Shown: one piece after another, positions 1 to 47,921 of the stretch | How positions within the stretch are numbered: the first letter of the stretch is position 1 | Layout of the letters: every line of letters begins with the position of its first letter | DNA from: Caldifarciminota bacterium | GTDB taxonomy: Bacteria; Hydrothermota; Tepidihabitantia; B3-TA06 | NCBI GenBank assembly: GCA_023128825.1 | Contig: JAGMDF010000037.1 | Coordinates: forward strand, 1 to 47,921 | Direction of reading: 5' to 3' | DNA length: 47,921 bases | The notes under the pieces: model-generated | What the model was told of the DNA's origin: nothing | Database searches by the model: none | The model's input: only the letters and a program-made list of their open reading frames with translations | Position numbers and translations under genes: made by a program

Positions 1-1
1 G

Positions 2-1090
2 CATCCCCATAGGGATCTCCTCTTGCCCGAGCGTATGCATCAGACTTTAGGTCTGCCCACGGTGGAGGACGAGTTTGCCAACGCCGAGTTCGAGTTCCGT
101 CGGCTTCTGGCTATGCCGCGCGAGCATGTGTTCTTATCCGCACCCTCGATACAGGCCGATCGGCCGCTTCTGCCCAGCGTCTTGCTGGCCGAATGGGAAG
201 AAAGTCCCGAGATCAATGACCCGACCCTCTACTGCGAAGATGAGCTTCAGATACTTACCCCGTTGAATCGTGGCGGGCCGCAGAAAGGCGTTACCTTCAC
301 CGATTCAGGCTCCCTTGAACTCATAAACGCCCACTTCGGTCCCAAGCATCCCTTTAAGGTCACCCGGCTTGAGGTCTATCGTAACTGTCCCTACCGCTAC
401 TACCTTCGTGCGGTGCTCGGGCTCGAACCCGCAGAGGAACCTACCGCCGAACCCGAGGGCAGGCTTCTGGGAACCGTCTTGCATTCCTTGCTCGAGCGTT
501 TGTTCAAGGAGCAGCCCGATTCTGAACGTATAGACGAAAAGTTGTTGGATCTCTTGGTTGCTGAACTTGAGAGGCGCAGACTTAACCCATTCCTCAGGCT
601 TTGGATCGAGGACTGGGTTAAGGCACGCAAGGACTGGTTCCGCGATCAGGAGCTGGCGCGTGCCGAGGGAAGCTGGCGTGTTGATCCGGGCTGGCTTGAG
701 CGCGACCTTGAACTCTCATTCGAGAAAGAGGGATTCAGGTTGCGCGGACGGGTAGACAGGGTGGACTGGCGGGGTAATTGCGCAAGGATACTTGACTATA
801 AAACAGGCAAGGAGCAATATTTCAAGCGTAAGATAGCCAAAGGCGAAAGCATTCAGCTTCCGCTTTATTCTGAGATGATTCGTCGGTTAGAGAAAGCCGA
901 GGTCGATTCCTTCGGCATCTACTCCTTCCTTGACTCCAAGCTGGTGCAGATAACTCAACCTCGCGAAGCGATGCGCGCCGCTGTTGGTTTTGCATCCGAT
1001 GCGGTCAGCGGGATCCGTGAAGGGCTCTTCGAGGCCGCAAAATCCCAAACCTGCAGGTATTGTGAGTACAATGAGTTCTGCCAGAGGTAA
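2..1090 (+). CDS. addB: AddB-like ATP-dependent nuclease subunit B, C-terminal part (gene runs off the left edge)
   Basis: C-terminal end of an AddB/RexB-type exonuclease, the partner of the AddA helicase in double-strand break repair. The frame is open to the window edge, so the start is outside; the TTG at 23 is not a believable start. Counting residues from 23, a PD-(D/E)XK nuclease domain follows a degenerate helicase tail: GTVLH near 150-154, Asp245 in GRVDRVD and the catalytic DYK at 258-260. Four cysteines (122, 344, 347, 353) form the split C...CxxCx5C signature that binds a 4Fe-4S cluster in AddB nucleases. The next gene starts inside its last codons, so the two subunits are probably translationally coupled. 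Family assignment is firm; AddB versus another RecB-family exonuclease rests on the cluster cysteines and the neighbour. Confidence 0.88.
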   Translation, partial: HPHRDLLLPERMHQTLGLPTVEDEFANAEFEFRRLLAMPREHVFLSAPSIQADRPLLPSVLLAEWEESPEINDPTLYCEDELQILTPLNRGGPQKGVTFTDSGSLELINAHFGPKHPFKVTRLEVYRNCPYRYYLRAVLGLEPAEEPTAEPEGRLLGTVLHSLLERLFKEQPDSERIDEKLLDLLVAELERRRLNPFLRLWIEDWVKARKDWFRDQELARAEGSWRVDPGWLERDLELSFEKEGFRLRGRVDRVDWRGNCARILDYKTGKEQYFKRKIAKGESIQLPLYSEMIRRLEKAEVDSFGIYSFLDSKLVQITQPREAMRAAVGFASDAVSGIREGLFEAAKSQTCRYCEYNEFCQR

Positions 1091-4000
1091 TCCTAAAGGG
1101 TCTGCCGGACGCCGTCTCAAGGCCTCCCACCTTGATGTGAAACGGAGTCTGGTGGTCTCCTCGCCTGCCGGTTCGGGCAAGACCCAGAAGCTGGCCGAGC
1201 GCTACGTGGCTTTACTGGAATCAGGTGTCGCGCCCGAACGAATCCTTGCGATCACATTCACCGAGAAGGCGGCCGCGGAGATGAAGGAACGCGTACTTAG
1301 TATTTTGCGAGAGCGTTTGCCCGATCTTCATAAAAAGATTCAACCCAGGCTCTCCCGCTTCCGCATCTCCACCGTTCACGCATTTGCACGATCTGTGCTG
1401 GAACGTTTCGCGTTCGAGCTTGATCTTGCGCCCGATTTTTCCGTGCTTGACGCTATCGAAGCCGAGCTTATGCGCGAGGAGGTGATTCGCGAGGGGCTGG
1501 TCGAGTTGGGCTCGCTCGACAACGAAGCCGCTCTCTGGGTGCGTCACCTCACCCTTACCGAGGGCTGGAGCAGGCTGCAGCGCAAGATCCGTCTGCTCTT
1601 GCGGCATATACCTCAGTCCTATCTTTCACTTGATGCTGAACCCGACGATCTCAGAGAGGAATACGAGCAGGCATGGGAGAGTCTGAGGAGGGTCTGGGGC
1701 GATGGGTTCTGGCAGGCGATGGGCTTTGTTGACGTACCCCAACCTTCAGACGAACGAGGGCATCTGATGGCCATGCGGTTTCTACTCGATCGGGTTTCTC
1801 CATACTTCCTTACCACCAGCGGGACGCTCCGTAGGCGTCTCCCCAAAAGCGAGCCTGAGCGTGAGGCGTTTATAAGGAGGGGAGAGGCGTTTCTTCGTTA
1901 TCACGAAACCTTCTGGCGCTGGCACGCGGCTGTTCAGACCAGGGGTTTTTTGTACGTCTTTCGCCACCTTGCCGAACGCTACGAGCGCCGCAAGCGCGTC
2001 CAGCATGTCCTTGATTTCGGGGACCTGGAATACAGGCTCTATCATGTTCTTTATCATTCTCCCAACTGGTCCAACGTACTTGAAAGCTTTGACGAGCAGA
2101 CCGATCATATCCTGGTTGACGAGTTCCAGGATACCAACGGGCTGCAGTGGGCAATCGTTACCAAGCTCATCGAGGAGTGGCGTTCAGGTTTCGGCGCCAA
2201 ACATGAACTGGGTAAGCTCCCCACCATCTTCCTCGTAGGTGACGTGCGCCAGTCCATCTACCTCTTCCGGGGCGCTAACGTTGAGGTGTTCAACCGCGCG
2301 GCAAGAGAACTCCAGACATGGATCGAGGCCGGGTTCGAGGAGGTGGTGGTGCGAGAAAACTACCGCAGCCTGCCTCTAATCGTTGATTTCGTCAACTTCC
2401 TCTTCTCAAAATTGATGCAGGGCGGGGATCAAGACTGGCAGACCTCATACGAGGAGTTCCGTGCCATGCGTAATCCAGGGAAAGAGGGGCACGTGGAGAT
2501 ACTGCTTGCCAGGGTCGAGGAGAAGGCAAACATGGCCGAGAAGAAGCAGGCGGAGGCCGAGGTCGTTGCAGCGCGTATCAAGGAAATCGCAGGCAGCCTG
2601 CCTGTTTTCGAGCGCGAAGACGATAAAGAAATCGAACGTCCATGTAGATATGAAGACATAACGATCCTCCTGCGCCGCAGAACCCATCTTTTCAGATACG
2701 AGGAGGCCTTTCGCCGCCGCGGCATCCCCTTTGTGGTGGTGCGGGGAACAGGCTTCCACGCATCGCCTGAGGTGGTGCTTCTGCGCCAGCTGATTCGTTT
2801 CCTTGCCAATCCCAATGAAGACACGGCACTCTACGGTATCCTTCGTTCCCCACTTTGCGCGCTTTCTGAGACCGAGATACTCGAAATTGCCTTCTTTGAG
2901 AAGGGTGACAGGCTCTGGGAAAAGGTTTTCTCCTTAAAACAGTTACGAAGATCGGCGATCTGGTTGAAGAAAGCCATGAAGGACGTTGATGCCTTACCTT
3001 CTTCCGTTCTGCTGGAGCGCATAATTCGCGCGCGCAGACTGTGGTCCTGGTTCGCCGACCGCCAGGAGGCGGAAAACATCCGCAAGTTCTTAAGGCTCCT
3101 TGAGGAGTTCGACTCGGATGGACTTTCAATGTTCAAGATTGCCGAGAGGCTTGAGCGCATGAGCACCCGTGAGGAGGAGCCAAAAGCCAACGTCTCGACC
3201 GAGGGTATGGACGCCGTAAAAATCATGACCGTCCACGCGGCCAAGGGGCTTGATTCGAACGTGGTCTTCCTTACAGGAATGGACGAGGACACGCGCAGGG
3301 CCGATCCTCTTGCCGTGAGAGAAGAAGCCGAGAGGGTTATCCTGACCTTTACCGACTCCGCCTACAAGGATCATCCGGAACGGTTGTTGTGGCAGCAAAA
3401 ACAGGCAGCCGAGCAGAAGCGGCTCTTCTACGTTGCCTGCACGCGCGCACGCGATGCACTCTTCTGCTCAGGTGCATGGGGCGGCAAGGCCTCAGGATGG
3501 CTTGGCTATCTTGAGCAGGGTTTGGGTATGCGTGAGGTGATGGGTAATCTCGAGCTGCCTGATGCCCCCAAAGGAGTGATCCTGGAGGTCAGGGAACCGG
3601 TAGCAGAAGAGGAGGTGATTGAAGCTGCCGAAGAATCCAAAGTGAAGCTTGCAACTATCCTTGGGCGAGGCTGGTCTGTGAGAAAGCGAAGGTTCAAAAG
3701 GGTGAGCGACGAACTGGAGTTTAGCTATCACCAGAGCAAGGGCCTGCGGTACTTCGGTGAGATTGTCCATGCCGTGCTTGATAGACTTTCCAAAGGCTTA
3801 ATTACCGACGAGGCTGGCTCCATCAACCAGGCGGTGCGTTCGCTTGTGCTTTGCTTTGATCTTGCACCTTCAAAAGTCGACGGTTATCAAAGAGGGGTCG
3901 CAGAACACATCGCCGCGCTTCGTGAGTCGGGGCTTCTGAAGCGAATCGTTTTGCCCCGGAAGGATGCCGCAAGCGAGGTCGGCTTTGTGCTCCGTGAGGG

Positions 4001-4226
4001 TGGAGAGACGATCACCGGACGCATAGACAGGGTTTTAATTAAACCCGAAGGCCTCGATATAATAGATTACAAGTCGTTCCCGTCCGAGGTGGAGGGTATC
4101 GAAAAGTTCAAAGATCAGCTCAAGCTCTATGCCAGGGCGGCGGAGGCTATATATAAGAAACCGGTGGATCGCTGTTCGCTCTTGTTCACCGCAGATGCCG
4201 AGTTTGTGGAGGTAGATATTGACTAA
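1071..4226 (+). CDS. addA: AddA-like UvrD/Rep-family helicase-nuclease
   Basis: Superfamily 1 DNA helicase with a C-terminal nuclease domain, 1051 residues, expected to unwind and resect broken DNA ends together with the upstream AddB-like subunit. Visible motifs in order: Walker A PAGSGKT near residue 35, ITFTEKAAAEM (Ia), DEFQDT near 350 (II), VGDVRQSIYLFRG (III), ENYRS (IV), MTVHAAKGL (V), YVACTRARD near 785 (VI), then GEIVHAVLD and GRIDRV...DYKS near 1000 for the PD-(D/E)XK fold. The ATG at 1071 is chosen because it overlaps the end of the previous gene by 20 bp, as is usual for coupled addB-addA; a longer reading from 984 would lie deep inside addB. GTG 1137 is a possible alternative. 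The end overlaps era by 8 bp. Confidence 0.92.
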   Translation: MSSARGNPKGSAGRRLKASHLDVKRSLVVSSPAGSGKTQKLAERYVALLESGVAPERILAITFTEKAAAEMKERVLSILRERLPDLHKKIQPRLSRFRISTVHAFARSVLERFAFELDLAPDFSVLDAIEAELMREEVIREGLVELGSLDNEAALWVRHLTLTEGWSRLQRKIRLLLRHIPQSYLSLDAEPDDLREEYEQAWESLRRVWGDGFWQAMGFVDVPQPSDERGHLMAMRFLLDRVSPYFLTTSGTLRRRLPKSEPEREAFIRRGEAFLRYHETFWRWHAAVQTRGFLYVFRHLAERYERRKRVQHVLDFGDLEYRLYHVLYHSPNWSNVLESFDEQTDHILVDEFQDTNGLQWAIVTKLIEEWRSGFGAKHELGKLPTIFLVGDVRQSIYLFRGANVEVFNRAARELQTWIEAGFEEVVVRENYRSLPLIVDFVNFLFSKLMQGGDQDWQTSYEEFRAMRNPGKEGHVEILLARVEEKANMAEKKQAEAEVVAARIKEIAGSLPVFEREDDKEIERPCRYEDITILLRRRTHLFRYEEAFRRRGIPFVVVRGTGFHASPEVVLLRQLIRFLANPNEDTALYGILRSPLCALSETEILEIAFFEKGDRLWEKVFSLKQLRRSAIWLKKAMKDVDALPSSVLLERIIRARRLWSWFADRQEAENIRKFLRLLEEFDSDGLSMFKIAERLERMSTREEEPKANVSTEGMDAVKIMTVHAAKGLDSNVVFLTGMDEDTRRADPLAVREEAERVILTFTDSAYKDHPERLLWQQKQAAEQKRLFYVACTRARDALFCSGAWGGKASGWLGYLEQGLGMREVMGNLELPDAPKGVILEVREPVAEEEVIEAAEESKVKLATILGRGWSVRKRRFKRVSDELEFSYHQSKGLRYFGEIVHAVLDRLSKGLITDEAGSINQAVRSLVLCFDLAPSKVDGYQRGVAEHIAALRESGLLKRIVLPRKDAASEVGFVLREGGETITGRIDRVLIKPEGLDIIDYKSFPSEVEGIEKFKDQLKLYARAAEAIYKKPVDRCSLLFTADAEFVEVDID

Positions 4227-5112
4227 GTCAGGATTCGTGGCCATCGTCGGCCCGCCCAACGTAGGCAAATCAACCCTTCTCAACAGCTATATGGGTACGC
4301 ACCTTTCTGCGGTATCACGCAGACCGCAGACCACTTCACGAAACGTTTTAGGCATCCTTACCGCGCCCCAGGGTCAGTTTGTTTTTCTCGATACTCCTGG
4401 TCTTATCCAGCGCAAGGGGGCGGTCTATGAGTTCATGCGAAGCCAGATCAAATCCGCACTTGGTGATGCCGATCTGGTGCTTTTAATGGTTGAGCCGCGC
4501 TATAAGCCGGATGACGAGCTTGCATCCTTCATAAAATCGATAGATAAGCCGGTACTGCTGGCCATAAACAAGATAGACCTCATCAAAGATAAACTAACCC
4601 TGCTTCCACTCATCGATCGCTACCTGAGCCTGGAATTGGACGAGGTCTACCCAATCTCAGCACTTAAAGGCGAGGGCTTGAGCGAGCTTCTCAAAGGACT
4701 CTTTAAGGCAGCACCTCGTGGTGAACCATACTATCCAGAGGCGGAGATCACCATCTATCCCATGCGGTTCTTTGCCGCAGAGGCGATTCGCGAGTCCTTA
4801 TTCGAGCTTTACGGCGAGGAGATACCGTACTCGGTTTTTATAGAGATAGAAGAGTACAAGGAGCAGGAAGGACGCAAGGATTTGATACAGGCTATACTTT
4901 ATGTGGAGCGCGAATCGCAGAAGCCGATTATCCTGGGACGCGGGGGAGAGGCAATAAAACGGCTGGGTACGCGGGCACGTAAAAAGATCGAGCTGCTCTC
5001 CGGTCGGTCTGTCTTCCTTGAGCTTTGGGTAAAGGTAGCAAAGAACTGGCGCAAGGACCCCTCGTTCGTACGCCGCGCCACCAAACCGCCTGAGAAGTAC
5101 CTGCCGGAGTGA
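4219..5112 (+). CDS. era: GTPase Era
   Basis: Ribosome-associated GTPase needed for 30S subunit and 16S rRNA maturation, 297 residues, the normal Era length. G1 is GPPNVGKST near residues 11-19, G3 is DTPGL, G4 is NKID and G5 is SALKGEG. The C-terminal KH domain carries the Era signature ILGRGGEAIKRLGTRARKKI near 233-252. Translation starts at a TTG that overlaps the end of addA by 8 bp; there is no ATG that would keep the G1 motif at its usual distance. Coupling of addAB with era makes this a small housekeeping operon. Assignment is secure. Confidence 0.97.
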   Translation: MTKSGFVAIVGPPNVGKSTLLNSYMGTHLSAVSRRPQTTSRNVLGILTAPQGQFVFLDTPGLIQRKGAVYEFMRSQIKSALGDADLVLLMVEPRYKPDDELASFIKSIDKPVLLAINKIDLIKDKLTLLPLIDRYLSLELDEVYPISALKGEGLSELLKGLFKAAPRGEPYYPEAEITIYPMRFFAAEAIRESLFELYGEEIPYSVFIEIEEYKEQEGRKDLIQAILYVERESQKPIILGRGGEAIKRLGTRARKKIELLSGRSVFLELWVKVAKNWRKDPSFVRRATKPPEKYLPE

Positions 5113-5145
5113 TAATCCCTGAACAGCCTTCTTTCTTGTTTTAGT

Positions 5146-5177
5146 CTGTAGGGGCAAGGCATGCCTTGCCCCTACAG
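5146..5177. repeat. Family A palindrome, copy 1
   Basis: Perfect 32-bp palindrome with arm CTGTAGGGGCAAGGCA. It lies 33 bp after era and could also act as a bidirectional transcription barrier. The copy at 5457 differs at mirrored positions only. Confidence 0.9.
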
Positions 5178-5456
5178 CAGGATGCCAGAGAAACCATCCC
5201 TTGCAAGTTCGCAGAGGCCGACGTGACGTTGCATGTAGAACAGATACTTCTGTCTGTTCGCGCAGGCTCCCACCTCAATCCTGACCATCAAGGGTGAGGA
5301 AAGTTTAAATCCACAGATTGGAACCCAATCAGGGTTCCCCTTCGGAACGCAGATTAAACCGATTATTTCCCCCTCCCCTGGTGGGAAGGGATTAGGTGGA
5401 GGGGGATTCATGGCACCCTCGCGATGACGAATCCCCTTTAATCGAAAAAGGAGTCT

Positions 5457-5484
5457 GTATGGGCACGGCATGCCGTGCCCATAC
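5457..5484. repeat. Family A palindrome, copy 2
   Basis: Perfect 28-bp palindrome with arm GTATGGGCACGGCA. Compared with copy 1 it has G to T and A to C in the left arm and the matching C to A and T to G in the right arm, so pairing is kept. A decayed relative lies at 5771-5798. Confidence 0.9.
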
Positions 5485-5605
5485 TATAGGATACCAGAGC
5501 AATCTCACACATAGAGATTGCTTTGCCTTGAGAGAAGCTGGTAGTGGGGTGTTATCATCGTTGAGGTCGTCGCTCCTCTTCGAGACTCGCGATGACGCAA
5601 AAGAA

Positions 5606-5667
5606 GTAGGGGCGAGGCATACCCTATGAGCGCATAAAGCACTCAAGGGGTACGCTGTGCCTCGCCC
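5606..5667. repeat. Family A palindrome interrupted by a family B unit
   Basis: The left arm GTAGGGGCGAGGCA and the right arm TGCCTCGCCC of a family A palindrome are separated by a complete 29-bp family B unit at 5622-5650 plus a few bases. The simplest reading is insertion of B into A. The arm carries another paired change (A to G, T to C) relative to copy 1. Confidence 0.8.
5622..5650 (-). repeat. Family B repeat, copy 1
   Basis: 29-bp imperfect hairpin; on the minus strand it reads CCCCTTGAGTGC, then TTTAT, then GCGCTCATAGGG. It is identical to the copy at 23145-23173 and nearly identical to 28588-28616. All three share a flank ending in ACAG(C/T)GT(A/G) before the CCCC. Confidence 0.85.
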
Positions 5668-5726
5668 AACTCGCTTTGGCGTTTAAACGCCTCTTCGCGT
5701 AAGTCGGCCCGGTTTTATCGACATTC

Positions 5727-5748
5727 GGGCGGACCTAAAGGTCCGCCC
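5727..5748. repeat. Short palindrome, ACCTAAAGGT core, copy 1
   Basis: 22-bp near-palindrome, GGGCGGACCT, AA, AGGTCCGCCC, followed by CCTAC. Related copies with paired changes in the stem (GGCCGACCT and AGGTCGGCC) lie at 33033-33052 and 33492-33511. Confidence 0.8.
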
Positions 5749-5770
5749 CTACGGTCTACGGTACAAATCC

Positions 5771-5798
5771 GTATGGGCACGGCATGCCGTGCACCTAC
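5771..5798. repeat. Family A palindrome, decayed copy
   Basis: Starts like copy 2 (GTATGGGCACGGCA) but the right arm reads TGCCGTGCACCTAC, with two changes that break pairing at the ends. The inner 16 bp, GCACGGCATGCCGTGC, still pair perfectly. It ends 24 bp before the -35 box of the hydrogenase operon. Confidence 0.75.
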
Positions 5799-5821
5799 CA
5801 ATCAATTGGGGTTGACATAAC

Positions 5822-5849
5822 TTGACAAGCCCTGATTTCTGTGTATAGT
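5822..5849 (+). promoter_or_regulatory. Promoter of the hydrogenase operon (leaderless type)
   Basis: TTGACA at 5822-5827, a 16-bp spacer and TATAGT at 5844-5849. The ATG at 5858 is only 8 bases after the -10 box, so the transcript would begin at or within a base or two of the start codon. A second TTGACA at 5812-5817 is too far upstream for normal spacing. Confidence 0.8.
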
Positions 5850-5857
5850 TCGCCGCA

Positions 5858-6880
5858 ATGAGGTCTCTTTTTTTACCCATAGCCTCAATCCCTGAATTCT
5901 ATACCCAGTTGGCAAAATACGGCGAAACCTACTACCCACGCGTGCTTGAACGTCACGCCACCTACGAGGTCTGGCGCGATGAGAAGATTCCAGCAGAGGA
6001 ACTTTACCAAGCACTCAAGATGATTCGGCCTGTAGAACCTTTGAAGGAGTTTTTCTTAGGCTCACGCGAGCGGGTGGCAAGCTTCCCGCAGCTCTTTTCC
6101 AAGCAGATCAAGCCTAAGGTGATAGTTGGCGCGAAGGACTGCGACATCCGCTCGCTCATTGAGATTCAGGATAACGTCTACCTGAAGGGCGTGCTCGAGG
6201 ACCCGTTCTACAAGGAGCGCCGGGAGAAGTATCTCGTGGTCACCGTGGATTGTCCTGAACCTGCAGATACCTGCTTCTGCCTGCGGATCGACGGCAAACC
6301 CTACTCTACCTGGGGCGGAGACCTCAACCTATCCTTCGGCGAGGAGGGAATAGTGGTGGATGTGCTTTCCGCAAAGGGTGATGAGATTGTAGAGAAGATG
6401 GGGGATGTTCTCAAGGAGGCGGATAAAAAAGAGATCAAGAAACGCGACAAGCATCGTGCCGACGCTGAGCGCAAGCTTGCCAAGATCAACCCCGAGGAGT
6501 TTGTCCCTGACCTTCCCGATCGGATTGAGCATCAGCTTGATACCGGATTCTGGGCCAAGGCCATGGCCAACTGTGTTGACTGTCAGGCCTGCGAGCGGAT
6601 CTGTCCGACGTGCTACTGCTTCCTGCTTTATGACATTCCTGTTGGTAAGGGGATTGAACGTATCAAGGTGCTTGATTGGTGTTACCATGCCGCCTATGGC
6701 AGGGTGGGCGGTGGCGCGAATCCCCTTGCGCATTTTTCTCACCGGCTGCGTAACCGTTTCGAGTGCAAATTCATGGCGTTCCCTCGCAACTTCAAGGTTT
6801 ATGCCTGTACCGGCTGCGGGCGCTGCATTGCCGGCTGCACCGGGAAGATCGACATCAGAAAGGTCCTCAGGGCGCTATGA
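5858..6880 (+). CDS. hydB: Sulfhydrogenase beta subunit-like Fe-S protein (HydB/AsrA family)
   Basis: First gene of the hydrogenase operon, 340 residues. The family (HydB of cytoplasmic sulfhydrogenases, AsrA of anaerobic sulfite reductase) passes electrons between a flavin subunit and a catalytic partner. The C-terminal third carries two ferredoxin-like cysteine groups: CVDCQACERICPTC near residues 239-252 and CTGCGRCIAGC near 317-327. An upstream CPEPADTCFC may bind a further metal centre. Residues around 180-210 are rich in Lys and Glu and probably helical. The next gene starts in the ATGA overlap. The usual catalytic alpha and delta sulfhydrogenase subunits are absent; a membrane hydrogenase follows instead, so this protein is inferred to feed that complex. 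Confidence 0.85.
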   Translation: MRSLFLPIASIPEFYTQLAKYGETYYPRVLERHATYEVWRDEKIPAEELYQALKMIRPVEPLKEFFLGSRERVASFPQLFSKQIKPKVIVGAKDCDIRSLIEIQDNVYLKGVLEDPFYKERREKYLVVTVDCPEPADTCFCLRIDGKPYSTWGGDLNLSFGEEGIVVDVLSAKGDEIVEKMGDVLKEADKKEIKKRDKHRADAERKLAKINPEEFVPDLPDRIEHQLDTGFWAKAMANCVDCQACERICPTCYCFLLYDIPVGKGIERIKVLDWCYHAAYGRVGGGANPLAHFSHRLRNRFECKFMAFPRNFKVYACTGCGRCIAGCTGKIDIRKVLRAL

Positions 6881-7689
6881 ATCCTTACGAATCACGTCAG
6901 GCTAACATCAAGGAAGTTATCGTCGAGACCCCGACCATCCGGACGTTCGTATTGGAACCAAAGCCTCCTCTTTCGTTTCACGCAGGTCAGTTTATCGAGC
7001 TAACGGCCCCCGGGGTTGGAGAGGCACCATTTACACCCTCGTCCTCTCCTTACGTGGAGGAGAGTATGGAGGTTACGATAATGAAGGTCGGGCGTGTGAC
7101 CTCGAAGCTCTTTGACCTGCGCCCTGGCGACACCCTGGCTATCAGAGGTCCATATGGTGTGCCTTATGATATAGAACGCTACGAGGGCCGTCATGTACTG
7201 ATAGTGGGCGGCGGCGTCGGGCTTGCTCCGCTGAGATCGCTCTTCCTTGCGCTCCTTCACAACGTCTCCGCATACAAGAAGATTCATCTCTACTACGGGG
7301 CACGCACCTCCAAGGATGTGGTCTACGACCGTATGTTCAAGGAGTGGGGTAAGATCAAGAATGTGGAGATCCGCCGCAGCGTGGACGTGGGGGACAAGAA
7401 CTGGAAGGAGAAGGTGGGTGTTGTGACCGTGCTTTTGGACGGGCTTCCCTTCAAGCCCAAGGATGGCCTTGCCGTTGCCTGCGGACCGCCTGTCATGATG
7501 AAGTTTGTCACCAAAAGGCTCCTTGAGCTTGGGTTCGCGGATGAGGATATCTATCTCTCGATGGAAAAGAACATGTCGTGCGGGTTCGGCAAGTGCGGTC
7601 ACTGTCGGCTGGGAGAGCTCTTCTGCTGCAAGGACGGCCCTGTTATTACCTGGGATCGTATCAAGCATCTGGAGGATGCGTTCGTATGA
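6877..7689 (+). CDS. hydG: Sulfhydrogenase gamma subunit-like FAD/NAD(P) oxidoreductase (HydG/PyrK type)
   Basis: Ferredoxin-reductase-fold subunit, 270 residues. The first ~100 residues form a flavin-binding barrel (FHAGQFIEL; then RGPYGVPYD near 91-99). A nucleotide-binding domain follows with GGGVGLAPLRS near 110-120 and ACGPPVMM near 205-212. The C-terminus has the 2Fe-2S cysteine set CGFGKCGHC plus a further CC pair near 250, as in HydG and dihydroorotate dehydrogenase PyrK. This is the predicted NAD(P)H entry or exit point of the operon's complex. The start is the ATG in the ATGA overlap with the previous gene; a longer reading from 6763 would overlap hydB by more than 100 bp. It should pair with the HydB-like protein as a diaphorase module. 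Confidence 0.87.
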   Translation: MNPYESRQANIKEVIVETPTIRTFVLEPKPPLSFHAGQFIELTAPGVGEAPFTPSSSPYVEESMEVTIMKVGRVTSKLFDLRPGDTLAIRGPYGVPYDIERYEGRHVLIVGGGVGLAPLRSLFLALLHNVSAYKKIHLYYGARTSKDVVYDRMFKEWGKIKNVEIRRSVDVGDKNWKEKVGVVTVLLDGLPFKPKDGLAVACGPPVMMKFVTKRLLELGFADEDIYLSMEKNMSCGFGKCGHCRLGELFCCKDGPVITWDRIKHLEDAFV

Positions 7690-9287
7690 GCAAAATCCCT
7701 CGCACCGTATGTCCATTCTGCAACCTGGGCTGCGAGTTGGGGTTCGAGGTCAAGGGAAGGGATATCCGGGGAGTGGATTACGTTTCCGATTCACGCAACG
7801 AAGGCAGGCTTTGTGCTAAAGGAAACGCGGCTGCCGAGATAGCGAATCACCGCAAGCGACTCTATCATCCTGTTATAAAGGGTAAGCAGGCTTCGTTGGC
7901 CGAGGCGATAGGGTATCTTCGTCAAAGGCTTACTGATTTTAAGCCTGAAGAGGTGCTTGTAGTTTACGACGCCTCGCTTACCTTTGAGGAGATCGGTTTC
8001 CTCGCGGCATGGGCACGTGAAGCGGGCTACGAGAATCCAGCTTACGTAACGTTCGGTCCGGAGTCGGCGTTCCTTTACGGCAAGTTGCCGGTAACCTCTG
8101 TAGAGAAGATCACCACCGGTGAGTATGCCTTCATTGTGGGTGATGCCTTTGGTCAGGACTCGGTTATCTCTGGTTATATCGCCAAGGCAAAGGGTGACAA
8201 CCGTGAGTTTCGGTACATAGTGCTGGATTCGTTTGAGACCAATACCTCGCACTTTGCCCACAGGTTCGTGCAGGTAAGACCCGGTTACGAGGGGCTGTTT
8301 TTATATGGGCTCTACAAGCACGTTGCAAACCAGAAGGTTAATCTTGACTCTATTGCCGAGGTGTGTGGGGTTGAGGCCTCGAGTTTTGAGGCGGTTGCTA
8401 CGATGATCCGCAACAAGGATGGGATTCTTGTGAATGCGCCGGCGCGTGGGCGCAGCTTTGATCCATTCCTTACCCACGCAGCCTCTCTTAAACTTTCCCA
8501 GACGCTTGAGCAGATGAGGTATCTTCCTCTTGGGCACCGGGTGCCCGGTAGGGTTACGCGTTCCTTCTACTCCTATCTTCCCATGCTCATGGGAGGACGC
8601 ATCAAGGCGGTGGTGAGTTTTGGCGCTTACTTCCCGTGGAATCATCCCCAACTTAAGCCGGTTCTTCGTAAGGCCGAGTTCGTGGCCGCCGGGTCCCTTT
8701 TTATCCCGGACGGGCGGTTTGAGTTGGAGCTTGTTCTGCCGATGGCCGCGGAGATCGAAAAGCAGGGCAGTATCCTAACCCTTTTCGGTGAAGCAAAACT
8801 TACCGGTGAACTCCCCGCACTTTCCGGCAGCCTGCCCGCAGGAGAGTATATAAAGCGCCTGGGTGGTCCAATGAAGCCGGTAGAGTTCCGAGTTGGGAAT
8901 CATGAAGCGTTGGATGAGGCTGCGATTGATGAACGCGCCGAGGCGCTTTTATCTTACAAGGCAAAGCGAAGAAGGGGCAGGGACTATCTCCTTTTAGGGG
9001 CCCAGTCAGCGATCGGCTTCCTTTCCATCTTTGAAGAAGAGGATTGGGTCAAGCTTGGCCCCCAGGATGCATCATCGCTTGGGGTCAAGGATAAGGAAGA
9101 GGTCGGGATTGAAACCGAACAGGGTGAAGCAGGGTTAAGCACGAGGATTCAGCCCGGTATACCTTCCGGGGTTGCGGTCGTCAGCATGAACCATCAACCC
9201 TCTCTTGCGCTTTTTGAGCTGAGCACGGATTCGGCAACCGGCGAGGGCCTGCTTAAGCCTTCATGGAGCAGGATATGGAAAAAGTAA
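7686..9287 (+). CDS. NuoG/formate dehydrogenase alpha-like protein, short and probably non-catalytic
   Basis: 533-residue member of the molybdopterin oxidoreductase superfamily. An N-terminal 4Fe-4S domain is clear: Cys9, Cys12, Cys16 and Cys43 (CxxCx3C...C). The middle contains LPMAAEIEKQGSILTLFGE, typical of the NuoG and FdhA folds, and the end looks like the dinucleotide-binding beta domain. Catalytic formate dehydrogenases are usually 650 residues or more and carry a Cys or Sec Mo ligand; I see none in the region after the Fe-S domain, and no in-frame TGA. It is therefore more likely a NuoG-like electron conduit than an enzyme. It starts in an ATGA overlap with hydG and overlaps the next gene by 13 bp. 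Confidence 0.82.
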   Translation: MSKIPRTVCPFCNLGCELGFEVKGRDIRGVDYVSDSRNEGRLCAKGNAAAEIANHRKRLYHPVIKGKQASLAEAIGYLRQRLTDFKPEEVLVVYDASLTFEEIGFLAAWAREAGYENPAYVTFGPESAFLYGKLPVTSVEKITTGEYAFIVGDAFGQDSVISGYIAKAKGDNREFRYIVLDSFETNTSHFAHRFVQVRPGYEGLFLYGLYKHVANQKVNLDSIAEVCGVEASSFEAVATMIRNKDGILVNAPARGRSFDPFLTHAASLKLSQTLEQMRYLPLGHRVPGRVTRSFYSYLPMLMGGRIKAVVSFGAYFPWNHPQLKPVLRKAEFVAAGSLFIPDGRFELELVLPMAAEIEKQGSILTLFGEAKLTGELPALSGSLPAGEYIKRLGGPMKPVEFRVGNHEALDEAAIDERAEALLSYKAKRRRGRDYLLLGAQSAIGFLSIFEEEDWVKLGPQDASSLGVKDKEEVGIETEQGEAGLSTRIQPGIPSGVAVVSMNHQPSLALFELSTDSATGEGLLKPSWSRIWKK

Positions 9288-9742
9288 TAGTCCTTGATCT
9301 TGATCTATGCTGCGGTTGCGAGAGTTGCAGGGCGGCCTGTATGCAGTCCCACCACGGTGAGCCGCGTATCCGTCACGGGTATATAGCGGGAGAAGCCAGT
9401 CTTCCCTCTGCCTGCCGTCACTGCGAGGAGCCTTTGTGCGTAGCCTCCTGTCCTACGGACGCCCTTATAAAAGACGAAAAGACGGGCCTTGTCGTTCATC
9501 GTCCCTTCCTTTGCATCGGGTGCCAGTCCTGCACCTTTGCATGTCCTTTCGGGGTCATCCAGCAGCATCTTTTAAGGCACATCGCCATCAAGTGTGACTA
9601 CTGCCAGGAGCGGGAGGAAGGCCCCAGATGTGTGGCAAGTTGTTCTTCCTTCGCCCTTAAATATATAAGTGTTGACGAACTCCCCAAGGTGCCGGTAAAC
9701 GACCGCTTCATCTCCCGTTCACCATCATGGAGGCGCCAATGA
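9275..9742 (+). CDS. HydN/HycB-like ferredoxin with four 4Fe-4S clusters
   Basis: 155-residue electron-transfer protein of the HydN/HycB/CooF type. Four cysteine groups are visible: CCGCESCRAAC, CRHCEEPLCVASC, CIGCQSCTFAC and CDYCQ...CVASC, enough for four 4Fe-4S clusters. Proteins of this class link a dehydrogenase or diaphorase to a membrane hydrogenase, which fits its place between the NuoG-like gene and the hydrogenase core. The ATG at 9275 is preferred over the one at 9263 because GGAG lies six bases upstream of it and the N-terminus MEKVIVLDLDLCCGC is typical of the family. Its stop overlaps the next start (ATGA). Confidence 0.88.
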   Translation: MEKVIVLDLDLCCGCESCRAACMQSHHGEPRIRHGYIAGEASLPSACRHCEEPLCVASCPTDALIKDEKTGLVVHRPFLCIGCQSCTFACPFGVIQQHLLRHIAIKCDYCQEREEGPRCVASCSSFALKYISVDELPKVPVNDRFISRSPSWRRQ

Positions 9743-10686
9743 ATATGAGCGTCGGCTGGGTGTTCTTCTATCTCCTTGTCTTCCCAGGGTTCCTCTTTAC
9801 CAGCGTGGTTGGACTTCTCTATACCTGGGTTGACCGCAAGGTGACCGCCCGCATACAGTTCAGGGTCGGACCGCCTCTGCTTCAGCCGTTTTACGATTTC
9901 TTTAAGCTTTTAGGTAAAGATACCTTTGTGCCTGAGGGTGCGCCGCGTTCTATCTTCCTTGGCGCGCCGCTTATAGGACTTGCCTCGGTCAGCGTGCTGT
10001 CCACCGTGCTCCTTGTTTCCAATCTCTTTCCCGGGCAGGCATTTGCAGGTGATTTGATAGTCGTCCTCTACCTCTTTGCGTTCGTGCCGATTGTTCTGAT
10101 CCTTGGTGCTTCTTCCTCCTCCAACCCGATCTCCGCGCTTGGTGCATCGCGTGAGATGAGCCTTTATCTTGCATACGAGCTGCCGCTGCTCTTTGCTCTG
10201 GCCACGATCATAGTCAAGTCAGGCGGGCTTTTGAAGATAGGGGACCTGCTGCAGTGGCAATGGACCAATCACCCCTTCCTTTATTCAGCTTCAGGAGCCC
10301 TCGCCTTCGTCTCGGCGTTTCTATGCATGCAGGCCAAGCTGGGGTTTGTTCCATTTGATATAGCCGAGGCGGAACAGGAGATCATGGGCGGCATCACACT
10401 GGAGTATTCGGGTCCTGTGCTGGCTGTTTTAAAGCTCACCAAGGCGATGCTTTACTTTACGGTAAGCATTTTCCTTACCGTATTTTTCTGGGGCGGGTTC
10501 CGTTCCCCACGCGAGGGCTGGTACCACATCCTGGGTTGGCTTAAACCCCTGGCAATAATCGTTTTGATAATCCTTATCAAGAACACCAATCCCCGGCTGC
10601 GGATAGACCAGGCTCTGCGTTTCTTCTGGTCTATCGTTTTGGTTCTCTCGATCGCGGGATTCATACTGGCTACGGTGGGGTTGTGA
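9739..10686 (+). CDS. Membrane-anchor hydrogenase subunit, NuoH/HyfC/MbhM-like
   Basis: 315-residue membrane protein of the NuoH family, about eight transmembrane helices. It holds the soluble hydrogenase arm to the membrane and forms part of the ion path. Typical pieces: YTWVDRKVTARIQFRVGPP near residues 27-45, GASREMSLYLAYELP near 135-150 and PFDIAEAEQEIMGG near 204-217. GGAGG five bases before the ATG at 9739 and the ATGA overlap with the previous stop decide this start over the in-frame ATG at 9727. Confidence 0.93.
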   Translation: MNMSVGWVFFYLLVFPGFLFTSVVGLLYTWVDRKVTARIQFRVGPPLLQPFYDFFKLLGKDTFVPEGAPRSIFLGAPLIGLASVSVLSTVLLVSNLFPGQAFAGDLIVVLYLFAFVPIVLILGASSSSNPISALGASREMSLYLAYELPLLFALATIIVKSGGLLKIGDLLQWQWTNHPFLYSASGALAFVSAFLCMQAKLGFVPFDIAEAEQEIMGGITLEYSGPVLAVLKLTKAMLYFTVSIFLTVFFWGGFRSPREGWYHILGWLKPLAIIVLIILIKNTNPRLRIDQALRFFWSIVLVLSIAGFILATVGL

Positions 10687-11123
10687 TGCTTAAGAAATTG
10701 AAGAAAGCCGCACTTGCCCGTTCTTTGTGGATTTACCATGTTGCCGCAAGCCCGTGCAACAACTGCGACATCGAGATACTCGACCTCTTGACCCCTCGAT
10801 TCGACGTGGAGCGGTTCGGCCTGCTCCTTGCCGCTTCTCCGCGTCACGCAGACTTGCTTCTGGTTACCGGCATGGTCAATAAGAAGGTTCTCGACCGGGT
10901 ACTCAGGGTTTATGCCCAGATCCCTAAGCCCTGCGTGGTTGCTGCGGTCGGATCGTGCGCGATCTCCGGCGATCTGTTCGTGGACTCCTACAACTTTGCC
11001 GGTCCTTTGGATAAGCATATTCCGGTTGATGTCTACATAGGCGGCTGCCCGCCCAAACCCGAGGCGATGATACTCGGGGTGATGCGCGCTATCGAGAAAT
11101 TAAAGAAACTTAAGGACCTGTGA
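10686..11123 (+). CDS. [NiFe]-hydrogenase small subunit, NuoB/HyfI/MbhJ-like
   Basis: 145-residue small subunit carrying the Fe-S cluster next to the active site. The cysteines sit in ASPCNNCDIE near residues 18-27, VGSCAISGD near 88-96 and GGCPPKPE near 118-125, as in NuoB and group 4 hydrogenase small subunits. It would pass electrons between the NuoI-like protein and the Ni-Fe centre of the large subunit. It starts at ATG overlapping the previous stop by one base; a GTG three bases earlier is equally possible. Confidence 0.93.
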   Translation: MLKKLKKAALARSLWIYHVAASPCNNCDIEILDLLTPRFDVERFGLLLAASPRHADLLLVTGMVNKKVLDRVLRVYAQIPKPCVVAAVGSCAISGDLFVDSYNFAGPLDKHIPVDVYIGGCPPKPEAMILGVMRAIEKLKKLKDL

Positions 11124-11656
11124 TGGCTGATACGCTCAAGAGATCTCAGAATCTTGATAAGAACGGCGCTTATATCGGAGGCAAAGGCTTCTGTCATCAA
11201 AGGGACAGCGAGCCTGAGTTCAAGCATATAGAGGGGCAATGCCGCGAGTTCTATCCCGAAGGCGAGCTTAACCTTGTCCGTAAGCGCCGCTGGTACTGGG
11301 AGATAGTCGCCGAGGATCTCGTTAAGGTCGCCGATTTCTGCTTCAATACCCTGGGCTGCCGCTTCTCGACCGCCACAGGCGAAGATACCCCGAGGGGATT
11401 CACCATACTCTACCACTTCTCCATTGATCGTCTCGGTCTTTTAATAAACGTCAGGGTTATCCTGCCTCACGATGATCCAGAGGTTGACTCCCTCACCGTT
11501 CTTGGCCGCGGCTTCGAGTGGATTGAGCGCGAGATGCACGAGATGCTTGGAATAGGGTTCCGCGGTCTGGGTGATACCCGCCATCTCTTGCTTCCGGACG
11601 ACTCACCTGATGACTATCATCCCTACAGGAGGTCCTTTGGCTGCACTCGAACGTAA
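11123..11656 (+). CDS. Hydrogenase subunit, NuoC/MbhK-like
   Basis: 177-residue NuoC-type subunit that packs against the large subunit in complex I-like enzymes. The C-terminal half matches the family: DRLGLLINVRVILPHDDP, WIEREMHEMLGIGFRG near 138-153 and a final DDSPDDYHPYRR. The N-terminal ~35 residues look disordered. In Escherichia coli HycE/HyfG this domain is fused to the large subunit; here the two are separate and overlap by 20 bp, as in the archaeal membrane-bound hydrogenases. Confidence 0.9.
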   Translation: MADTLKRSQNLDKNGAYIGGKGFCHQRDSEPEFKHIEGQCREFYPEGELNLVRKRRWYWEIVAEDLVKVADFCFNTLGCRFSTATGEDTPRGFTILYHFSIDRLGLLINVRVILPHDDPEVDSLTVLGRGFEWIEREMHEMLGIGFRGLGDTRHLLLPDDSPDDYHPYRRSFGCTRT

Positions 11657-12830
11657 GGTAATCCCCATCGGGCCGTTCCACCCCTTGCAGGAGGAGGCCG
11701 AGTACTTCAAGCTGACGGTCGAGGGGGAGAAGGTAGTCGGGCTCGACATCCAGCTTGGCTACATGCACCGCGGCCACGAGAAGATATGCGAGGGCAAGAC
11801 CTACGACCAGATCCCCTTTGTTGTTGAGCGCATCTGCGGTATCTGTTCCACCTCGCACCCCTTCGCATGCGTGCAGGCGATCGAAGACGCGGCAGGTATC
11901 GAAATTCCACCCCGGGCCGCTTACATCCGTACCATTGTTGGCGAGCTTGAGCGTATCCATTCCCATCTTCTCTGGGTCGGACTTGCAGGGCACTTTTTGG
12001 GCTATAACACCGTCTGGATGTGGGCGTGGAAGTACCGTGAGTCTGTGCTGGAGATAAGTGAACTCATCACCGGAAACCGCAACCACTATGCCATGTTCAA
12101 GCCGGGCGGTGTTCGCCGCGACATCGAAGGCGGTATGATCCCCCCGCTCTTGCAGGTGCTTGACGACGCCGATAAGAAGATCCTGATGCTTACCAAGGCT
12201 GTTCTGGACGATCCGGTGCTTCACAAACGTCTTGAGGGCGTAGGGGTGCTTACTCCGGAGATGGCCGTTGAATACAGCGTTGTCGGACCCACTGCTCGCG
12301 CCTCAGGTCTGGCGATTGACGTTCGCAAGGACGATCCCCATGCGGCATACGATTGGATCGAGTGGGAAGAGATAGTTTTGCATGAAGGGGACGTGTTTGC
12401 CAAAGCCAAGGTTCGGTTGCTTGAATGCCTTGAATCCACCAAGATTATCCGTCAGTGTGTTCAGAAGCTGAAGGATTTGCCCGAAGGTGAGATAGATGCT
12501 CACATGGAGCGTGGCCCTGACGGCGAGGGTATCGGCCGGTACGAGGCGCCTCGCGGTGAGGTCTTTCACTACGTTAAGGGGGACGGTTCACTCTATCCTA
12601 GCCGCTACAAGATCCGCGCCCCGAGCTCTATGAACATCAAGTCCAACGAGGTGGCGGTCTTAGGCGGTTCGGTTGCCGATGCCGCCATCACCCTGGCCGC
12701 GGTTGACCCTTGCTACTGCTGTACCGAACGAATCGCGGCATTCAACACCAAAGGTAAACTTCTCTACACATGGGATGATCTTGTGAAGCTTTCTCAGGAG
12801 AAGACCGCACGCATGGGAGGCGGATCATGA
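11637..12830 (+). CDS. Group 4 [NiFe]-hydrogenase large (catalytic) subunit, NuoD/HyfG/MbhL-like
   Basis: 397-residue catalytic subunit. Both nickel-binding motifs are intact: RICGICSTSH (Cys67, Cys70) and DPCYCCTER (Cys359, Cys362). This makes it a true [NiFe] hydrogenase and not a complex I NuoD, which lacks these cysteines. About 32 residues follow the ER after the last CxxC, so a C-terminal processing step by a HycI-type endopeptidase is likely. The start is TTG at 11637: AGGAGGT at 11627-11633 lies just ahead and the N-terminus MAALERKVIPIGPFHP fits the family. A reading from ATG 11571 would overlap the NuoC-like gene by 86 bp. No hydrogenase maturation genes are in the window. Confidence 0.95.
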   Translation: MAALERKVIPIGPFHPLQEEAEYFKLTVEGEKVVGLDIQLGYMHRGHEKICEGKTYDQIPFVVERICGICSTSHPFACVQAIEDAAGIEIPPRAAYIRTIVGELERIHSHLLWVGLAGHFLGYNTVWMWAWKYRESVLEISELITGNRNHYAMFKPGGVRRDIEGGMIPPLLQVLDDADKKILMLTKAVLDDPVLHKRLEGVGVLTPEMAVEYSVVGPTARASGLAIDVRKDDPHAAYDWIEWEEIVLHEGDVFAKAKVRLLECLESTKIIRQCVQKLKDLPEGEIDAHMERGPDGEGIGRYEAPRGEVFHYVKGDGSLYPSRYKIRAPSSMNIKSNEVAVLGGSVADAAITLAAVDPCYCCTERIAAFNTKGKLLYTWDDLVKLSQEKTARMGGGS

Positions 12831-14257
12831 ACGTTGTGCTGCTTTTGCTTATCGCGGTTCCATTCATAGGTGGTCTATTGGTGATTTTCCCGGGACGGTT
12901 CCTGCGGATGCTGCGCTGGATATTCTCATTGCTGACCGTTCTTGGCACCGCTTTGCTTCTGACGATAAATTTTGTTGGAGGAACCAAGCCCGGCTTCAGT
13001 CTGTGGCATGTGATGGGTTCAGCAAACCTGCAGCAGTTCTCTGTCTCCCCGATAACCCTGGTTATTGGCGCGGCGTTCGTTTTACTCTGGCTCATAGTGA
13101 TTCTTTATTCCTTCGGTTACTTTCCTAAAGGTGGTGAAGCGGATACCGAGTACTACTCCCTTACCCTGTTTATGCTCGGCTCAACCCTGGGACTTTTATT
13201 TGCTAACGACCTTATCTTCCTGTATCTCTTCTGGGAGATAGCCGCGATAACCACCTGGCGTCTTGTAGGCTTCGAGCGTACCCAGAAGGTCATCTCCATC
13301 GCCACCAAAACCATTATTATCACCTTCTTCGGCTCCGCCCTCATGCTGGTTGGGTTTGCAATTCTGATTACGAACTTCGGTTCATTCAATCTCGGCGACA
13401 TGATAAGCAGCCAGATGCCGGTACTTGCAGGGGTCTTTATCCTTGCCGGTATATTCGCCAAGTCTGCGGTCATCCCACTCTATATCTGGTTGCCCGATGC
13501 TCACCCTGCCGCACCTTCACCCATGAGCGCACTGCTCTCCGGGGTTATTGTAAAAATCGGCCTTATTGTCTATCTCAAAATGTTCGTACAGACCTTTAGC
13601 GTCACCCCTGGCTGGAACATCGCTATCCTTGTGATGGTGATCGTTTCCAGTCTGGTTGCGGGTGGGATTGCTTTGATCGAAAAGGACTGCAAGCGAATCC
13701 TGGCATACTCCACGATCAGCCAGGTGGCTTTTATCTTCGGCGGATTAGTTGTGGTTACTCAGATTGCCGGTTCTGTTGGGGGGGTGCTTTATCTTGTCGC
13801 CCATTGTCTGGCAAAGGGAGCCCTGTTCCTCGGCTACGGGGTGGTGGTAAAGGAAACCGGTAAACGGAACATCAAAGAGGTGGGTCGTCTTGTTGCCAGA
13901 TTTCCCCTTCTCTTTGTTGGCGTCATGATAGCAACCCTCTCCATCATCGGACTGCCGCCGTTCCTGGGTTTCTTTGCCAAGATTGACGTGATATTCGGGG
14001 TTTTAGGGCTTGTGGATGTCGTTCCCCAGCCTACCTATAGAATCCTTTTGGGATTCGGGTTCATTCTTTCCTCGGTGCTGACGCTTCTTTATATGCTTCG
14101 TCTCTTCTCGTCGGTGTTCCTTACCGGAGAGAAACCCCAGGAGGGTCTTAAAGAGCCTATCTATCTTTCGGTGCTCGTGCTTTTGCTTTCGCTCAGCCTT
14201 ATTGGGGGAAGCGTAGCCCTCAAGCCGCTGGTGGCCTACCTGGCTGGAGGAGGATAA
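12827..14257 (+). CDS. Antiporter-like membrane subunit 1 (NuoM/N, MrpD-like)
   Basis: 476-residue polytopic protein of the proton-conducting antiporter family, about 14 transmembrane helices. The key charged residues are present: the Glu of LYLFWEIAAITTW near residues 125-138 (TM5), the Lys of FAKSAVIPLYIWLPDAHP near 210-228 and KIG in the following helix. It sits directly after the large subunit (ATGA overlap) and is extra to the complete Mrp set that follows, so it is inferred to be the hydrogenase's own pump subunit, like HyfB/HyfF or MbhH. Confidence 0.9.
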   Translation: MNVVLLLLIAVPFIGGLLVIFPGRFLRMLRWIFSLLTVLGTALLLTINFVGGTKPGFSLWHVMGSANLQQFSVSPITLVIGAAFVLLWLIVILYSFGYFPKGGEADTEYYSLTLFMLGSTLGLLFANDLIFLYLFWEIAAITTWRLVGFERTQKVISIATKTIIITFFGSALMLVGFAILITNFGSFNLGDMISSQMPVLAGVFILAGIFAKSAVIPLYIWLPDAHPAAPSPMSALLSGVIVKIGLIVYLKMFVQTFSVTPGWNIAILVMVIVSSLVAGGIALIEKDCKRILAYSTISQVAFIFGGLVVVTQIAGSVGGVLYLVAHCLAKGALFLGYGVVVKETGKRNIKEVGRLVARFPLLFVGVMIATLSIIGLPPFLGFFAKIDVIFGVLGLVDVVPQPTYRILLGFGFILSSVLTLLYMLRLFSSVFLTGEKPQEGLKEPIYLSVLVLLLSLSLIGGSVALKPLVAYLAGGG

Positions 14258-14258
14258 G

Positions 14259-16208
14259 ATGGTTAAGCTGCTTCAGCCGGCTGGGCTTATCATTCTTATT
14301 CCCTGGTTAGCTGCACTTCTTGCGATCGTCATCCGTCCCATACGCCGTTACCTGGCCGTGGCTGCTGCGTTGGCGACCGGTTACTTTGTGGTGCGGTTCT
14401 TTGTGGATGGAATCGGTCAAGTTCCACCGATCATCCTTCCCCAGGTTTGGGGGGTATCCAACTTTCTTCAGGTGGATTACCTTTCCGGGACGATCCTTTT
14501 GCTTGTTTCAGGGTTCGCGTTCCTTATCTTCCTCTACAGCTTTCGCTTCAAGGATGGGCCCCGGGATGACTGGAAATTCTTTACCTTCGGGCTCCTGACC
14601 TATGGTGCGGCGAATGGCGTGCTGTTGTCCAGTTCAGTGCTTCTGCTTTACTTCTTCTGGGGGATCCTGCTTTTTACGGTATACGGACTGCTGTTCTACG
14701 GCAGGGGAGACGTGGAGACGGCCGCACGCAAGATGTTCGTTCTCAACGGGGTTGCCGACTTCCTGTTGCTGTTCGGGTTACTTGTTTTTATCATCTACAC
14801 CAAACAGCAGGGAGTAGAGCCAGGACAACTTGCCTACTTCCCTGGTATGAGGCGTTTTGCTTTAAGCGACCCGTTGGCGATTGTTGCTTTTGTTTGCATC
14901 GCTGCCGCTGCTTTAACCAAGGCAGGCGCGTTCCCGATGCACACCTGGATTCCCAAAGCGGCTGAGTCGGCGCCCGCTGAAACGATGGCGTTCATCCCGG
15001 CAAGTCTGGATAAACTTCTGGGAATATACCTCTTCGTTCGGCTTTGCTACTCCATCTTTGAGATTCGTTCCAACCTTACGGTGCAGCTCATCTTCCTTAC
15101 GATAGGGGCGGTTACCGTTCTTGCCGCGGTGTTCATGGCGCTGGTTCAAAAAGACGCCATGCGTCTTCTTTCCTACCACGCGGTGAGCCAGGTAGGTTAC
15201 ATGATCTTGGGAATAGCCTCGGGTACGGTGCTTGGGATCGCCGGCGGTCTGTTCCACATGATGAATCATGCCATCTACAAGAGCACCCTGTTTCTTACCG
15301 GTGGAGCGGTGAAGCGCCAGACCGGGGAGAGCGATCTTGAGAAGCTGGGCGGGCTTGCCAGGGCCATGCCAGTAACCTTCTTCTCCTTCCTTATTGCGGC
15401 CCTGGCGATCTCAGGTGTCCCGCCGCTCAATGGTTTCGTGTCCAAGTGGCTTATCTACCAGTCGTTCGTGGAGCTGGGGCGAACCCAGCCTTTCTTCCTT
15501 ATTTTCCTGATCGCGGGTGCATTCGGCAGCGTTCTGACCCTTGCCTCTTTCCTCAAGCTCACTCACTCTATGTTCCTGGGCAGACGTCCCAAGGCGTTGG
15601 AAGGGGTGCACGAAGTCGGCTTCACAAAGTGGTTCCCGCCCCTCCTGATGGCTTTGACCTGCATAGCATTCGGTCTCTTTGCCTTCCGCCTGCCCCTGCG
15701 GTATCTCATCTCTCCCGCGCTTTCAGCATCGGTTATAGTTCCTTTAGGGCACTTTTCACCGCTTGCTTTTGCAGCAATCATGCTTATCATTGTGTCTCTT
15801 GGTTTCCTTATCTATATTGTCGGCGGTACCTATAGGCCTCGTCCGCGTAAGGTTTTCTTGGGCGCTGAGGAGTTGACCGAGGAGGAGATGCACTTCTCCG
15901 GTCCGCACTTTTACTCATCGATTAAGAATATCAAGATCTTTTTCGAGTTTTACCGCTTCGCAGAAGGAGGTTCGTTCGACGTTTTTCGTTATATACAAGG
16001 TCTGAGTAACACGCTTGGCAGGACACTGAAGAAATTGATAGACGACTCCCTTAACGCATTTGCGCGTTTTATAAGATACTTTCTTGATCTTGTAGGCAAA
16101 GGGTTTAGTCTCCTGCATACCGGAGGGTTGCCGTTTTACCTGGGCTGGATATTATTGGGGATCTTGATTTTGATCCTGTTATTAATTCGAGGAGGCGGCG
16201 GTGCTTGA
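14259..16208 (+). CDS. Antiporter-like membrane subunit 2 (NuoL/MrpA N-terminal type)
   Basis: 649-residue membrane protein of the NuoL/MrpA family: about 14 helices, a hydrophilic loop near 525-560 and a last helix near 625-645. The Lys in ALTKAGAFPMHTWIPKA near 215-230 and the histidines in FHMMNHAIYKS are kept. The position that is Glu in TM5 of most relatives (FWE) reads FWG near residue 134, with no Glu nearby. Together with the next gene it covers the domains of a split MrpA. It starts two bases after the previous stop and overlaps the next gene by 8 bp. Confidence 0.88.
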   Translation: MVKLLQPAGLIILIPWLAALLAIVIRPIRRYLAVAAALATGYFVVRFFVDGIGQVPPIILPQVWGVSNFLQVDYLSGTILLLVSGFAFLIFLYSFRFKDGPRDDWKFFTFGLLTYGAANGVLLSSSVLLLYFFWGILLFTVYGLLFYGRGDVETAARKMFVLNGVADFLLLFGLLVFIIYTKQQGVEPGQLAYFPGMRRFALSDPLAIVAFVCIAAAALTKAGAFPMHTWIPKAAESAPAETMAFIPASLDKLLGIYLFVRLCYSIFEIRSNLTVQLIFLTIGAVTVLAAVFMALVQKDAMRLLSYHAVSQVGYMILGIASGTVLGIAGGLFHMMNHAIYKSTLFLTGGAVKRQTGESDLEKLGGLARAMPVTFFSFLIAALAISGVPPLNGFVSKWLIYQSFVELGRTQPFFLIFLIAGAFGSVLTLASFLKLTHSMFLGRRPKALEGVHEVGFTKWFPPLLMALTCIAFGLFAFRLPLRYLISPALSASVIVPLGHFSPLAFAAIMLIIVSLGFLIYIVGGTYRPRPRKVFLGAEELTEEEMHFSGPHFYSSIKNIKIFFEFYRFAEGGSFDVFRYIQGLSNTLGRTLKKLIDDSLNAFARFIRYFLDLVGKGFSLLHTGGLPFYLGWILLGILILILLLIRGGGGA

Positions 16209-16734
16209 GCTTATCGTTTTGTTGATCTTTATGATAGCGGCCGGGATTGTGGCCGTCGAGATCAAGGACCTCTTGGCCTCGGTGATAGCGTTAGGTGCGG
16301 TGGGGTTCGCCGTAGCCATTGGATTCATAATGCTTGCGGCGCCCGATCTGGCCATAGTTCAGATCGTGATCGAGGTTCTCTCGGTGGTATTCTTTGTAGC
16401 GGTGATCCTTAAGACGACCCATGTTGATTCTACACTCGGACGGCCCTATAAAGGAGGAGATATCTTCACCTTCGTGGTGTTCGGGATGTTTGCGCTTGCC
16501 TTTGTCTACTTCGGTGTGAGGCTGCTTGCAGGTCTTGCCCCTATGAGTCGGGAGCTCGGTCAGGTTGCGAGTCACTATCTAACGCAGGGTCTGGCAGAGA
16601 CCGGTGCAGTGAACCGCGTAACGTCGGTGGTGCTCGACTACCGGGCGTTGGATACCTTAGGCGAGGCAACGGTTCTGTTTACCGCGGTGATTGGAGTCCT
16701 TGCGGTTCTCAGGCTTGAAGGGAGGAAGAAATGA
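16201..16734 (+). CDS. MrpA C-terminal part, MbhD+MbhE-like membrane protein
   Basis: 177-residue membrane protein with about five helices. The N-terminal half (MIAAGIVAVEIKDLLASVIALGA near residues 10-32; PDLAIVQIVIEVLSVVFF near 48-66) matches the MbhD/DUF4040 segment of MrpA. The C-terminal half, ending DTLGEATVLFTAVIGVLAVLRL, matches the MbhE-like segment. In bacterial Mrp systems these are the tail of MrpA; here they are a separate gene after the NuoL-like subunit. The start is a GTG overlapping the previous gene by 8 bp. Confidence 0.85.
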   Translation: MLELIVLLIFMIAAGIVAVEIKDLLASVIALGAVGFAVAIGFIMLAAPDLAIVQIVIEVLSVVFFVAVILKTTHVDSTLGRPYKGGDIFTFVVFGMFALAFVYFGVRLLAGLAPMSRELGQVASHYLTQGLAETGAVNRVTSVVLDYRALDTLGEATVLFTAVIGVLAVLRLEGRKK

Positions 16735-17168
16735 AAGGGATGACGCCGATTGTAAAGGTGGTAGCCCGCATCGTTGGAGGATTCATCTTCATTTACGGCT
16801 GCTACATCGTGCTCTACGGGCATCTCTCACCCGGCGGCGGGTTTGCAGGCGGGGCGATTATAGCCGCGGGCCTTATACTTGCTCGACTGGCGTTCGGGAC
16901 AACCGCCAGCCAGGAGAGGAGCGCCTCGATCTCCTCCTCCATCTTCGAAAGCACCGGCGGGCTTCTTTTCCTTCTCATTGCTCTGCTTGGACTCTTTGTC
17001 GGCGGGTACTTCTTTATAAATCTCTTTCCTTCCTTCGGTACACCGGGAAGGCTTGTCTCTGCCGGTTCCATTCCCTTCTCCAACATTGCGATCGGCATCA
17101 AGGTTGCGGCGGCTATACTTTCCATCTTCGTCGTGCTGGCGTCAACCAAATACATATTCAAGGAGTGA
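16731..17168 (+). CDS. mnhB: Mrp/Mnh antiporter subunit B (MbhF-like)
   Basis: 145-residue MnhB-family membrane protein, four helices. GHLSPGGGFAGGAIIAAGLIL near residues 27-47 is the family hallmark. It overlaps the previous gene by four bases (ATGA) and continues the standard Mrp gene order A-B-C-D-E-F-G. Confidence 0.93.
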   Translation: MKGMTPIVKVVARIVGGFIFIYGCYIVLYGHLSPGGGFAGGAIIAAGLILARLAFGTTASQERSASISSSIFESTGGLLFLLIALLGLFVGGYFFINLFPSFGTPGRLVSAGSIPFSNIAIGIKVAAAILSIFVVLASTKYIFKE

Positions 17169-17172
17169 TGCG

Positions 17173-17511
17173 GTGATTATTCTGGTTGCTTCGTTGATTC
17201 TGTTCCTTGTTGGGCTTTATGCCATAATCACCAAGCGCAACATGATTAAGGTAGCGGTGGGGTTTTCGCTTATGGAGTACTCGGTGAACTTTCTGTTCGC
17301 TATTGTGGGATTTCGTCCGGGTGCCTTGCCGCCCATACTCCAGGCGGTTGAGGCAGGTAAGGTTTACTCCGACCCCTTGCCCCAGGCACTGGTGCTTACC
17401 GCTATAGTGATCGGTCTTGGCGTCACCGCTTTCATGCTGTCGTTGATATTACGTCTCTACAACCGCATCGGTTCCTTTGATCTCGAAGAGATCCAGAGGC
17501 TGAAAGGGTAG
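17173..17511 (+). CDS. mnhC: Mrp/Mnh antiporter subunit C (NuoK/MbhG-like)
   Basis: 112-residue protein with three helices. It has the family features KRNMIKVAVGFSLMEYSVN near residues 19-37, with the Glu buried in TM2, and DPLPQALVLTAIVIGLGVTA near 67-86. It is the NuoK-like subunit. The start is GTG at 17173, four bases after the previous stop; a longer reading from 17053 would overlap mnhB by more than 100 bp and is not conserved in character. Confidence 0.92.
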   Translation: MIILVASLILFLVGLYAIITKRNMIKVAVGFSLMEYSVNFLFAIVGFRPGALPPILQAVEAGKVYSDPLPQALVLTAIVIGLGVTAFMLSLILRLYNRIGSFDLEEIQRLKG

Positions 17512-17517
17512 CTGGCT

Positions 17518-19026
17518 ATGGAGATATTCCCGGTTCTTTTGATTGCAATCCCCCTGGGCGGGGCCTTCCTTATTCCTATCCTCTACAAGGCGTGGAATCG
17601 TTTGGCAGAGATCGTGGCCGGGCTTTGCCTGGCGGCTGTTTTGGCTTTGAGTATCTATCTCGCCTTCTTTCTTGTGCCCGGCAAGCCACTGGTCTATCTC
17701 TTCGGCAACTGGCCGGTTCCTTTGGGGATCGCGTTCGCGGTTGATAGGCTCTCCTCGTTTATGCTGCTGGTTGTTGCTATCCTGGTGTTCTTCTCCTACA
17801 TTTTTGCTATCCGATACATGGATCACTTCACCGGTTCGGGCAAGTTCTATACCCTGTATCTTCTGATGCTCGTGGGTATGAACGGGGTGGTGATGACCGG
17901 CGATCTGTTTAACATGTTTGTGTTTATGGAGATCGCTGGTCTCTCCTCCTATGCCCTGGTTGCATTCGGCACTGAGGCTGAGGAGTTAGAGGCTGGCTTC
18001 AAGTACATGGTGATGGGCGAGATCGCCAGCATGATGATTCTTTTGGCGATCGCATTCATCTACGCCGCTACCTCAACCCTTAATCTTGCGGACATCTCCC
18101 GCTCGTTTGCCGCCATGGATAAGACCCCTGGCTTCTGGTTTGTGTTCATCCTCTTGATGTCCGGCTTTTCGATCAAGGCGGCGATTGTTCCCTTCCACTC
18201 CTGGTTGCCTGACGCGCACCCCTCGGCTCCTGCTCCGATCTCCGCGTTGCTTTCAGGCGTGTTTATCAAGGTGCTGGGTGTTTATGCCATGGCACGGATT
18301 CTTTTCAACGTATACGGCGTCTCACGAGCCAGCTACCCCGCGGTCTTTAACGCCCTTCTAATACTCGGGCTCGCCTCGATTATTATTGCGAGCCTGCTTG
18401 CCCTCTATCAGAAAGACTACAAGCGGCTTCTGGCCTACTCGAGCATCAGTCAGATCGGCTACATCGTGCTTGCGTTGGGTATAGGCAACGAGTTCGCCCT
18501 TATCGGTGCGCTTGCGCATATCCTGAGCCACTCGCTCGGCAAGGGGCTTCTGTTTCTCACCTCAGGTTCTGTGGTCTACCGTGTTGGAGAACGCGACATA
18601 ACCAAGTTTACCGGTGGGCTGGGCAAACAGATGCCCTGGACTTCGCTTTCCTATAACCTGGGTGCTCTTTCTGTTGCCGGCATGCCTCCTTTCCTGGGCT
18701 TCTTCTCCAAGCTGTTTATTATCCTGGGCGCGGTAAAAGCGGGATTCATCGTCCCTGCCGTCGTGGCCGGACTCTTTGCTGTGGTTACCCTGGGCTATCT
18801 TCTAAAGATCACCAACAAGGTCTTCTGGGGCAAGGAAGGTATAAAAGGGATAAAGGAATCCCCATTCGTTATGGTCTTTGCCATGGTTTCTCTTGTTGTT
18901 CTTTTGGTAGCAGGCGGCGCGTTTTTCTTCTGGCTCAAACCCCACCTTTTGCAGCCTGCGGCCGATGTTCTGCTCAAGGGGACCGAGTATGCTGAAATTG
19001 TGTTCAGGATAGGAGCAGGGGGTTAG
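17518..19026 (+). CDS. mnhD: Mrp/Mnh antiporter subunit D (MbhH-like)
   Basis: 502-residue antiporter subunit, about 14 helices. TM5 Glu is present in FNMFVFMEIAGLSSYALVAF near residues 131-150. The TM7 Lys is in GFSIKAAIVPFHSWLPDAHP near 217-236 and a further Lys in SGVFIKVLG. It also has YKRLLAYSSISQIGYI near 300-315. All residues expected for proton transfer are in place, unlike the NuoL-like subunit upstream. Expected to move H+ in exchange for Na+ as part of the Mrp module. Confidence 0.93.
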   Translation: MEIFPVLLIAIPLGGAFLIPILYKAWNRLAEIVAGLCLAAVLALSIYLAFFLVPGKPLVYLFGNWPVPLGIAFAVDRLSSFMLLVVAILVFFSYIFAIRYMDHFTGSGKFYTLYLLMLVGMNGVVMTGDLFNMFVFMEIAGLSSYALVAFGTEAEELEAGFKYMVMGEIASMMILLAIAFIYAATSTLNLADISRSFAAMDKTPGFWFVFILLMSGFSIKAAIVPFHSWLPDAHPSAPAPISALLSGVFIKVLGVYAMARILFNVYGVSRASYPAVFNALLILGLASIIIASLLALYQKDYKRLLAYSSISQIGYIVLALGIGNEFALIGALAHILSHSLGKGLLFLTSGSVVYRVGERDITKFTGGLGKQMPWTSLSYNLGALSVAGMPPFLGFFSKLFIILGAVKAGFIVPAVVAGLFAVVTLGYLLKITNKVFWGKEGIKGIKESPFVMVFAMVSLVVLLVAGGAFFFWLKPHLLQPAADVLLKGTEYAEIVFRIGAGG

Positions 19027-19027
19027 G

Positions 19028-19522
19028 ATGCGGCGAGTGGTTTTATTTGTCCTAAGTTACGGATTGTGGCTGCTCTTGACCTTGCCAGGAGGCGATTGGC
19101 CGGTCTATGTTGTTGGAGCGGTGTTGGCGCTTCTTGTGGCTATCTTCTTCGGTGCAGAGTTTACCCATCGGCCCCTTTCATTCCTCAACCCTCGTCGCTG
19201 GTTCTGGGGCATCATTTACATCCCGGTTTTCTTCTGGCACATGCTGGTGGCAAATCTTGACGTTGCGTTCCGCGTGCTTCATCCTGCCTGTCCTGTAAAA
19301 CCCGGAATAGTCAAGGTGAAAACCGTGCTCAAGACAGACGTTGCCAAGACGTTTCTTGCCAACTCCATCACCCTTACCCCTGGAACCATGACCGTTGACG
19401 TGGATGAAGATGTTCTTTACGTTCATTGGATCGACGTACTGGGCGATGGGGAGGATGTCAAAGCCAACACAAAGGCAATAGTGGCGAAGTTCGAGAAGTA
19501 CTTGAGGAGGATCTTCGAATGA
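19028..19522 (+). CDS. mnhE: Mrp/Mnh antiporter subunit E (MbhA-like)
   Basis: 164-residue MnhE-family protein. Two or three N-terminal helices are followed by a cytoplasmic domain with the family hallmarks NPRRWFWGIIYIPVFFWHML, KTFLANSITLTPGTMTVDV near residues 113-131 and VHWIDV. It starts one base after mnhD ends and overlaps mnhF in an ATGA. Confidence 0.93.
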   Translation: MRRVVLFVLSYGLWLLLTLPGGDWPVYVVGAVLALLVAIFFGAEFTHRPLSFLNPRRWFWGIIYIPVFFWHMLVANLDVAFRVLHPACPVKPGIVKVKTVLKTDVAKTFLANSITLTPGTMTVDVDEDVLYVHWIDVLGDGEDVKANTKAIVAKFEKYLRRIFE

Positions 19523-19785
19523 GCGTTCTCTGGATTAGCATTCTCATTATCCTTGGGGTTGCGGCTTTTCTGTGCCTTTTCCGCATCTTCCGCGGGCCCA
19601 CGATTGCCGACCGCATGGTTGGGGTTGACATCATGGGCATACTGTTCGTCGGAATAACGGCGATTACCGGAATACTCTACAATCTCTCATTCCTGGTGGA
19701 TATCGCGATTGCCCTTGTCTTGATTAGTTTTGTCGGGACGCTTGCCCTGGCCAAGTACCTTGAGCGGAGGACGCTTGATGACTGA
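19519..19785 (+). CDS. mnhF: Mrp/Mnh antiporter subunit F (MbhB-like)
   Basis: 88-residue protein with three helices. FRIFRGPTIADRMVGVDIMG near residues 21-40 and ALVLISFVGTLALAKYLERR near the end are the MnhF signature. The start is the ATG in the ATGA overlap with mnhE; the longer open frame upstream lies inside mnhE. Confidence 0.93.
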   Translation: MSVLWISILIILGVAAFLCLFRIFRGPTIADRMVGVDIMGILFVGITAITGILYNLSFLVDIAIALVLISFVGTLALAKYLERRTLDD

Positions 19786-20188
19786 GGTAACTGTGATTGA
19801 TGTAATCGGATACATCGTGATCTTTGTGGGTGTGGTTTTTGACCTTCTTGGTGCTATTGGTCTTGTCCGGTTCCCCGATGTCTACAACCGTCTGCAGTCG
19901 GCAACAAAGAGCGTTACCCTGGGCACTTTCGGGATCATGATCGGGATCCTGATAGTTACAGGCTTTACCCCTTTGGGGATCAAGGCGCTCATCTGCGGAG
20001 TTTTTTTGCTGTTGACCGCGCCCGTTTCCGCGCACGCCCTTTCCCGAGGCTCGTTGCGCTTTGGAGCAAAGATGTGGAAGGGAACCGTGATTGACGCCTA
20101 CGGCAAGGACAAACTGGGAGGGCCGCAGATCGAAAGCGAGGAAGGCGAAGCCAAAGAGAGTAAGGAGAAGGAAGATGAAGTGGCCTAA
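19778..20188 (+). CDS. mnhG: Mrp/Mnh antiporter subunit G (MbhC-like)
   Basis: 136-residue protein with three helices. GAIGLVRFPDVYNRLQSATK near residues 25-44, then SVTLGTFGIMIG, and LLLTAPVSAHALSRGSLRFG near 76-95 are typical of MnhG. The last ~25 residues are a highly charged Glu/Lys tail. It overlaps mnhF by 8 bp and the following Fe-S gene by 14 bp. Confidence 0.92.
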   Translation: MTEVTVIDVIGYIVIFVGVVFDLLGAIGLVRFPDVYNRLQSATKSVTLGTFGIMIGILIVTGFTPLGIKALICGVFLLLTAPVSAHALSRGSLRFGAKMWKGTVIDAYGKDKLGGPQIESEEGEAKESKEKEDEVA

Positions 20189-20780
20189 GATTCGCGAGCT
20201 GGGTGAGGCGCTGCGATCGCTCTTCTCCGCTCCTTACACCACTAAATTTCCCAAAAGGGCAATCCTGCCTCCGCCTCGGTTCCGCGGCGTTATCGTTTTC
20301 GATGAAGAGAAATGCATCGGTTGCGGGGCATGCGTTGAGGTTTGTCCTGCCAGGGCGCGTGAGCTGGAGGATGATCTTGAGAAAGGCATCCGGCACGTGG
20401 TCTATCTAAAGGATATGTGCATCTTCTGCGGTCAGTGCGTTACATATTGCCCGACAGAGGCCATTCGCCACACCGTTGATTACGACATGACCTTTCTTGA
20501 CAAGGATCAATACCGGGATGAGATCGAGAAGGAGCTTTTGTTCTGCGAGCGCTGCGGCAGGGTGATAACCACCCGTGAGCATCTGGAGTGGATCGCCCGA
20601 CGCCTGGGAGAGCTTGCCTATGCCAACCCCACCCTGGTTCTTACGCGTCAGAGCAGTCTGGATACGGTTGAGATGAAGCCTGAGCGAGGGGATTTTGAAC
20701 CTTACCGCAGCGATCACCAGCGGCTTTTGTGCCCGGCTTGCCGGCGTGAGGTGATCCTCAACGAGATCTGGGGCTACTAA
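20175..20780 (+). CDS. NuoI/HyfH/MbhN-like 2x[4Fe-4S] ferredoxin with a C-terminal CxxC pair
   Basis: 201-residue last gene of the operon. Two ferredoxin motifs near residues 45-95, CIGCGACVEVC and CIFCGQCVTYC, match the NuoI/HyfH subunit that brings electrons to the NuoB-like small subunit. The C-terminal ~80 residues add CERC near 132-135 and CPAC near 188-191, which could form a zinc-ribbon-like knuckle and are found in some hydrogenase-type NuoI homologues. It overlaps mnhG by 14 bp. In the archaeal Mbh operons the equivalent gene is likewise last. Confidence 0.9.
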   Translation: MKWPKIRELGEALRSLFSAPYTTKFPKRAILPPPRFRGVIVFDEEKCIGCGACVEVCPARARELEDDLEKGIRHVVYLKDMCIFCGQCVTYCPTEAIRHTVDYDMTFLDKDQYRDEIEKELLFCERCGRVITTREHLEWIARRLGELAYANPTLVLTRQSSLDTVEMKPERGDFEPYRSDHQRLLCPACRREVILNEIWGY

Positions 20781-21014
20781 GTAAACCCCGAACGGAAAAA
20801 GGAGAGTGGTCCCATCAACGGTGTATCCGGCTCTTTCTTTAGATAGACTAGTTCATGCTCCTGCGATAATCTCTTTCATTGCTGCGGGGGGATTTTGTAG
20901 TAAAGGAAGGAGGCGAAGCCTAAGCTTCAGCTAAGTATTCTGTCTTTCCTTTGCTTTGTCAGAAGATAATGATACCCTGATTGTTGATTGGGTTCGGATC
21001 TCTAGGGAATCTTT

Positions 21015-22886
21015 TTACTTCAGCTGTTCGAGTTTTTCCTTGGCGCGCTGGATGTTGCGGGTCGCGTTTCCGTATGATGGGTCTATTGCCAAAACCTGCT
21101 CCCAGTAATTGATCGCCTGCTTGTAGTTGTTGTTGGTATACGCCTGCACACCTTGCAGGTAGAGCTCGTCCGCGTCCTTTTTTTGAAGTTTGGAGTTGAT
21201 GCGCTCAAGGTAGCCTCTGGCGGTGGCGTTGTCTGGATCGACCGCGAGCAGGGCGTAGAACGAATTTTGCGCCTGAACGTAGTAGCCGCGGTTATAGTAG
21301 TCGATCCCCTGGGTTTCATAATCGGATGCCGAGGAGTGTATCTTACCTTGATAGGAGGTTATCTTGGCCGCGATCTCGCGATTGGACGGAGCCAGAGCTT
21401 TTAATTGTTTGGCAAGGTTAAGGGCTTTCAGCCACTGGCCCTTGCGTTCAAGGCTTTCCAGCCGCTTCATGCCTTCGGCGATCTGTTGGCCGAGCTTCTC
21501 TGAGGTCTTTTTCTTGTAGGTCTGGACGGTTCTGGACCTGGGTTGAAGCTTCTCTATCTTTTCCCATGTTTCGGCGGCATTTTTGTACTCGCCGGCTGCA
21601 TATTCCTCAAGCCCTTTCTGGTATAGTGCGTTGATCTCTCCTGCGTTGCGCACCGATGAGGTTTGGGTAAGTATGGATTCCGAGAACTTGCGCTGCGCCT
21701 CCTCAGCGAGTGACCGTGCTTGGGTTGAGGTGGAGTCGATCCTTAAAGCGGCTTCCGCCTTGCTCATCGCTTCGAGATAGTCCTGAGTTCGTATAGCCGC
21801 GTTGGCTGCGGCAATCAGGGCGCGCAGCTCGGAGGTTCTCTTTTCTTCCTTAACGCGCTGGAGCCAGTTTAGTGCCTCATCGTTGGCAGGATCCCAGATA
21901 AGGGCAACGTCAAATGCGTGAATGGCATCGTCAAAGGCGCCGTCGTTGTAGGAATCTATTCCCTGGGTCGTGTAGGTCTTGCTGGTTATTCTGTTCTTCG
22001 TCTGCTTCTCGCTCTCTATGGAGGCCAATCGTTCTTCAACCTCCTTGGTTGAGGCTATGTTGAACAGGAATGAGAATGCGACCCTTCCATTGGGTTGAAC
22101 GACGGATGCGGGTATCTTCGAGTAGCTGAGGTTGATCTTACAGAGGTTCAGGTCCACGGCTGTCAGGATACCGAAACGATTATCGCTTGCCCAGCCGCCC
22201 CCGACCTCGAAAGGTATTCCTAAAAGATCCTTGAAGGAGAAGAGGCCGGCGAGGTGGACGGTTCCCTGTCTGGTTTCTTCCCGAAACGGTTCGCGAAGAT
22301 TGAAGTTAGTAAGAAAGCGGAAGAACGCTATGTTGTAATCCATGCCGACTTGAATGGCGGACCACTCTGCCTTGCGAACAGCTGCGGCAACCGAGATCTC
22401 GCCTGGGACGTCTTCAAACTTTATATCCGGTATGGATATGCCCAGAGCAAAGGCCGGTTTGAGACGGCTTTCATCAGGGCCAGGGTCGTAGTCCAGATAT
22501 CGAATCCCCAAGCTGGCTCCGGTCTGCAGGAATCTCCATCGGTAAGCCGCCCCCAGTAGAAGACCATGTGCTCGGGCCTCGTCCTGAAAACCTGCCAGCC
22601 CGGCGCCGAAATCTCCAAAAGGCTGGGTGTAGCCGACGAACCCTACACCGGTGTAGGAGCCAAACACGCGAGGTAGAACATTCTCCCCCCGGCGTTCTTG
22701 AGGTTCGAACCTGAAACCGACAGGGTTAAAGAGAAGCTTACTGTCGCTGGTGCTGGTTAGTAAAGCCGGGTTAACATAAAGAGCCAGGGGCTGATCGGCA
22801 ATGGTTACACCCGCATCGGCAAGCCCGTTTATCCTTGCCTCACCTACCGGTAAAGTTACAAGGGAAAGTAGTAGGAATAGCTGCAT
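21015..22886 (-). CDS. PorV-like outer-membrane barrel protein with TPR repeats
   Basis: 623-residue exported protein. A signal peptide of about 17 residues (LFLLLSLVTLPVGEA) is followed by ~270 residues with alternating hydrophobic and aromatic-rich strands, e.g. RVFGSYTGVGFVGYTQPFG and GAAYRWRFLQTGASLGIRYL, resembling PorV/PorQ-type barrels. From about residue 300 to the end there are several TPR-like helical repeats, including YDTQGIDSYNDGAF-like segments around 310, 525 and 575. Role unknown; TPRs suggest assembly of an envelope complex. The promoter is of the leaderless type, with the -10 box seven bases from ATG 22886. Confidence 0.72.
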   Translation of the reverse strand: MQLFLLLSLVTLPVGEARINGLADAGVTIADQPLALYVNPALLTSTSDSKLLFNPVGFRFEPQERRGENVLPRVFGSYTGVGFVGYTQPFGDFGAGLAGFQDEARAHGLLLGAAYRWRFLQTGASLGIRYLDYDPGPDESRLKPAFALGISIPDIKFEDVPGEISVAAAVRKAEWSAIQVGMDYNIAFFRFLTNFNLREPFREETRQGTVHLAGLFSFKDLLGIPFEVGGGWASDNRFGILTAVDLNLCKINLSYSKIPASVVQPNGRVAFSFLFNIASTKEVEERLASIESEKQTKNRITSKTYTTQGIDSYNDGAFDDAIHAFDVALIWDPANDEALNWLQRVKEEKRTSELRALIAAANAAIRTQDYLEAMSKAEAALRIDSTSTQARSLAEEAQRKFSESILTQTSSVRNAGEINALYQKGLEEYAAGEYKNAAETWEKIEKLQPRSRTVQTYKKKTSEKLGQQIAEGMKRLESLERKGQWLKALNLAKQLKALAPSNREIAAKITSYQGKIHSSASDYETQGIDYYNRGYYVQAQNSFYALLAVDPDNATARGYLERINSKLQKKDADELYLQGVQAYTNNNYKQAINYWEQVLAIDPSYGNATRNIQRAKEKLEQLK

Positions 22887-22893
22887 GAGTTGG

Positions 22894-22921
22894 ATTATAT
22901 CCCTTTGTTAGGGGCTGTCAA
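22894..22921 (-). promoter_or_regulatory. Leaderless-type promoter of the PorV/TPR gene
   Basis: On the minus strand TTGACA at 22921-22916, a 16-bp spacer and TATAAT at 22899-22894. Only 7 bases separate the -10 box from the ATG at 22886, so no 5' leader is expected. Confidence 0.82.
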
Positions 22922-23255
22922 TAGCATTTGTAGATTGTCCAGTAGATCGTTACCAGGCAGTAGATGGTTGAGGAGAAAACCTTTACCCAAGCGCGTGCAG
23001 TTAAGATGCGGGGTGTTAAGTCACCCCCTCTTTTATTCTCACCCATCGAATGGAGAAGATGACAAGGAATTTACTCTCCCCGTCGAAGGAAGAAGATGGA
23101 GACGGCAGAGAAACCTATTTTCCTTCCCTTGATGGGACAGCGTGCCCCTTGAGTGCTTTATGCGCTCATAGGGTAGGGGGTTGGGTGGAGGGTGTGGAGG
23201 GTGAAGTTTTAACCATGGTAACGATCTCTTGGCGCATACAGGCTTTCCTATAAGC
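22922..23255. other. Spacer with one family B repeat
   Basis: No gene is supported between the divergent PorV/TPR and 2TM-protein promoters. The only clear element is the family B unit at 23145-23173. The rest is low-information sequence with G-rich runs. Confidence 0.6.
23145..23173 (+). repeat. Family B repeat, copy 2
   Basis: 29-bp hairpin-forming unit identical to the minus-strand copy at 5622-5650, preceded by the same ACAGCGTG-type flank. Confidence 0.85.
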
Positions 23256-23283
23256 TTGACAAACAGGCTTTCTTGTGTATCTT
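23256..23283 (+). promoter_or_regulatory. Promoter of the 2TM protein-ABC exporter operon
   Basis: TTGACA at 23256-23261, 16-bp spacer, TATCTT at 23278-23283. The leader is about 20 bases and includes AAAGGAG at 23296-23302 before the ATG at 23312. Confidence 0.7.
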
Positions 23284-23311
23284 GACGCATTTACCAAAGG
23301 AGTAATGAAGA

Positions 23312-23587
23312 ATGGAACGAGACATTCATCGTAGGGCAGAGGAAAGGGTAGAGAGGCGAATGGGGTTTTTTACACACCTTGCGAGTTATCTTGTTGTGAA
23401 CGCGGGGATATTTTTGGCGTGGTATTTTGTCTTAGATCATGGGAAAGGATTCCCATGGTTTGTTATCCCGCTTGGGGGATGGGGGGTAGGGCTTATTGTT
23501 CATTTCCTGAGTGTATTCGTGTTCGGCAGGTTTCGCGAGAGGATGATCGATCGGGAGGTTCAACGCATCCGCCGGAAGACGGAATGA
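23312..23587 (+). CDS. 2TM-domain small membrane protein
   Basis: 91-residue protein with a charged N-terminus, two transmembrane helices (near residues 22-42 and 50-72) separated by a short loop, and a basic C-terminus. The layout matches the 2TM domain family often found beside two-component or ABC genes; function unknown. It shares a promoter with the ABC transporter genes that follow, and its stop overlaps the ATPase start (ATGA). AAAGGAG nine bases upstream fixes the start at 23312; an ATG at 23305 is in another frame and stops at once. Confidence 0.75.
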   Translation: MERDIHRRAEERVERRMGFFTHLASYLVVNAGIFLAWYFVLDHGKGFPWFVIPLGGWGVGLIVHFLSVFVFGRFRERMIDREVQRIRRKTE

Positions 23588-24318
23588 TTCGTGAAGTTGT
23601 CCTTCGGGTTGAGGGATTAAGAAAACGATTCGGCGACGTTCAGGCGCTTGACGGCATAGACTTTACTTGCCGCAGGGGGGAGCTTTTCGGATTGCTCGGC
23701 CCTAACGGGGCCGGCAAAACCACCACGATCCGATGCATCTGTTCCATAATCAAGCCTGACGATGGAAGTATCGAGGTTGAAGGTGTATCGGTGGCTTCCA
23801 ATCCCTTAATGGCCTTAAAAAAGATCGGGGTGGTGCTTGAGGACGGGGGTCTTTACGAGCGGCTCACCGCGGAAGAGAACATGAAGCTCTTGGCTCAGCT
23901 ACACGGAGTCGACGGCAGCTTGATAGACGAACGTATCGATTCGATCTGTGATACCCTAGGGTTAGATGAGTACCGCAAGCGTCAATTCAAAAAGCTCTCC
24001 AAGGGAAACAAGCAGAAGATTCTTCTAGGCCAGGCCCTGGTTATAGACCCGCCGCTTCTGATCCTTGATGAACCCACCATAGGGCTTGACGTGCCTGCCC
24101 AGAAGGTAATAAGGGACCTTTTGGGCAAGATCAAGAAGGAGAGGACTATCCTGTATTCGACCCACATCATGTCCGAAGCGGAAGAACTCTGCGACCGGCT
24201 GGCCATAATAGATCACGGCAGAATCGTTGCCCAGGGCACGGTTGCCGAGATATGCAGAAAAGCCGGGGCCAGGAACCTGGAGCAGGCATTTCTAAAACTG
24301 GTGGGCAGGTATGCTTAA
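23584..24318 (+). CDS. ABC transporter ATP-binding protein (NatA-like)
   Basis: 244-residue ATPase: Walker A GPNGAGKT near residues 39-46, signature LSKGNKQKI, Walker B LLILDEPTIGLD near 155-166 and switch STHIMSEAEELCDRLAII near 192-209. The sequence is of the NatA/multidrug type that pairs with two-domain permeases of the NatB/ABC-2 class, which is what follows. The start is the ATG in the ATGA overlap with the 2TM gene. Confidence 0.92.
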   Translation: MIREVVLRVEGLRKRFGDVQALDGIDFTCRRGELFGLLGPNGAGKTTTIRCICSIIKPDDGSIEVEGVSVASNPLMALKKIGVVLEDGGLYERLTAEENMKLLAQLHGVDGSLIDERIDSICDTLGLDEYRKRQFKKLSKGNKQKILLGQALVIDPPLLILDEPTIGLDVPAQKVIRDLLGKIKKERTILYSTHIMSEAEELCDRLAIIDHGRIVAQGTVAEICRKAGARNLEQAFLKLVGRYA

Positions 24319-25489
24319 AGGGATCGGCCTAATCTTTCGCAAGGAGATGTGGACCGCACTGCGGGAACGCCGCACCTTGATCTTCCTTTTCTTGTTTCCC
24401 CTGCTTGTCTGGCCGGTGTTTACGGTTCTGCCCATGCTGCTGATTGGAGGCAAGGAGCAAAGGGCGCAGGCGCAATCCTCCAAGGTGGCTCTGGTATCCG
24501 CCTATCCCGAATTGGAAAAGGAGTTTGAGGCGTCGGACAAACTTCAACTGGTCCGGCTTGAGGATTCGGCAGCCGCCGCACTTCAGCAAAGAAAGACCCA
24601 CTGCGTGGTTTACGTTGACAGCCTCGCTTCCGACAGCCTGGTGACCTACGCCAGAATCCTCTACGATCCCACCCAGACCGAATCACGCGCCGCTGCCGAT
24701 AAGGTAGAACTGGTCCTTTCCCAATACGAGCGGAAGATAGTAATAGAAAGGCTTGCCCAACAAGGGGTTCCTGAAAGGATGTTAAAAGCCCTCTCCTACA
24801 GGCGGGAGAACGCCATGGGCCAGAACCAGATGCTGGGCTATTTCCTGGGTCTTATAATCGGGATGTTCGTGGTGATGGGTTCGATGATGGGCAGTATGGC
24901 AGTGGTTATAGATTCCACCGCAGGGGAGAAGGAACGAAAGACCTTAGAGCTTCTTTTGACCGTTCCCATCCCCCGCAGGGCAATCATGATGGGCAAGTAC
25001 TTGGCCGGGGTGACCTTTGCCTTCATTTCTCCCATACTTACCGCACTTGGTATGTCGCTTGCCGCCAGCTTTGTGGTTCCGGTGCTGGTATCGTCAGGCG
25101 GGAGCGTTGACCTCTCAGGCTTAATCTCCCCGGGAAAGATCCTCATAATACTCTTGGTAATCCTCTTGATGGCCGCGTTTATCGCCGCTCTTCAGATGAC
25201 GGTTGCGGTTCGCGCCCACTCCAACCGCCAGGCACAGACCTATCTTGCCCCATTAAACATCATCGTGGTAATACCCATAATCTTCCTGCAGATCATCCCT
25301 GCCCTGCCTCCGAACTGGACGTTCTTCATCCCGTTCGTGAACGTGATGCTGCTTCTGCGCGGACTTCTGATGGACACCCTGCCCGGCTCTGCGGTTCTAT
25401 ACACCGTTGCCTCCAACCTGGTCTTCCTCATATTGGCCCTTCGTTTCGCATCGCGGTCGTTCGGTTCCGAGGAGGTGCTTCTGAATTAA
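24311..25489 (+). CDS. ABC-2/NatB-type transporter permease
   Basis: 392-residue permease: one N-terminal helix near 20-40, an external domain of ~120 residues, then a cluster of about six helices from 170 on, with TAGEKERKTLELLLTVPIPR near residues 200-219, the usual ABC-2 motif. Exports an unknown substrate (Na+ in the NatAB prototype; often peptides or drugs). It overlaps the ATPase gene by 8 bp. Confidence 0.88.
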   Translation: MLKGIGLIFRKEMWTALRERRTLIFLFLFPLLVWPVFTVLPMLLIGGKEQRAQAQSSKVALVSAYPELEKEFEASDKLQLVRLEDSAAAALQQRKTHCVVYVDSLASDSLVTYARILYDPTQTESRAAADKVELVLSQYERKIVIERLAQQGVPERMLKALSYRRENAMGQNQMLGYFLGLIIGMFVVMGSMMGSMAVVIDSTAGEKERKTLELLLTVPIPRRAIMMGKYLAGVTFAFISPILTALGMSLAASFVVPVLVSSGGSVDLSGLISPGKILIILLVILLMAAFIAALQMTVAVRAHSNRQAQTYLAPLNIIVVIPIIFLQIIPALPPNWTFFIPFVNVMLLLRGLLMDTLPGSAVLYTVASNLVFLILALRFASRSFGSEEVLLN

Positions 25490-25495
25490 ATCTAA

Positions 25496-25523
25496 TTGAC
25501 AGCTCCCATCTTACGCCTATAAT
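25496..25523 (+). promoter_or_regulatory. Promoter of the slipin gene
   Basis: Perfect consensus: TTGACA at 25496-25501, 16-bp spacer, TATAAT at 25518-25523. A short leader with AGGAGG precedes the ATG at 25541. Confidence 0.88.
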
Positions 25524-25540
25524 CCAATAAAGGAGGCACA

Positions 25541-26311
25541 ATGCTTTATTTGTACATAGCCCTTGGTGTGATCGTAATCATCCTTCTGTCTTCGGCGATC
25601 AGGATACTTAAGGAGTACGAGCGCGGGGTTATCTTCCGTCTGGGCAGGCTTGTGGGCTCGAAAGGCCCTGGGATTGTCCTTTTGATTCCTTTTATCGACA
25701 GGATGGTGCGCGTAAGCCTGCGGACCATCACCATGGATATCCCACCTCAGGACGTAATTACCCGCGACAACGTAACCGTTGAGGTTAACGCGGTTACGTA
25801 CTTCAGGGTCATGGATGCGTCCAAGGCGATAGTTGAGATTCAGGACTTCATCTTCGGCACCTCGCAGATCGCCCAGACCACCCTGCGTTCTGTTCTGGGT
25901 GAGTACGAGCTCGACGATCTACTTTCAAAGCGTGAGGCCATAAACGAACGGCTGCAGCGGATCATAGACAAGCAGACCGATCCCTGGGGCGTCAAGGTTT
26001 CGATGGTGGAGATCAAGGACGTGAATCTTCCAGATGAGATGCGCCGTGCGATCGCCCGTCAGGCAGAGGCTGAGCGTGAGCGCCGTGCGAAGGTTATCCA
26101 TGCTGAGGGCGAGTTCCAGGCATCAGAGAAACTGAGTCTGGCTGCAGGGGTGCTTGCAAAGAACCCCGCGGCCATCCAGCTCCGATTCCTCGGCACCCTA
26201 ACCGAGATTGCTACCGAGAAGAACTCCACCATCATCTTCCCGGTGCCCATAGACCTCTTAAAGGTCTGGATAGATAAGCAGGCCGGCGGCGAAAAAAAGA
26301 TAACCAAGTAG
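25541..26311 (+). CDS. Slipin/stomatin-like SPFH membrane protein
   Basis: 256-residue SPFH-domain protein. It has one N-terminal membrane helix (residues 2-20), [20 protein letters not shown] near 26-45, an SPFH core, then a charged helix [20 protein letters not shown] near 168-187 and the C-terminal FPVPIDLL. This is typical of bacterial slipins, which form membrane scaffolds. The usual NfeD-type partner gene is not next to it. It may be cotranscribed with the following gene, 6 bp downstream. Confidence 0.9.
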
Positions 26312-26317
26312 CAGTTC

Positions 26318-27205
26318 TTGAGCTGTTCGCTGGATAAGAAATCCATCAAGCTTCTGCGTGCTGTAAGCCGTGGGGGCTGGGCTGCTCCGGCTGACCTTGC
26401 CGGAGCAGCCTCTATAACCGAAGAAGAGATCGAGCCTCGCCTGTACGCTTTGAGGCATTCGAGGATATTGGGTCCTTTCCACGCCGCACCATTCCTTCCT
26501 GCCCTGCACGGCGGCCTGTGGGGACGCTATGTGGTGCGTCTGTATAAACTGGATATTGGGCTCGAAGAACGGCTCGTAAGGAACCTGTCAGGTCTTGAGG
26601 AATCAATTCACAACGCTTGCTTCTTTACACGTCGCTTCACGACCGCCAGTTTCTTTTGCTTCTCGCAGACACCTGAAGAACTCAAGCTTATCCTTCGCGA
26701 AGCCGGCGTTGAAGAAGAGCCGTTGGAGGTCCGTTCCTATAACTTTCCCTTCTCCGCCAGCCTTTCGGATGAGGAACGGCTGCTTCTTCGGACTATAAAC
26801 TCCACCGGCGAGGTTGTGCCGTCGGTTCTTGCCAGGCAGCTTGAACGCGATACCTCGTGGGTCCAGGCCAAACTTCGGCGCCTGGTTCTTCACTGTGACA
26901 ATCCCCAGGGCGTAGTCATCCTGCGGGCCACCATCCACTGGTACAGGATAGACAACTTCATCCATGCACATATCCTTTTGCCTATCGAAGCAAAGGAGCG
27001 TCTTGCAGTGCTTTGCAGGGGCCTTGAATGGAACTCTCTATCCTGGCCTGGCGAGAGCTCACAGACCGTCCCCATTGAAGTGGATTTTAGGAGCTGGGGA
27101 CAGTTTGCCGAGTGGAGGTCCTATCTGGAGCTTGCCGGATTTCCCGCTTCAGGCTTTGCCTTATTTGCAGAGGAGCGCATCCACGCGAAAGGCTTTGAGT
27201 TCTAG
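26318..27205 (+). CDS. Protein with two tandem AsnC/Lrp-like helix-turn-helix plus ligand-type modules
   Basis: 295-residue protein I do not recognise by name. It reads as two copies of the same layout. Residues ~5-55 look like a winged helix (LLRAVSRGGWAAPADLAGAA) followed by a beta-rich segment to ~135; residues ~145-185 look like a second helix-turn-helix (LSDEERLLLRTINSTGEVVP; LARQLERDTSWVQAKLRRL), again followed by a beta-rich part. This resembles tandem AsnC-type proteins such as the AhbA/AhbB siroheme decarboxylases or Lrp-like regulators, but no catalytic residue is evident to me. The start is TTG at 26318 without a clear ribosome binding site. Its end overlaps the convergent lpxH gene by 45 bp. 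Confidence 0.55.
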   Translation: MSCSLDKKSIKLLRAVSRGGWAAPADLAGAASITEEEIEPRLYALRHSRILGPFHAAPFLPALHGGLWGRYVVRLYKLDIGLEERLVRNLSGLEESIHNACFFTRRFTTASFFCFSQTPEELKLILREAGVEEEPLEVRSYNFPFSASLSDEERLLLRTINSTGEVVPSVLARQLERDTSWVQAKLRRLVLHCDNPQGVVILRATIHWYRIDNFIHAHILLPIEAKERLAVLCRGLEWNSLSWPGESSQTVPIEVDFRSWGQFAEWRSYLELAGFPASGFALFAEERIHAKGFEF

Positions 27206-27874
27206 TCCGGAAGGCGTCATCTCCAGATAGGTGAAGCGGCTGAACCACTCGCCAAGAGAGTAAAATTCACGGTTCCTATAGGCGAAGCACAGTGGTTCGT
27301 GGTGGTGCCCGCTGATAATGATCTGGGTGCTGGGATCAATGGGTTTAAGACTTGAACTATAGAATACGCGGGGAAACCTTACATGACGTTCACGACTTAA
27401 GTGGGCTGCCTTAAGTGCAAGGCTGAAGCCAAGTCGGTAGGGGAGAAGCGAGTAGAGCCAGACCGAGGTTGGGTTCTGCATGATGCGGGCGGTAAGACGC
27501 GAGAGTGAATCCGGTTCGCGCAGTAACCCGTGGAACAGCTGCACCCTTCGTCCAAACACTTCGTGCACCTCGCCGTCGTGAACGATCCTGAGCCCCCTTT
27601 TGCGCAGGTACTCCGCCATCCAAAGATCGTGGTTGCCTGCAAGAAAAAAAACCTCGATCCCCTTCCTTATAAGTTCGGCTATCTCCTCGATCAACGGCTC
27701 ATAGGCAGGTAACACACGACCTCGGAACACGAAGCCGAACTCAAACAGGTCGCCCAAAAGGTACAGTTTATCGCAGCTTAAAGCCTCTTTCTTGAGAAAA
27801 CACTTGAAGATTTCCTCGCGCTCGGGCTTATCCGGCCTGGCGTGCAGATCGGATGCAAACAGAACCCTTTTCAC
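27161..27874 (-). CDS. lpxH: UDP-2,3-diacylglucosamine hydrolase-like metallophosphoesterase
   Basis: 237-residue calcineurin-like phosphoesterase. The metal-binding motifs are in order: SDLH at residues 8-11, GDLFEFGF near 41-48, GNHDLW near 80-85, a later FHG near 113-115 and SGHHHEP near 188-194. The GDLFE form and the length fit LpxH, which cleaves UDP-diacylglucosamine in lipid A synthesis at the inner membrane; no other lpx gene is near, so another cytoplasmic metallophosphoesterase is possible. It begins in a four-base overlap with the upstream remnant gene and probably depends on that gene's promoter. Confidence 0.75.
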   Translation of the reverse strand: MKRVLFASDLHARPDKPEREEIFKCFLKKEALSCDKLYLLGDLFEFGFVFRGRVLPAYEPLIEEIAELIRKGIEVFFLAGNHDLWMAEYLRKRGLRIVHDGEVHEVFGRRVQLFHGLLREPDSLSRLTARIMQNPTSVWLYSLLPYRLGFSLALKAAHLSRERHVRFPRVFYSSSLKPIDPSTQIIISGHHHEPLCFAYRNREFYSLGEWFSRFTYLEMTPSGLELKAFRVDALLCK

Positions 27875-28350
27875 CAGGCAAAAGGCTCGCTTTTATGGTA
27901 GAAGCGCTGCACTGCAAAGCCCACAGCTATCCCCCAAAGAATGCGCGGAGTAGGATGTCGGAGGAAGTACCTAAGGAAACGTATGACCGGTATCTCGGTG
28001 TATTCTTTGCCGTCCATGATCTTTCCGATTGTATTTATGATCCGGTTGTCGGAGCGGAAGAACGCCTGCGGGATCATAAGATGCACCCGGTCCCGGCAGG
28101 GATAAAGTTTTACCCTGCGAGGATAGTCGGAGAGCAGGTAGGAGTCGTCTTTCTTCAAGGCTTCAGTGATCACCTCACCTGCTTTTGCAGCACGATCCGA
28201 AATGGAGATTCCCTCGCCGCAGTGGTTCGGCTCGCCTATGACCTTCTTCTTATCAAGAACGAGAACCGAGTAGGCGGCCTCTGCAACTACCTTCGCGGCA
28301 GAAGAACCTGCAGGTCCTCCGCCCACAACGATCACGTCCCAGGTGTTCAT
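27871..28350 (-). pseudogene. Geranylgeranyl-reductase-like FAD protein with a large internal deletion
   Basis: 159-residue open frame. Residues 1-95 are the N-terminus of a geranylgeranyl-reductase/digeranylgeranylglycerophospholipid reductase family flavoprotein: VIVVGGGPAGSSAAKVVAE binds FAD and NHCGEGIS is the family's conserved Cys-Gly-Glu motif. Residues ~96-159 (FFRSDNRIINTIGKIMDG ... FLRYFLRHPTP) resemble the helical C-terminus of the same family. Complete members are about 380-420 residues, so roughly 200 or more central residues are missing while the frame stays open. It has its own leaderless-type promoter and is joined to lpxH by an ATGA overlap, which may be why the short frame persists. 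A working mini-protein cannot be excluded. Confidence 0.6.
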
Positions 28351-28355
28351 GTTCT

Positions 28356-28383
28356 ATTATATCCGCCCGTTAGGTTTCTGCAA
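28356..28383 (-). promoter_or_regulatory. Leaderless-type promoter of the flavoprotein remnant-lpxH unit
   Basis: Minus strand: TTGCAG at 28383-28378, 16-bp spacer, TATAAT at 28361-28356. The ATG at 28350 is five bases further. The -35 box is weak but the geometry equals the other leaderless promoters. Confidence 0.65.
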
Positions 28384-28392
28384 GAAATTATG

Positions 28393-28415
28393 CACAGGCT
28401 GGAGAGCCTGTGCCA
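28393..28415. repeat. Short perfect hairpin
   Basis: GCACAGGCT, loop of five bases, AGCCTGTGC. It lies between the remnant's promoter and a family E copy; role unknown. Confidence 0.7.
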
Positions 28416-28417
28416 CA

Positions 28418-28464
28418 CCACCCCACGAATCCGCTTTGCCGGCTTGCGCCGTCGCGGGAACCCC
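28418..28464 (-). repeat. Family E hairpin, copy 1
   Basis: On the minus strand it begins GGGGTTCCCGCGACGG and ends CGTGGGGTGG, with a self-complementary middle that differs from the other two copies (31587-31624, 41526-41563). Confidence 0.7.
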
Positions 28465-28520
28465 AACGGAGCGATACCGATAGAGACCACACGCAAAGCT
28501 TGGCTGGCCAGTCTTTTCTC

Positions 28521-28559
28521 TGCGATCTTTTGTCCCAAAGAGACAAAAGGAGCATTAAT
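28521..28559 (-). repeat. Family C hairpin, copy 1
   Basis: Minus strand: ATTAATGCTCC, stem TTTTGTC(TC), loop, (GG)GACAAAA, GATCGCA. The longer 3' module seen in other family C copies is missing here. Confidence 0.8.
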
Positions 28560-28587
28560 TTCCTCCCCCTTGATTGGGGACAGTGTG

Positions 28588-28616
28588 CCCCTTGAGCGCT
28601 TTATGCGTTCATAGGG
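28588..28616 (+). repeat. Family B repeat, copy 3
   Basis: Differs from the other copies by T to C in the left arm (GAGCGC) and C to T in the right arm (GCGTTC); a G-T wobble pair moves but the hairpin is kept. Confidence 0.85.
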
Positions 28617-28672
28617 TAGGATTGAGGAGGGGGTGAAGACCGGTAGATCCCGGTGGATACGCTCTCTCGCTC

Positions 28673-28701
28673 TTGACTTAATCCCGCCACGTAGATATAT
28701 T
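28673..28701 (+). promoter_or_regulatory. Promoter of the adenosine-specific kinase gene
   Basis: TTGACT at 28673-28678, 17-bp spacer, TATATT at 28696-28701. GGAGG follows shortly before the ATG at 28721, so this transcript has a normal short leader. Confidence 0.75.
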
Positions 28702-28720
28702 AGCTCAAACTGGAGGAATA

Positions 28721-29206
28721 ATGGAACTTAAACTCATACCGATCGAAAAACCGGAAGAGGCAAACGTGATCATAGGGATGACGCACTTCATCAAGTCCTG
28801 CGAGGACGTGTACGAAGCCCTGGTTACATCGGTTCCAGGCATAAAGTTCGGGTTCGCCTTTTGCGAGGCTTCCCAGGATCGCTTAATTCGATATGAGGGC
28901 ACCGACGAGGAGCTAACCAGGCTTGCCGTAAAGAACGCCGAGGCCATAGGCGCTGGCCACAGCTTCGTTCTGATTCTCGGTAACGCCTATCCGGTAAACG
29001 TTATGGAATCGTTGCGCGGGGTGCGCGAGATAGTTAACTTGTTCTGCGCCACCTCCAATCCGGTTCAGGTCCTGATTGCCGAGACAGACCAGGGCAGGGG
29101 TGTTTTAGGTGTGGTAGACGGCTACTCGCCGGTTGGTATCGAGGATGAAGCAAAGATAAGAGAGCGCCGTGAGTTCATGCGTAAGATCGGATACAAGTTC
29201 TCCTGA
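28721..29206 (+). CDS. Adenosine-specific kinase family protein (DUF355)
   Basis: 161-residue single-domain protein matching the adenosine-specific kinase family known mainly from archaea and anaerobic or thermophilic bacteria. Characteristic parts: QANVIIG-like start (EEANVIIGMTHFIKSCEDVYE near residues 12-32), FGFAFCEASQDRLIRYEGTD, GAGHSFVLILGNAYPVNV near 77-94, ATSNPVQVLIAET and GVLGVVDGYSP near 127-137. Expected to use adenosine with nucleotide or phosphate cofactors in nucleoside salvage; the physiological role is poorly known. Single gene with its own promoter. Confidence 0.88.
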   Translation: MELKLIPIEKPEEANVIIGMTHFIKSCEDVYEALVTSVPGIKFGFAFCEASQDRLIRYEGTDEELTRLAVKNAEAIGAGHSFVLILGNAYPVNVMESLRGVREIVNLFCATSNPVQVLIAETDQGRGVLGVVDGYSPVGIEDEAKIRERREFMRKIGYKFS

Positions 29207-29231
29207 AGGGATGGGGAGGGTTGTGGAGGGG

Positions 29232-30039
29232 TCAGGGTGAGACGGTTTTGATCTCTACGTTCTCGATTTGGAACTTGTTGCCTGCGTATCGTTTATTCCC
29301 TGCAGTGGCCTTGAGCTTTACCTCTAGGCCGGCTTCCGGATCGGAGCGGAAGAATAGCAGTTCGTCCTTTCTTAGCTCAACCTTCTGCTGAGTTGTCGTT
29401 TGCAGAAGTTGAGGAAAGACCTTTTGAAGGAACTCGATCCCTTCATTCCACAGGGGCAGATATATCTTTACCCTGTGGATACCGGTTATCCCGTACTCCT
29501 CGGCGTTCGGCTTCATGAGGGTCTTGATACCCTCCTCTGAATCCTCATGATATTCAAGGAAGTTTATGTCCATGTCGGTGCCAGGGATAGGGGGCAGGTT
29601 CAGGGAGCGCCAAGGAGAAATCTTCTTCTGCTTCGACTGTCCCAGGCCCAGGAACCCGGTGACGGCCTCCAGGATGTCTTTGGACGTTTTAACAAGGGAT
29701 TGTTTTGGTTCAGGCTCAGGGATCGCGATGCCCCTTTCAACCAGACCTTCGTACACTTCGTCCAGTTCCTTTACGGCGATAAAGATTGAAAAGACGCCGC
29801 GCTTTCCCTCGTTATAGCATTTAACCCAGCGGGGATTCCAACCCCCTGACCGAAGGCTGCAAGAGACGAACCAGCTGCAGGTACTGTTCGCCTATCCAGA
29901 TATTGGAAACTGCAAGCCCCTGCGTGCTTTTTTCCGATCCTGGATCGAAGGGAAAACCAAGCGGCACGATTTCCTTTTTGAGGTTTTCAAGGATCGCCGC
30001 GTCGTTATTGACGTGTATGAGGAAATGATCAAGCCGCAT
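29232..30039 (-). pseudogene. Glyoxalase-like (VOC) protein gene broken by a frameshift
   Basis: Two frames together make one protein of about 268 residues. The first part (30039 to about 29845) reads MRLDHFLIHVNNDAAILEN ... GEQYLQLVRLLQPS. The other frame continues with GGWNPRWVKCYNEGKRGVF and on to EVKLKATAGNKRYAG and the end at 29232. The join falls in a run of five G (minus strand; plus strand 29842-29846), where removing one base restores the frame. The N-terminal metal-site region and GWNPRWVK motif suggest a glyoxalase-like domain protein. Either a recent mutation, a programmed shift or a sequencing error in a homopolymer. It has a leaderless-type promoter, so it may still be in use. 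Confidence 0.7.
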
Positions 30040-30047
30040 TGTCGTTT

Positions 30048-30075
30048 AGTATAACGATTTTGAGTCGAGGGTCAA
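30048..30075 (-). promoter_or_regulatory. Leaderless-type promoter of the glyoxalase-like gene
   Basis: Minus strand: TTGACC at 30075-30070, 16-bp spacer, TATACT at 30053-30048, eight bases before ATG 30039. A family C hairpin ends only a few bases upstream of the -35 box. Confidence 0.75.
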
Positions 30076-30081
30076 CTGATA

Positions 30082-30115
30082 TAAATGCTCCTTTTTGCCT
30101 TCGGCAAAAAGATCG
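30082..30115 (+). repeat. Family C hairpin, copy 2
   Basis: TAAATGCTCC, stem TTTTTGCC, loop TTC, GGCAAAAA, GATCG. It lies between the end of the MATE gene and the promoter of the glyoxalase-like gene. Confidence 0.85.
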
Positions 30116-30129
30116 TGGAATAAACCGAG

Positions 30130-31533
30130 TTAAGACTGGACTTCGTTTTTGGGTCCCTTGCACTTTCCCCACAGCCCTATCCCCAGTTTGCACATCACGA
30201 TTAAGGTCCAGACGAGCGATATGATGAACGCGCCTATATCCGAGATGGGAATGGCGAACCATATCCCTTCCTGACCGAAGAAGTGCGCGAAGAGGAGGAT
30301 CGCCGGAACCAGTATCAACAGCCGGCGTGAGATGCCGATCACCGCAGAGGGGATTCCTTTTCCAATCCCCTGGAAGAAGTTTGCAAATGCCACCTGTGCG
30401 CCCACGAGGCTGAAACCTATCATCGCTATTCGCATGGCGTGGGCGGCCATGGGAACGAACTCCGGATCGCGGTTGAAGATGCTCACTATCTGGCGAGGGA
30501 AAAGAATGGCCAAAAGCGAGACACCCATGGTTATGGCTGTGGATACAAGCACCGTCCTGTGGACCGTACTCCGTACACGCAGGTACTTTTTTGCCCCGAA
30601 GTTGTATGCGATTATGGGCAGGGCTCCGGTGGAGATACCTATGCATGGCATGAACCCCAGCTGGGTTATGCGGAAGAAGACCCCGTAAGCCGCGATGGTA
30701 AGAGGCCCGAACCCGGAGGCCACATTGTTCACCACGGCCATGGCTACGCTGCCCACCAAAGACATCAGCGTGTGAGGACCGCCCACCGCATAGATCTGAC
30801 CCCACAACCTGAAGTTAAGCTTGAAGTAGGAGGCCTTTAATCTGAAACTCGTGCGCTTGCCGAAAAGGTAGGTGAGAACGATAGATGCACCTACCGCCCG
30901 GGCCAGTATGGTAGCCACCGCCGCTCCCTGGACACCCATTCCCAGAACGTAGATGAATATCGGATCGAGACCTATGTTTATGACCGCACCGGTGATCATT
31001 GCTATCATAGGCAGGTTGGGGTTGCCTTCGGCTCTGATAAGGTTGTTGCCTATCATGTTGGTGAAGATGACTATCGCTCCTGAAGCGATAACGATCATGT
31101 ATAAGTACGCGTCGCCTATGATCGCTTCCGACGCGCCCAGAACTTTAAGTAGAGGATAACCCACGGTGTGTCCTGCGATTGCGGCAAGTATGCCGAGTAT
31201 CAGGATGATCACAAGCGCCTGTCCTACCACCTGGTTGGCCGCCTCCACCCGTCCTTCACCAAGTCTACGTGAGATAAGGGAGGATGACCCTATGCCCGTT
31301 CCTGCACCTATGGCGATAAAGACCATCTGTAAGGGAAAGACCACGGTAAGCGCGGCGATGGCGTTTGGACCCAGGCCGCCAACGAAGATGGTATCCACCA
31401 TGTTGTAGGTGGCGTTCACCAGCATCCCGATAACACCCGGCAGGGAGAAACGCCACAAAAGCTTGCCCACTGACTGGGTGCCCATGAGTTCCGAGCGGTT
31501 TGGAACAGGGGAGGGAGTTGGTCTCTCAGACAT
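30130..31533 (-). CDS. MATE-family efflux transporter
   Basis: 467-residue exporter with 12 predicted helices in two halves. The N-terminal helix region SLPGVIGMLVNATYNMVDTI near residues 31-50 and GLGPNAIAALTVVFPLQM are typical of the DinF/NorM-type MATE family; AEGNPNLPMIAMITGAVINI near 166-185 is another hallmark. Would export drugs or metabolites against H+ or Na+. The start is the ATG at 31533 because the promoter geometry places transcription start about two bases before it; the TTG at 31539 would lie upstream of the transcript. Confidence 0.93.
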   Translation of the reverse strand: MSERPTPSPVPNRSELMGTQSVGKLLWRFSLPGVIGMLVNATYNMVDTIFVGGLGPNAIAALTVVFPLQMVFIAIGAGTGIGSSSLISRRLGEGRVEAANQVVGQALVIILILGILAAIAGHTVGYPLLKVLGASEAIIGDAYLYMIVIASGAIVIFTNMIGNNLIRAEGNPNLPMIAMITGAVINIGLDPIFIYVLGMGVQGAAVATILARAVGASIVLTYLFGKRTSFRLKASYFKLNFRLWGQIYAVGGPHTLMSLVGSVAMAVVNNVASGFGPLTIAAYGVFFRITQLGFMPCIGISTGALPIIAYNFGAKKYLRVRSTVHRTVLVSTAITMGVSLLAILFPRQIVSIFNRDPEFVPMAAHAMRIAMIGFSLVGAQVAFANFFQGIGKGIPSAVIGISRRLLILVPAILLFAHFFGQEGIWFAIPISDIGAFIISLVWTLIVMCKLGIGLWGKCKGPKNEVQS

Positions 31534-31541
31534 AAGCAACG

Positions 31542-31569
31542 ATTATAGTTTAATTTAGTTAGGTGTCAA
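31542..31569 (-). promoter_or_regulatory. Leaderless-type promoter of the MATE gene
   Basis: Minus strand: TTGACA at 31569-31564, 16-bp spacer, TATAAT at 31547-31542, eight bases before ATG 31533. Full consensus in both boxes. Confidence 0.85.
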
Positions 31570-31586
31570 TTTAAAGATGTGATTTA

Positions 31587-31624
31587 GGGGTCCCCGCAGA
31601 GCCGCGTAGCGGATCTGTGGGGTG
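31587..31624 (+). repeat. Family E hairpin, copy 2
   Basis: GGGGTCCCCGCAGA, inner stem CCGC and GCGG, then TCTGTGGGGTG. The outer arms match the other copies; the middle differs. Confidence 0.75.
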
Positions 31625-31632
31625 AATAAATA

Positions 31633-31766
31633 AATCCGCAGATTTTGATCCCCCTGTGTCCCCCTTAATAAGAATCCCTCCGGCCTTCGGCCACCTCCCT
31701 TGATAAGGGAGGCCTCTCAAAGCCCCCCTTTTTAAGGGGGGTAGGGGGGATTATTGAGTGCAACGA
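31633..31766 (+). repeat. Family D 134-bp direct repeat, copy 1
   Basis: About 95% identical by eye to 38441-38574 in the same orientation, 6.8 kb away. It contains hairpin GGCC-TTC-GGCC flanked by CCCTCC and ACCTCCCTT, the inverted repeat CCTCCCTTGATAAGGGAGG, and CCCCCCTTTTTAAGGGGGG. No coding capacity. A diverged inverted relative is at 33521-33620. Confidence 0.88.
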
Positions 31767-31963
31767 GCGCCTCATTGCGGGAAACGTCAGCGACAAGTGG
31801 TTTCAGACAAGGGGTTCAGACCTTCAGGCTCGCTAAAGCGTAAACCCCTTGTTCAACCCTTGATATAGGGGTAGGGGAGAATTATAGTTGAAGTAAATGA
31901 GGAGGAAAAATAAAAGAATGGGGAGAGGCATATTTTGAGTTTATAGCCGAATGATTTTACAGG
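31767..31963. other. Spacer with one inverted repeat
   Basis: No gene seen. An inverted repeat CAAGGGGTT/AACCCCTTG spans 31808-31851. It lies downstream of the minus-strand TIR gene and could take part in its transcription end, though no T-run follows it. Confidence 0.5.
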
Positions 31964-32974
31964 TTAAATGGTTTTCAACCACTCCTTAAACGAGGAGTCG
32001 ATATAATCTATCATTATGTAAATCTTCATTGGAGATCTTGATGGTCTACTGCAACGAACAAAACCTTCCTCTTCCCATATTTCGAATAAATGAAATACTA
32101 CGGGATGAGGTAAGTCCAACGATTCTGAAAGCTGTCGACTCTCCGCCCAGCCTTTTTTTACCACTTCAATTCCTACCCGCTTTTTTATTGAGAAGTAATT
32201 ATTGAAATTCTCTCTAAGATATTTTTCAAGAGCGTATAGCCTGATTATGAAAGAAAGGATTTTTCTATAAGAGCTTTCCAAGTCTTCTGCTTTCGCTATT
32301 ATATACTTCAATTGCTCTAGCTGTTTTAGCGCATTAAAAACACTTCTTGGAGCTGCTCCTTTTGATTTTAACTTTTCTAGAAAAGATTCTTCTATTGGGG
32401 AAGAGGAAGAGACATAGATGTGGCGGTAGTTGTTCGTCCACCTTTCTGTGATGGCTCTTTCGCACACTAATTTAAAGATTGTTGATGTCGGTTTTGATAG
32501 AGGAGGGAACTCTTCAATCTCGGATTCTATGTTTTTGGAGATTGATATAAGTGGTTTTTCTATACGTCCATAGATAGCATCTACTATTTTCTTTAAGTGT
32601 TTTTCGTAATGGAGAAGATCTTTTATTTTAACCCAAGCGATTGATTTGAGAGATTGCGGGATCAAGTCCTCATCAATATCTAAGATAACAGGTATGAGTC
32701 GACTGCCTCTTTGTATTCTTTTCACCAAGCTTGCATTTAATTCTTCTTGAACCCAACGTTTATTGATGCTATATTTGGAAAGAACTACGATTATGGCTTG
32801 AGCTTGCCCTATTCCTTCTTCGAATATCTTATCTATAATGCTGTCCCCAAGAAGTATTTCCCATTTATCTACCCAGGGGTCTATCCCATGCTCACACAAT
32901 TTCTTGGCGAACTCTAGGACAAAGCGTTCCTTATCCTCACTTGCATGGCTAATAAATACTTTTGGAGGTTTCAC
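31964..32974 (-). CDS. TIR-domain protein with a C-terminal helical/winged-helix-like region
   Basis: 336-residue protein. The N-terminal ~135 residues form a bacterial TIR domain: KVFISHASEDKERFV near residues 5-19, IDPWVDKWEILLGDSI near 34-49, AIIVVLSKYSINKRWVQEEL near 63-82, whose Glu is at the place of the NAD-cleaving glutamate of TIR enzymes, and IPVILDID near 95. The rest is mostly helical and ends with a segment like a winged helix (LSESLDLPHPVVFHLFEIWEE). Bacterial TIR proteins often deplete NAD in antiviral defence, but no partner sensor gene is seen. GTG 32974 is chosen because it lies six bases after the -10 box; the in-frame ATG at 32998 lies upstream of any transcript from that promoter. 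The gene is clearly AT-richer than its neighbours, suggesting transfer. Confidence 0.8.
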   Translation of the reverse strand: MKPPKVFISHASEDKERFVLEFAKKLCEHGIDPWVDKWEILLGDSIIDKIFEEGIGQAQAIIVVLSKYSINKRWVQEELNASLVKRIQRGSRLIPVILDIDEDLIPQSLKSIAWVKIKDLLHYEKHLKKIVDAIYGRIEKPLISISKNIESEIEEFPPLSKPTSTIFKLVCERAITERWTNNYRHIYVSSSSPIEESFLEKLKSKGAAPRSVFNALKQLEQLKYIIAKAEDLESSYRKILSFIIRLYALEKYLRENFNNYFSIKKRVGIEVVKKGWAESRQLSESLDLPHPVVFHLFEIWEEEGFVRCSRPSRSPMKIYIMIDYIDSSFKEWLKTI

Positions 32975-32979
32975 GTAGT

Positions 32980-33008
32980 AGAATACATAATTCTTCACAT
33001 TTTGTCAA
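32980..33008 (-). promoter_or_regulatory. Leaderless-type promoter of the TIR gene
   Basis: Minus strand: TTGACA at 33008-33003, 17-bp spacer, TATTCT at 32985-32980. The GTG at 32974 follows after five bases. Confidence 0.68.
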
Positions 33009-33032
33009 GCCATGAGATCAGGGGTCTGTTAA

Positions 33033-33052
33033 GGCCGACCTAAAGGTCGGCC
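33033..33052. repeat. Short palindrome, ACCTAAAGGT core, copy 2
   Basis: GGCCGACCT, AA, AGGTCGGCC; identical to 33492-33511 and related to 5727-5748 by paired changes. The two copies flank the 112-residue gene. Confidence 0.82.
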
Positions 33053-33066
33053 CGCATAATCTTTGG

Positions 33067-33405
33067 CTATTTTCCTAAAATCTCCCATGGCTCCTTAGGT
33101 GATTTGGGATCGAATTTCTCCAAGAAAGCCTTCAACACCGAAAAGCCGATAACTGGTCTTATTAAAGCAGTACTCCATCCTTCTATACCCTCGAATTTCC
33201 TTTCCCATCGGAAGAAACCGTAGGCCGCCTTCTTATCATGGGTTTCTCCTTTGAAGATCATAATGTTTTCGGAAAGAGTTTTGGTAACTAACTTACGTTT
33301 TCGAGGTTTGTATGAGCTTTTGTCGGTTGGGTCTTGGGTTTCTACCCATTCAAATCCGAACTGTTCTTCCTCTTCTGTCATTTCTGTTGACCATCTTACT
33401 ATCAT
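33067..33405 (-). CDS. Hypothetical protein, 112 residues
   Basis: I do not recognise this protein. It has an acidic N-terminus (TEEEEQFGFEWVE), a basic KPRKRKLVTK stretch near residues 33-42, and ends KSPKEPWEILGK. No signal peptide or membrane helix. AAGGAGA just upstream of the ATG at 33405 and a promoter at 33439-33466 support a real gene. It is AT-rich like the TIR gene next to it and is bracketed by two identical 20-bp palindromes, so the TIR gene and this one may have arrived together. Confidence 0.6.
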   Translation of the reverse strand: MIVRWSTEMTEEEEQFGFEWVETQDPTDKSSYKPRKRKLVTKTLSENIMIFKGETHDKKAAYGFFRWERKFEGIEGWSTALIRPVIGFSVLKAFLEKFDPKSPKEPWEILGK

Positions 33406-33438
33406 TCTATCTCCTTTTTTGAACTTACCTTACTTGTA

Positions 33439-33466
33439 ATTATAGTTGAGAAGTCGAAAGAAACAA
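33439..33466 (-). promoter_or_regulatory. Promoter of the 112-residue gene
   Basis: Minus strand: TTGTTT at 33466-33461, 16-bp spacer, TATAAT at 33444-33439, about 33 bases before the ATG at 33405, with a normal ribosome binding site in between. Confidence 0.65.
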
Positions 33467-33491
33467 GGCAATTGTGGTATTTACAATTCAA

Positions 33492-33511
33492 GGCCGACCT
33501 AAAGGTCGGCC
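33492..33511. repeat. Short palindrome, ACCTAAAGGT core, copy 3
   Basis: Identical 20-bp unit to 33033-33052, followed by CCCTACG as in the 5727 copy (CCTACG). Confidence 0.82.
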
Positions 33512-33520
33512 CCTACGTTT

Positions 33521-33620
33521 AATCCCCCTTTATCCCCCTTATTAAGGGGGACATTTGATCCCTCTTTGGTTCTTCCTTGGTAAGGGAGGTGACCGCTCAT
33601 AAGAGCGGTCGGAGGGATTA
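33521..33620 (-). repeat. Family D repeat, diverged inverted copy
   Basis: On the minus strand it reads AATCCCTCC, then a hairpin GACCGCTC-TTAT-GAGCGGTC, then ACCTCCCTT, where the two direct copies have GGCC-TTC-GGCC between the same flanks. It ends in a CCCCCTTAATAAGGGGG inverted repeat. Confidence 0.7.
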
Positions 33621-33704
33621 CCGAATCTGTGAAATCTGCGTCAATCTGCGGATTTTAAATGCTTCCCTCGAATTACTTAGCAACCGGTTGAGGGTCGGGC
33701 TGGC

Positions 33705-33732
33705 TTGACAATTAATCGCCAAGGAGTATTGT
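33705..33732 (+). promoter_or_regulatory. Promoter of the zinc-ribbon membrane protein gene
   Basis: TTGACA at 33705-33710, 16-bp spacer, TATTGT at 33727-33732. It leaves a leader of about 100 bases containing a 23-codon open frame. Confidence 0.7.
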
Positions 33733-33773
33733 TAATAGGAACTTCGTAAGTTTCAAATTCATGGAGATTAACT

Positions 33774-33845
33774 ATGAAGCAGGATTTCGAGCAGGAAGGC
33801 ACAAATCCCAGCTTTTCGGATTTGCAAGGGAGAGAGGATGAGTGA
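33774..33845 (+). CDS. Possible 23-residue leader peptide
   Basis: ATG at 33774 with GGAG eleven bases before it opens a 23-codon frame (MKQDFEQEGTNPSF...) ending at TGA 33843-33845, eight bases into the next gene. The overlap could couple translation of the two. No known leader peptide motif; may be chance. Confidence 0.3.
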   Translation: MKQDFEQEGTNPSFSDLQGREDE

Positions 33846-34203
33846 TAGAAGGATTTGTGAGTATTGCCGCTCGGAGCTTCCCCCTGATGCTGTCTGCTGC
33901 CCTTACTGTGGTGCAGAGCCCGCAACACCCCTAACACCCGTACCCGCAACGCAGCCCTTCGCAGTGCCCCAGTCAACCACACTTTCGATCACGGCGTTCG
34001 TTCTGGCGCTTGTCGGATTCGCGGTTATCATCACCTTCATACCTGCTTTAATAGTTGGTCTTATCGCACTCAAGAAAGAGCCGAAAGGCAAGGTTTTCGC
34101 CTGGATAGCGGTTGGAATCTCCGGAGGGATACTGCTGATCATTGTTGTTCTAATGATCATTGCACTGATTCAGATTGCTGCGGCGCCCAAACCCTGGTAT
34201 TAA
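33838..34203 (+). CDS. Zinc-ribbon plus DUF4190-like membrane protein
   Basis: 121-residue protein. The N-terminal zinc ribbon has CEYC near residues 7-10 and CCPYCG near 20-25. A Pro/Thr linker (PATPLTPVPATQP) follows, then two transmembrane helices (near 47-73 and 85-112) separated by ALKKEPKGK, the usual DUF4190 layout. Function unknown; such genes often accompany stress or envelope genes. GAGAGAGG precedes the ATG. It may form an operon with the SPFH gene 117 bp downstream, although a tandem repeat lies between. Confidence 0.75.
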   Translation: MSDRRICEYCRSELPPDAVCCPYCGAEPATPLTPVPATQPFAVPQSTTLSITAFVLALVGFAVIITFIPALIVGLIALKKEPKGKVFAWIAVGISGGILLIIVVLMIIALIQIAAAPKPWY

Positions 34204-34227
34204 CCGGGATGGTAACTGTTCTGGTGT

Positions 34228-34271
34228 CTTTTGGGTATCTTTTGGGTATCTTTTGGGTATCTTTTGGGTAT
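34228..34271 (+). repeat. Four exact tandem copies of an 11-bp unit
   Basis: CTTTTGGGTAT repeated four times without change, followed by degenerate G/T-rich copies to about 34300. The period is about one helical turn, and it lies 50 bp before the GTG start of the SPFH gene, so copy-number change could affect its expression. Confidence 0.92.
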
Positions 34272-34320
34272 GTTTTTTGGGGGGATGTTTTGGGGGTGTT
34301 ACGGGTCCAGGAGGTAGTAA

Positions 34321-35241
34321 GTGGCGATTATAGATAGGATAAGGTTTGATGCCCCGTCTGAGGAGATGCTCGTATGGAGGTATCCAGGTGAACAGCTCAG
34401 ACTGGGCTCTCAGCTTGTAGTAAATCAGAGCCAGGAGGCGGTTTTTGTCAAAAAGGGCGAGGCCCTTGACGTGTTCGGCCCTGGAACCCACACCCTTTCT
34501 ACAGGCAATCTGCCTCTCTTACACCGGTTGGTCAACCTGTCTTTCGGCGGAGATACATCCTTCACCGCAGAGGTCTGGTTCGTCAACAAGACGGTCAAGC
34601 GTGATCTCAAATGGGGAACAAAGGCACCGATCCCCATCATTGATTCGGTTTACAACTACACTGTCAATGTCAGGGCCTATGGACGCTGGGGTCTGCGAAT
34701 TACAGATTCACGCAGCTTCGTTACCCAGATGGTAGGTACCCTTAAAATGACTGATACAGCCCGGATAGAGGAATATTTCATCGTTGAGATAGACCAGAAG
34801 TTTTCCGATGCCCTATCCGAGTTCTTTGAGAGTGAGAAGTCTTCGGTTTTTCAGGCCAACGCCCAGCTGAACGAGCTTTCCACCTTTACAGGAAACGCCG
34901 TAACCCGTGAGTTCCAGCGCTACGGGATAGAGATAGTAAACTTCAACATAGAGCGCATCTCGATCCCCGAGGAGGAGATGGAGAAGTTCCAGGAGCTTCT
35001 GGGCAAGCGCATGGAGAGCGATCAGATCGGCGGTGCAGGCGTACCTGTAGACCAGCAGGTCGGGCAGAGCCCTCCTCGCCCTCCTCAAGACCTTCCTCAG
35101 GAACGACCCAAGCCTGAGACTTCAGACGAGACCGATGCACTGGTTGCCAAACTCAAAGCGCTCAAGAAGATGCTTGAGGATGAATTGATTACAAACGAGG
35201 AGTACGAGGCGAAGAAGAAAGAGATACTTGAGAAATTCTAA
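34321..35241 (+). CDS. SPFH-domain protein with C-terminal SHOCT domain (YdjI/virion-core-like)
   Basis: 306-residue soluble-looking protein. Residues ~20-240 match the SPFH-related virion core protein/YdjI family: LVVNQSQEAVFVKKGEALDV near 32-51, FGPGTHTLSTGNLPLL near 52-67, RAYGRWGLRITDSRSFV near 118-134 and ERISIPEEEMEKF. A Pro-rich linker near 250-270 leads to a SHOCT domain at the end (LKALKKMLEDELITNEEYEA). Such proteins are thought to organise membranes or large assemblies. The start is GTG with AGGAGGT about six bases upstream. It probably works with the zinc-ribbon membrane protein upstream. Confidence 0.83.
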   Translation: MAIIDRIRFDAPSEEMLVWRYPGEQLRLGSQLVVNQSQEAVFVKKGEALDVFGPGTHTLSTGNLPLLHRLVNLSFGGDTSFTAEVWFVNKTVKRDLKWGTKAPIPIIDSVYNYTVNVRAYGRWGLRITDSRSFVTQMVGTLKMTDTARIEEYFIVEIDQKFSDALSEFFESEKSSVFQANAQLNELSTFTGNAVTREFQRYGIEIVNFNIERISIPEEEMEKFQELLGKRMESDQIGGAGVPVDQQVGQSPPRPPQDLPQERPKPETSDETDALVAKLKALKKMLEDELITNEEYEAKKKEILEKF

Positions 35242-35447
35242 GTCCCTGCGGAGTTGGAGGTTTTATTGAGGCTTGAGGAGAATCGGCTCATGCAATCCGA
35301 ACAAAGCCGAGGTTGGATTCTTTGGCCTGGTAACCAGGGCTGAGAAGAGAGTCTATACAAAAGAAGCTCCTTCTGATCGTTGTCTTGCTGATTTCGTTTC
35401 TGCAAGGCTGTTTTGTTCGAAGAACCTCTAAACCAAAGGAGAGCGAG

Positions 35448-35927
35448 ATGGCCGAGGCCGAAAAAGTAGAGAAGAAAACGCCCAAGATCAACGTGCGATT
35501 CATCTTTTCCCTGTGCAGCGACATAGAGGCCATGCGGCACTTTTACTCCGATCTGTTGGGAATGCAGGAACAGGCGTTCTTCAACGAAGAGCAGTTCGGG
35601 TATCTATCCTATCCATGCGAAGGCGTTCACCTTATGTTCTTCTACTCAGGGCAGGAAGCGCCGGTGTTCAAGGATTGGGCGTGGCAGCCCGGCTACGATG
35701 GCGGCAGCCTGCACGTAACCTCCTGGGCTATCCAGATTCCTGAGGAAAACTTTGCCGAAACCGTAAAGCGTCTCAAGGAGGCAGGCGTTAAAGCCTTCTC
35801 CGAATATCCACAGTGGCGGCAGTCGAGCTACTGGGGCTTTTCTGTGATGGACCCCCAGGGCAACACCATCGAGGTCTACACCAGCCCGAAAGAGAAGCCT
35901 GAATCCACAGAGTGGCCGGGAAAGTAA
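35448..35927 (+). CDS. Glyoxalase/bleomycin resistance (VOC) family protein
   Basis: 159-residue VOC-fold protein: INVRFIFSLCSDIEAMRHFY near residues 12-31, LGMQEQAFFN, then WGFSVMDPQGNTIEVYT near 131-147, where the Glu would bind metal. Substrate unknown. AAAGGAGAG eight bases before it supports ATG 35448. The frame stays open upstream to 35334 and there encodes a classic lipoprotein signal (KKLLLIVVLLISFLQGC from about 35361), but without ATG, GTG or a well-placed TTG; if ATA 35355 or CTG 35340 is used, the protein would be a lipoprotein. It lies 10 bp before the next gene, so they are likely cotranscribed. Confidence 0.78.
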   Translation: MAEAEKVEKKTPKINVRFIFSLCSDIEAMRHFYSDLLGMQEQAFFNEEQFGYLSYPCEGVHLMFFYSGQEAPVFKDWAWQPGYDGGSLHVTSWAIQIPEENFAETVKRLKEAGVKAFSEYPQWRQSSYWGFSVMDPQGNTIEVYTSPKEKPESTEWPGK

Positions 35928-35937
35928 GGAGGAGCGT

Positions 35938-36381
35938 ATGGATAAGATCATCCATCGTTCACTCAAACTCAACTGCGATGCGCATCACGCGTTCGAGATG
36001 TTTACCGTGAATGGGAAGCTTGAGAACTGGTTGACTGAGAAGGCTGATGTTGAGCCGAAGGTAGGCGGGAAGTACGAGCTTTTCTGGAATCCGGATGATA
36101 AGCGCTACGATTCTACCATCGGCTGCAGGGTAACCGCAATCAAAGAGGACAAGTTCCTTTCCTTTGAATGGAAGGGACCGAAGCAGTATTCGGACTTCAT
36201 GAACACAGCCGATCCTTTGACCCACGTCGTGGTCTTCTTTATACCAGGAGACGGATTCACCGAAGTCCAGCTCATTCACTTGGGGTGGAGAAGCTCAGAA
36301 GAGTGGGAAGAGGCGCGGCAGTGGTTCGAGAAGATGTGGAACGTGTGTTTTGAGGCACTGGAGAAGCAAATCAGCAGCTGA
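35938..36381 (+). CDS. SRPBCC/AHSA1-domain protein
   Basis: 147-residue START-like protein of the AHSA1 family: the N-terminal IHRSLKLNCDAHHAFEMFT, then GGKYELFWNPDD near residues 43-54, FLSFEWKGP near 79-87, TEVQLIHLGW near 112-121 and a long C-terminal helix. Ligand unknown. AAGGAGG precedes the ATG and the gene follows the VOC gene closely; VOC and AHSA1 genes are often neighbours. Confidence 0.83.
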   Translation: MDKIIHRSLKLNCDAHHAFEMFTVNGKLENWLTEKADVEPKVGGKYELFWNPDDKRYDSTIGCRVTAIKEDKFLSFEWKGPKQYSDFMNTADPLTHVVVFFIPGDGFTEVQLIHLGWRSSEEWEEARQWFEKMWNVCFEALEKQISS

Positions 36382-36692
36382 ATCGTGGATAGACAGATTC
36401 TGTGGTCACGAAAAGATAAATCATCAAGTACTACTCCGAATCGGACATGAATGATCGGCGGCTGGATGCAGGTGGTGGTTGCGGACTGCTCTGAGCTTGA
36501 AGAGATCATGGATTACGTTCGCCAAAGCTACCAGGCGGCGTTGGCAAAAGCCTAAGAGGATTGCACGTTGTGGCTTTGGATTAGTATGGGAATATCTAGG
36601 TGGATTGATACTGGCGTTCTTTTTCAGGTAACACCTGCCGGGTATCTGTTCATCACAGCCTGGATTAGGGAGGTCAAGGAAGGTGAGGTTGC
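36382..36692. other. Probable gene remnants between the AHSA1 and DUF2156 genes
   Basis: Two short frames look like leftovers. 36451-36555 (34 codons, MIGGWMQVVVADCSELEEIM...) resembles the C-terminus of an MmcQ/YjbR-type protein. 36586-36696 (36 codons) reads MGISRWIDTGVLFQVTPAGY... and ends REVKEGEVA. Neither has a good ribosome binding site. Assignments are weak. Confidence 0.35.
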
Positions 36693-36720
36693 TTGACAGA
36701 TCTGAATATCCGGCTATAAA
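36693..36720 (+). promoter_or_regulatory. Leaderless-type promoter of the DUF2156 gene
   Basis: TTGACA at 36693-36698, 16-bp spacer, TATAAA at 36715-36720. The first ATG (36727) is six bases after the -10 box; a second in-frame ATG (36754) follows a GAGGTGG. Confidence 0.75.
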
Positions 36721-36726
36721 TCAATA

Positions 36727-37656
36727 ATGTTAATCCACGAACGAGGTGGCGCGATGCATCCGGTATTTCCGAACTTCAAACCCATCGAGCTTGAAGATCG
36801 GGACGTAATCCATGAGATCATTTGGGGTTACCAGCCCGAGATATCCAAGCTGTGCTTTGCCAACCTCTACAACTGGCGGCATCACTACTCTGTCCAGTGG
36901 TGCATGTACAAGGATACTCTCCTTCTTTTGGCCTCCTCCAAGGAAGGCGAAGCTTACGCATTCCCTCCTGTTGGCTCCGGATCACGAGTTGATGTAGTCC
37001 ATATGTTACTGCAGTGGCTGCGGAACGAGAAGCAATCCCCCAATCCGTGCATCGAGCGAGCGGACAGGCGGCTGGTGGAGGAACTGGAAGGATCACCTGA
37101 CTTCTCGATAGAGCCTCAGCGCGGGCACCACGATTACGTGTATCTGCGTGAAGCATTGGTTGTGCTGTCCGGGCGCAAGCACCATTCAAAGAAGAATCAC
37201 CTGAACGCTTTTCGCAAGAACTACCGCTTCACCTATGCCCCGCTTGACGAGACCAACATCGAAGCGTGCCGTGAGCTTGCCTCTGCCTGGTGCATGATGA
37301 AGCGCTGCTCAGACGACATGAGCCTTACAAGCGAGCGGAAGGCGGTGAACGAGGCGCTTGCCAACTTCTCCGCTTTAAAACTCATGGGAGTGGTGATACT
37401 TATTGAGGGGAACCTCGAAGCCTTTTCCATCGGAGAACTTTTGAATAAAGACACCGCTGTCGTCCACATAGAGAAGGCAAATCCGGGGATTCGCGGGCTT
37501 TATGCGGCCATAAACCAGCAGTGCTGCGAGTATGCCTGGGGAGATGTCACCTACATCAACCGGGAACAGGACTTAGGCGAGGAGGGGATTCGCAAGGCGA
37601 AGCTCACATACAACCCGCATCACCTGGCAGAAAACTTCATCGTCAGCCTGGTATAG
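36727..37656 (+). CDS. DUF2156 (phosphatidylglycerol lysyltransferase C-terminal-like) protein
   Basis: 309-residue protein with a double acyltransferase-like fold. Family features: FKPIELEDRDVIHEIIW near residues 16-32, CFANLYNWRHHYSVQW near 43-58, KKNHLNAFRKNYRFTY near 156-171, AFSIGELLNKDTAVVHIEKA near 236-255 and GDVTYINREQDLGEEGIRKAK near 275. Members attach amino acids or acyl groups to lipids or small molecules; substrate unknown. Two starts are possible: ATG 36727, which fits a leaderless transcript, and ATG 36754, with GAGGTGG ahead. A GNAT gene follows 7 bp after the stop, likely in one operon. Confidence 0.85.
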   Translation: MLIHERGGAMHPVFPNFKPIELEDRDVIHEIIWGYQPEISKLCFANLYNWRHHYSVQWCMYKDTLLLLASSKEGEAYAFPPVGSGSRVDVVHMLLQWLRNEKQSPNPCIERADRRLVEELEGSPDFSIEPQRGHHDYVYLREALVVLSGRKHHSKKNHLNAFRKNYRFTYAPLDETNIEACRELASAWCMMKRCSDDMSLTSERKAVNEALANFSALKLMGVVILIEGNLEAFSIGELLNKDTAVVHIEKANPGIRGLYAAINQQCCEYAWGDVTYINREQDLGEEGIRKAKLTYNPHHLAENFIVSLV

Positions 37657-37663
37657 TATAAAG

Positions 37664-38212
37664 ATGGAAAACCTTGCACTCACCGAAGCCAATGAGGAGG
37701 ACATAGATTTCCTTCTGGAGATGTGGAACGATCCCAGGATGATGCGATATGCGGGCTATCCCGAAGGAAGGTGCTGGTCAGATGCCGACATCCGGCGCTG
37801 GTGGCAGGGGTATCTTGCAGAACGTAGGCGGTCAGGGAACGAGGAGCCCCAGCTTATTCTGCACCTTGAGGACGGTACTGCGATCGGTGAGTCGCACTAC
37901 GGCCCGGTGCCTGACGGGTTCGAGGTCGGCGAGTGGCGCAAGCCAGAGGGCGTGAAATGCCTTATGACCGACATCAAGCTTCTATCTCGTTATTGGGGAA
38001 GGGGTATCGGTACTCAGGGTATGCGGATGATCGTCGAGTTAATATTTGCCAAAACCTCCTGCGAGCTTTTAGTCGTGCCTCCTCACAGGGATAACCCGCC
38101 GGCATTCCGGGTATACGAGAAGGCAGGGTTTTTGCTGACCGGCATTGAGGCATGGCAAGGCTACGAGATGATGGAGCTTGCAAGGGAGAGGTTCAATAAG
38201 CTCTATAGGTAA
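37664..38212 (+). CDS. GNAT-family N-acetyltransferase
   Basis: 182-residue acetyltransferase of the RimJ/RimL-like class. LTEANEEDIDFLLEMWNDP near residues 5-23 is the usual N-terminus, SRYWGRGIGTQGMRMIVEL near 108-126 contains the acetyl-CoA-binding Q/RxxGxG/A-like loop (GRGIGTQ), and NPPAFRVYEKAGF near 145-157 the C-terminal motif. Target unknown. It follows the DUF2156 gene by 7 bp. Confidence 0.88.
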   Translation: MENLALTEANEEDIDFLLEMWNDPRMMRYAGYPEGRCWSDADIRRWWQGYLAERRRSGNEEPQLILHLEDGTAIGESHYGPVPDGFEVGEWRKPEGVKCLMTDIKLLSRYWGRGIGTQGMRMIVELIFAKTSCELLVVPPHRDNPPAFRVYEKAGFLLTGIEAWQGYEMMELARERFNKLYR

Positions 38213-38253
38213 GCAGGCGAGATGCTTATACTTACAAACACGAAGGAGGAGTT

Positions 38254-38442
38254 ATGCCTTTAATCCAGGTAGACGGCCCGTCCATAGATACGGACAAGAA
38301 GAGGCGGCTGGTCAAAGAACTAACCGACGTCGCCATGCGGATTTACAACATCCAGCACATCACCGTGCTGATTAGGGAGAACCAGCCGGAGAACGTGGGT
38401 TCCAACGGCCAACTTATTGCCGACAAGCACCGGGGAGAATAA
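38254..38442 (+). CDS. 4-oxalocrotonate tautomerase family protein
   Basis: 62-residue small tautomerase. The residue after the initiator Met is Pro, the catalytic base once Met is removed; MPLIQVDGPSIDTDKKRRLV and ITVLIRENQPENVGSNG complete the family pattern, including Arg in the active-site region. Substrate unknown; expected to act as a homohexamer. GGAGGAG lies five to eight bases before the ATG. A 134-bp family D repeat begins at 38441, inside the stop codon. Confidence 0.9.
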   Translation: MPLIQVDGPSIDTDKKRRLVKELTDVAMRIYNIQHITVLIRENQPENVGSNGQLIADKHRGE

Positions 38443-38574
38443 TCCGCAGATTTTGATCCCCCTGCGTCTCCCTTAATAAGAATCCCTCCGGCCTTCGGCC
38501 ACCTCCCTTGATAAGGGAGGTCTCTCAAAGCCCCCCTTTTTAAGGGGGGTAGGGGGGATTATGGAGCGCAACGA
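38441..38574 (+). repeat. Family D 134-bp direct repeat, copy 2
   Basis: Near-identical to 31633-31766 with a handful of substitutions and equal length. It abuts the stop codon of the tautomerase gene. Confidence 0.88.
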
Positions 38575-38756
38575 CCATGTCATTGCGCAACAATATGATT
38601 GATGCACTCCAAAAGGAAAGTTCCCCCCCTGGTGGAGGGGGATAGGGGGAGGGGTCTTGACAAAAAGAGTCTTAAAGAGTATAGTTTATACACCAAAAAC
38701 CCGAAACTTAGGGCTTCACTTCCGCAAATCCGCGCCAATGCTGTGTTTAAGAGGGA

Positions 38757-38785
38757 TTGACAAGAAGGCTTTAGAGGTGTATACT
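38757..38785 (+). promoter_or_regulatory. Promoter of the membrane-anchored protein gene
   Basis: TTGACA at 38757-38762, 17-bp spacer, TATACT at 38780-38785. AGGAGGT at 38797-38803 follows in a short leader. Confidence 0.78.
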
Positions 38786-38807
38786 GGTTCACCAATAGGA
38801 GGTCCTT

Positions 38808-39350
38808 ATATCTAAAAGACTGAAAGCTCTTATTATTGTAGTGACAGTCGTTGTAATTTGTGCCGCAATCTTTCTCATTATCTATCAGCCTGGCCGCAGG
38901 TATGGTCCTCTTGAAGAAATACGTACATGGAAAAACCTCGTTCATCCAATAAGACCTGACTCTGAGGCTTCCGCTATAATTAAATTCTACTATGTGTCCA
39001 AAGATGTTGATGAGGAAAAGCTCAAGAGGCTGGCTTTAGAGAGGCTTGATGCTCTTCCGCATGAATACGGCTACGCTTCCGTGATTATCCTTTTCGACAG
39101 AGCATTGGCTAGAAAGGTCTCTTCAGCAAAGGAAAAAGGTTATATACTTACAGTAGGTGAGCCTGAGGCGGTGATTATATCCTTGACCCAATCAGGCGGA
39201 GGGGCGCTTACAGCAACAATGGATTCTCTTTGCTTGGCTAAAGATTTTTCTTCCGAAAAAGGAGAGTACGAATTTCAAGTGTTTCGGCATCAGGCGAAAA
39301 ATATCTGGCTGGCCTGGCGCTACAAACCGAAAAGCAACCCTGTGAATTAA
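38808..39350 (+). CDS. Hypothetical membrane-anchored protein, probable ATA start codon
   Basis: 180-residue protein I do not recognise. Read from ATA at 38808 it has an N-terminus (SKRLKALIIVVTVVVICAAI) typical of a signal anchor, followed by a globular domain of about 150 residues with no known motif. AGGAGGT at 38797-38803 sits at ideal distance from that ATA, and a good promoter lies just upstream. No ATG, GTG or TTG lies near this ribosome binding site; the first standard start, GTG 38841, is 37 bases past it and would cut the anchor in half. The 3' domain resembles an exported sensor or substrate-binding fold only vaguely. AT-richer than the neighbours. Confidence 0.6.
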   Translation: MSKRLKALIIVVTVVVICAAIFLIIYQPGRRYGPLEEIRTWKNLVHPIRPDSEASAIIKFYYVSKDVDEEKLKRLALERLDALPHEYGYASVIILFDRALARKVSSAKEKGYILTVGEPEAVIISLTQSGGGALTATMDSLCLAKDFSSEKGEYEFQVFRHQAKNIWLAWRYKPKSNPVN

Positions 39351-39450
39351 TCTGAGTGGATAGAGGGTATCCTCAACATACGTTGAGCCTGCGAAATCTG
39401 CGGATAGATTCCTACCTATTATTGATTTGCGCCCTTTGCAGCTTGCCTTC

Positions 39451-39480
39451 ATGCTCCTTTTTGCTAATGCAAAAAGATCG
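39451..39480 (+). repeat. Family C hairpin, copy 3
   Basis: ATGCTCC, stem TTTTTGC, loop TAAT, GCAAAAA, GATCG, followed by CTGGTCGCTTCGCTCC. It lies between two convergent genes. Confidence 0.82.
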
Positions 39481-39535
39481 CTGGTCGCTTCGCTCCATTC
39501 CCCTCCCTAGTGGAGGGGGACAAAGGAGGCGGGGA

Positions 39536-41023
39536 CTATTTATTATCAATCTGAGCTCGTTGTAACTTCCCGCTGTAGTCAATGTAGACGGTTTTCATCT
39601 CGGTAAAAATCTCGTACGCGGTCCAGCCGCCCTCGCGGTGTCCGTTGCCGGTTTCCTTGACCCCGCCGAAGGGCAGGTGGCACTCCGCGCCGATGGTCGG
39701 GCCGTTCACGTATGTTATGCCCGCCTCGATACGCTCGATCGCTCTCATCGCCGCGTTCACGTCCTGGGTGTAGATCGAAGAAGACAGCCCGTAAACCGTA
39801 CCGTTGAGAACCTCGATCGCCTCCTTAAGATCCTTGACCGTAATCACCGAAAGCACCGGCCCGAAGATCTCCTCCTGGGCGATGCGCATATTTGGTGTTA
39901 CCTGGTCGAATATCGTCGGCTCGTGGAAGAAGCCCTTATCGAAGTCGCCGCCAGTGAGGCGGTGGCCTCCGACGACTAACGCCGCACCTTCGTCAATTCC
40001 AATCTGGACATAAGACTCAACCGTCTTGAGCTGTGCCTCGGAGACCAGCGGGCCCATCTGGACCGATTCGTCCAGCCCGTTGCCGATCTTGATCTGTTTG
40101 GCTCTGTTTACCAGCTCGGCCAGGAACTCGTCGTGAACTCCCTCCTGGACAATGATCCTCGATGTCGCGGTGCAGCGCTGACCGGTGGTGCCGAACGCGC
40201 CCCATAAAGCGCCGTCCAGCGCAAGTTCCAGATTCGCGTCGTTCATCACGATCTGGCCGTTCTTGCCGCCAAGCTCTAGCGAACACCGCTTCAGGGTCTT
40301 GCCGGTGACCTCCGCAATCCGCTTGCCTACCTCCGACGAACCGGTAAAGCTTATCCCTTTGACGTCCGGGTGGTTGATGAGCCGCTCGCCAACCACTCCG
40401 CCTGTGCCGGTCACGTAGTTGATAACGCCCTTTGGGATGCCGGCTTCGTCCAGAATCTCCATCAGCTTTGCGGTGCAGGCCGGGGTGTAGGTGGCCGGTT
40501 TGATAACTATCGTATTACCGGTGGTTATGGCAGGAAACGTCTTCCAGGTGGGGATGGCCACCGGGAAGTTCCACGGGGTAATCAGCCCCCACACGCCCAT
40601 GGGTTGGTGGATAACGTAGCAAGCCTTCGAGCGCAGCTCCGATGGTACGGTTTGGCCGTGCATGTGGCGGCCTTCGCCTGCGGCGAAGTCGGCGGTGTCA
40701 ATGCCTTCCTGCACGTCGCCACGGGTTTCGGCAAGCACCTTGCCCATCTCGCGGGTCATGAGCTTCGCAATTTCCTCTTTGCGTTCGCGTAACTTATTGG
40801 CAACGCTATACATATAATCCGCGCGCTCCGGTGCTGGAGTATCTCGCCAGCCAGGATAGGCGGCCTGGGCGGCTGTAACTGCCGCATCTACGTCATCTTG
40901 TGAAGATAGCTGGAACGTGCCCACCAGGTCCGACGTATCTGCAGGGTTGCGATTCTCGAAAGTCTTATTTGACTTAGACTTACCCCACTTTCCTCCAATG
41001 AAGTTTAAGTACTCTTCGACCAT
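39536..41023 (-). CDS. NAD(P)-dependent aldehyde dehydrogenase
   Basis: 495-residue enzyme of the aldehyde dehydrogenase superfamily. [18 protein letters not shown] near residues 146-163, the catalytic Glu in [11 protein letters not shown] near 252-262, the catalytic Cys in [11 protein letters not shown] near 282-292, [10 protein letters not shown] near 383-392 and [16 protein letters not shown] near 453 are all present. The N-terminus ([10 protein letters not shown]) is close to semialdehyde dehydrogenases such as those for alpha-ketoglutarate or aminoadipate semialdehyde; the true substrate cannot be read. GGAGGCG decides the start at ATG 41023. Single gene with its own promoter. Confidence 0.92.
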
Positions 41024-41045
41024 TTTCGCCTCCAATTTTTAGCCT

Positions 41046-41074
41046 ATTCTATGCCGAAAAGGGGCAAAAGTCAA
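41046..41074 (-). promoter_or_regulatory. Promoter of the aldehyde dehydrogenase gene
   Basis: Minus strand: TTGACT at 41074-41069, 17-bp spacer, TAGAAT at 41051-41046; a short leader with GGAGGCG precedes ATG 41023. Confidence 0.72.
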
Positions 41075-41126
41075 CCCGTAACACTCAAAAAAAGCTGGAC
41101 AAAAGGTGGTCAAAAGGTGGACAATA

Positions 41127-41300
41127 GCGCGACTGCGTCGCAATTGCAAATATCAAAATGCAAAATGCAAATTTCAAAATGAATCGGCTGAGAGCGGACG
41201 TCCGGGGTGAAAAAAGTTGGACAGGGGTTTTTATCTATCCGTAGATTCCGCAGACGGCAGGGGCGCGGCTGCGTCGCAATTGCAAATATCAAAATGCAAA
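41127..41300 (+). repeat. Family F direct repeats, copies 1 and 2
   Basis: GCGCG(A/G)CTGCGTCGC followed by AATTGCAAATATCAAAATGC at 41127-41164 and again at 41263-41300. The GCGAC-TGC-GTCGC core can form a hairpin. Shorter or diverged copies are at 41438-41453 and 41934-41990. Confidence 0.85.
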
Positions 41301-41314
41301 GTGCAAAATGTAGA

Positions 41315-41409
41315 ATTGCTCCTTTTGTGCTGTCGCACAAAAGATCGCAAGAGATTACTCCGCAAGCGTCGTCCTTCGGAGCTTCGTCGCTACGCTCCTC
41401 GCAACGACA
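41315..41409 (+). repeat. Family C repeat, long copy 4
   Basis: GAATTGCTCC, stem TTTTGTGC, loop, GCACAAAA, GATCGCAAGAG, then the 3' module with GCAAGCGTCGTCCTTCGG, AGCTTCGTCGC and CTCGCAACGACA. Identical to the copy at 43690-43808 from GATCGCAAGAG onward. Confidence 0.88.
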
Positions 41410-41525
41410 AACTGGCGGCATACGGCTAACGGCAGGGGCGCGACTGCGTCGCCATTTACTCCGCAAGCGTCGTCCTTCGGTCAAAATGGAAATTTACCGG
41501 TACTACCGTCGTGGGGTATTTATTC

Positions 41526-41563
41526 GGGGTCCCCGCGACTTCGTGAAGCGAAGGCGTGGGGTG
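41526..41563 (+). repeat. Family E hairpin, copy 3
   Basis: GGGGTCCCCGCGACTTCG, TGAAG, CGAAGGCGTGGGGTG. It lies directly after the stop of the minus-strand gene at 41566. Confidence 0.75.
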
Positions 41564-41565
41564 GT

Positions 41566-41895
41566 TTAAAGCATCAGCAGGATAACGGTTAGGCAGGCGG
41601 CGGCAAGCAGGGGCGAGGCTACGGTCCAGAACACCAGCGGCGGCTTGTCCTGGCACAGGGTGTCGCAGCGTCTGGAGGACGCATGCGTGTTACGGGTGTT
41701 GCGGGTGTTACGGGTGTTATGTCCTTGCGACCGGAGCGCAAGCTCCGAGTAATAGTGAAAATGCCCCGTAGGGGTACGGGTGTTACGGGTGTCGGGCTCG
41801 CGGCTGGCCAGCTTTCTAACGGCGGTGATAAATCGCATTGCCGCAAGAATCGCAACCGCGCCCGCGATGAGTATTATAAGCACCGTTTCAAGCAT
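41566..41895 (-). CDS. Small two-helix membrane protein with a repeat-coded middle
   Basis: 109 residues, not recognised. Helix 1 near residues 3-26 (VLIILIAGAVAILAAM) and helix 2 near 86-108 (LVFWTVASPLLAAACLTVIL) flank a polar middle containing RNTRNTRNT, coded by a 9-bp tandem repeat. One pair of cysteines, CDTLC, lies near residues 77-81. A near-consensus leaderless-type promoter nine bases before the ATG argues that this is a real gene and not a chance frame. The middle part may be a recent repeat insertion into a shorter protein. Function unknown. Confidence 0.5.
   Translation of the reverse strand: MLETVLIILIAGAVAILAAMRFITAVRKLASREPDTRNTRTPTGHFHYYSELALRSQGHNTRNTRNTRNTHASSRRCDTLCQDKPPLVFWTVASPLLAAACLTVILLML
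41687..41720. repeat. 9-bp tandem repeat inside the small membrane protein gene
   Basis: GTGTTACGG, GTGTTGCGG, GTGTTACGG and a partial fourth unit; another unit lies at 41780-41788. Being a multiple of three, copy-number change keeps the reading frame. Similar CCCGTAACAC strings occur near 33920-33950, 34296 and 41080. Confidence 0.85.
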
Positions 41896-41904
41896 GTAGT
41901 TGTC

Positions 41905-41932
41905 ATTATAACCAGATAGGGGAGAGAGTCAA
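41905..41932 (-). promoter_or_regulatory. Leaderless-type promoter of the two-helix membrane protein gene
   Basis: Minus strand: TTGACT at 41932-41927, 16-bp spacer, TATAAT at 41910-41905, nine bases before ATG 41895. Confidence 0.75.
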
Positions 41933-42051
41933 GGGCGCGACTGCGTCGCCAATGCAAAAGTCAAATATCAAATTGCAAAATGGAGCGGCTCACGGCTGAC
42001 GGCTAATAGCTCACGGCGGATGTCTGGGGTAAAAGGATGGGGGAGAGTCAG

Positions 42052-42088
42052 GGAAAGGAAAAGCGGGTCGGTATCTGATCGACCCGCT
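42052..42088 (-). terminator. Rho-independent terminator of the Ntn-hydrolase-like operon
   Basis: Stem AGCGGGTCG/CGACCCGCT (42080-42088 with 42062-42070), nine-base loop, followed on the minus strand by TTTTCCTTT. It lies 20 bp after the stop of the 58-codon gene. Confidence 0.85.
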
Positions 42089-42107
42089 ACACATTATTTT
42101 GGGTAGA

Positions 42108-42284
42108 TTATTCTTGTGGCAACAATTCTTTGTGCTTTTCTAAAGATTCTGTTGCCAATTTGGTAGCAAATTCCTTGGGGTCACACTCCATTATTGATTC
42201 TTTGCTCGAGGTATTTGGGAAGAATACCCTTTTATACTCTTCAAAGGAAGAGTATTCTCGATTACCTCGTTTACCCTTATTCAT
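42108..42284 (-). CDS. Small acidic/basic hypothetical protein, 58 residues
   Basis: Unrecognised 58-residue protein beginning MNKGKRGNREYSSFEEYKRV and ending KHKELLPQE. An AGGAGG about seven bases before the ATG, an 8-bp overlap with the upstream Ntn-hydrolase-like gene and a strong terminator just downstream all mark it as a real second gene of that operon. Mostly polar and helical, no membrane helix. Plausibly a partner or regulator of the larger protein. Confidence 0.7.
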   Translation of the reverse strand: MNKGKRGNREYSSFEEYKRVFFPNTSSKESIMECDPKEFATKLATESLEKHKELLPQE

Positions 42285-43602
42285 TTTTTCCTCCTAGGAT
42301 TTGAGGTTCTCGAAAGTAATTAGCGAAGAAATGATGGTTTAACTCTGGCTTAAAGTAATGTTTCCTCTTTATCCAGATAAAACCATCTCCCTTCGAAATC
42401 ACAGCTACGTCAATGGGCTCTCCTACAGTTTCACTCTCAAGAGAGACTTTAAGTTTGAAACACGTCAGATTCACTAGGGTTTCCGCCATAGTTGCCAATT
42501 CATCCTTTGGAAGATTAGCGACAGCTTTTAATATAGAACTTACATTGTTTATTTTCCTGAATTCAGTTGCCTTTTTAAAGAAATCTTCGAGGAGAGCTTG
42601 ACTCATCTTTTGTAATCCAGAGATGAATGTTTTTTTATGCCCTGCGCTTCGCCAATGGATTTTACCCGCTATAATTTCTGGATATTTATTGAATAGATTG
42701 ACCAAATAAGTCGCAAGCCATTGATGGTAACGAGGATCAATCCCTTCCATAAAGGTCTGAACCATCTCAGTTTGTGCAAAAGAGAAAACTAGAGCATTGT
42801 TATCTGGACTTATCTTATCGGTTCGTTTTTCATCTCTTTTGTATTTTAGTTGATTGTCAACGGCAAACTCAAGAATAAAAGAAGCCACCGATGGAAAGAC
42901 TTCATTTTCTCCAAAACCAGCGATAACAACTCCAGAGATGGGAGTAATGAAAATTTTATGGATGTCTTTAAATATTATACCGATACATGAATCCATTAAG
43001 GCTTTAGAAATAGCTGGCGAAACAGGTAATTTCTCAAAAACTTGATTCGCAACATCTTTAATGATTTTTTGATATCTCTTTAGGATTTGCTCAGCAGCAG
43101 TTTTGGATAGATGGCGATTTGCTTCGCAGTTAATTATCTTTTCGTAGTGTTCAGTTATTACTTCGTTTGCAATAGCGGCAACCTCGTCATCATTTATTTC
43201 CCCCTCCGTTTTAAAAACATTTTTTACTTTTTTATCAATCTCATCTCTAAGGTAAACGAAATAGCCACGAATATGGCTTATGAAACTAGCTATACGGGTT
43301 TCAGGGAAAAGGCAAGATTCTTGTTTGAGGAAGGCTAAAAAGTGCTCTGCGTAATCTTCTAATTTTGGGAATTTACGCTTATCCAAATGGTTTCTGTAGA
43401 TCTTAATTATAGACTCCCAGGGGATTCCCATAAACTCAGCGTTCGCATATACCATTATTCCTACAGGGTGGTATTTGGAAAGAGAGAAGAGCTTATTGGC
43501 GGTATTGTAAATCTTTTCTCCCCTCTGAGTAGGGGTTGTTACAGCACTATCTGCGGCAAGAGCAGCGGCATGTTTGTTAAGTACGGCAATTTCAGCTGTC
43601 AT
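42277..43602 (-). CDS. Proteasome/HslV-like Ntn-hydrolase-fold protein, uncharacterised, 441 residues
   Basis: The N-terminus reads MTAEIAVLNKHAAALAADSA. After removal of Met the first residue is Thr, and Asp is exactly residue 17, as in proteasome beta subunits and HslV (Thr1, Asp17). EKIYNTANKLF gives Lys29 and Lys36 near the place of proteasomal Lys33, and KYHPVGIMVYANAEF follows like the next strand pair. Unlike HslV (~175 residues) it has a long, mostly helical remainder with a second strand-rich stretch near 215-240 (SGVVIAGFGENEVFPSV). No ATPase partner is in the window. It has its own promoter and a ~50-base leader, is AT-richer than its neighbours, and is cotranscribed with the 58-codon gene. 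Confidence 0.62.
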   Translation of the reverse strand: MTAEIAVLNKHAAALAADSAVTTPTQRGEKIYNTANKLFSLSKYHPVGIMVYANAEFMGIPWESIIKIYRNHLDKRKFPKLEDYAEHFLAFLKQESCLFPETRIASFISHIRGYFVYLRDEIDKKVKNVFKTEGEINDDEVAAIANEVITEHYEKIINCEANRHLSKTAAEQILKRYQKIIKDVANQVFEKLPVSPAISKALMDSCIGIIFKDIHKIFITPISGVVIAGFGENEVFPSVASFILEFAVDNQLKYKRDEKRTDKISPDNNALVFSFAQTEMVQTFMEGIDPRYHQWLATYLVNLFNKYPEIIAGKIHWRSAGHKKTFISGLQKMSQALLEDFFKKATEFRKINNVSSILKAVANLPKDELATMAETLVNLTCFKLKVSLESETVGEPIDVAVISKGDGFIWIKRKHYFKPELNHHFFANYFREPQILGGKNE

Positions 43603-43655
43603 AAGTTTTCCTCACGGAAATAACTTTGGCACCAGAAGCGTAGACCCACACTTGA

Positions 43656-43683
43656 ATTATAGTAAATTATTGCCTTTTGTCAA
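43656..43683 (-). promoter_or_regulatory. Promoter of the Ntn-hydrolase-like operon
   Basis: Minus strand: TTGACA at 43683-43678, 16-bp spacer, TATAAT at 43661-43656. It leaves a leader of about 45-50 bases before ATG 43602. Confidence 0.85.
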
Positions 43684-43689
43684 CCCCTA

Positions 43690-43808
43690 GCCCCGTCATA
43701 TCTCCAAACGTTTAATGCTCCTTTTCTTCTGGCGAAGAAAAGATCGCAAGAGATTACTCCGCAAGCGTCGTCCTTCGGAGCTTCGTCGCTACGCTCCTCG
43801 CAACGACA
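43690..43808 (+). repeat. Family C repeat, long copy 5
   Basis: CCCCGTCATATCTCC...TTTAATGCTCC, stem TTTTCTTC, loop, GAAGAAAA, GATCGCAAGAG and the 3' module as at 41315-41409. The 5' part (GTCATATCTCC) is shared with the copy at 47830. Confidence 0.9.
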
Positions 43809-43829
43809 GGCTAGGTGGCCTACGGATGC

Positions 43830-43857
43830 TTGACAAGAAGTAGAATAGGAGTAAAGT
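43830..43857 (+). promoter_or_regulatory. Promoter of the exported TldD-like pair
   Basis: TTGACA at 43830-43835, 16-bp spacer, TAAAGT at 43852-43857; AAGGAGGC follows just before ATG 43883. The -10 box is weak. Confidence 0.55.
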
Positions 43858-43882
43858 TATACATCCATAAAAGGAGGCGATA

Positions 43883-45613
43883 ATGAGAGCGAAGATATTG
43901 CTCGTCATAGCACTTCCAGGGTTTGCAACGCTCTGGGCCGGGGCCAATCCAATCCTTTCTACAATGCAGGCCGAGCTTGACCGCTCGATGGAAAAACTCC
44001 AGCTTGAAGGCGAGAAGCCGCCCTACTTCATAAGCTACCTTCTGGTAGACCGCGAGGAGTTTTCAACCAGGGCCAGCCTGGGCGCGCTAATGGATGCAGA
44101 CGATGAGCATTACCGGTTCCTGAACGTTCAGGTGCGCGTGGGCGATTACACCTTCGACAACATACCTGCGCCTGAGGATGTTTACAGCTACGATGAGGAT
44201 AAGCAGAAGCAGGATGAGGAGTACGCCAAGGTGCCTGTGCCATTGACCGATGAGGCTGATCTTTTGAGACATGCCCTGTGGCTTGCGACCGATATGCGGT
44301 ACAAGTGGGCGCTCAAGCAGTACGCGGATAAGGAAGGGCAACGTGCGCGAGAGGTAGTAGAGGAACGATCAGACGACTTCTCCCGTTCCGAGCCGGTTAC
44401 CTATATCGGTGATAAGGCAAGCTACAGCATCGAGAAAGCGAAATGGGAAGAGAAGGTGAAGGAGTATTCGGCACTGTTCAAGGAATATCCTGAGATATTG
44501 GAGTCCAGAGTCTCGTTTTCTGTCGAGGCGCGCAACGACTACTTTGCTTCCAGTGAAGGTTCTCAGATACAGCATGGTAAGGTTTCCTACTGGCTTCTCA
44601 TCAGCGCCTCGACCAAGTCGCCTGACGGGATGTGGGTTAGAAGCTTCCGGAATTTCTTCGGCTGGGCAGAGGAAGACCTGCCGTCAGAGGAGGTAGTGGG
44701 AGGTGAGATCGAGGCCCTGATAGGGGAGGTCATTGCCCTGCGTGACGCGCCGGTGATGGAGGCCTACGTCGGCCCTGCCCTGATCCAGGGCCAGGCAGCA
44801 GGTGTGTTCATCCACGAGACCTATGGGCACCGCATGGAGTCGCACCGGCTTGAGTCCAAGGTCTACGGCGAGACCTTCAAGGACAAGATGGGCACCAGGA
44901 TAATGCCCGGATACATCTTTCTTTATGACGACCCTACCATCAAGGAATACCAGGGGATGCCTTTGGACGGCTACTACCTGTACGATGACGAGGGGATTGC
45001 CGCAAGGCGCACCGAACTGGTAAAGGACGGAATTCTGGTAAATTTTCTGTGTTCCCGAAGGCCGATAAAAGGGTTTCCTGAATCCAACGGCCATGGCCGG
45101 GCGATGATGCAGTCGGTGGGTTACGGCGACGTCCCGGTCGCAAGACAGGGGAATCTGATACTGGAGACCTCAAAACCCACGCCCTTCCCGAAATTAAAAA
45201 AGCTTCTCCTGAAGGAATGCCGAAAGCAGAACAAACCCTACGGACTGATCTTTGTGCGGTCAGAGGGCGGCGGGACTATTACCAGCCGCTCTTACATGGC
45301 GTCTTACCAGTCCAATCCTCTTCTGGTTTACAGGGTTGATGCCAGAACAGGTCAACAGGAGCTGGTTCGGGGGGTGAAGTTCGGTGGGACCCCGCTGGTC
45401 AGTTTGGAAAAGATAGCGGCGACCGGTGATGATCCTCGTGTATTCAACGGTTTCTGCGGCGCCGAATCCGGGTTTATTCCGGTTGCCCTGGTATCACCCA
45501 GTATATTGCTGTCCGAGATCGAGATCGCCAAGGAGCCTGCTGGTAACCAGAAACCACCCATCCTTCCACCTCCCTTTGGTGAGGAAAACGGGAACCAATC
45601 ACCTGAAATGTGA
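43883..45613 (+). CDS. Exported TldD/PmbA-family metallopeptidase with intact metal motif
   Basis: 576-residue protein of the TldD/PmbA modulator-of-gyrase family. The first ~20 residues (AKILLVIALPGFATLWAGA) form a signal peptide, so it is predicted to be periplasmic, unlike classical TldD. NPILSTMQAELDRSMEKL opens the mature part. The zinc-binding HETYGH (HExxxH) is at residues 311-316, followed by LYDDPTIKEYQGMPLDGYYL and SNGHGRAMMQS, the family's core. Expected to degrade unfolded peptides in a heterodimer with the next gene product, which overlaps it by a few bases upstream of its start. AAGGAGGC sets the start. Confidence 0.85.
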   Translation: MRAKILLVIALPGFATLWAGANPILSTMQAELDRSMEKLQLEGEKPPYFISYLLVDREEFSTRASLGALMDADDEHYRFLNVQVRVGDYTFDNIPAPEDVYSYDEDKQKQDEEYAKVPVPLTDEADLLRHALWLATDMRYKWALKQYADKEGQRAREVVEERSDDFSRSEPVTYIGDKASYSIEKAKWEEKVKEYSALFKEYPEILESRVSFSVEARNDYFASSEGSQIQHGKVSYWLLISASTKSPDGMWVRSFRNFFGWAEEDLPSEEVVGGEIEALIGEVIALRDAPVMEAYVGPALIQGQAAGVFIHETYGHRMESHRLESKVYGETFKDKMGTRIMPGYIFLYDDPTIKEYQGMPLDGYYLYDDEGIAARRTELVKDGILVNFLCSRRPIKGFPESNGHGRAMMQSVGYGDVPVARQGNLILETSKPTPFPKLKKLLLKECRKQNKPYGLIFVRSEGGGTITSRSYMASYQSNPLLVYRVDARTGQQELVRGVKFGGTPLVSLEKIAATGDDPRVFNGFCGAESGFIPVALVSPSILLSEIEIAKEPAGNQKPPILPPPFGEENGNQSPEM

Positions 45614-45624
45614 AGGAGGAGAAA

Positions 45625-47301
45625 ATGAGAAGTCTTAAAATAGTATGTTTAAGCCTTGCGATTTGTAGTTTTGCCTGGGCCGCGTCCCAGAATCCGATCC
45701 TTGCCGCAATGCAATCGGAACTTGACCGTTCCATGCAGAACCTTCGCATGGAGGAGCAGGAAAGGCCTTATTTCCTCAGCTATCTGGTAACCGACCAGAC
45801 CTATGTCACGGTCGAGGCAAGCCTGGGGGCTATTACTCAGTCCGATGAATCCCGAAACCACAGGCTCTCCGTAGATCTGCGCGTGGGAAGCTACGAACTC
45901 GATAACAGCGGGGTGAAGAAACAAAGATGGTCGTACGATCCGGATGAGTGGAAGTATTCAAACATGCAGGTTCCGATAGACGACGACACAATAGGCCTGA
46001 AGCATCAGCTCTGGCTTGCCACCGATTATGCCTACAAGAAGGCGGTCGAGGACTTTTCAAAAAAAGCCAGGGAGATTGCCTTGAACCCTGAGGATGAGGA
46101 GAGACCCCCTGATTTCAGCCAGGAAGACCCGGAAGTCTACATAGGAGACGAGGCCAAGATCGCGGCAGACAGGAAGGAATGGGAACCGCGTATTATGCGC
46201 TGCTCTGCCCTGTTTGCCGAATATGAAGACATCCTAATCTCAAGGGTCAGGTTCGATGCCCAGGCGAAAACTGCCTACTTCGTTTCGAGCGAGGGTTCAA
46301 AGATACAGGACGGGGATTTGCTCTATTCCCTGGAGATCGAGTCCTCAACCCGGGCAGAAGACGGGATGCCTTTGAGGGATTTCCGCAGGTTCTACAGCTA
46401 CGATGGGACCTTTGATGAGGCTCAAATTGAAGCAGAAATCACCCGGATGGCGGAGCGTCTCGTGACCCTCAAGGATACCGAGGCATGCGAACAATATGCC
46501 GGCCCGGTGCTCATCGAAGCCCAGGCATCAGGCGCGTTCGTTTCAGCGGTGCTTGCCCCGCTCTTAAATGCCGATAAGAAGCTGTGGGAAAAAGGCGGAG
46601 GACTGCAAGACAAGGTGGGTCAACGCGTTATCTTGCCATCCATCTCGGTCTATGACGATCCCACGATAGACACTTATAAAGGTCTCACCCTGGTTGGCCA
46701 TTACCGGTTTGACGATCAAGGGGTTGCTGCACAGAAGGTCAACCTGATCGAACGCGGCGTTCTTAATGGCTTTCTCCTCTCACGCTCGCCGGTCAAGGGG
46801 TTCGATAAGTCCAACGGCCATTCGAGAGACGGAGGAGTCGAGATCGGGAATCTGATCCTTGAATCCTCGGCCCCACAGAGCTTTGCCCGACTGAAGAGCC
46901 GGTTGATTGCAGAATGCAAAAAGCAAGGCAGACCGTACGGGCTTCTGGTAACTTCAGTTCGACTCCCGGAATCCAGGTCGGGACGAAGGATTATCTACTC
47001 TTTTTCAGGAGAAAGCGAGGGGGAAGGACGCCGGGTTTTAGGTCAATTCCAGCCGGTGGCGGTCTATAAGGTATATACCGACGGCAGCGAGGAGCTCCTA
47101 AGGGGTGTGCAGGTTCTATCAAGTTCGCCGCTGGCGACCCTGGGTAAGATCATCGCTGTTGGAAACGACCCCGGGGCCTGGAGCACCTCGTTCGGCACCG
47201 GCTCGGTGGTCGCCCCAAGTATCCTCTTATCCGAACTTGAGGTACGCAAAACCAAGGAAGGCATGCGCACATTACCCATCCTACCGCCGCCAGGGGAGTG
47301 A
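45625..47301 (+). CDS. Exported TldD/PmbA-family paralogue lacking the metal motif
   Basis: 558-residue paralogue of the preceding gene, alignable along its length: signal peptide (SLKIVCLSLAICSFAWAA), NPILAAMQSELDRSMQNLRM, SSEGSKIQDGDLLY and YDDPTIDTYKGLTLVGHYRF. Where the first protein has VFIHETYGH this one reads AFVSAVLAP, so no zinc ligands remain. This mirrors the active/inactive TldD-TldE pairing, suggesting an obligate heterodimer. AAGGAGGAG ahead of ATG 45625 decides the start; a longer reading from 45610 would begin inside the previous stop region. The pair likely arose by local duplication. Confidence 0.85.
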   Translation: MRSLKIVCLSLAICSFAWAASQNPILAAMQSELDRSMQNLRMEEQERPYFLSYLVTDQTYVTVEASLGAITQSDESRNHRLSVDLRVGSYELDNSGVKKQRWSYDPDEWKYSNMQVPIDDDTIGLKHQLWLATDYAYKKAVEDFSKKAREIALNPEDEERPPDFSQEDPEVYIGDEAKIAADRKEWEPRIMRCSALFAEYEDILISRVRFDAQAKTAYFVSSEGSKIQDGDLLYSLEIESSTRAEDGMPLRDFRRFYSYDGTFDEAQIEAEITRMAERLVTLKDTEACEQYAGPVLIEAQASGAFVSAVLAPLLNADKKLWEKGGGLQDKVGQRVILPSISVYDDPTIDTYKGLTLVGHYRFDDQGVAAQKVNLIERGVLNGFLLSRSPVKGFDKSNGHSRDGGVEIGNLILESSAPQSFARLKSRLIAECKKQGRPYGLLVTSVRLPESRSGRRIIYSFSGESEGEGRRVLGQFQPVAVYKVYTDGSEELLRGVQVLSSSPLATLGKIIAVGNDPGAWSTSFGTGSVVAPSILLSELEVRKTKEGMRTLPILPPPGE

Positions 47302-47352
47302 TAGCGAATAACTCGTTTCCCTGAGTAGTATTATGAGTGAAGGAGGTTGAAT

Positions 47353-47850
47353 TTGGTTTTTATGTCTGATGGGTTATCCGTAAGAGATGTTTCAAAGAAA
47401 CATCCGCTGCACTGGCCTGCGTGGATTTGGGTGGTTGGAGGTCTTATTGCGGGAGGGGTACTTATAGTTGGGACGATTGTCGAGATTTCTCATGGAATCG
47501 AAGGTGACCCTGATGTCATCTGGTTGGACGTCTTCAAAGCGTTTGGGCTGAGATGTTTTAATATCCTCATATTGATTGCATCAGCTGTCACGATGTTGAT
47601 TAAACGTAAAATCGGCTGGATTTTTGCGCTTGTTACGTTAGCTTTTACGCTTGTTTATCGTTCAGTATCGTGGATATGGTGGTTGTTCAGGGGAGAAATT
47701 GAAGCGGAAACGACGGGACAACTTTTGTTTCTTTTGATTGTCGTAGTTTTAACATTCGGGATACCTATCGCTTGGTTGATATATTTCATACGCGCCAGAA
47801 AAGGATATTGGCCATCCAAATCTAACCCGGTCATATCTCCTAACCCTTAA
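47353..47850 (+). CDS. Hypothetical membrane protein with four helices
   Basis: About 165 residues, not recognised. A polar N-terminus (LSVRDVSKKHPLHW) is followed by helices near residues 25-45, 68-88, 92-112 and 128-150 and a short basic tail. TTG 47353 lies six bases after AGGAGG and is preferred; ATG 47362 is the alternative. The last codons and the stop lie inside the 5' end of a family C repeat (CCCGGTCATATCTCC...), so the C-terminus NPVISPNP was probably supplied by the repeat. Confidence 0.6.
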   Translation: MVFMSDGLSVRDVSKKHPLHWPAWIWVVGGLIAGGVLIVGTIVEISHGIEGDPDVIWLDVFKAFGLRCFNILILIASAVTMLIKRKIGWIFALVTLAFTLVYRSVSWIWWLFRGEIEAETTGQLLFLLIVVVLTFGIPIAWLIYFIRARKGYWPSKSNPVISPNP

Positions 47851-47921
47851 TGTTCCTTTTCGCCGGAGGCGAAAAGATCGCAAGAGATTGCTTCGTCGCT
47901 ACGCTACTCGCAACGACAAAC
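47830..47921 (+). repeat. Family C repeat, copy 6 (runs to the window edge)
   Basis: GGTCATATCTCC...CTTAATGTTCC, stem TTTTCGCC, loop GGA, GGCGAAAA, GATCGCAAGAGATTGCTTCG and a shortened 3' module ending CTCGCAACGACA. It lacks the GCGTCGTCCTTCGG segment of copies 4 and 5. Confidence 0.88.

Follow-up and report, generated by a model that had tools for sequence, protein, structure and literature searches.

Which electron donor feeds a membrane-bound [NiFe] hydrogenase whose genes are joined to those of both a diaphorase-type input module and an Mrp antiporter? This question is raised by a 47,921-nucleotide stretch of DNA (the window) from an uncultured bacterium of the candidate phylum WOR-3 (Stahlbacteria). 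The original prediction, made from the sequence alone, described an unbroken run of 18 genes, and we recovered all of them on the plus strand at 5858-20780 as one operon, with 17 junctions of -20 to +6 nt after correction of the starts. Gene assignments were made by Pfam, NCBIfam and PDB searches, and every one was confirmed. The 18-gene order is conserved within WOR-3, and its recurrence in relatives whose large subunits are merely 64-69% identical led us to dismiss a chance origin. A sigma-70-like promoter ends 8 nt upstream of the first ATG, so that a leaderless or nearly leaderless transcript is predicted. The features are as follows.

5822..5849, plus strand: sigma-70-like promoter (TTGACA, 16 nt, TATAGT; consensus match only)
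5858..6880, plus strand: G1, AsrA/HydB-like multi-[4Fe-4S] subunit (SHI beta 9nez_B, ShyB model)
6877..7689, plus strand: G2, AsrB/HydG-like FAD and [2Fe-2S] NAD(P)H-binding subunit (SHI gamma, TIGR02911)
7686..9287, plus strand: G3, degenerate FdhF/NuoG-like molybdopterin-fold protein ([4Fe-4S] motif at the N-terminus; no catalytic Cys-His block)
9275..9742, plus strand: G4, HycB/CooF/HydN-like polyferredoxin (four [4Fe-4S] motifs)
9739..10686, plus strand: G5, NuoH/MbhM-like membrane anchor (PF00146, E 2e-62)
10686..11123, plus strand: G6, NuoB/MbhJ-like small subunit (PF01058; four cluster-ligand Cys)
11123..11656, plus strand: G7, NuoC/MbhK-like subunit (PF00329)
11637..12830, plus strand: G8, group 4 [NiFe] large subunit (MbhL 6cfw_L, E 5e-80; four Ni-ligand Cys)
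12827..14257, plus strand: G9, extra antiporter-like subunit, HyfD/MrpD-like (PF00361)
14259..16208, plus strand: G10, MrpA-N/NuoL-like subunit (Gly in place of the TM5 Glu)
16201..16734, plus strand: G11, MrpA-C, MbhD + MbhE (PF13244, PF20501)
16731..17168, plus strand: G12, MrpB (PF04039)
17173..17511, plus strand: G13, MrpC (PF00420)
17518..19026, plus strand: G14, MrpD (PF00361)
19028..19522, plus strand: G15, MrpE (PF01899)
19519..19785, plus strand: G16, MrpF (PF04066)
19778..20188, plus strand: G17, MrpG (PF03334)
20175..20780, plus strand: G18, NuoI/HycF-like subunit (two [4Fe-4S] motifs and a C-terminal CxxC...CxxC quartet)

The hydrogenase core was complete, as had been predicted. 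All NuoB/C/D/H/I-type subunits that define group 4 were identified by Pfam, and both Ni-binding motifs (RICGIC and DPCYCC) are intact. The Ni ligands C67, C70, C359 and C362 of G8 (L1 RxCGxC, L2 DPCxxC) are invariant, and the cluster-ligand Cys of G6 are conserved in 93-94 of 96 homologues. The C-terminal tail of G8 extends beyond DPCYCCTER, and a HycI-type protease is encoded in the host and lies directly 3' of NuoI in 26/51 loci. Together, the invariant Ni ligands, the tail and HycI indicate a NiFe enzyme that undergoes maturation, not a relative of complex I or Ehr. Judged from papers on Omnitrophota, G8 probably belongs to group 4g. The HydN-like Fe-S protein of the original prediction is the polyferredoxin G4, and the best NCBIfam model for G18 was PRK12387 (FHL Fe-S subunit); its conserved C-terminal Cys quartet resembles that of E. 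coli HycF (PMC9474812).

We examined the two subunits at the head of the operon, which had been called a HydB/HydG-like diaphorase. The homology held: G1 matched SHI beta (9nez_B, E 5.6e-29) and G2 matched SHI gamma (9nez_C, E 1e-51). The name did not, as both proteins score below the cut-offs of the two known equivalog sets (G1 against the ShyB model, 144 bits with a cut-off of 690; G2 against TIGR02911 AsrB, 209 bits with a cut-off of 289), and AsrA/HydB-like and AsrB/HydG-like fit better. G2 has both the FAD/NAD(P) fold and the [2Fe-2S] Cys of a diaphorase, the latter present in 73/73 homologues, and 14 of the 16 cysteines of G1 are invariant among 71 homologues, with one more in 70/71. The FAD-subunit, [2Fe-2S] and [4Fe-4S] ligands are nearly invariant across homologues. 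The operon contains no PF01512 protein (NuoEF-type FMN input) and no flavin subunit of NfnB, NuoF or HdrA type besides G2, and Pfam-type domain searches of the 18 genes found no AsrC or other sulfite-reducing subunit. Regarding the cofactor, the AsrB model gave G2 its best, albeit sub-cut-off, score. Rex is a repressor that senses NADH; its gene lies directly 5' of AsrA in 8/60 loci (Omnitrophota, Clostridia and Margulisbacteria bins), and this adjacency hints at NADH. We searched for Rex in the host genome and did not find it. On balance, we lean towards NAD over NADP.

A gene-neighbourhood search placed AsrA and AsrB directly 5' of the hydrogenase in 55 of the 58 loci with enough sequence to be counted. 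At the other three, the two genes are found at a greater upstream distance or, where AsrB was checked, elsewhere in the genome; AsrA and AsrB are ~4 kb farther upstream at L067 and, in the L034 genome, on the same contig at a distance of ~7 kb, and the L076 and G137 genomes encode a 62% identical AsrB elsewhere. In trees from quick searches, with SH-aLRT support only and long outgroup branches, the AsrAB-linked large subunits, sampled from about a dozen nominal phyla, formed one clade (support 100), and the accompanying AsrB and AsrA each formed a single clade separate from group 3b HydG (97) and HydB (96), respectively. We conclude that the AsrAB module is a clade-wide trait. We also considered a soluble, membrane-free variant at L034, L035 and L076, where no NuoH or Mrp gene adjoins NuoD. 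It was not supported, because a NuoH of the right kind is located elsewhere in those genomes, which indicates a split operon; Mrp genes were not found around the relocated NuoH within the stretches examined.

The NuoG-like subunit of the original prediction has the molybdopterin fold, and its closer identity is a degenerate FdhF-type protein. The AF2 model of G3 (pLDDT 86) aligned by Foldseek with FdhF in FHL (7z0t_A, TM 0.78) and with NuoG (4hea_3, TM 0.66). G3 falls short of FdhF-type FDH by more than 100 residues. All G3 homologues covering the region lack the catalytic Cys-His block of FDH, unlike the genuine FdhA at L064, L069 and L074, which retain it. This "molybdopterin oxidoreductase" is therefore probably catalytically dead, and it is missing from many loci of the clade. 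Since G3 sits on a HycB-like/HycF-like arm with the Cys quartet, the operon comes closest in architecture to a formate hydrogenlyase with Mrp in which another input module has been substituted, and not to a fusion of a sulfhydrogenase with Mbh.

On the membrane side, Pfam, NCBIfam and PDB matches agreed with the predicted extra antiporter subunit and full Mrp set, in which MrpA is indeed split between G10 (N-terminal part) and G11 (MbhD + MbhE). The operon encodes three antiporter-like subunits (G9, G10 and G14). The key Glu and Lys of G9, a subunit present at the majority of WOR-3 loci and at a small number of other loci, occur in 25/25 homologues, the TM8 Lys excepted, and the TM5 Glu and TM7/8/12 Lys of G14 are conserved. 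A pumping role of G10 is unsure, as the TM5 Glu is missing in most of its homologues. G11-G17 constitute an Mrp-like Na+ module with conserved cation-path residues, including Glu58 of G11 (70/73 homologues) and the cation-path Asp of G16 (54/54).

We consider it likely that the operon encodes a membrane-bound, ion-coupled, reversible NAD(P)H:H+ oxidoreductase, built from a group 4 (probably 4g) [NiFe] hydrogenase on an FHL-like scaffold. What we observed directly is which genes are present and in which order, how they are linked, how the clade is structured, that the ligands are conserved and that the FDH active site has been lost; from sequence, we infer assembly of the complex, NAD(P)H as substrate, the ion, the stoichiometry and the direction. 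The coupling of NAD(P)H and H+/H2 to ion movement in the original prediction is thus retained as a qualified reading, to which clade linkage, cofactor ligands and adjacent Rex genes now add. G2 would oxidise NAD(P)H at FAD and pass electrons through its [2Fe-2S] cluster to G1, from which they would travel via the remaining cluster of G3 and/or straight to G4, then on to G18, to the proximal cluster of G6 and finally to G8, at whose Ni-Fe site H+ would be reduced to H2. G3 would serve as scaffold or wire, a catalytically dead FdhF relic, and G5 would link redox chemistry to the antiporter-like subunits and Mrp module, moving H+ and Na+. Reversibility is expected because the NAD(P)H/H2 driving force is near zero or negative: NAD(P)H would yield H2 at low H2 or by spending ion influx, and at high H2 NAD(P)H would be made from H2 with energy stored.

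Other readings draw on the same genes. An arrangement with dual donors, in which the HycB-like or AsrA clusters accept electrons from reduced ferredoxin and AsrB takes them from NAD(P)H, would make the complex confurcating/bifurcating or a three-way ion-coupled exchanger. The polyferredoxin G4 and multi-cluster G1 provide docking sites, the host has Rnf, passages of PMC5037454 describe or assume ferredoxin coupling for group 4d/4g relatives, and ferredoxin could still be a substrate because AsrAB-type modules could bridge NAD(P)H and ferredoxin-like centres. However, G2 is the only flavin subunit, of the HydG/AsrB kind, and we regard this arrangement as unlikely. It is distinctly improbable that the operon encodes a ferredoxin-dependent Mbh-type hydrogenase, with AsrAB merely co-encoded for a separate soluble enzyme. 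The core is Mbh-like and ferredoxin use by group 4g is assumed in the relevant passages of PMC5037454 and PMC8542988, but AsrAB is linked at nearly all loci and kept in the checked exceptions. Moreover, the host has a separate group 3b enzyme with its own HydBG on another contig (C98), which groups apart from the operon AsrA and AsrB, and we therefore rejected the idea that AsrAB belongs to that soluble enzyme.

In a further reading, the operon encodes a group 4a/4b-like formate hydrogenlyase combined with Mrp, and G3 is its formate dehydrogenase. This could be argued from the FdhF fold of G3, the HycB-like G4 and HycF-like G18, and from some Clostridia-bin loci where the cluster adjoins genuine FdhA as well as FdhD-like and MobA-like genes. 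The deleted active-site block has already largely refuted this reading, against which the shortness of G3 and the many loci lacking it also count; we hold it to be very improbable and rejected it on account of the missing block. The least credible reading is a sulfite/polysulfide reductase-type complex, with AsrAB feeding a sulfur substrate in the manner of anaerobic sulfite reductase. AsrB is the best model for G2 and SHI-type enzymes reduce polysulfide, but a sulfite-reducing subunit is absent from the 18 genes and the NiFe site is intact.

The NAD(P)H:H+ oxidoreductase that we favour differs from each characterised relative. Mbh of Pyrococcus furiosus (group 4d, 6CFW), the best PDB match of the large subunit, shares the core and the Mrp-like module, whereas it has one antiporter subunit, a ferredoxin donor and no MrpA-N (PMC7419157 for the layout), AsrAB or FdhF-like subunit. 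E. coli formate hydrogenlyase-1 (group 4a, 7Z0S/7Z0T) shares the HycB-like, HycF-like (Cys quartet) and FdhF-fold subunits, but G3 lacks the active site and the operon adds AsrAB and Mrp. The group 3b sulfhydrogenase SHI (9NEZ) has homologous beta and gamma subunits; it is soluble with a group 3 large subunit, whereas G8 is of the Complex1_49kDa/MbhL type, and its HydB/HydG clade is separate. Complex I shares a hydrogenase-type membrane core, an NADH-linked input and a degenerate FdhA-fold subunit (NuoG), but the operon has AsrAB instead of NuoEF, an intact Ni site and no evidence of quinone use. Whether this widespread respiratory lineage independently reached the complex I plan, with AsrAB for NuoEF and a dead FdhF paralogue in the role of NuoG, and so interconverts NAD(P)H and H2 against an ion gradient, is an even call; if so, ferredoxin would be displaced as the presumed donor for this group 4g clade.

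The original prediction could name no complex of this composition, yet the same set is on record. In Saganbacteria RX5A, a cluster with group 4 NiFe hydrogenase, Mrp, a molybdopterin protein, cooF, asrA and asrB was reported from one genome (PMC6349859, Supplementary Fig. 3e), called enigmatic, and given a function only as "similar to Mbh"; its nearest relatives were given as Zixibacteria and Omnitrophica, and the molybdopterin protein was not identifiable as FDH. The passages on that cluster state neither an NAD(P)H role nor the FDH active-site loss. Among the papers that we read, this was the single earlier description of AsrAB/HydBG with group 4 and Mrp, so that what appears new here is the clade-wide AsrAB module and the probably dead "molybdopterin oxidoreductase". 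HydDB lists group 4g as putatively ferredoxin-coupled (PMC5037454); group 4g is likewise Mrp-linked and found in the same candidate phyla (Omnitrophota: PMC8542988, PMC10066038), but the passages concerned annotate it as ferredoxin-coupled and do not mention AsrAB.

Published reconstructions give several candidate phyla, such as Omnitrophota, ferredoxin-driven group 4 hydrogenases (PMC8542988). If NAD(P)H is the donor, redox balance, energy yield and reliance on H2-consuming partners would change for those phyla, because NADH-driven H2 evolution needs low H2 or spends the ion gradient. Next to complex I, the clade would also be a second case in which an NAD(P)H module is attached to a membrane hydrogenase and the FDH-type subunit no longer has its active site. 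Extant forms with G3, without it and alongside genuine FdhA can be compared. As to Rnf in the host, RnfC was detected.

Within 5858-20780 of the window, six-frame ORFs with corrected starts comprised 18 genes on one strand, whose junctions range from -20 to +6 nt, which bears out the unbroken run of the original prediction. A near-consensus sequence match, TTGACA-16-TATAGT, lies immediately 5' of the operon's first ATG. Pfam, NCBIfam and PDB searches identified the genes, in order, as follows.

G1: AsrA/HydB-like
G2: AsrB/HydG-like
G3: FdhF/NuoG-like
G4: HycB/CooF-like
G5: NuoH
G6: NuoB
G7: NuoC
G8: NuoD-type NiFe large subunit
G9: extra antiporter
G10: 14259-16208, MrpA-N-like
G11: MbhD+E (MrpA-C)
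G12-G17: Mrp B, C, D, E, F, G in order
G18: NuoI/HycF-like

The 745-nt gap 5' of the operon holds all three copies (5153-5180, 5462-5490 and about 5776-5800) of a TA-flanked, REP-like palindrome resembling GGGCACGGCATGCCGTGCCC.

We examined the phylogeny of the large subunit, AsrA and AsrB in quick trees with long outgroup branches. AsrAB-linked large subunits (38 rows) formed a single clade (SH-aLRT 100). Next to it, P. furiosus MbhL shared a branch (81) with a WOR-3 paralogue; AsrAB was not seen at the fetched loci of this paralogue. The AsrA and AsrB linked to group 4 likewise each formed a single clade (96 and 97), apart from 3b HydB and HydG, respectively, the 3b rows including the copy from the host's own operon:

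contig C98, 270-4373: group 3b hydrogenase operon, HydBGDA order, own HydB/HydG

The neighbourhood check for HydB-HydG beside NuoD-type hydrogenases placed AsrA and AsrB directly upstream of (G3)-G4-NuoH-B-C-D in 55 of the 58 clade loci whose upstream sequence was long enough; 43/49 loci had six or more of the eight Mrp genes downstream. At L067 the AsrAB pair is about 4 kb farther upstream, and in the genome of L034 (G136) AsrA and AsrB are about 7 kb off on the same contig; an AsrB search found AsrB (62% identity) elsewhere in the genomes of L076 (G147) and G137. The operons of these last three genomes are split, since NuoH of the right kind sits elsewhere in each genome. L034, L035 and L076 carry NuoD/C/I without adjoining NuoH or Mrp, with NuoH and AsrB elsewhere. 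Group 3b hydrogenase genes adjoin the group 4 cluster at two loci (L128, 548-3527; L050, 42-2932).

G3 was detected in 20/58 loci, chiefly WOR-3, and AsrB abuts G4 directly in many others. Its family matches are FDH and NuoG, and its AlphaFold model (pLDDT 86) is a closer match to FdhF of formate hydrogenlyase (TM 0.78) than to NuoG (TM 0.66). When the window's G3 was aligned with 28 collected sequences, every G3 spanning the region lacked FDH's catalytic RLCH block; true FdhA adjoining the cluster in L064, L069 and L074 retain it. Judged by sequence, G3 is probably a catalytically dead FDH. Upstream of the cluster, these three loci carry, besides FdhA with its RLCH motif, Rex and genes resembling MobA and FdhD; L069 and L074 also have a second AsrA of a separate clade.

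All four Ni ligands of the large subunit are invariant, as are nearly all [2Fe-2S] cysteines of the flavin subunit and [4Fe-4S] cysteines; G8 keeps a C-terminal tail beyond DPCYCCTER, and 26/51 loci have a gene for a HycI protease after NuoI, as the host genome has one too. Taken together, these features point to a NiFe enzyme that undergoes maturation. G18 carries a C-terminal Cys quartet of the E. coli HycF kind, which in HycF lies within an extension that contacts HycB (PMC9474812). Cation-path residues are conserved in MrpF and MrpA-C; in G10 the TM5 Glu is Gly, likewise in 67/86 homologues, and the TM7, TM8 and TM12 Lys are kept.

We infer the assembly, substrate, ion and direction of the hydrogenase-Mrp machine, best read as an ion-coupled NAD(P)H:H+ oxidoreductase. 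Because the standard potentials of NAD(P)H and H2 are close together, we infer a reversible machine, which would make H2 from NAD(P)H when H2 is low, or paid for by ion influx, and would run from H2 to NAD(P)H with energy storage when H2 is high. Rex (PF06971 + PF02629) lies directly upstream of AsrA in 8/60 loci, in bins titled Omnitrophota, Clostridia and Margulisbacteria. Rex senses NADH/NAD+, which favours NADH as the substrate; Rex was not found in the host's 2.05 Mb draft genome, window included. The rival donor is ferredoxin: HydDB gives group 4g as uncharacterised and putatively ferredoxin-coupled (PMC5037454).

The original prediction could name no characterised complex of this composition. 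The composition has in fact been reported for one genome; the NAD(P)H-H2 ion-coupled mechanism is absent from that report (PMC6349859), and no other earlier description was found in open-licence literature. Papers on Omnitrophota assume that it works like Mbh or serves redox balance (PMC8542988, PMC10066038). The available part of a WOR-3 survey covers Mvh/Hdr, Rnf and sulfhydrogenase without an AsrAB-group 4-Mrp complex, and its MAG counts of 'sulfhydrogenase hydABDG' may include membrane-complex HydB/HydG (PMC12542636).

Among the matches listed, the closest named relatives were Candidatus Stahlbacteria (phylum WOR-3; G8 identity 94%). G8 matched in 73 of the phylum's 147 genomes (57-94% identity, leaving out the host's own copy; E ≤ 1e-150), with fragments in two more. 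A scan of species-representative genomes gave at least 551 relatives among 590 candidate stretches; the best 80 of these relatives bear titles including Omnitrophota, Elusimicrobiota, Margulisbacteria, Latescibacterota, Aerophobetes, NPL-UPA2, Fibrobacterota, Planctomycetota and Nitrospirota, and some of these bins may be mislabelled. Elsewhere, the window encodes a TIR-domain protein (31964-32998, minus strand; PF13676, weak ThsB_TIR match) and two side-by-side TldD/PmbA-family proteins (43883-47301).
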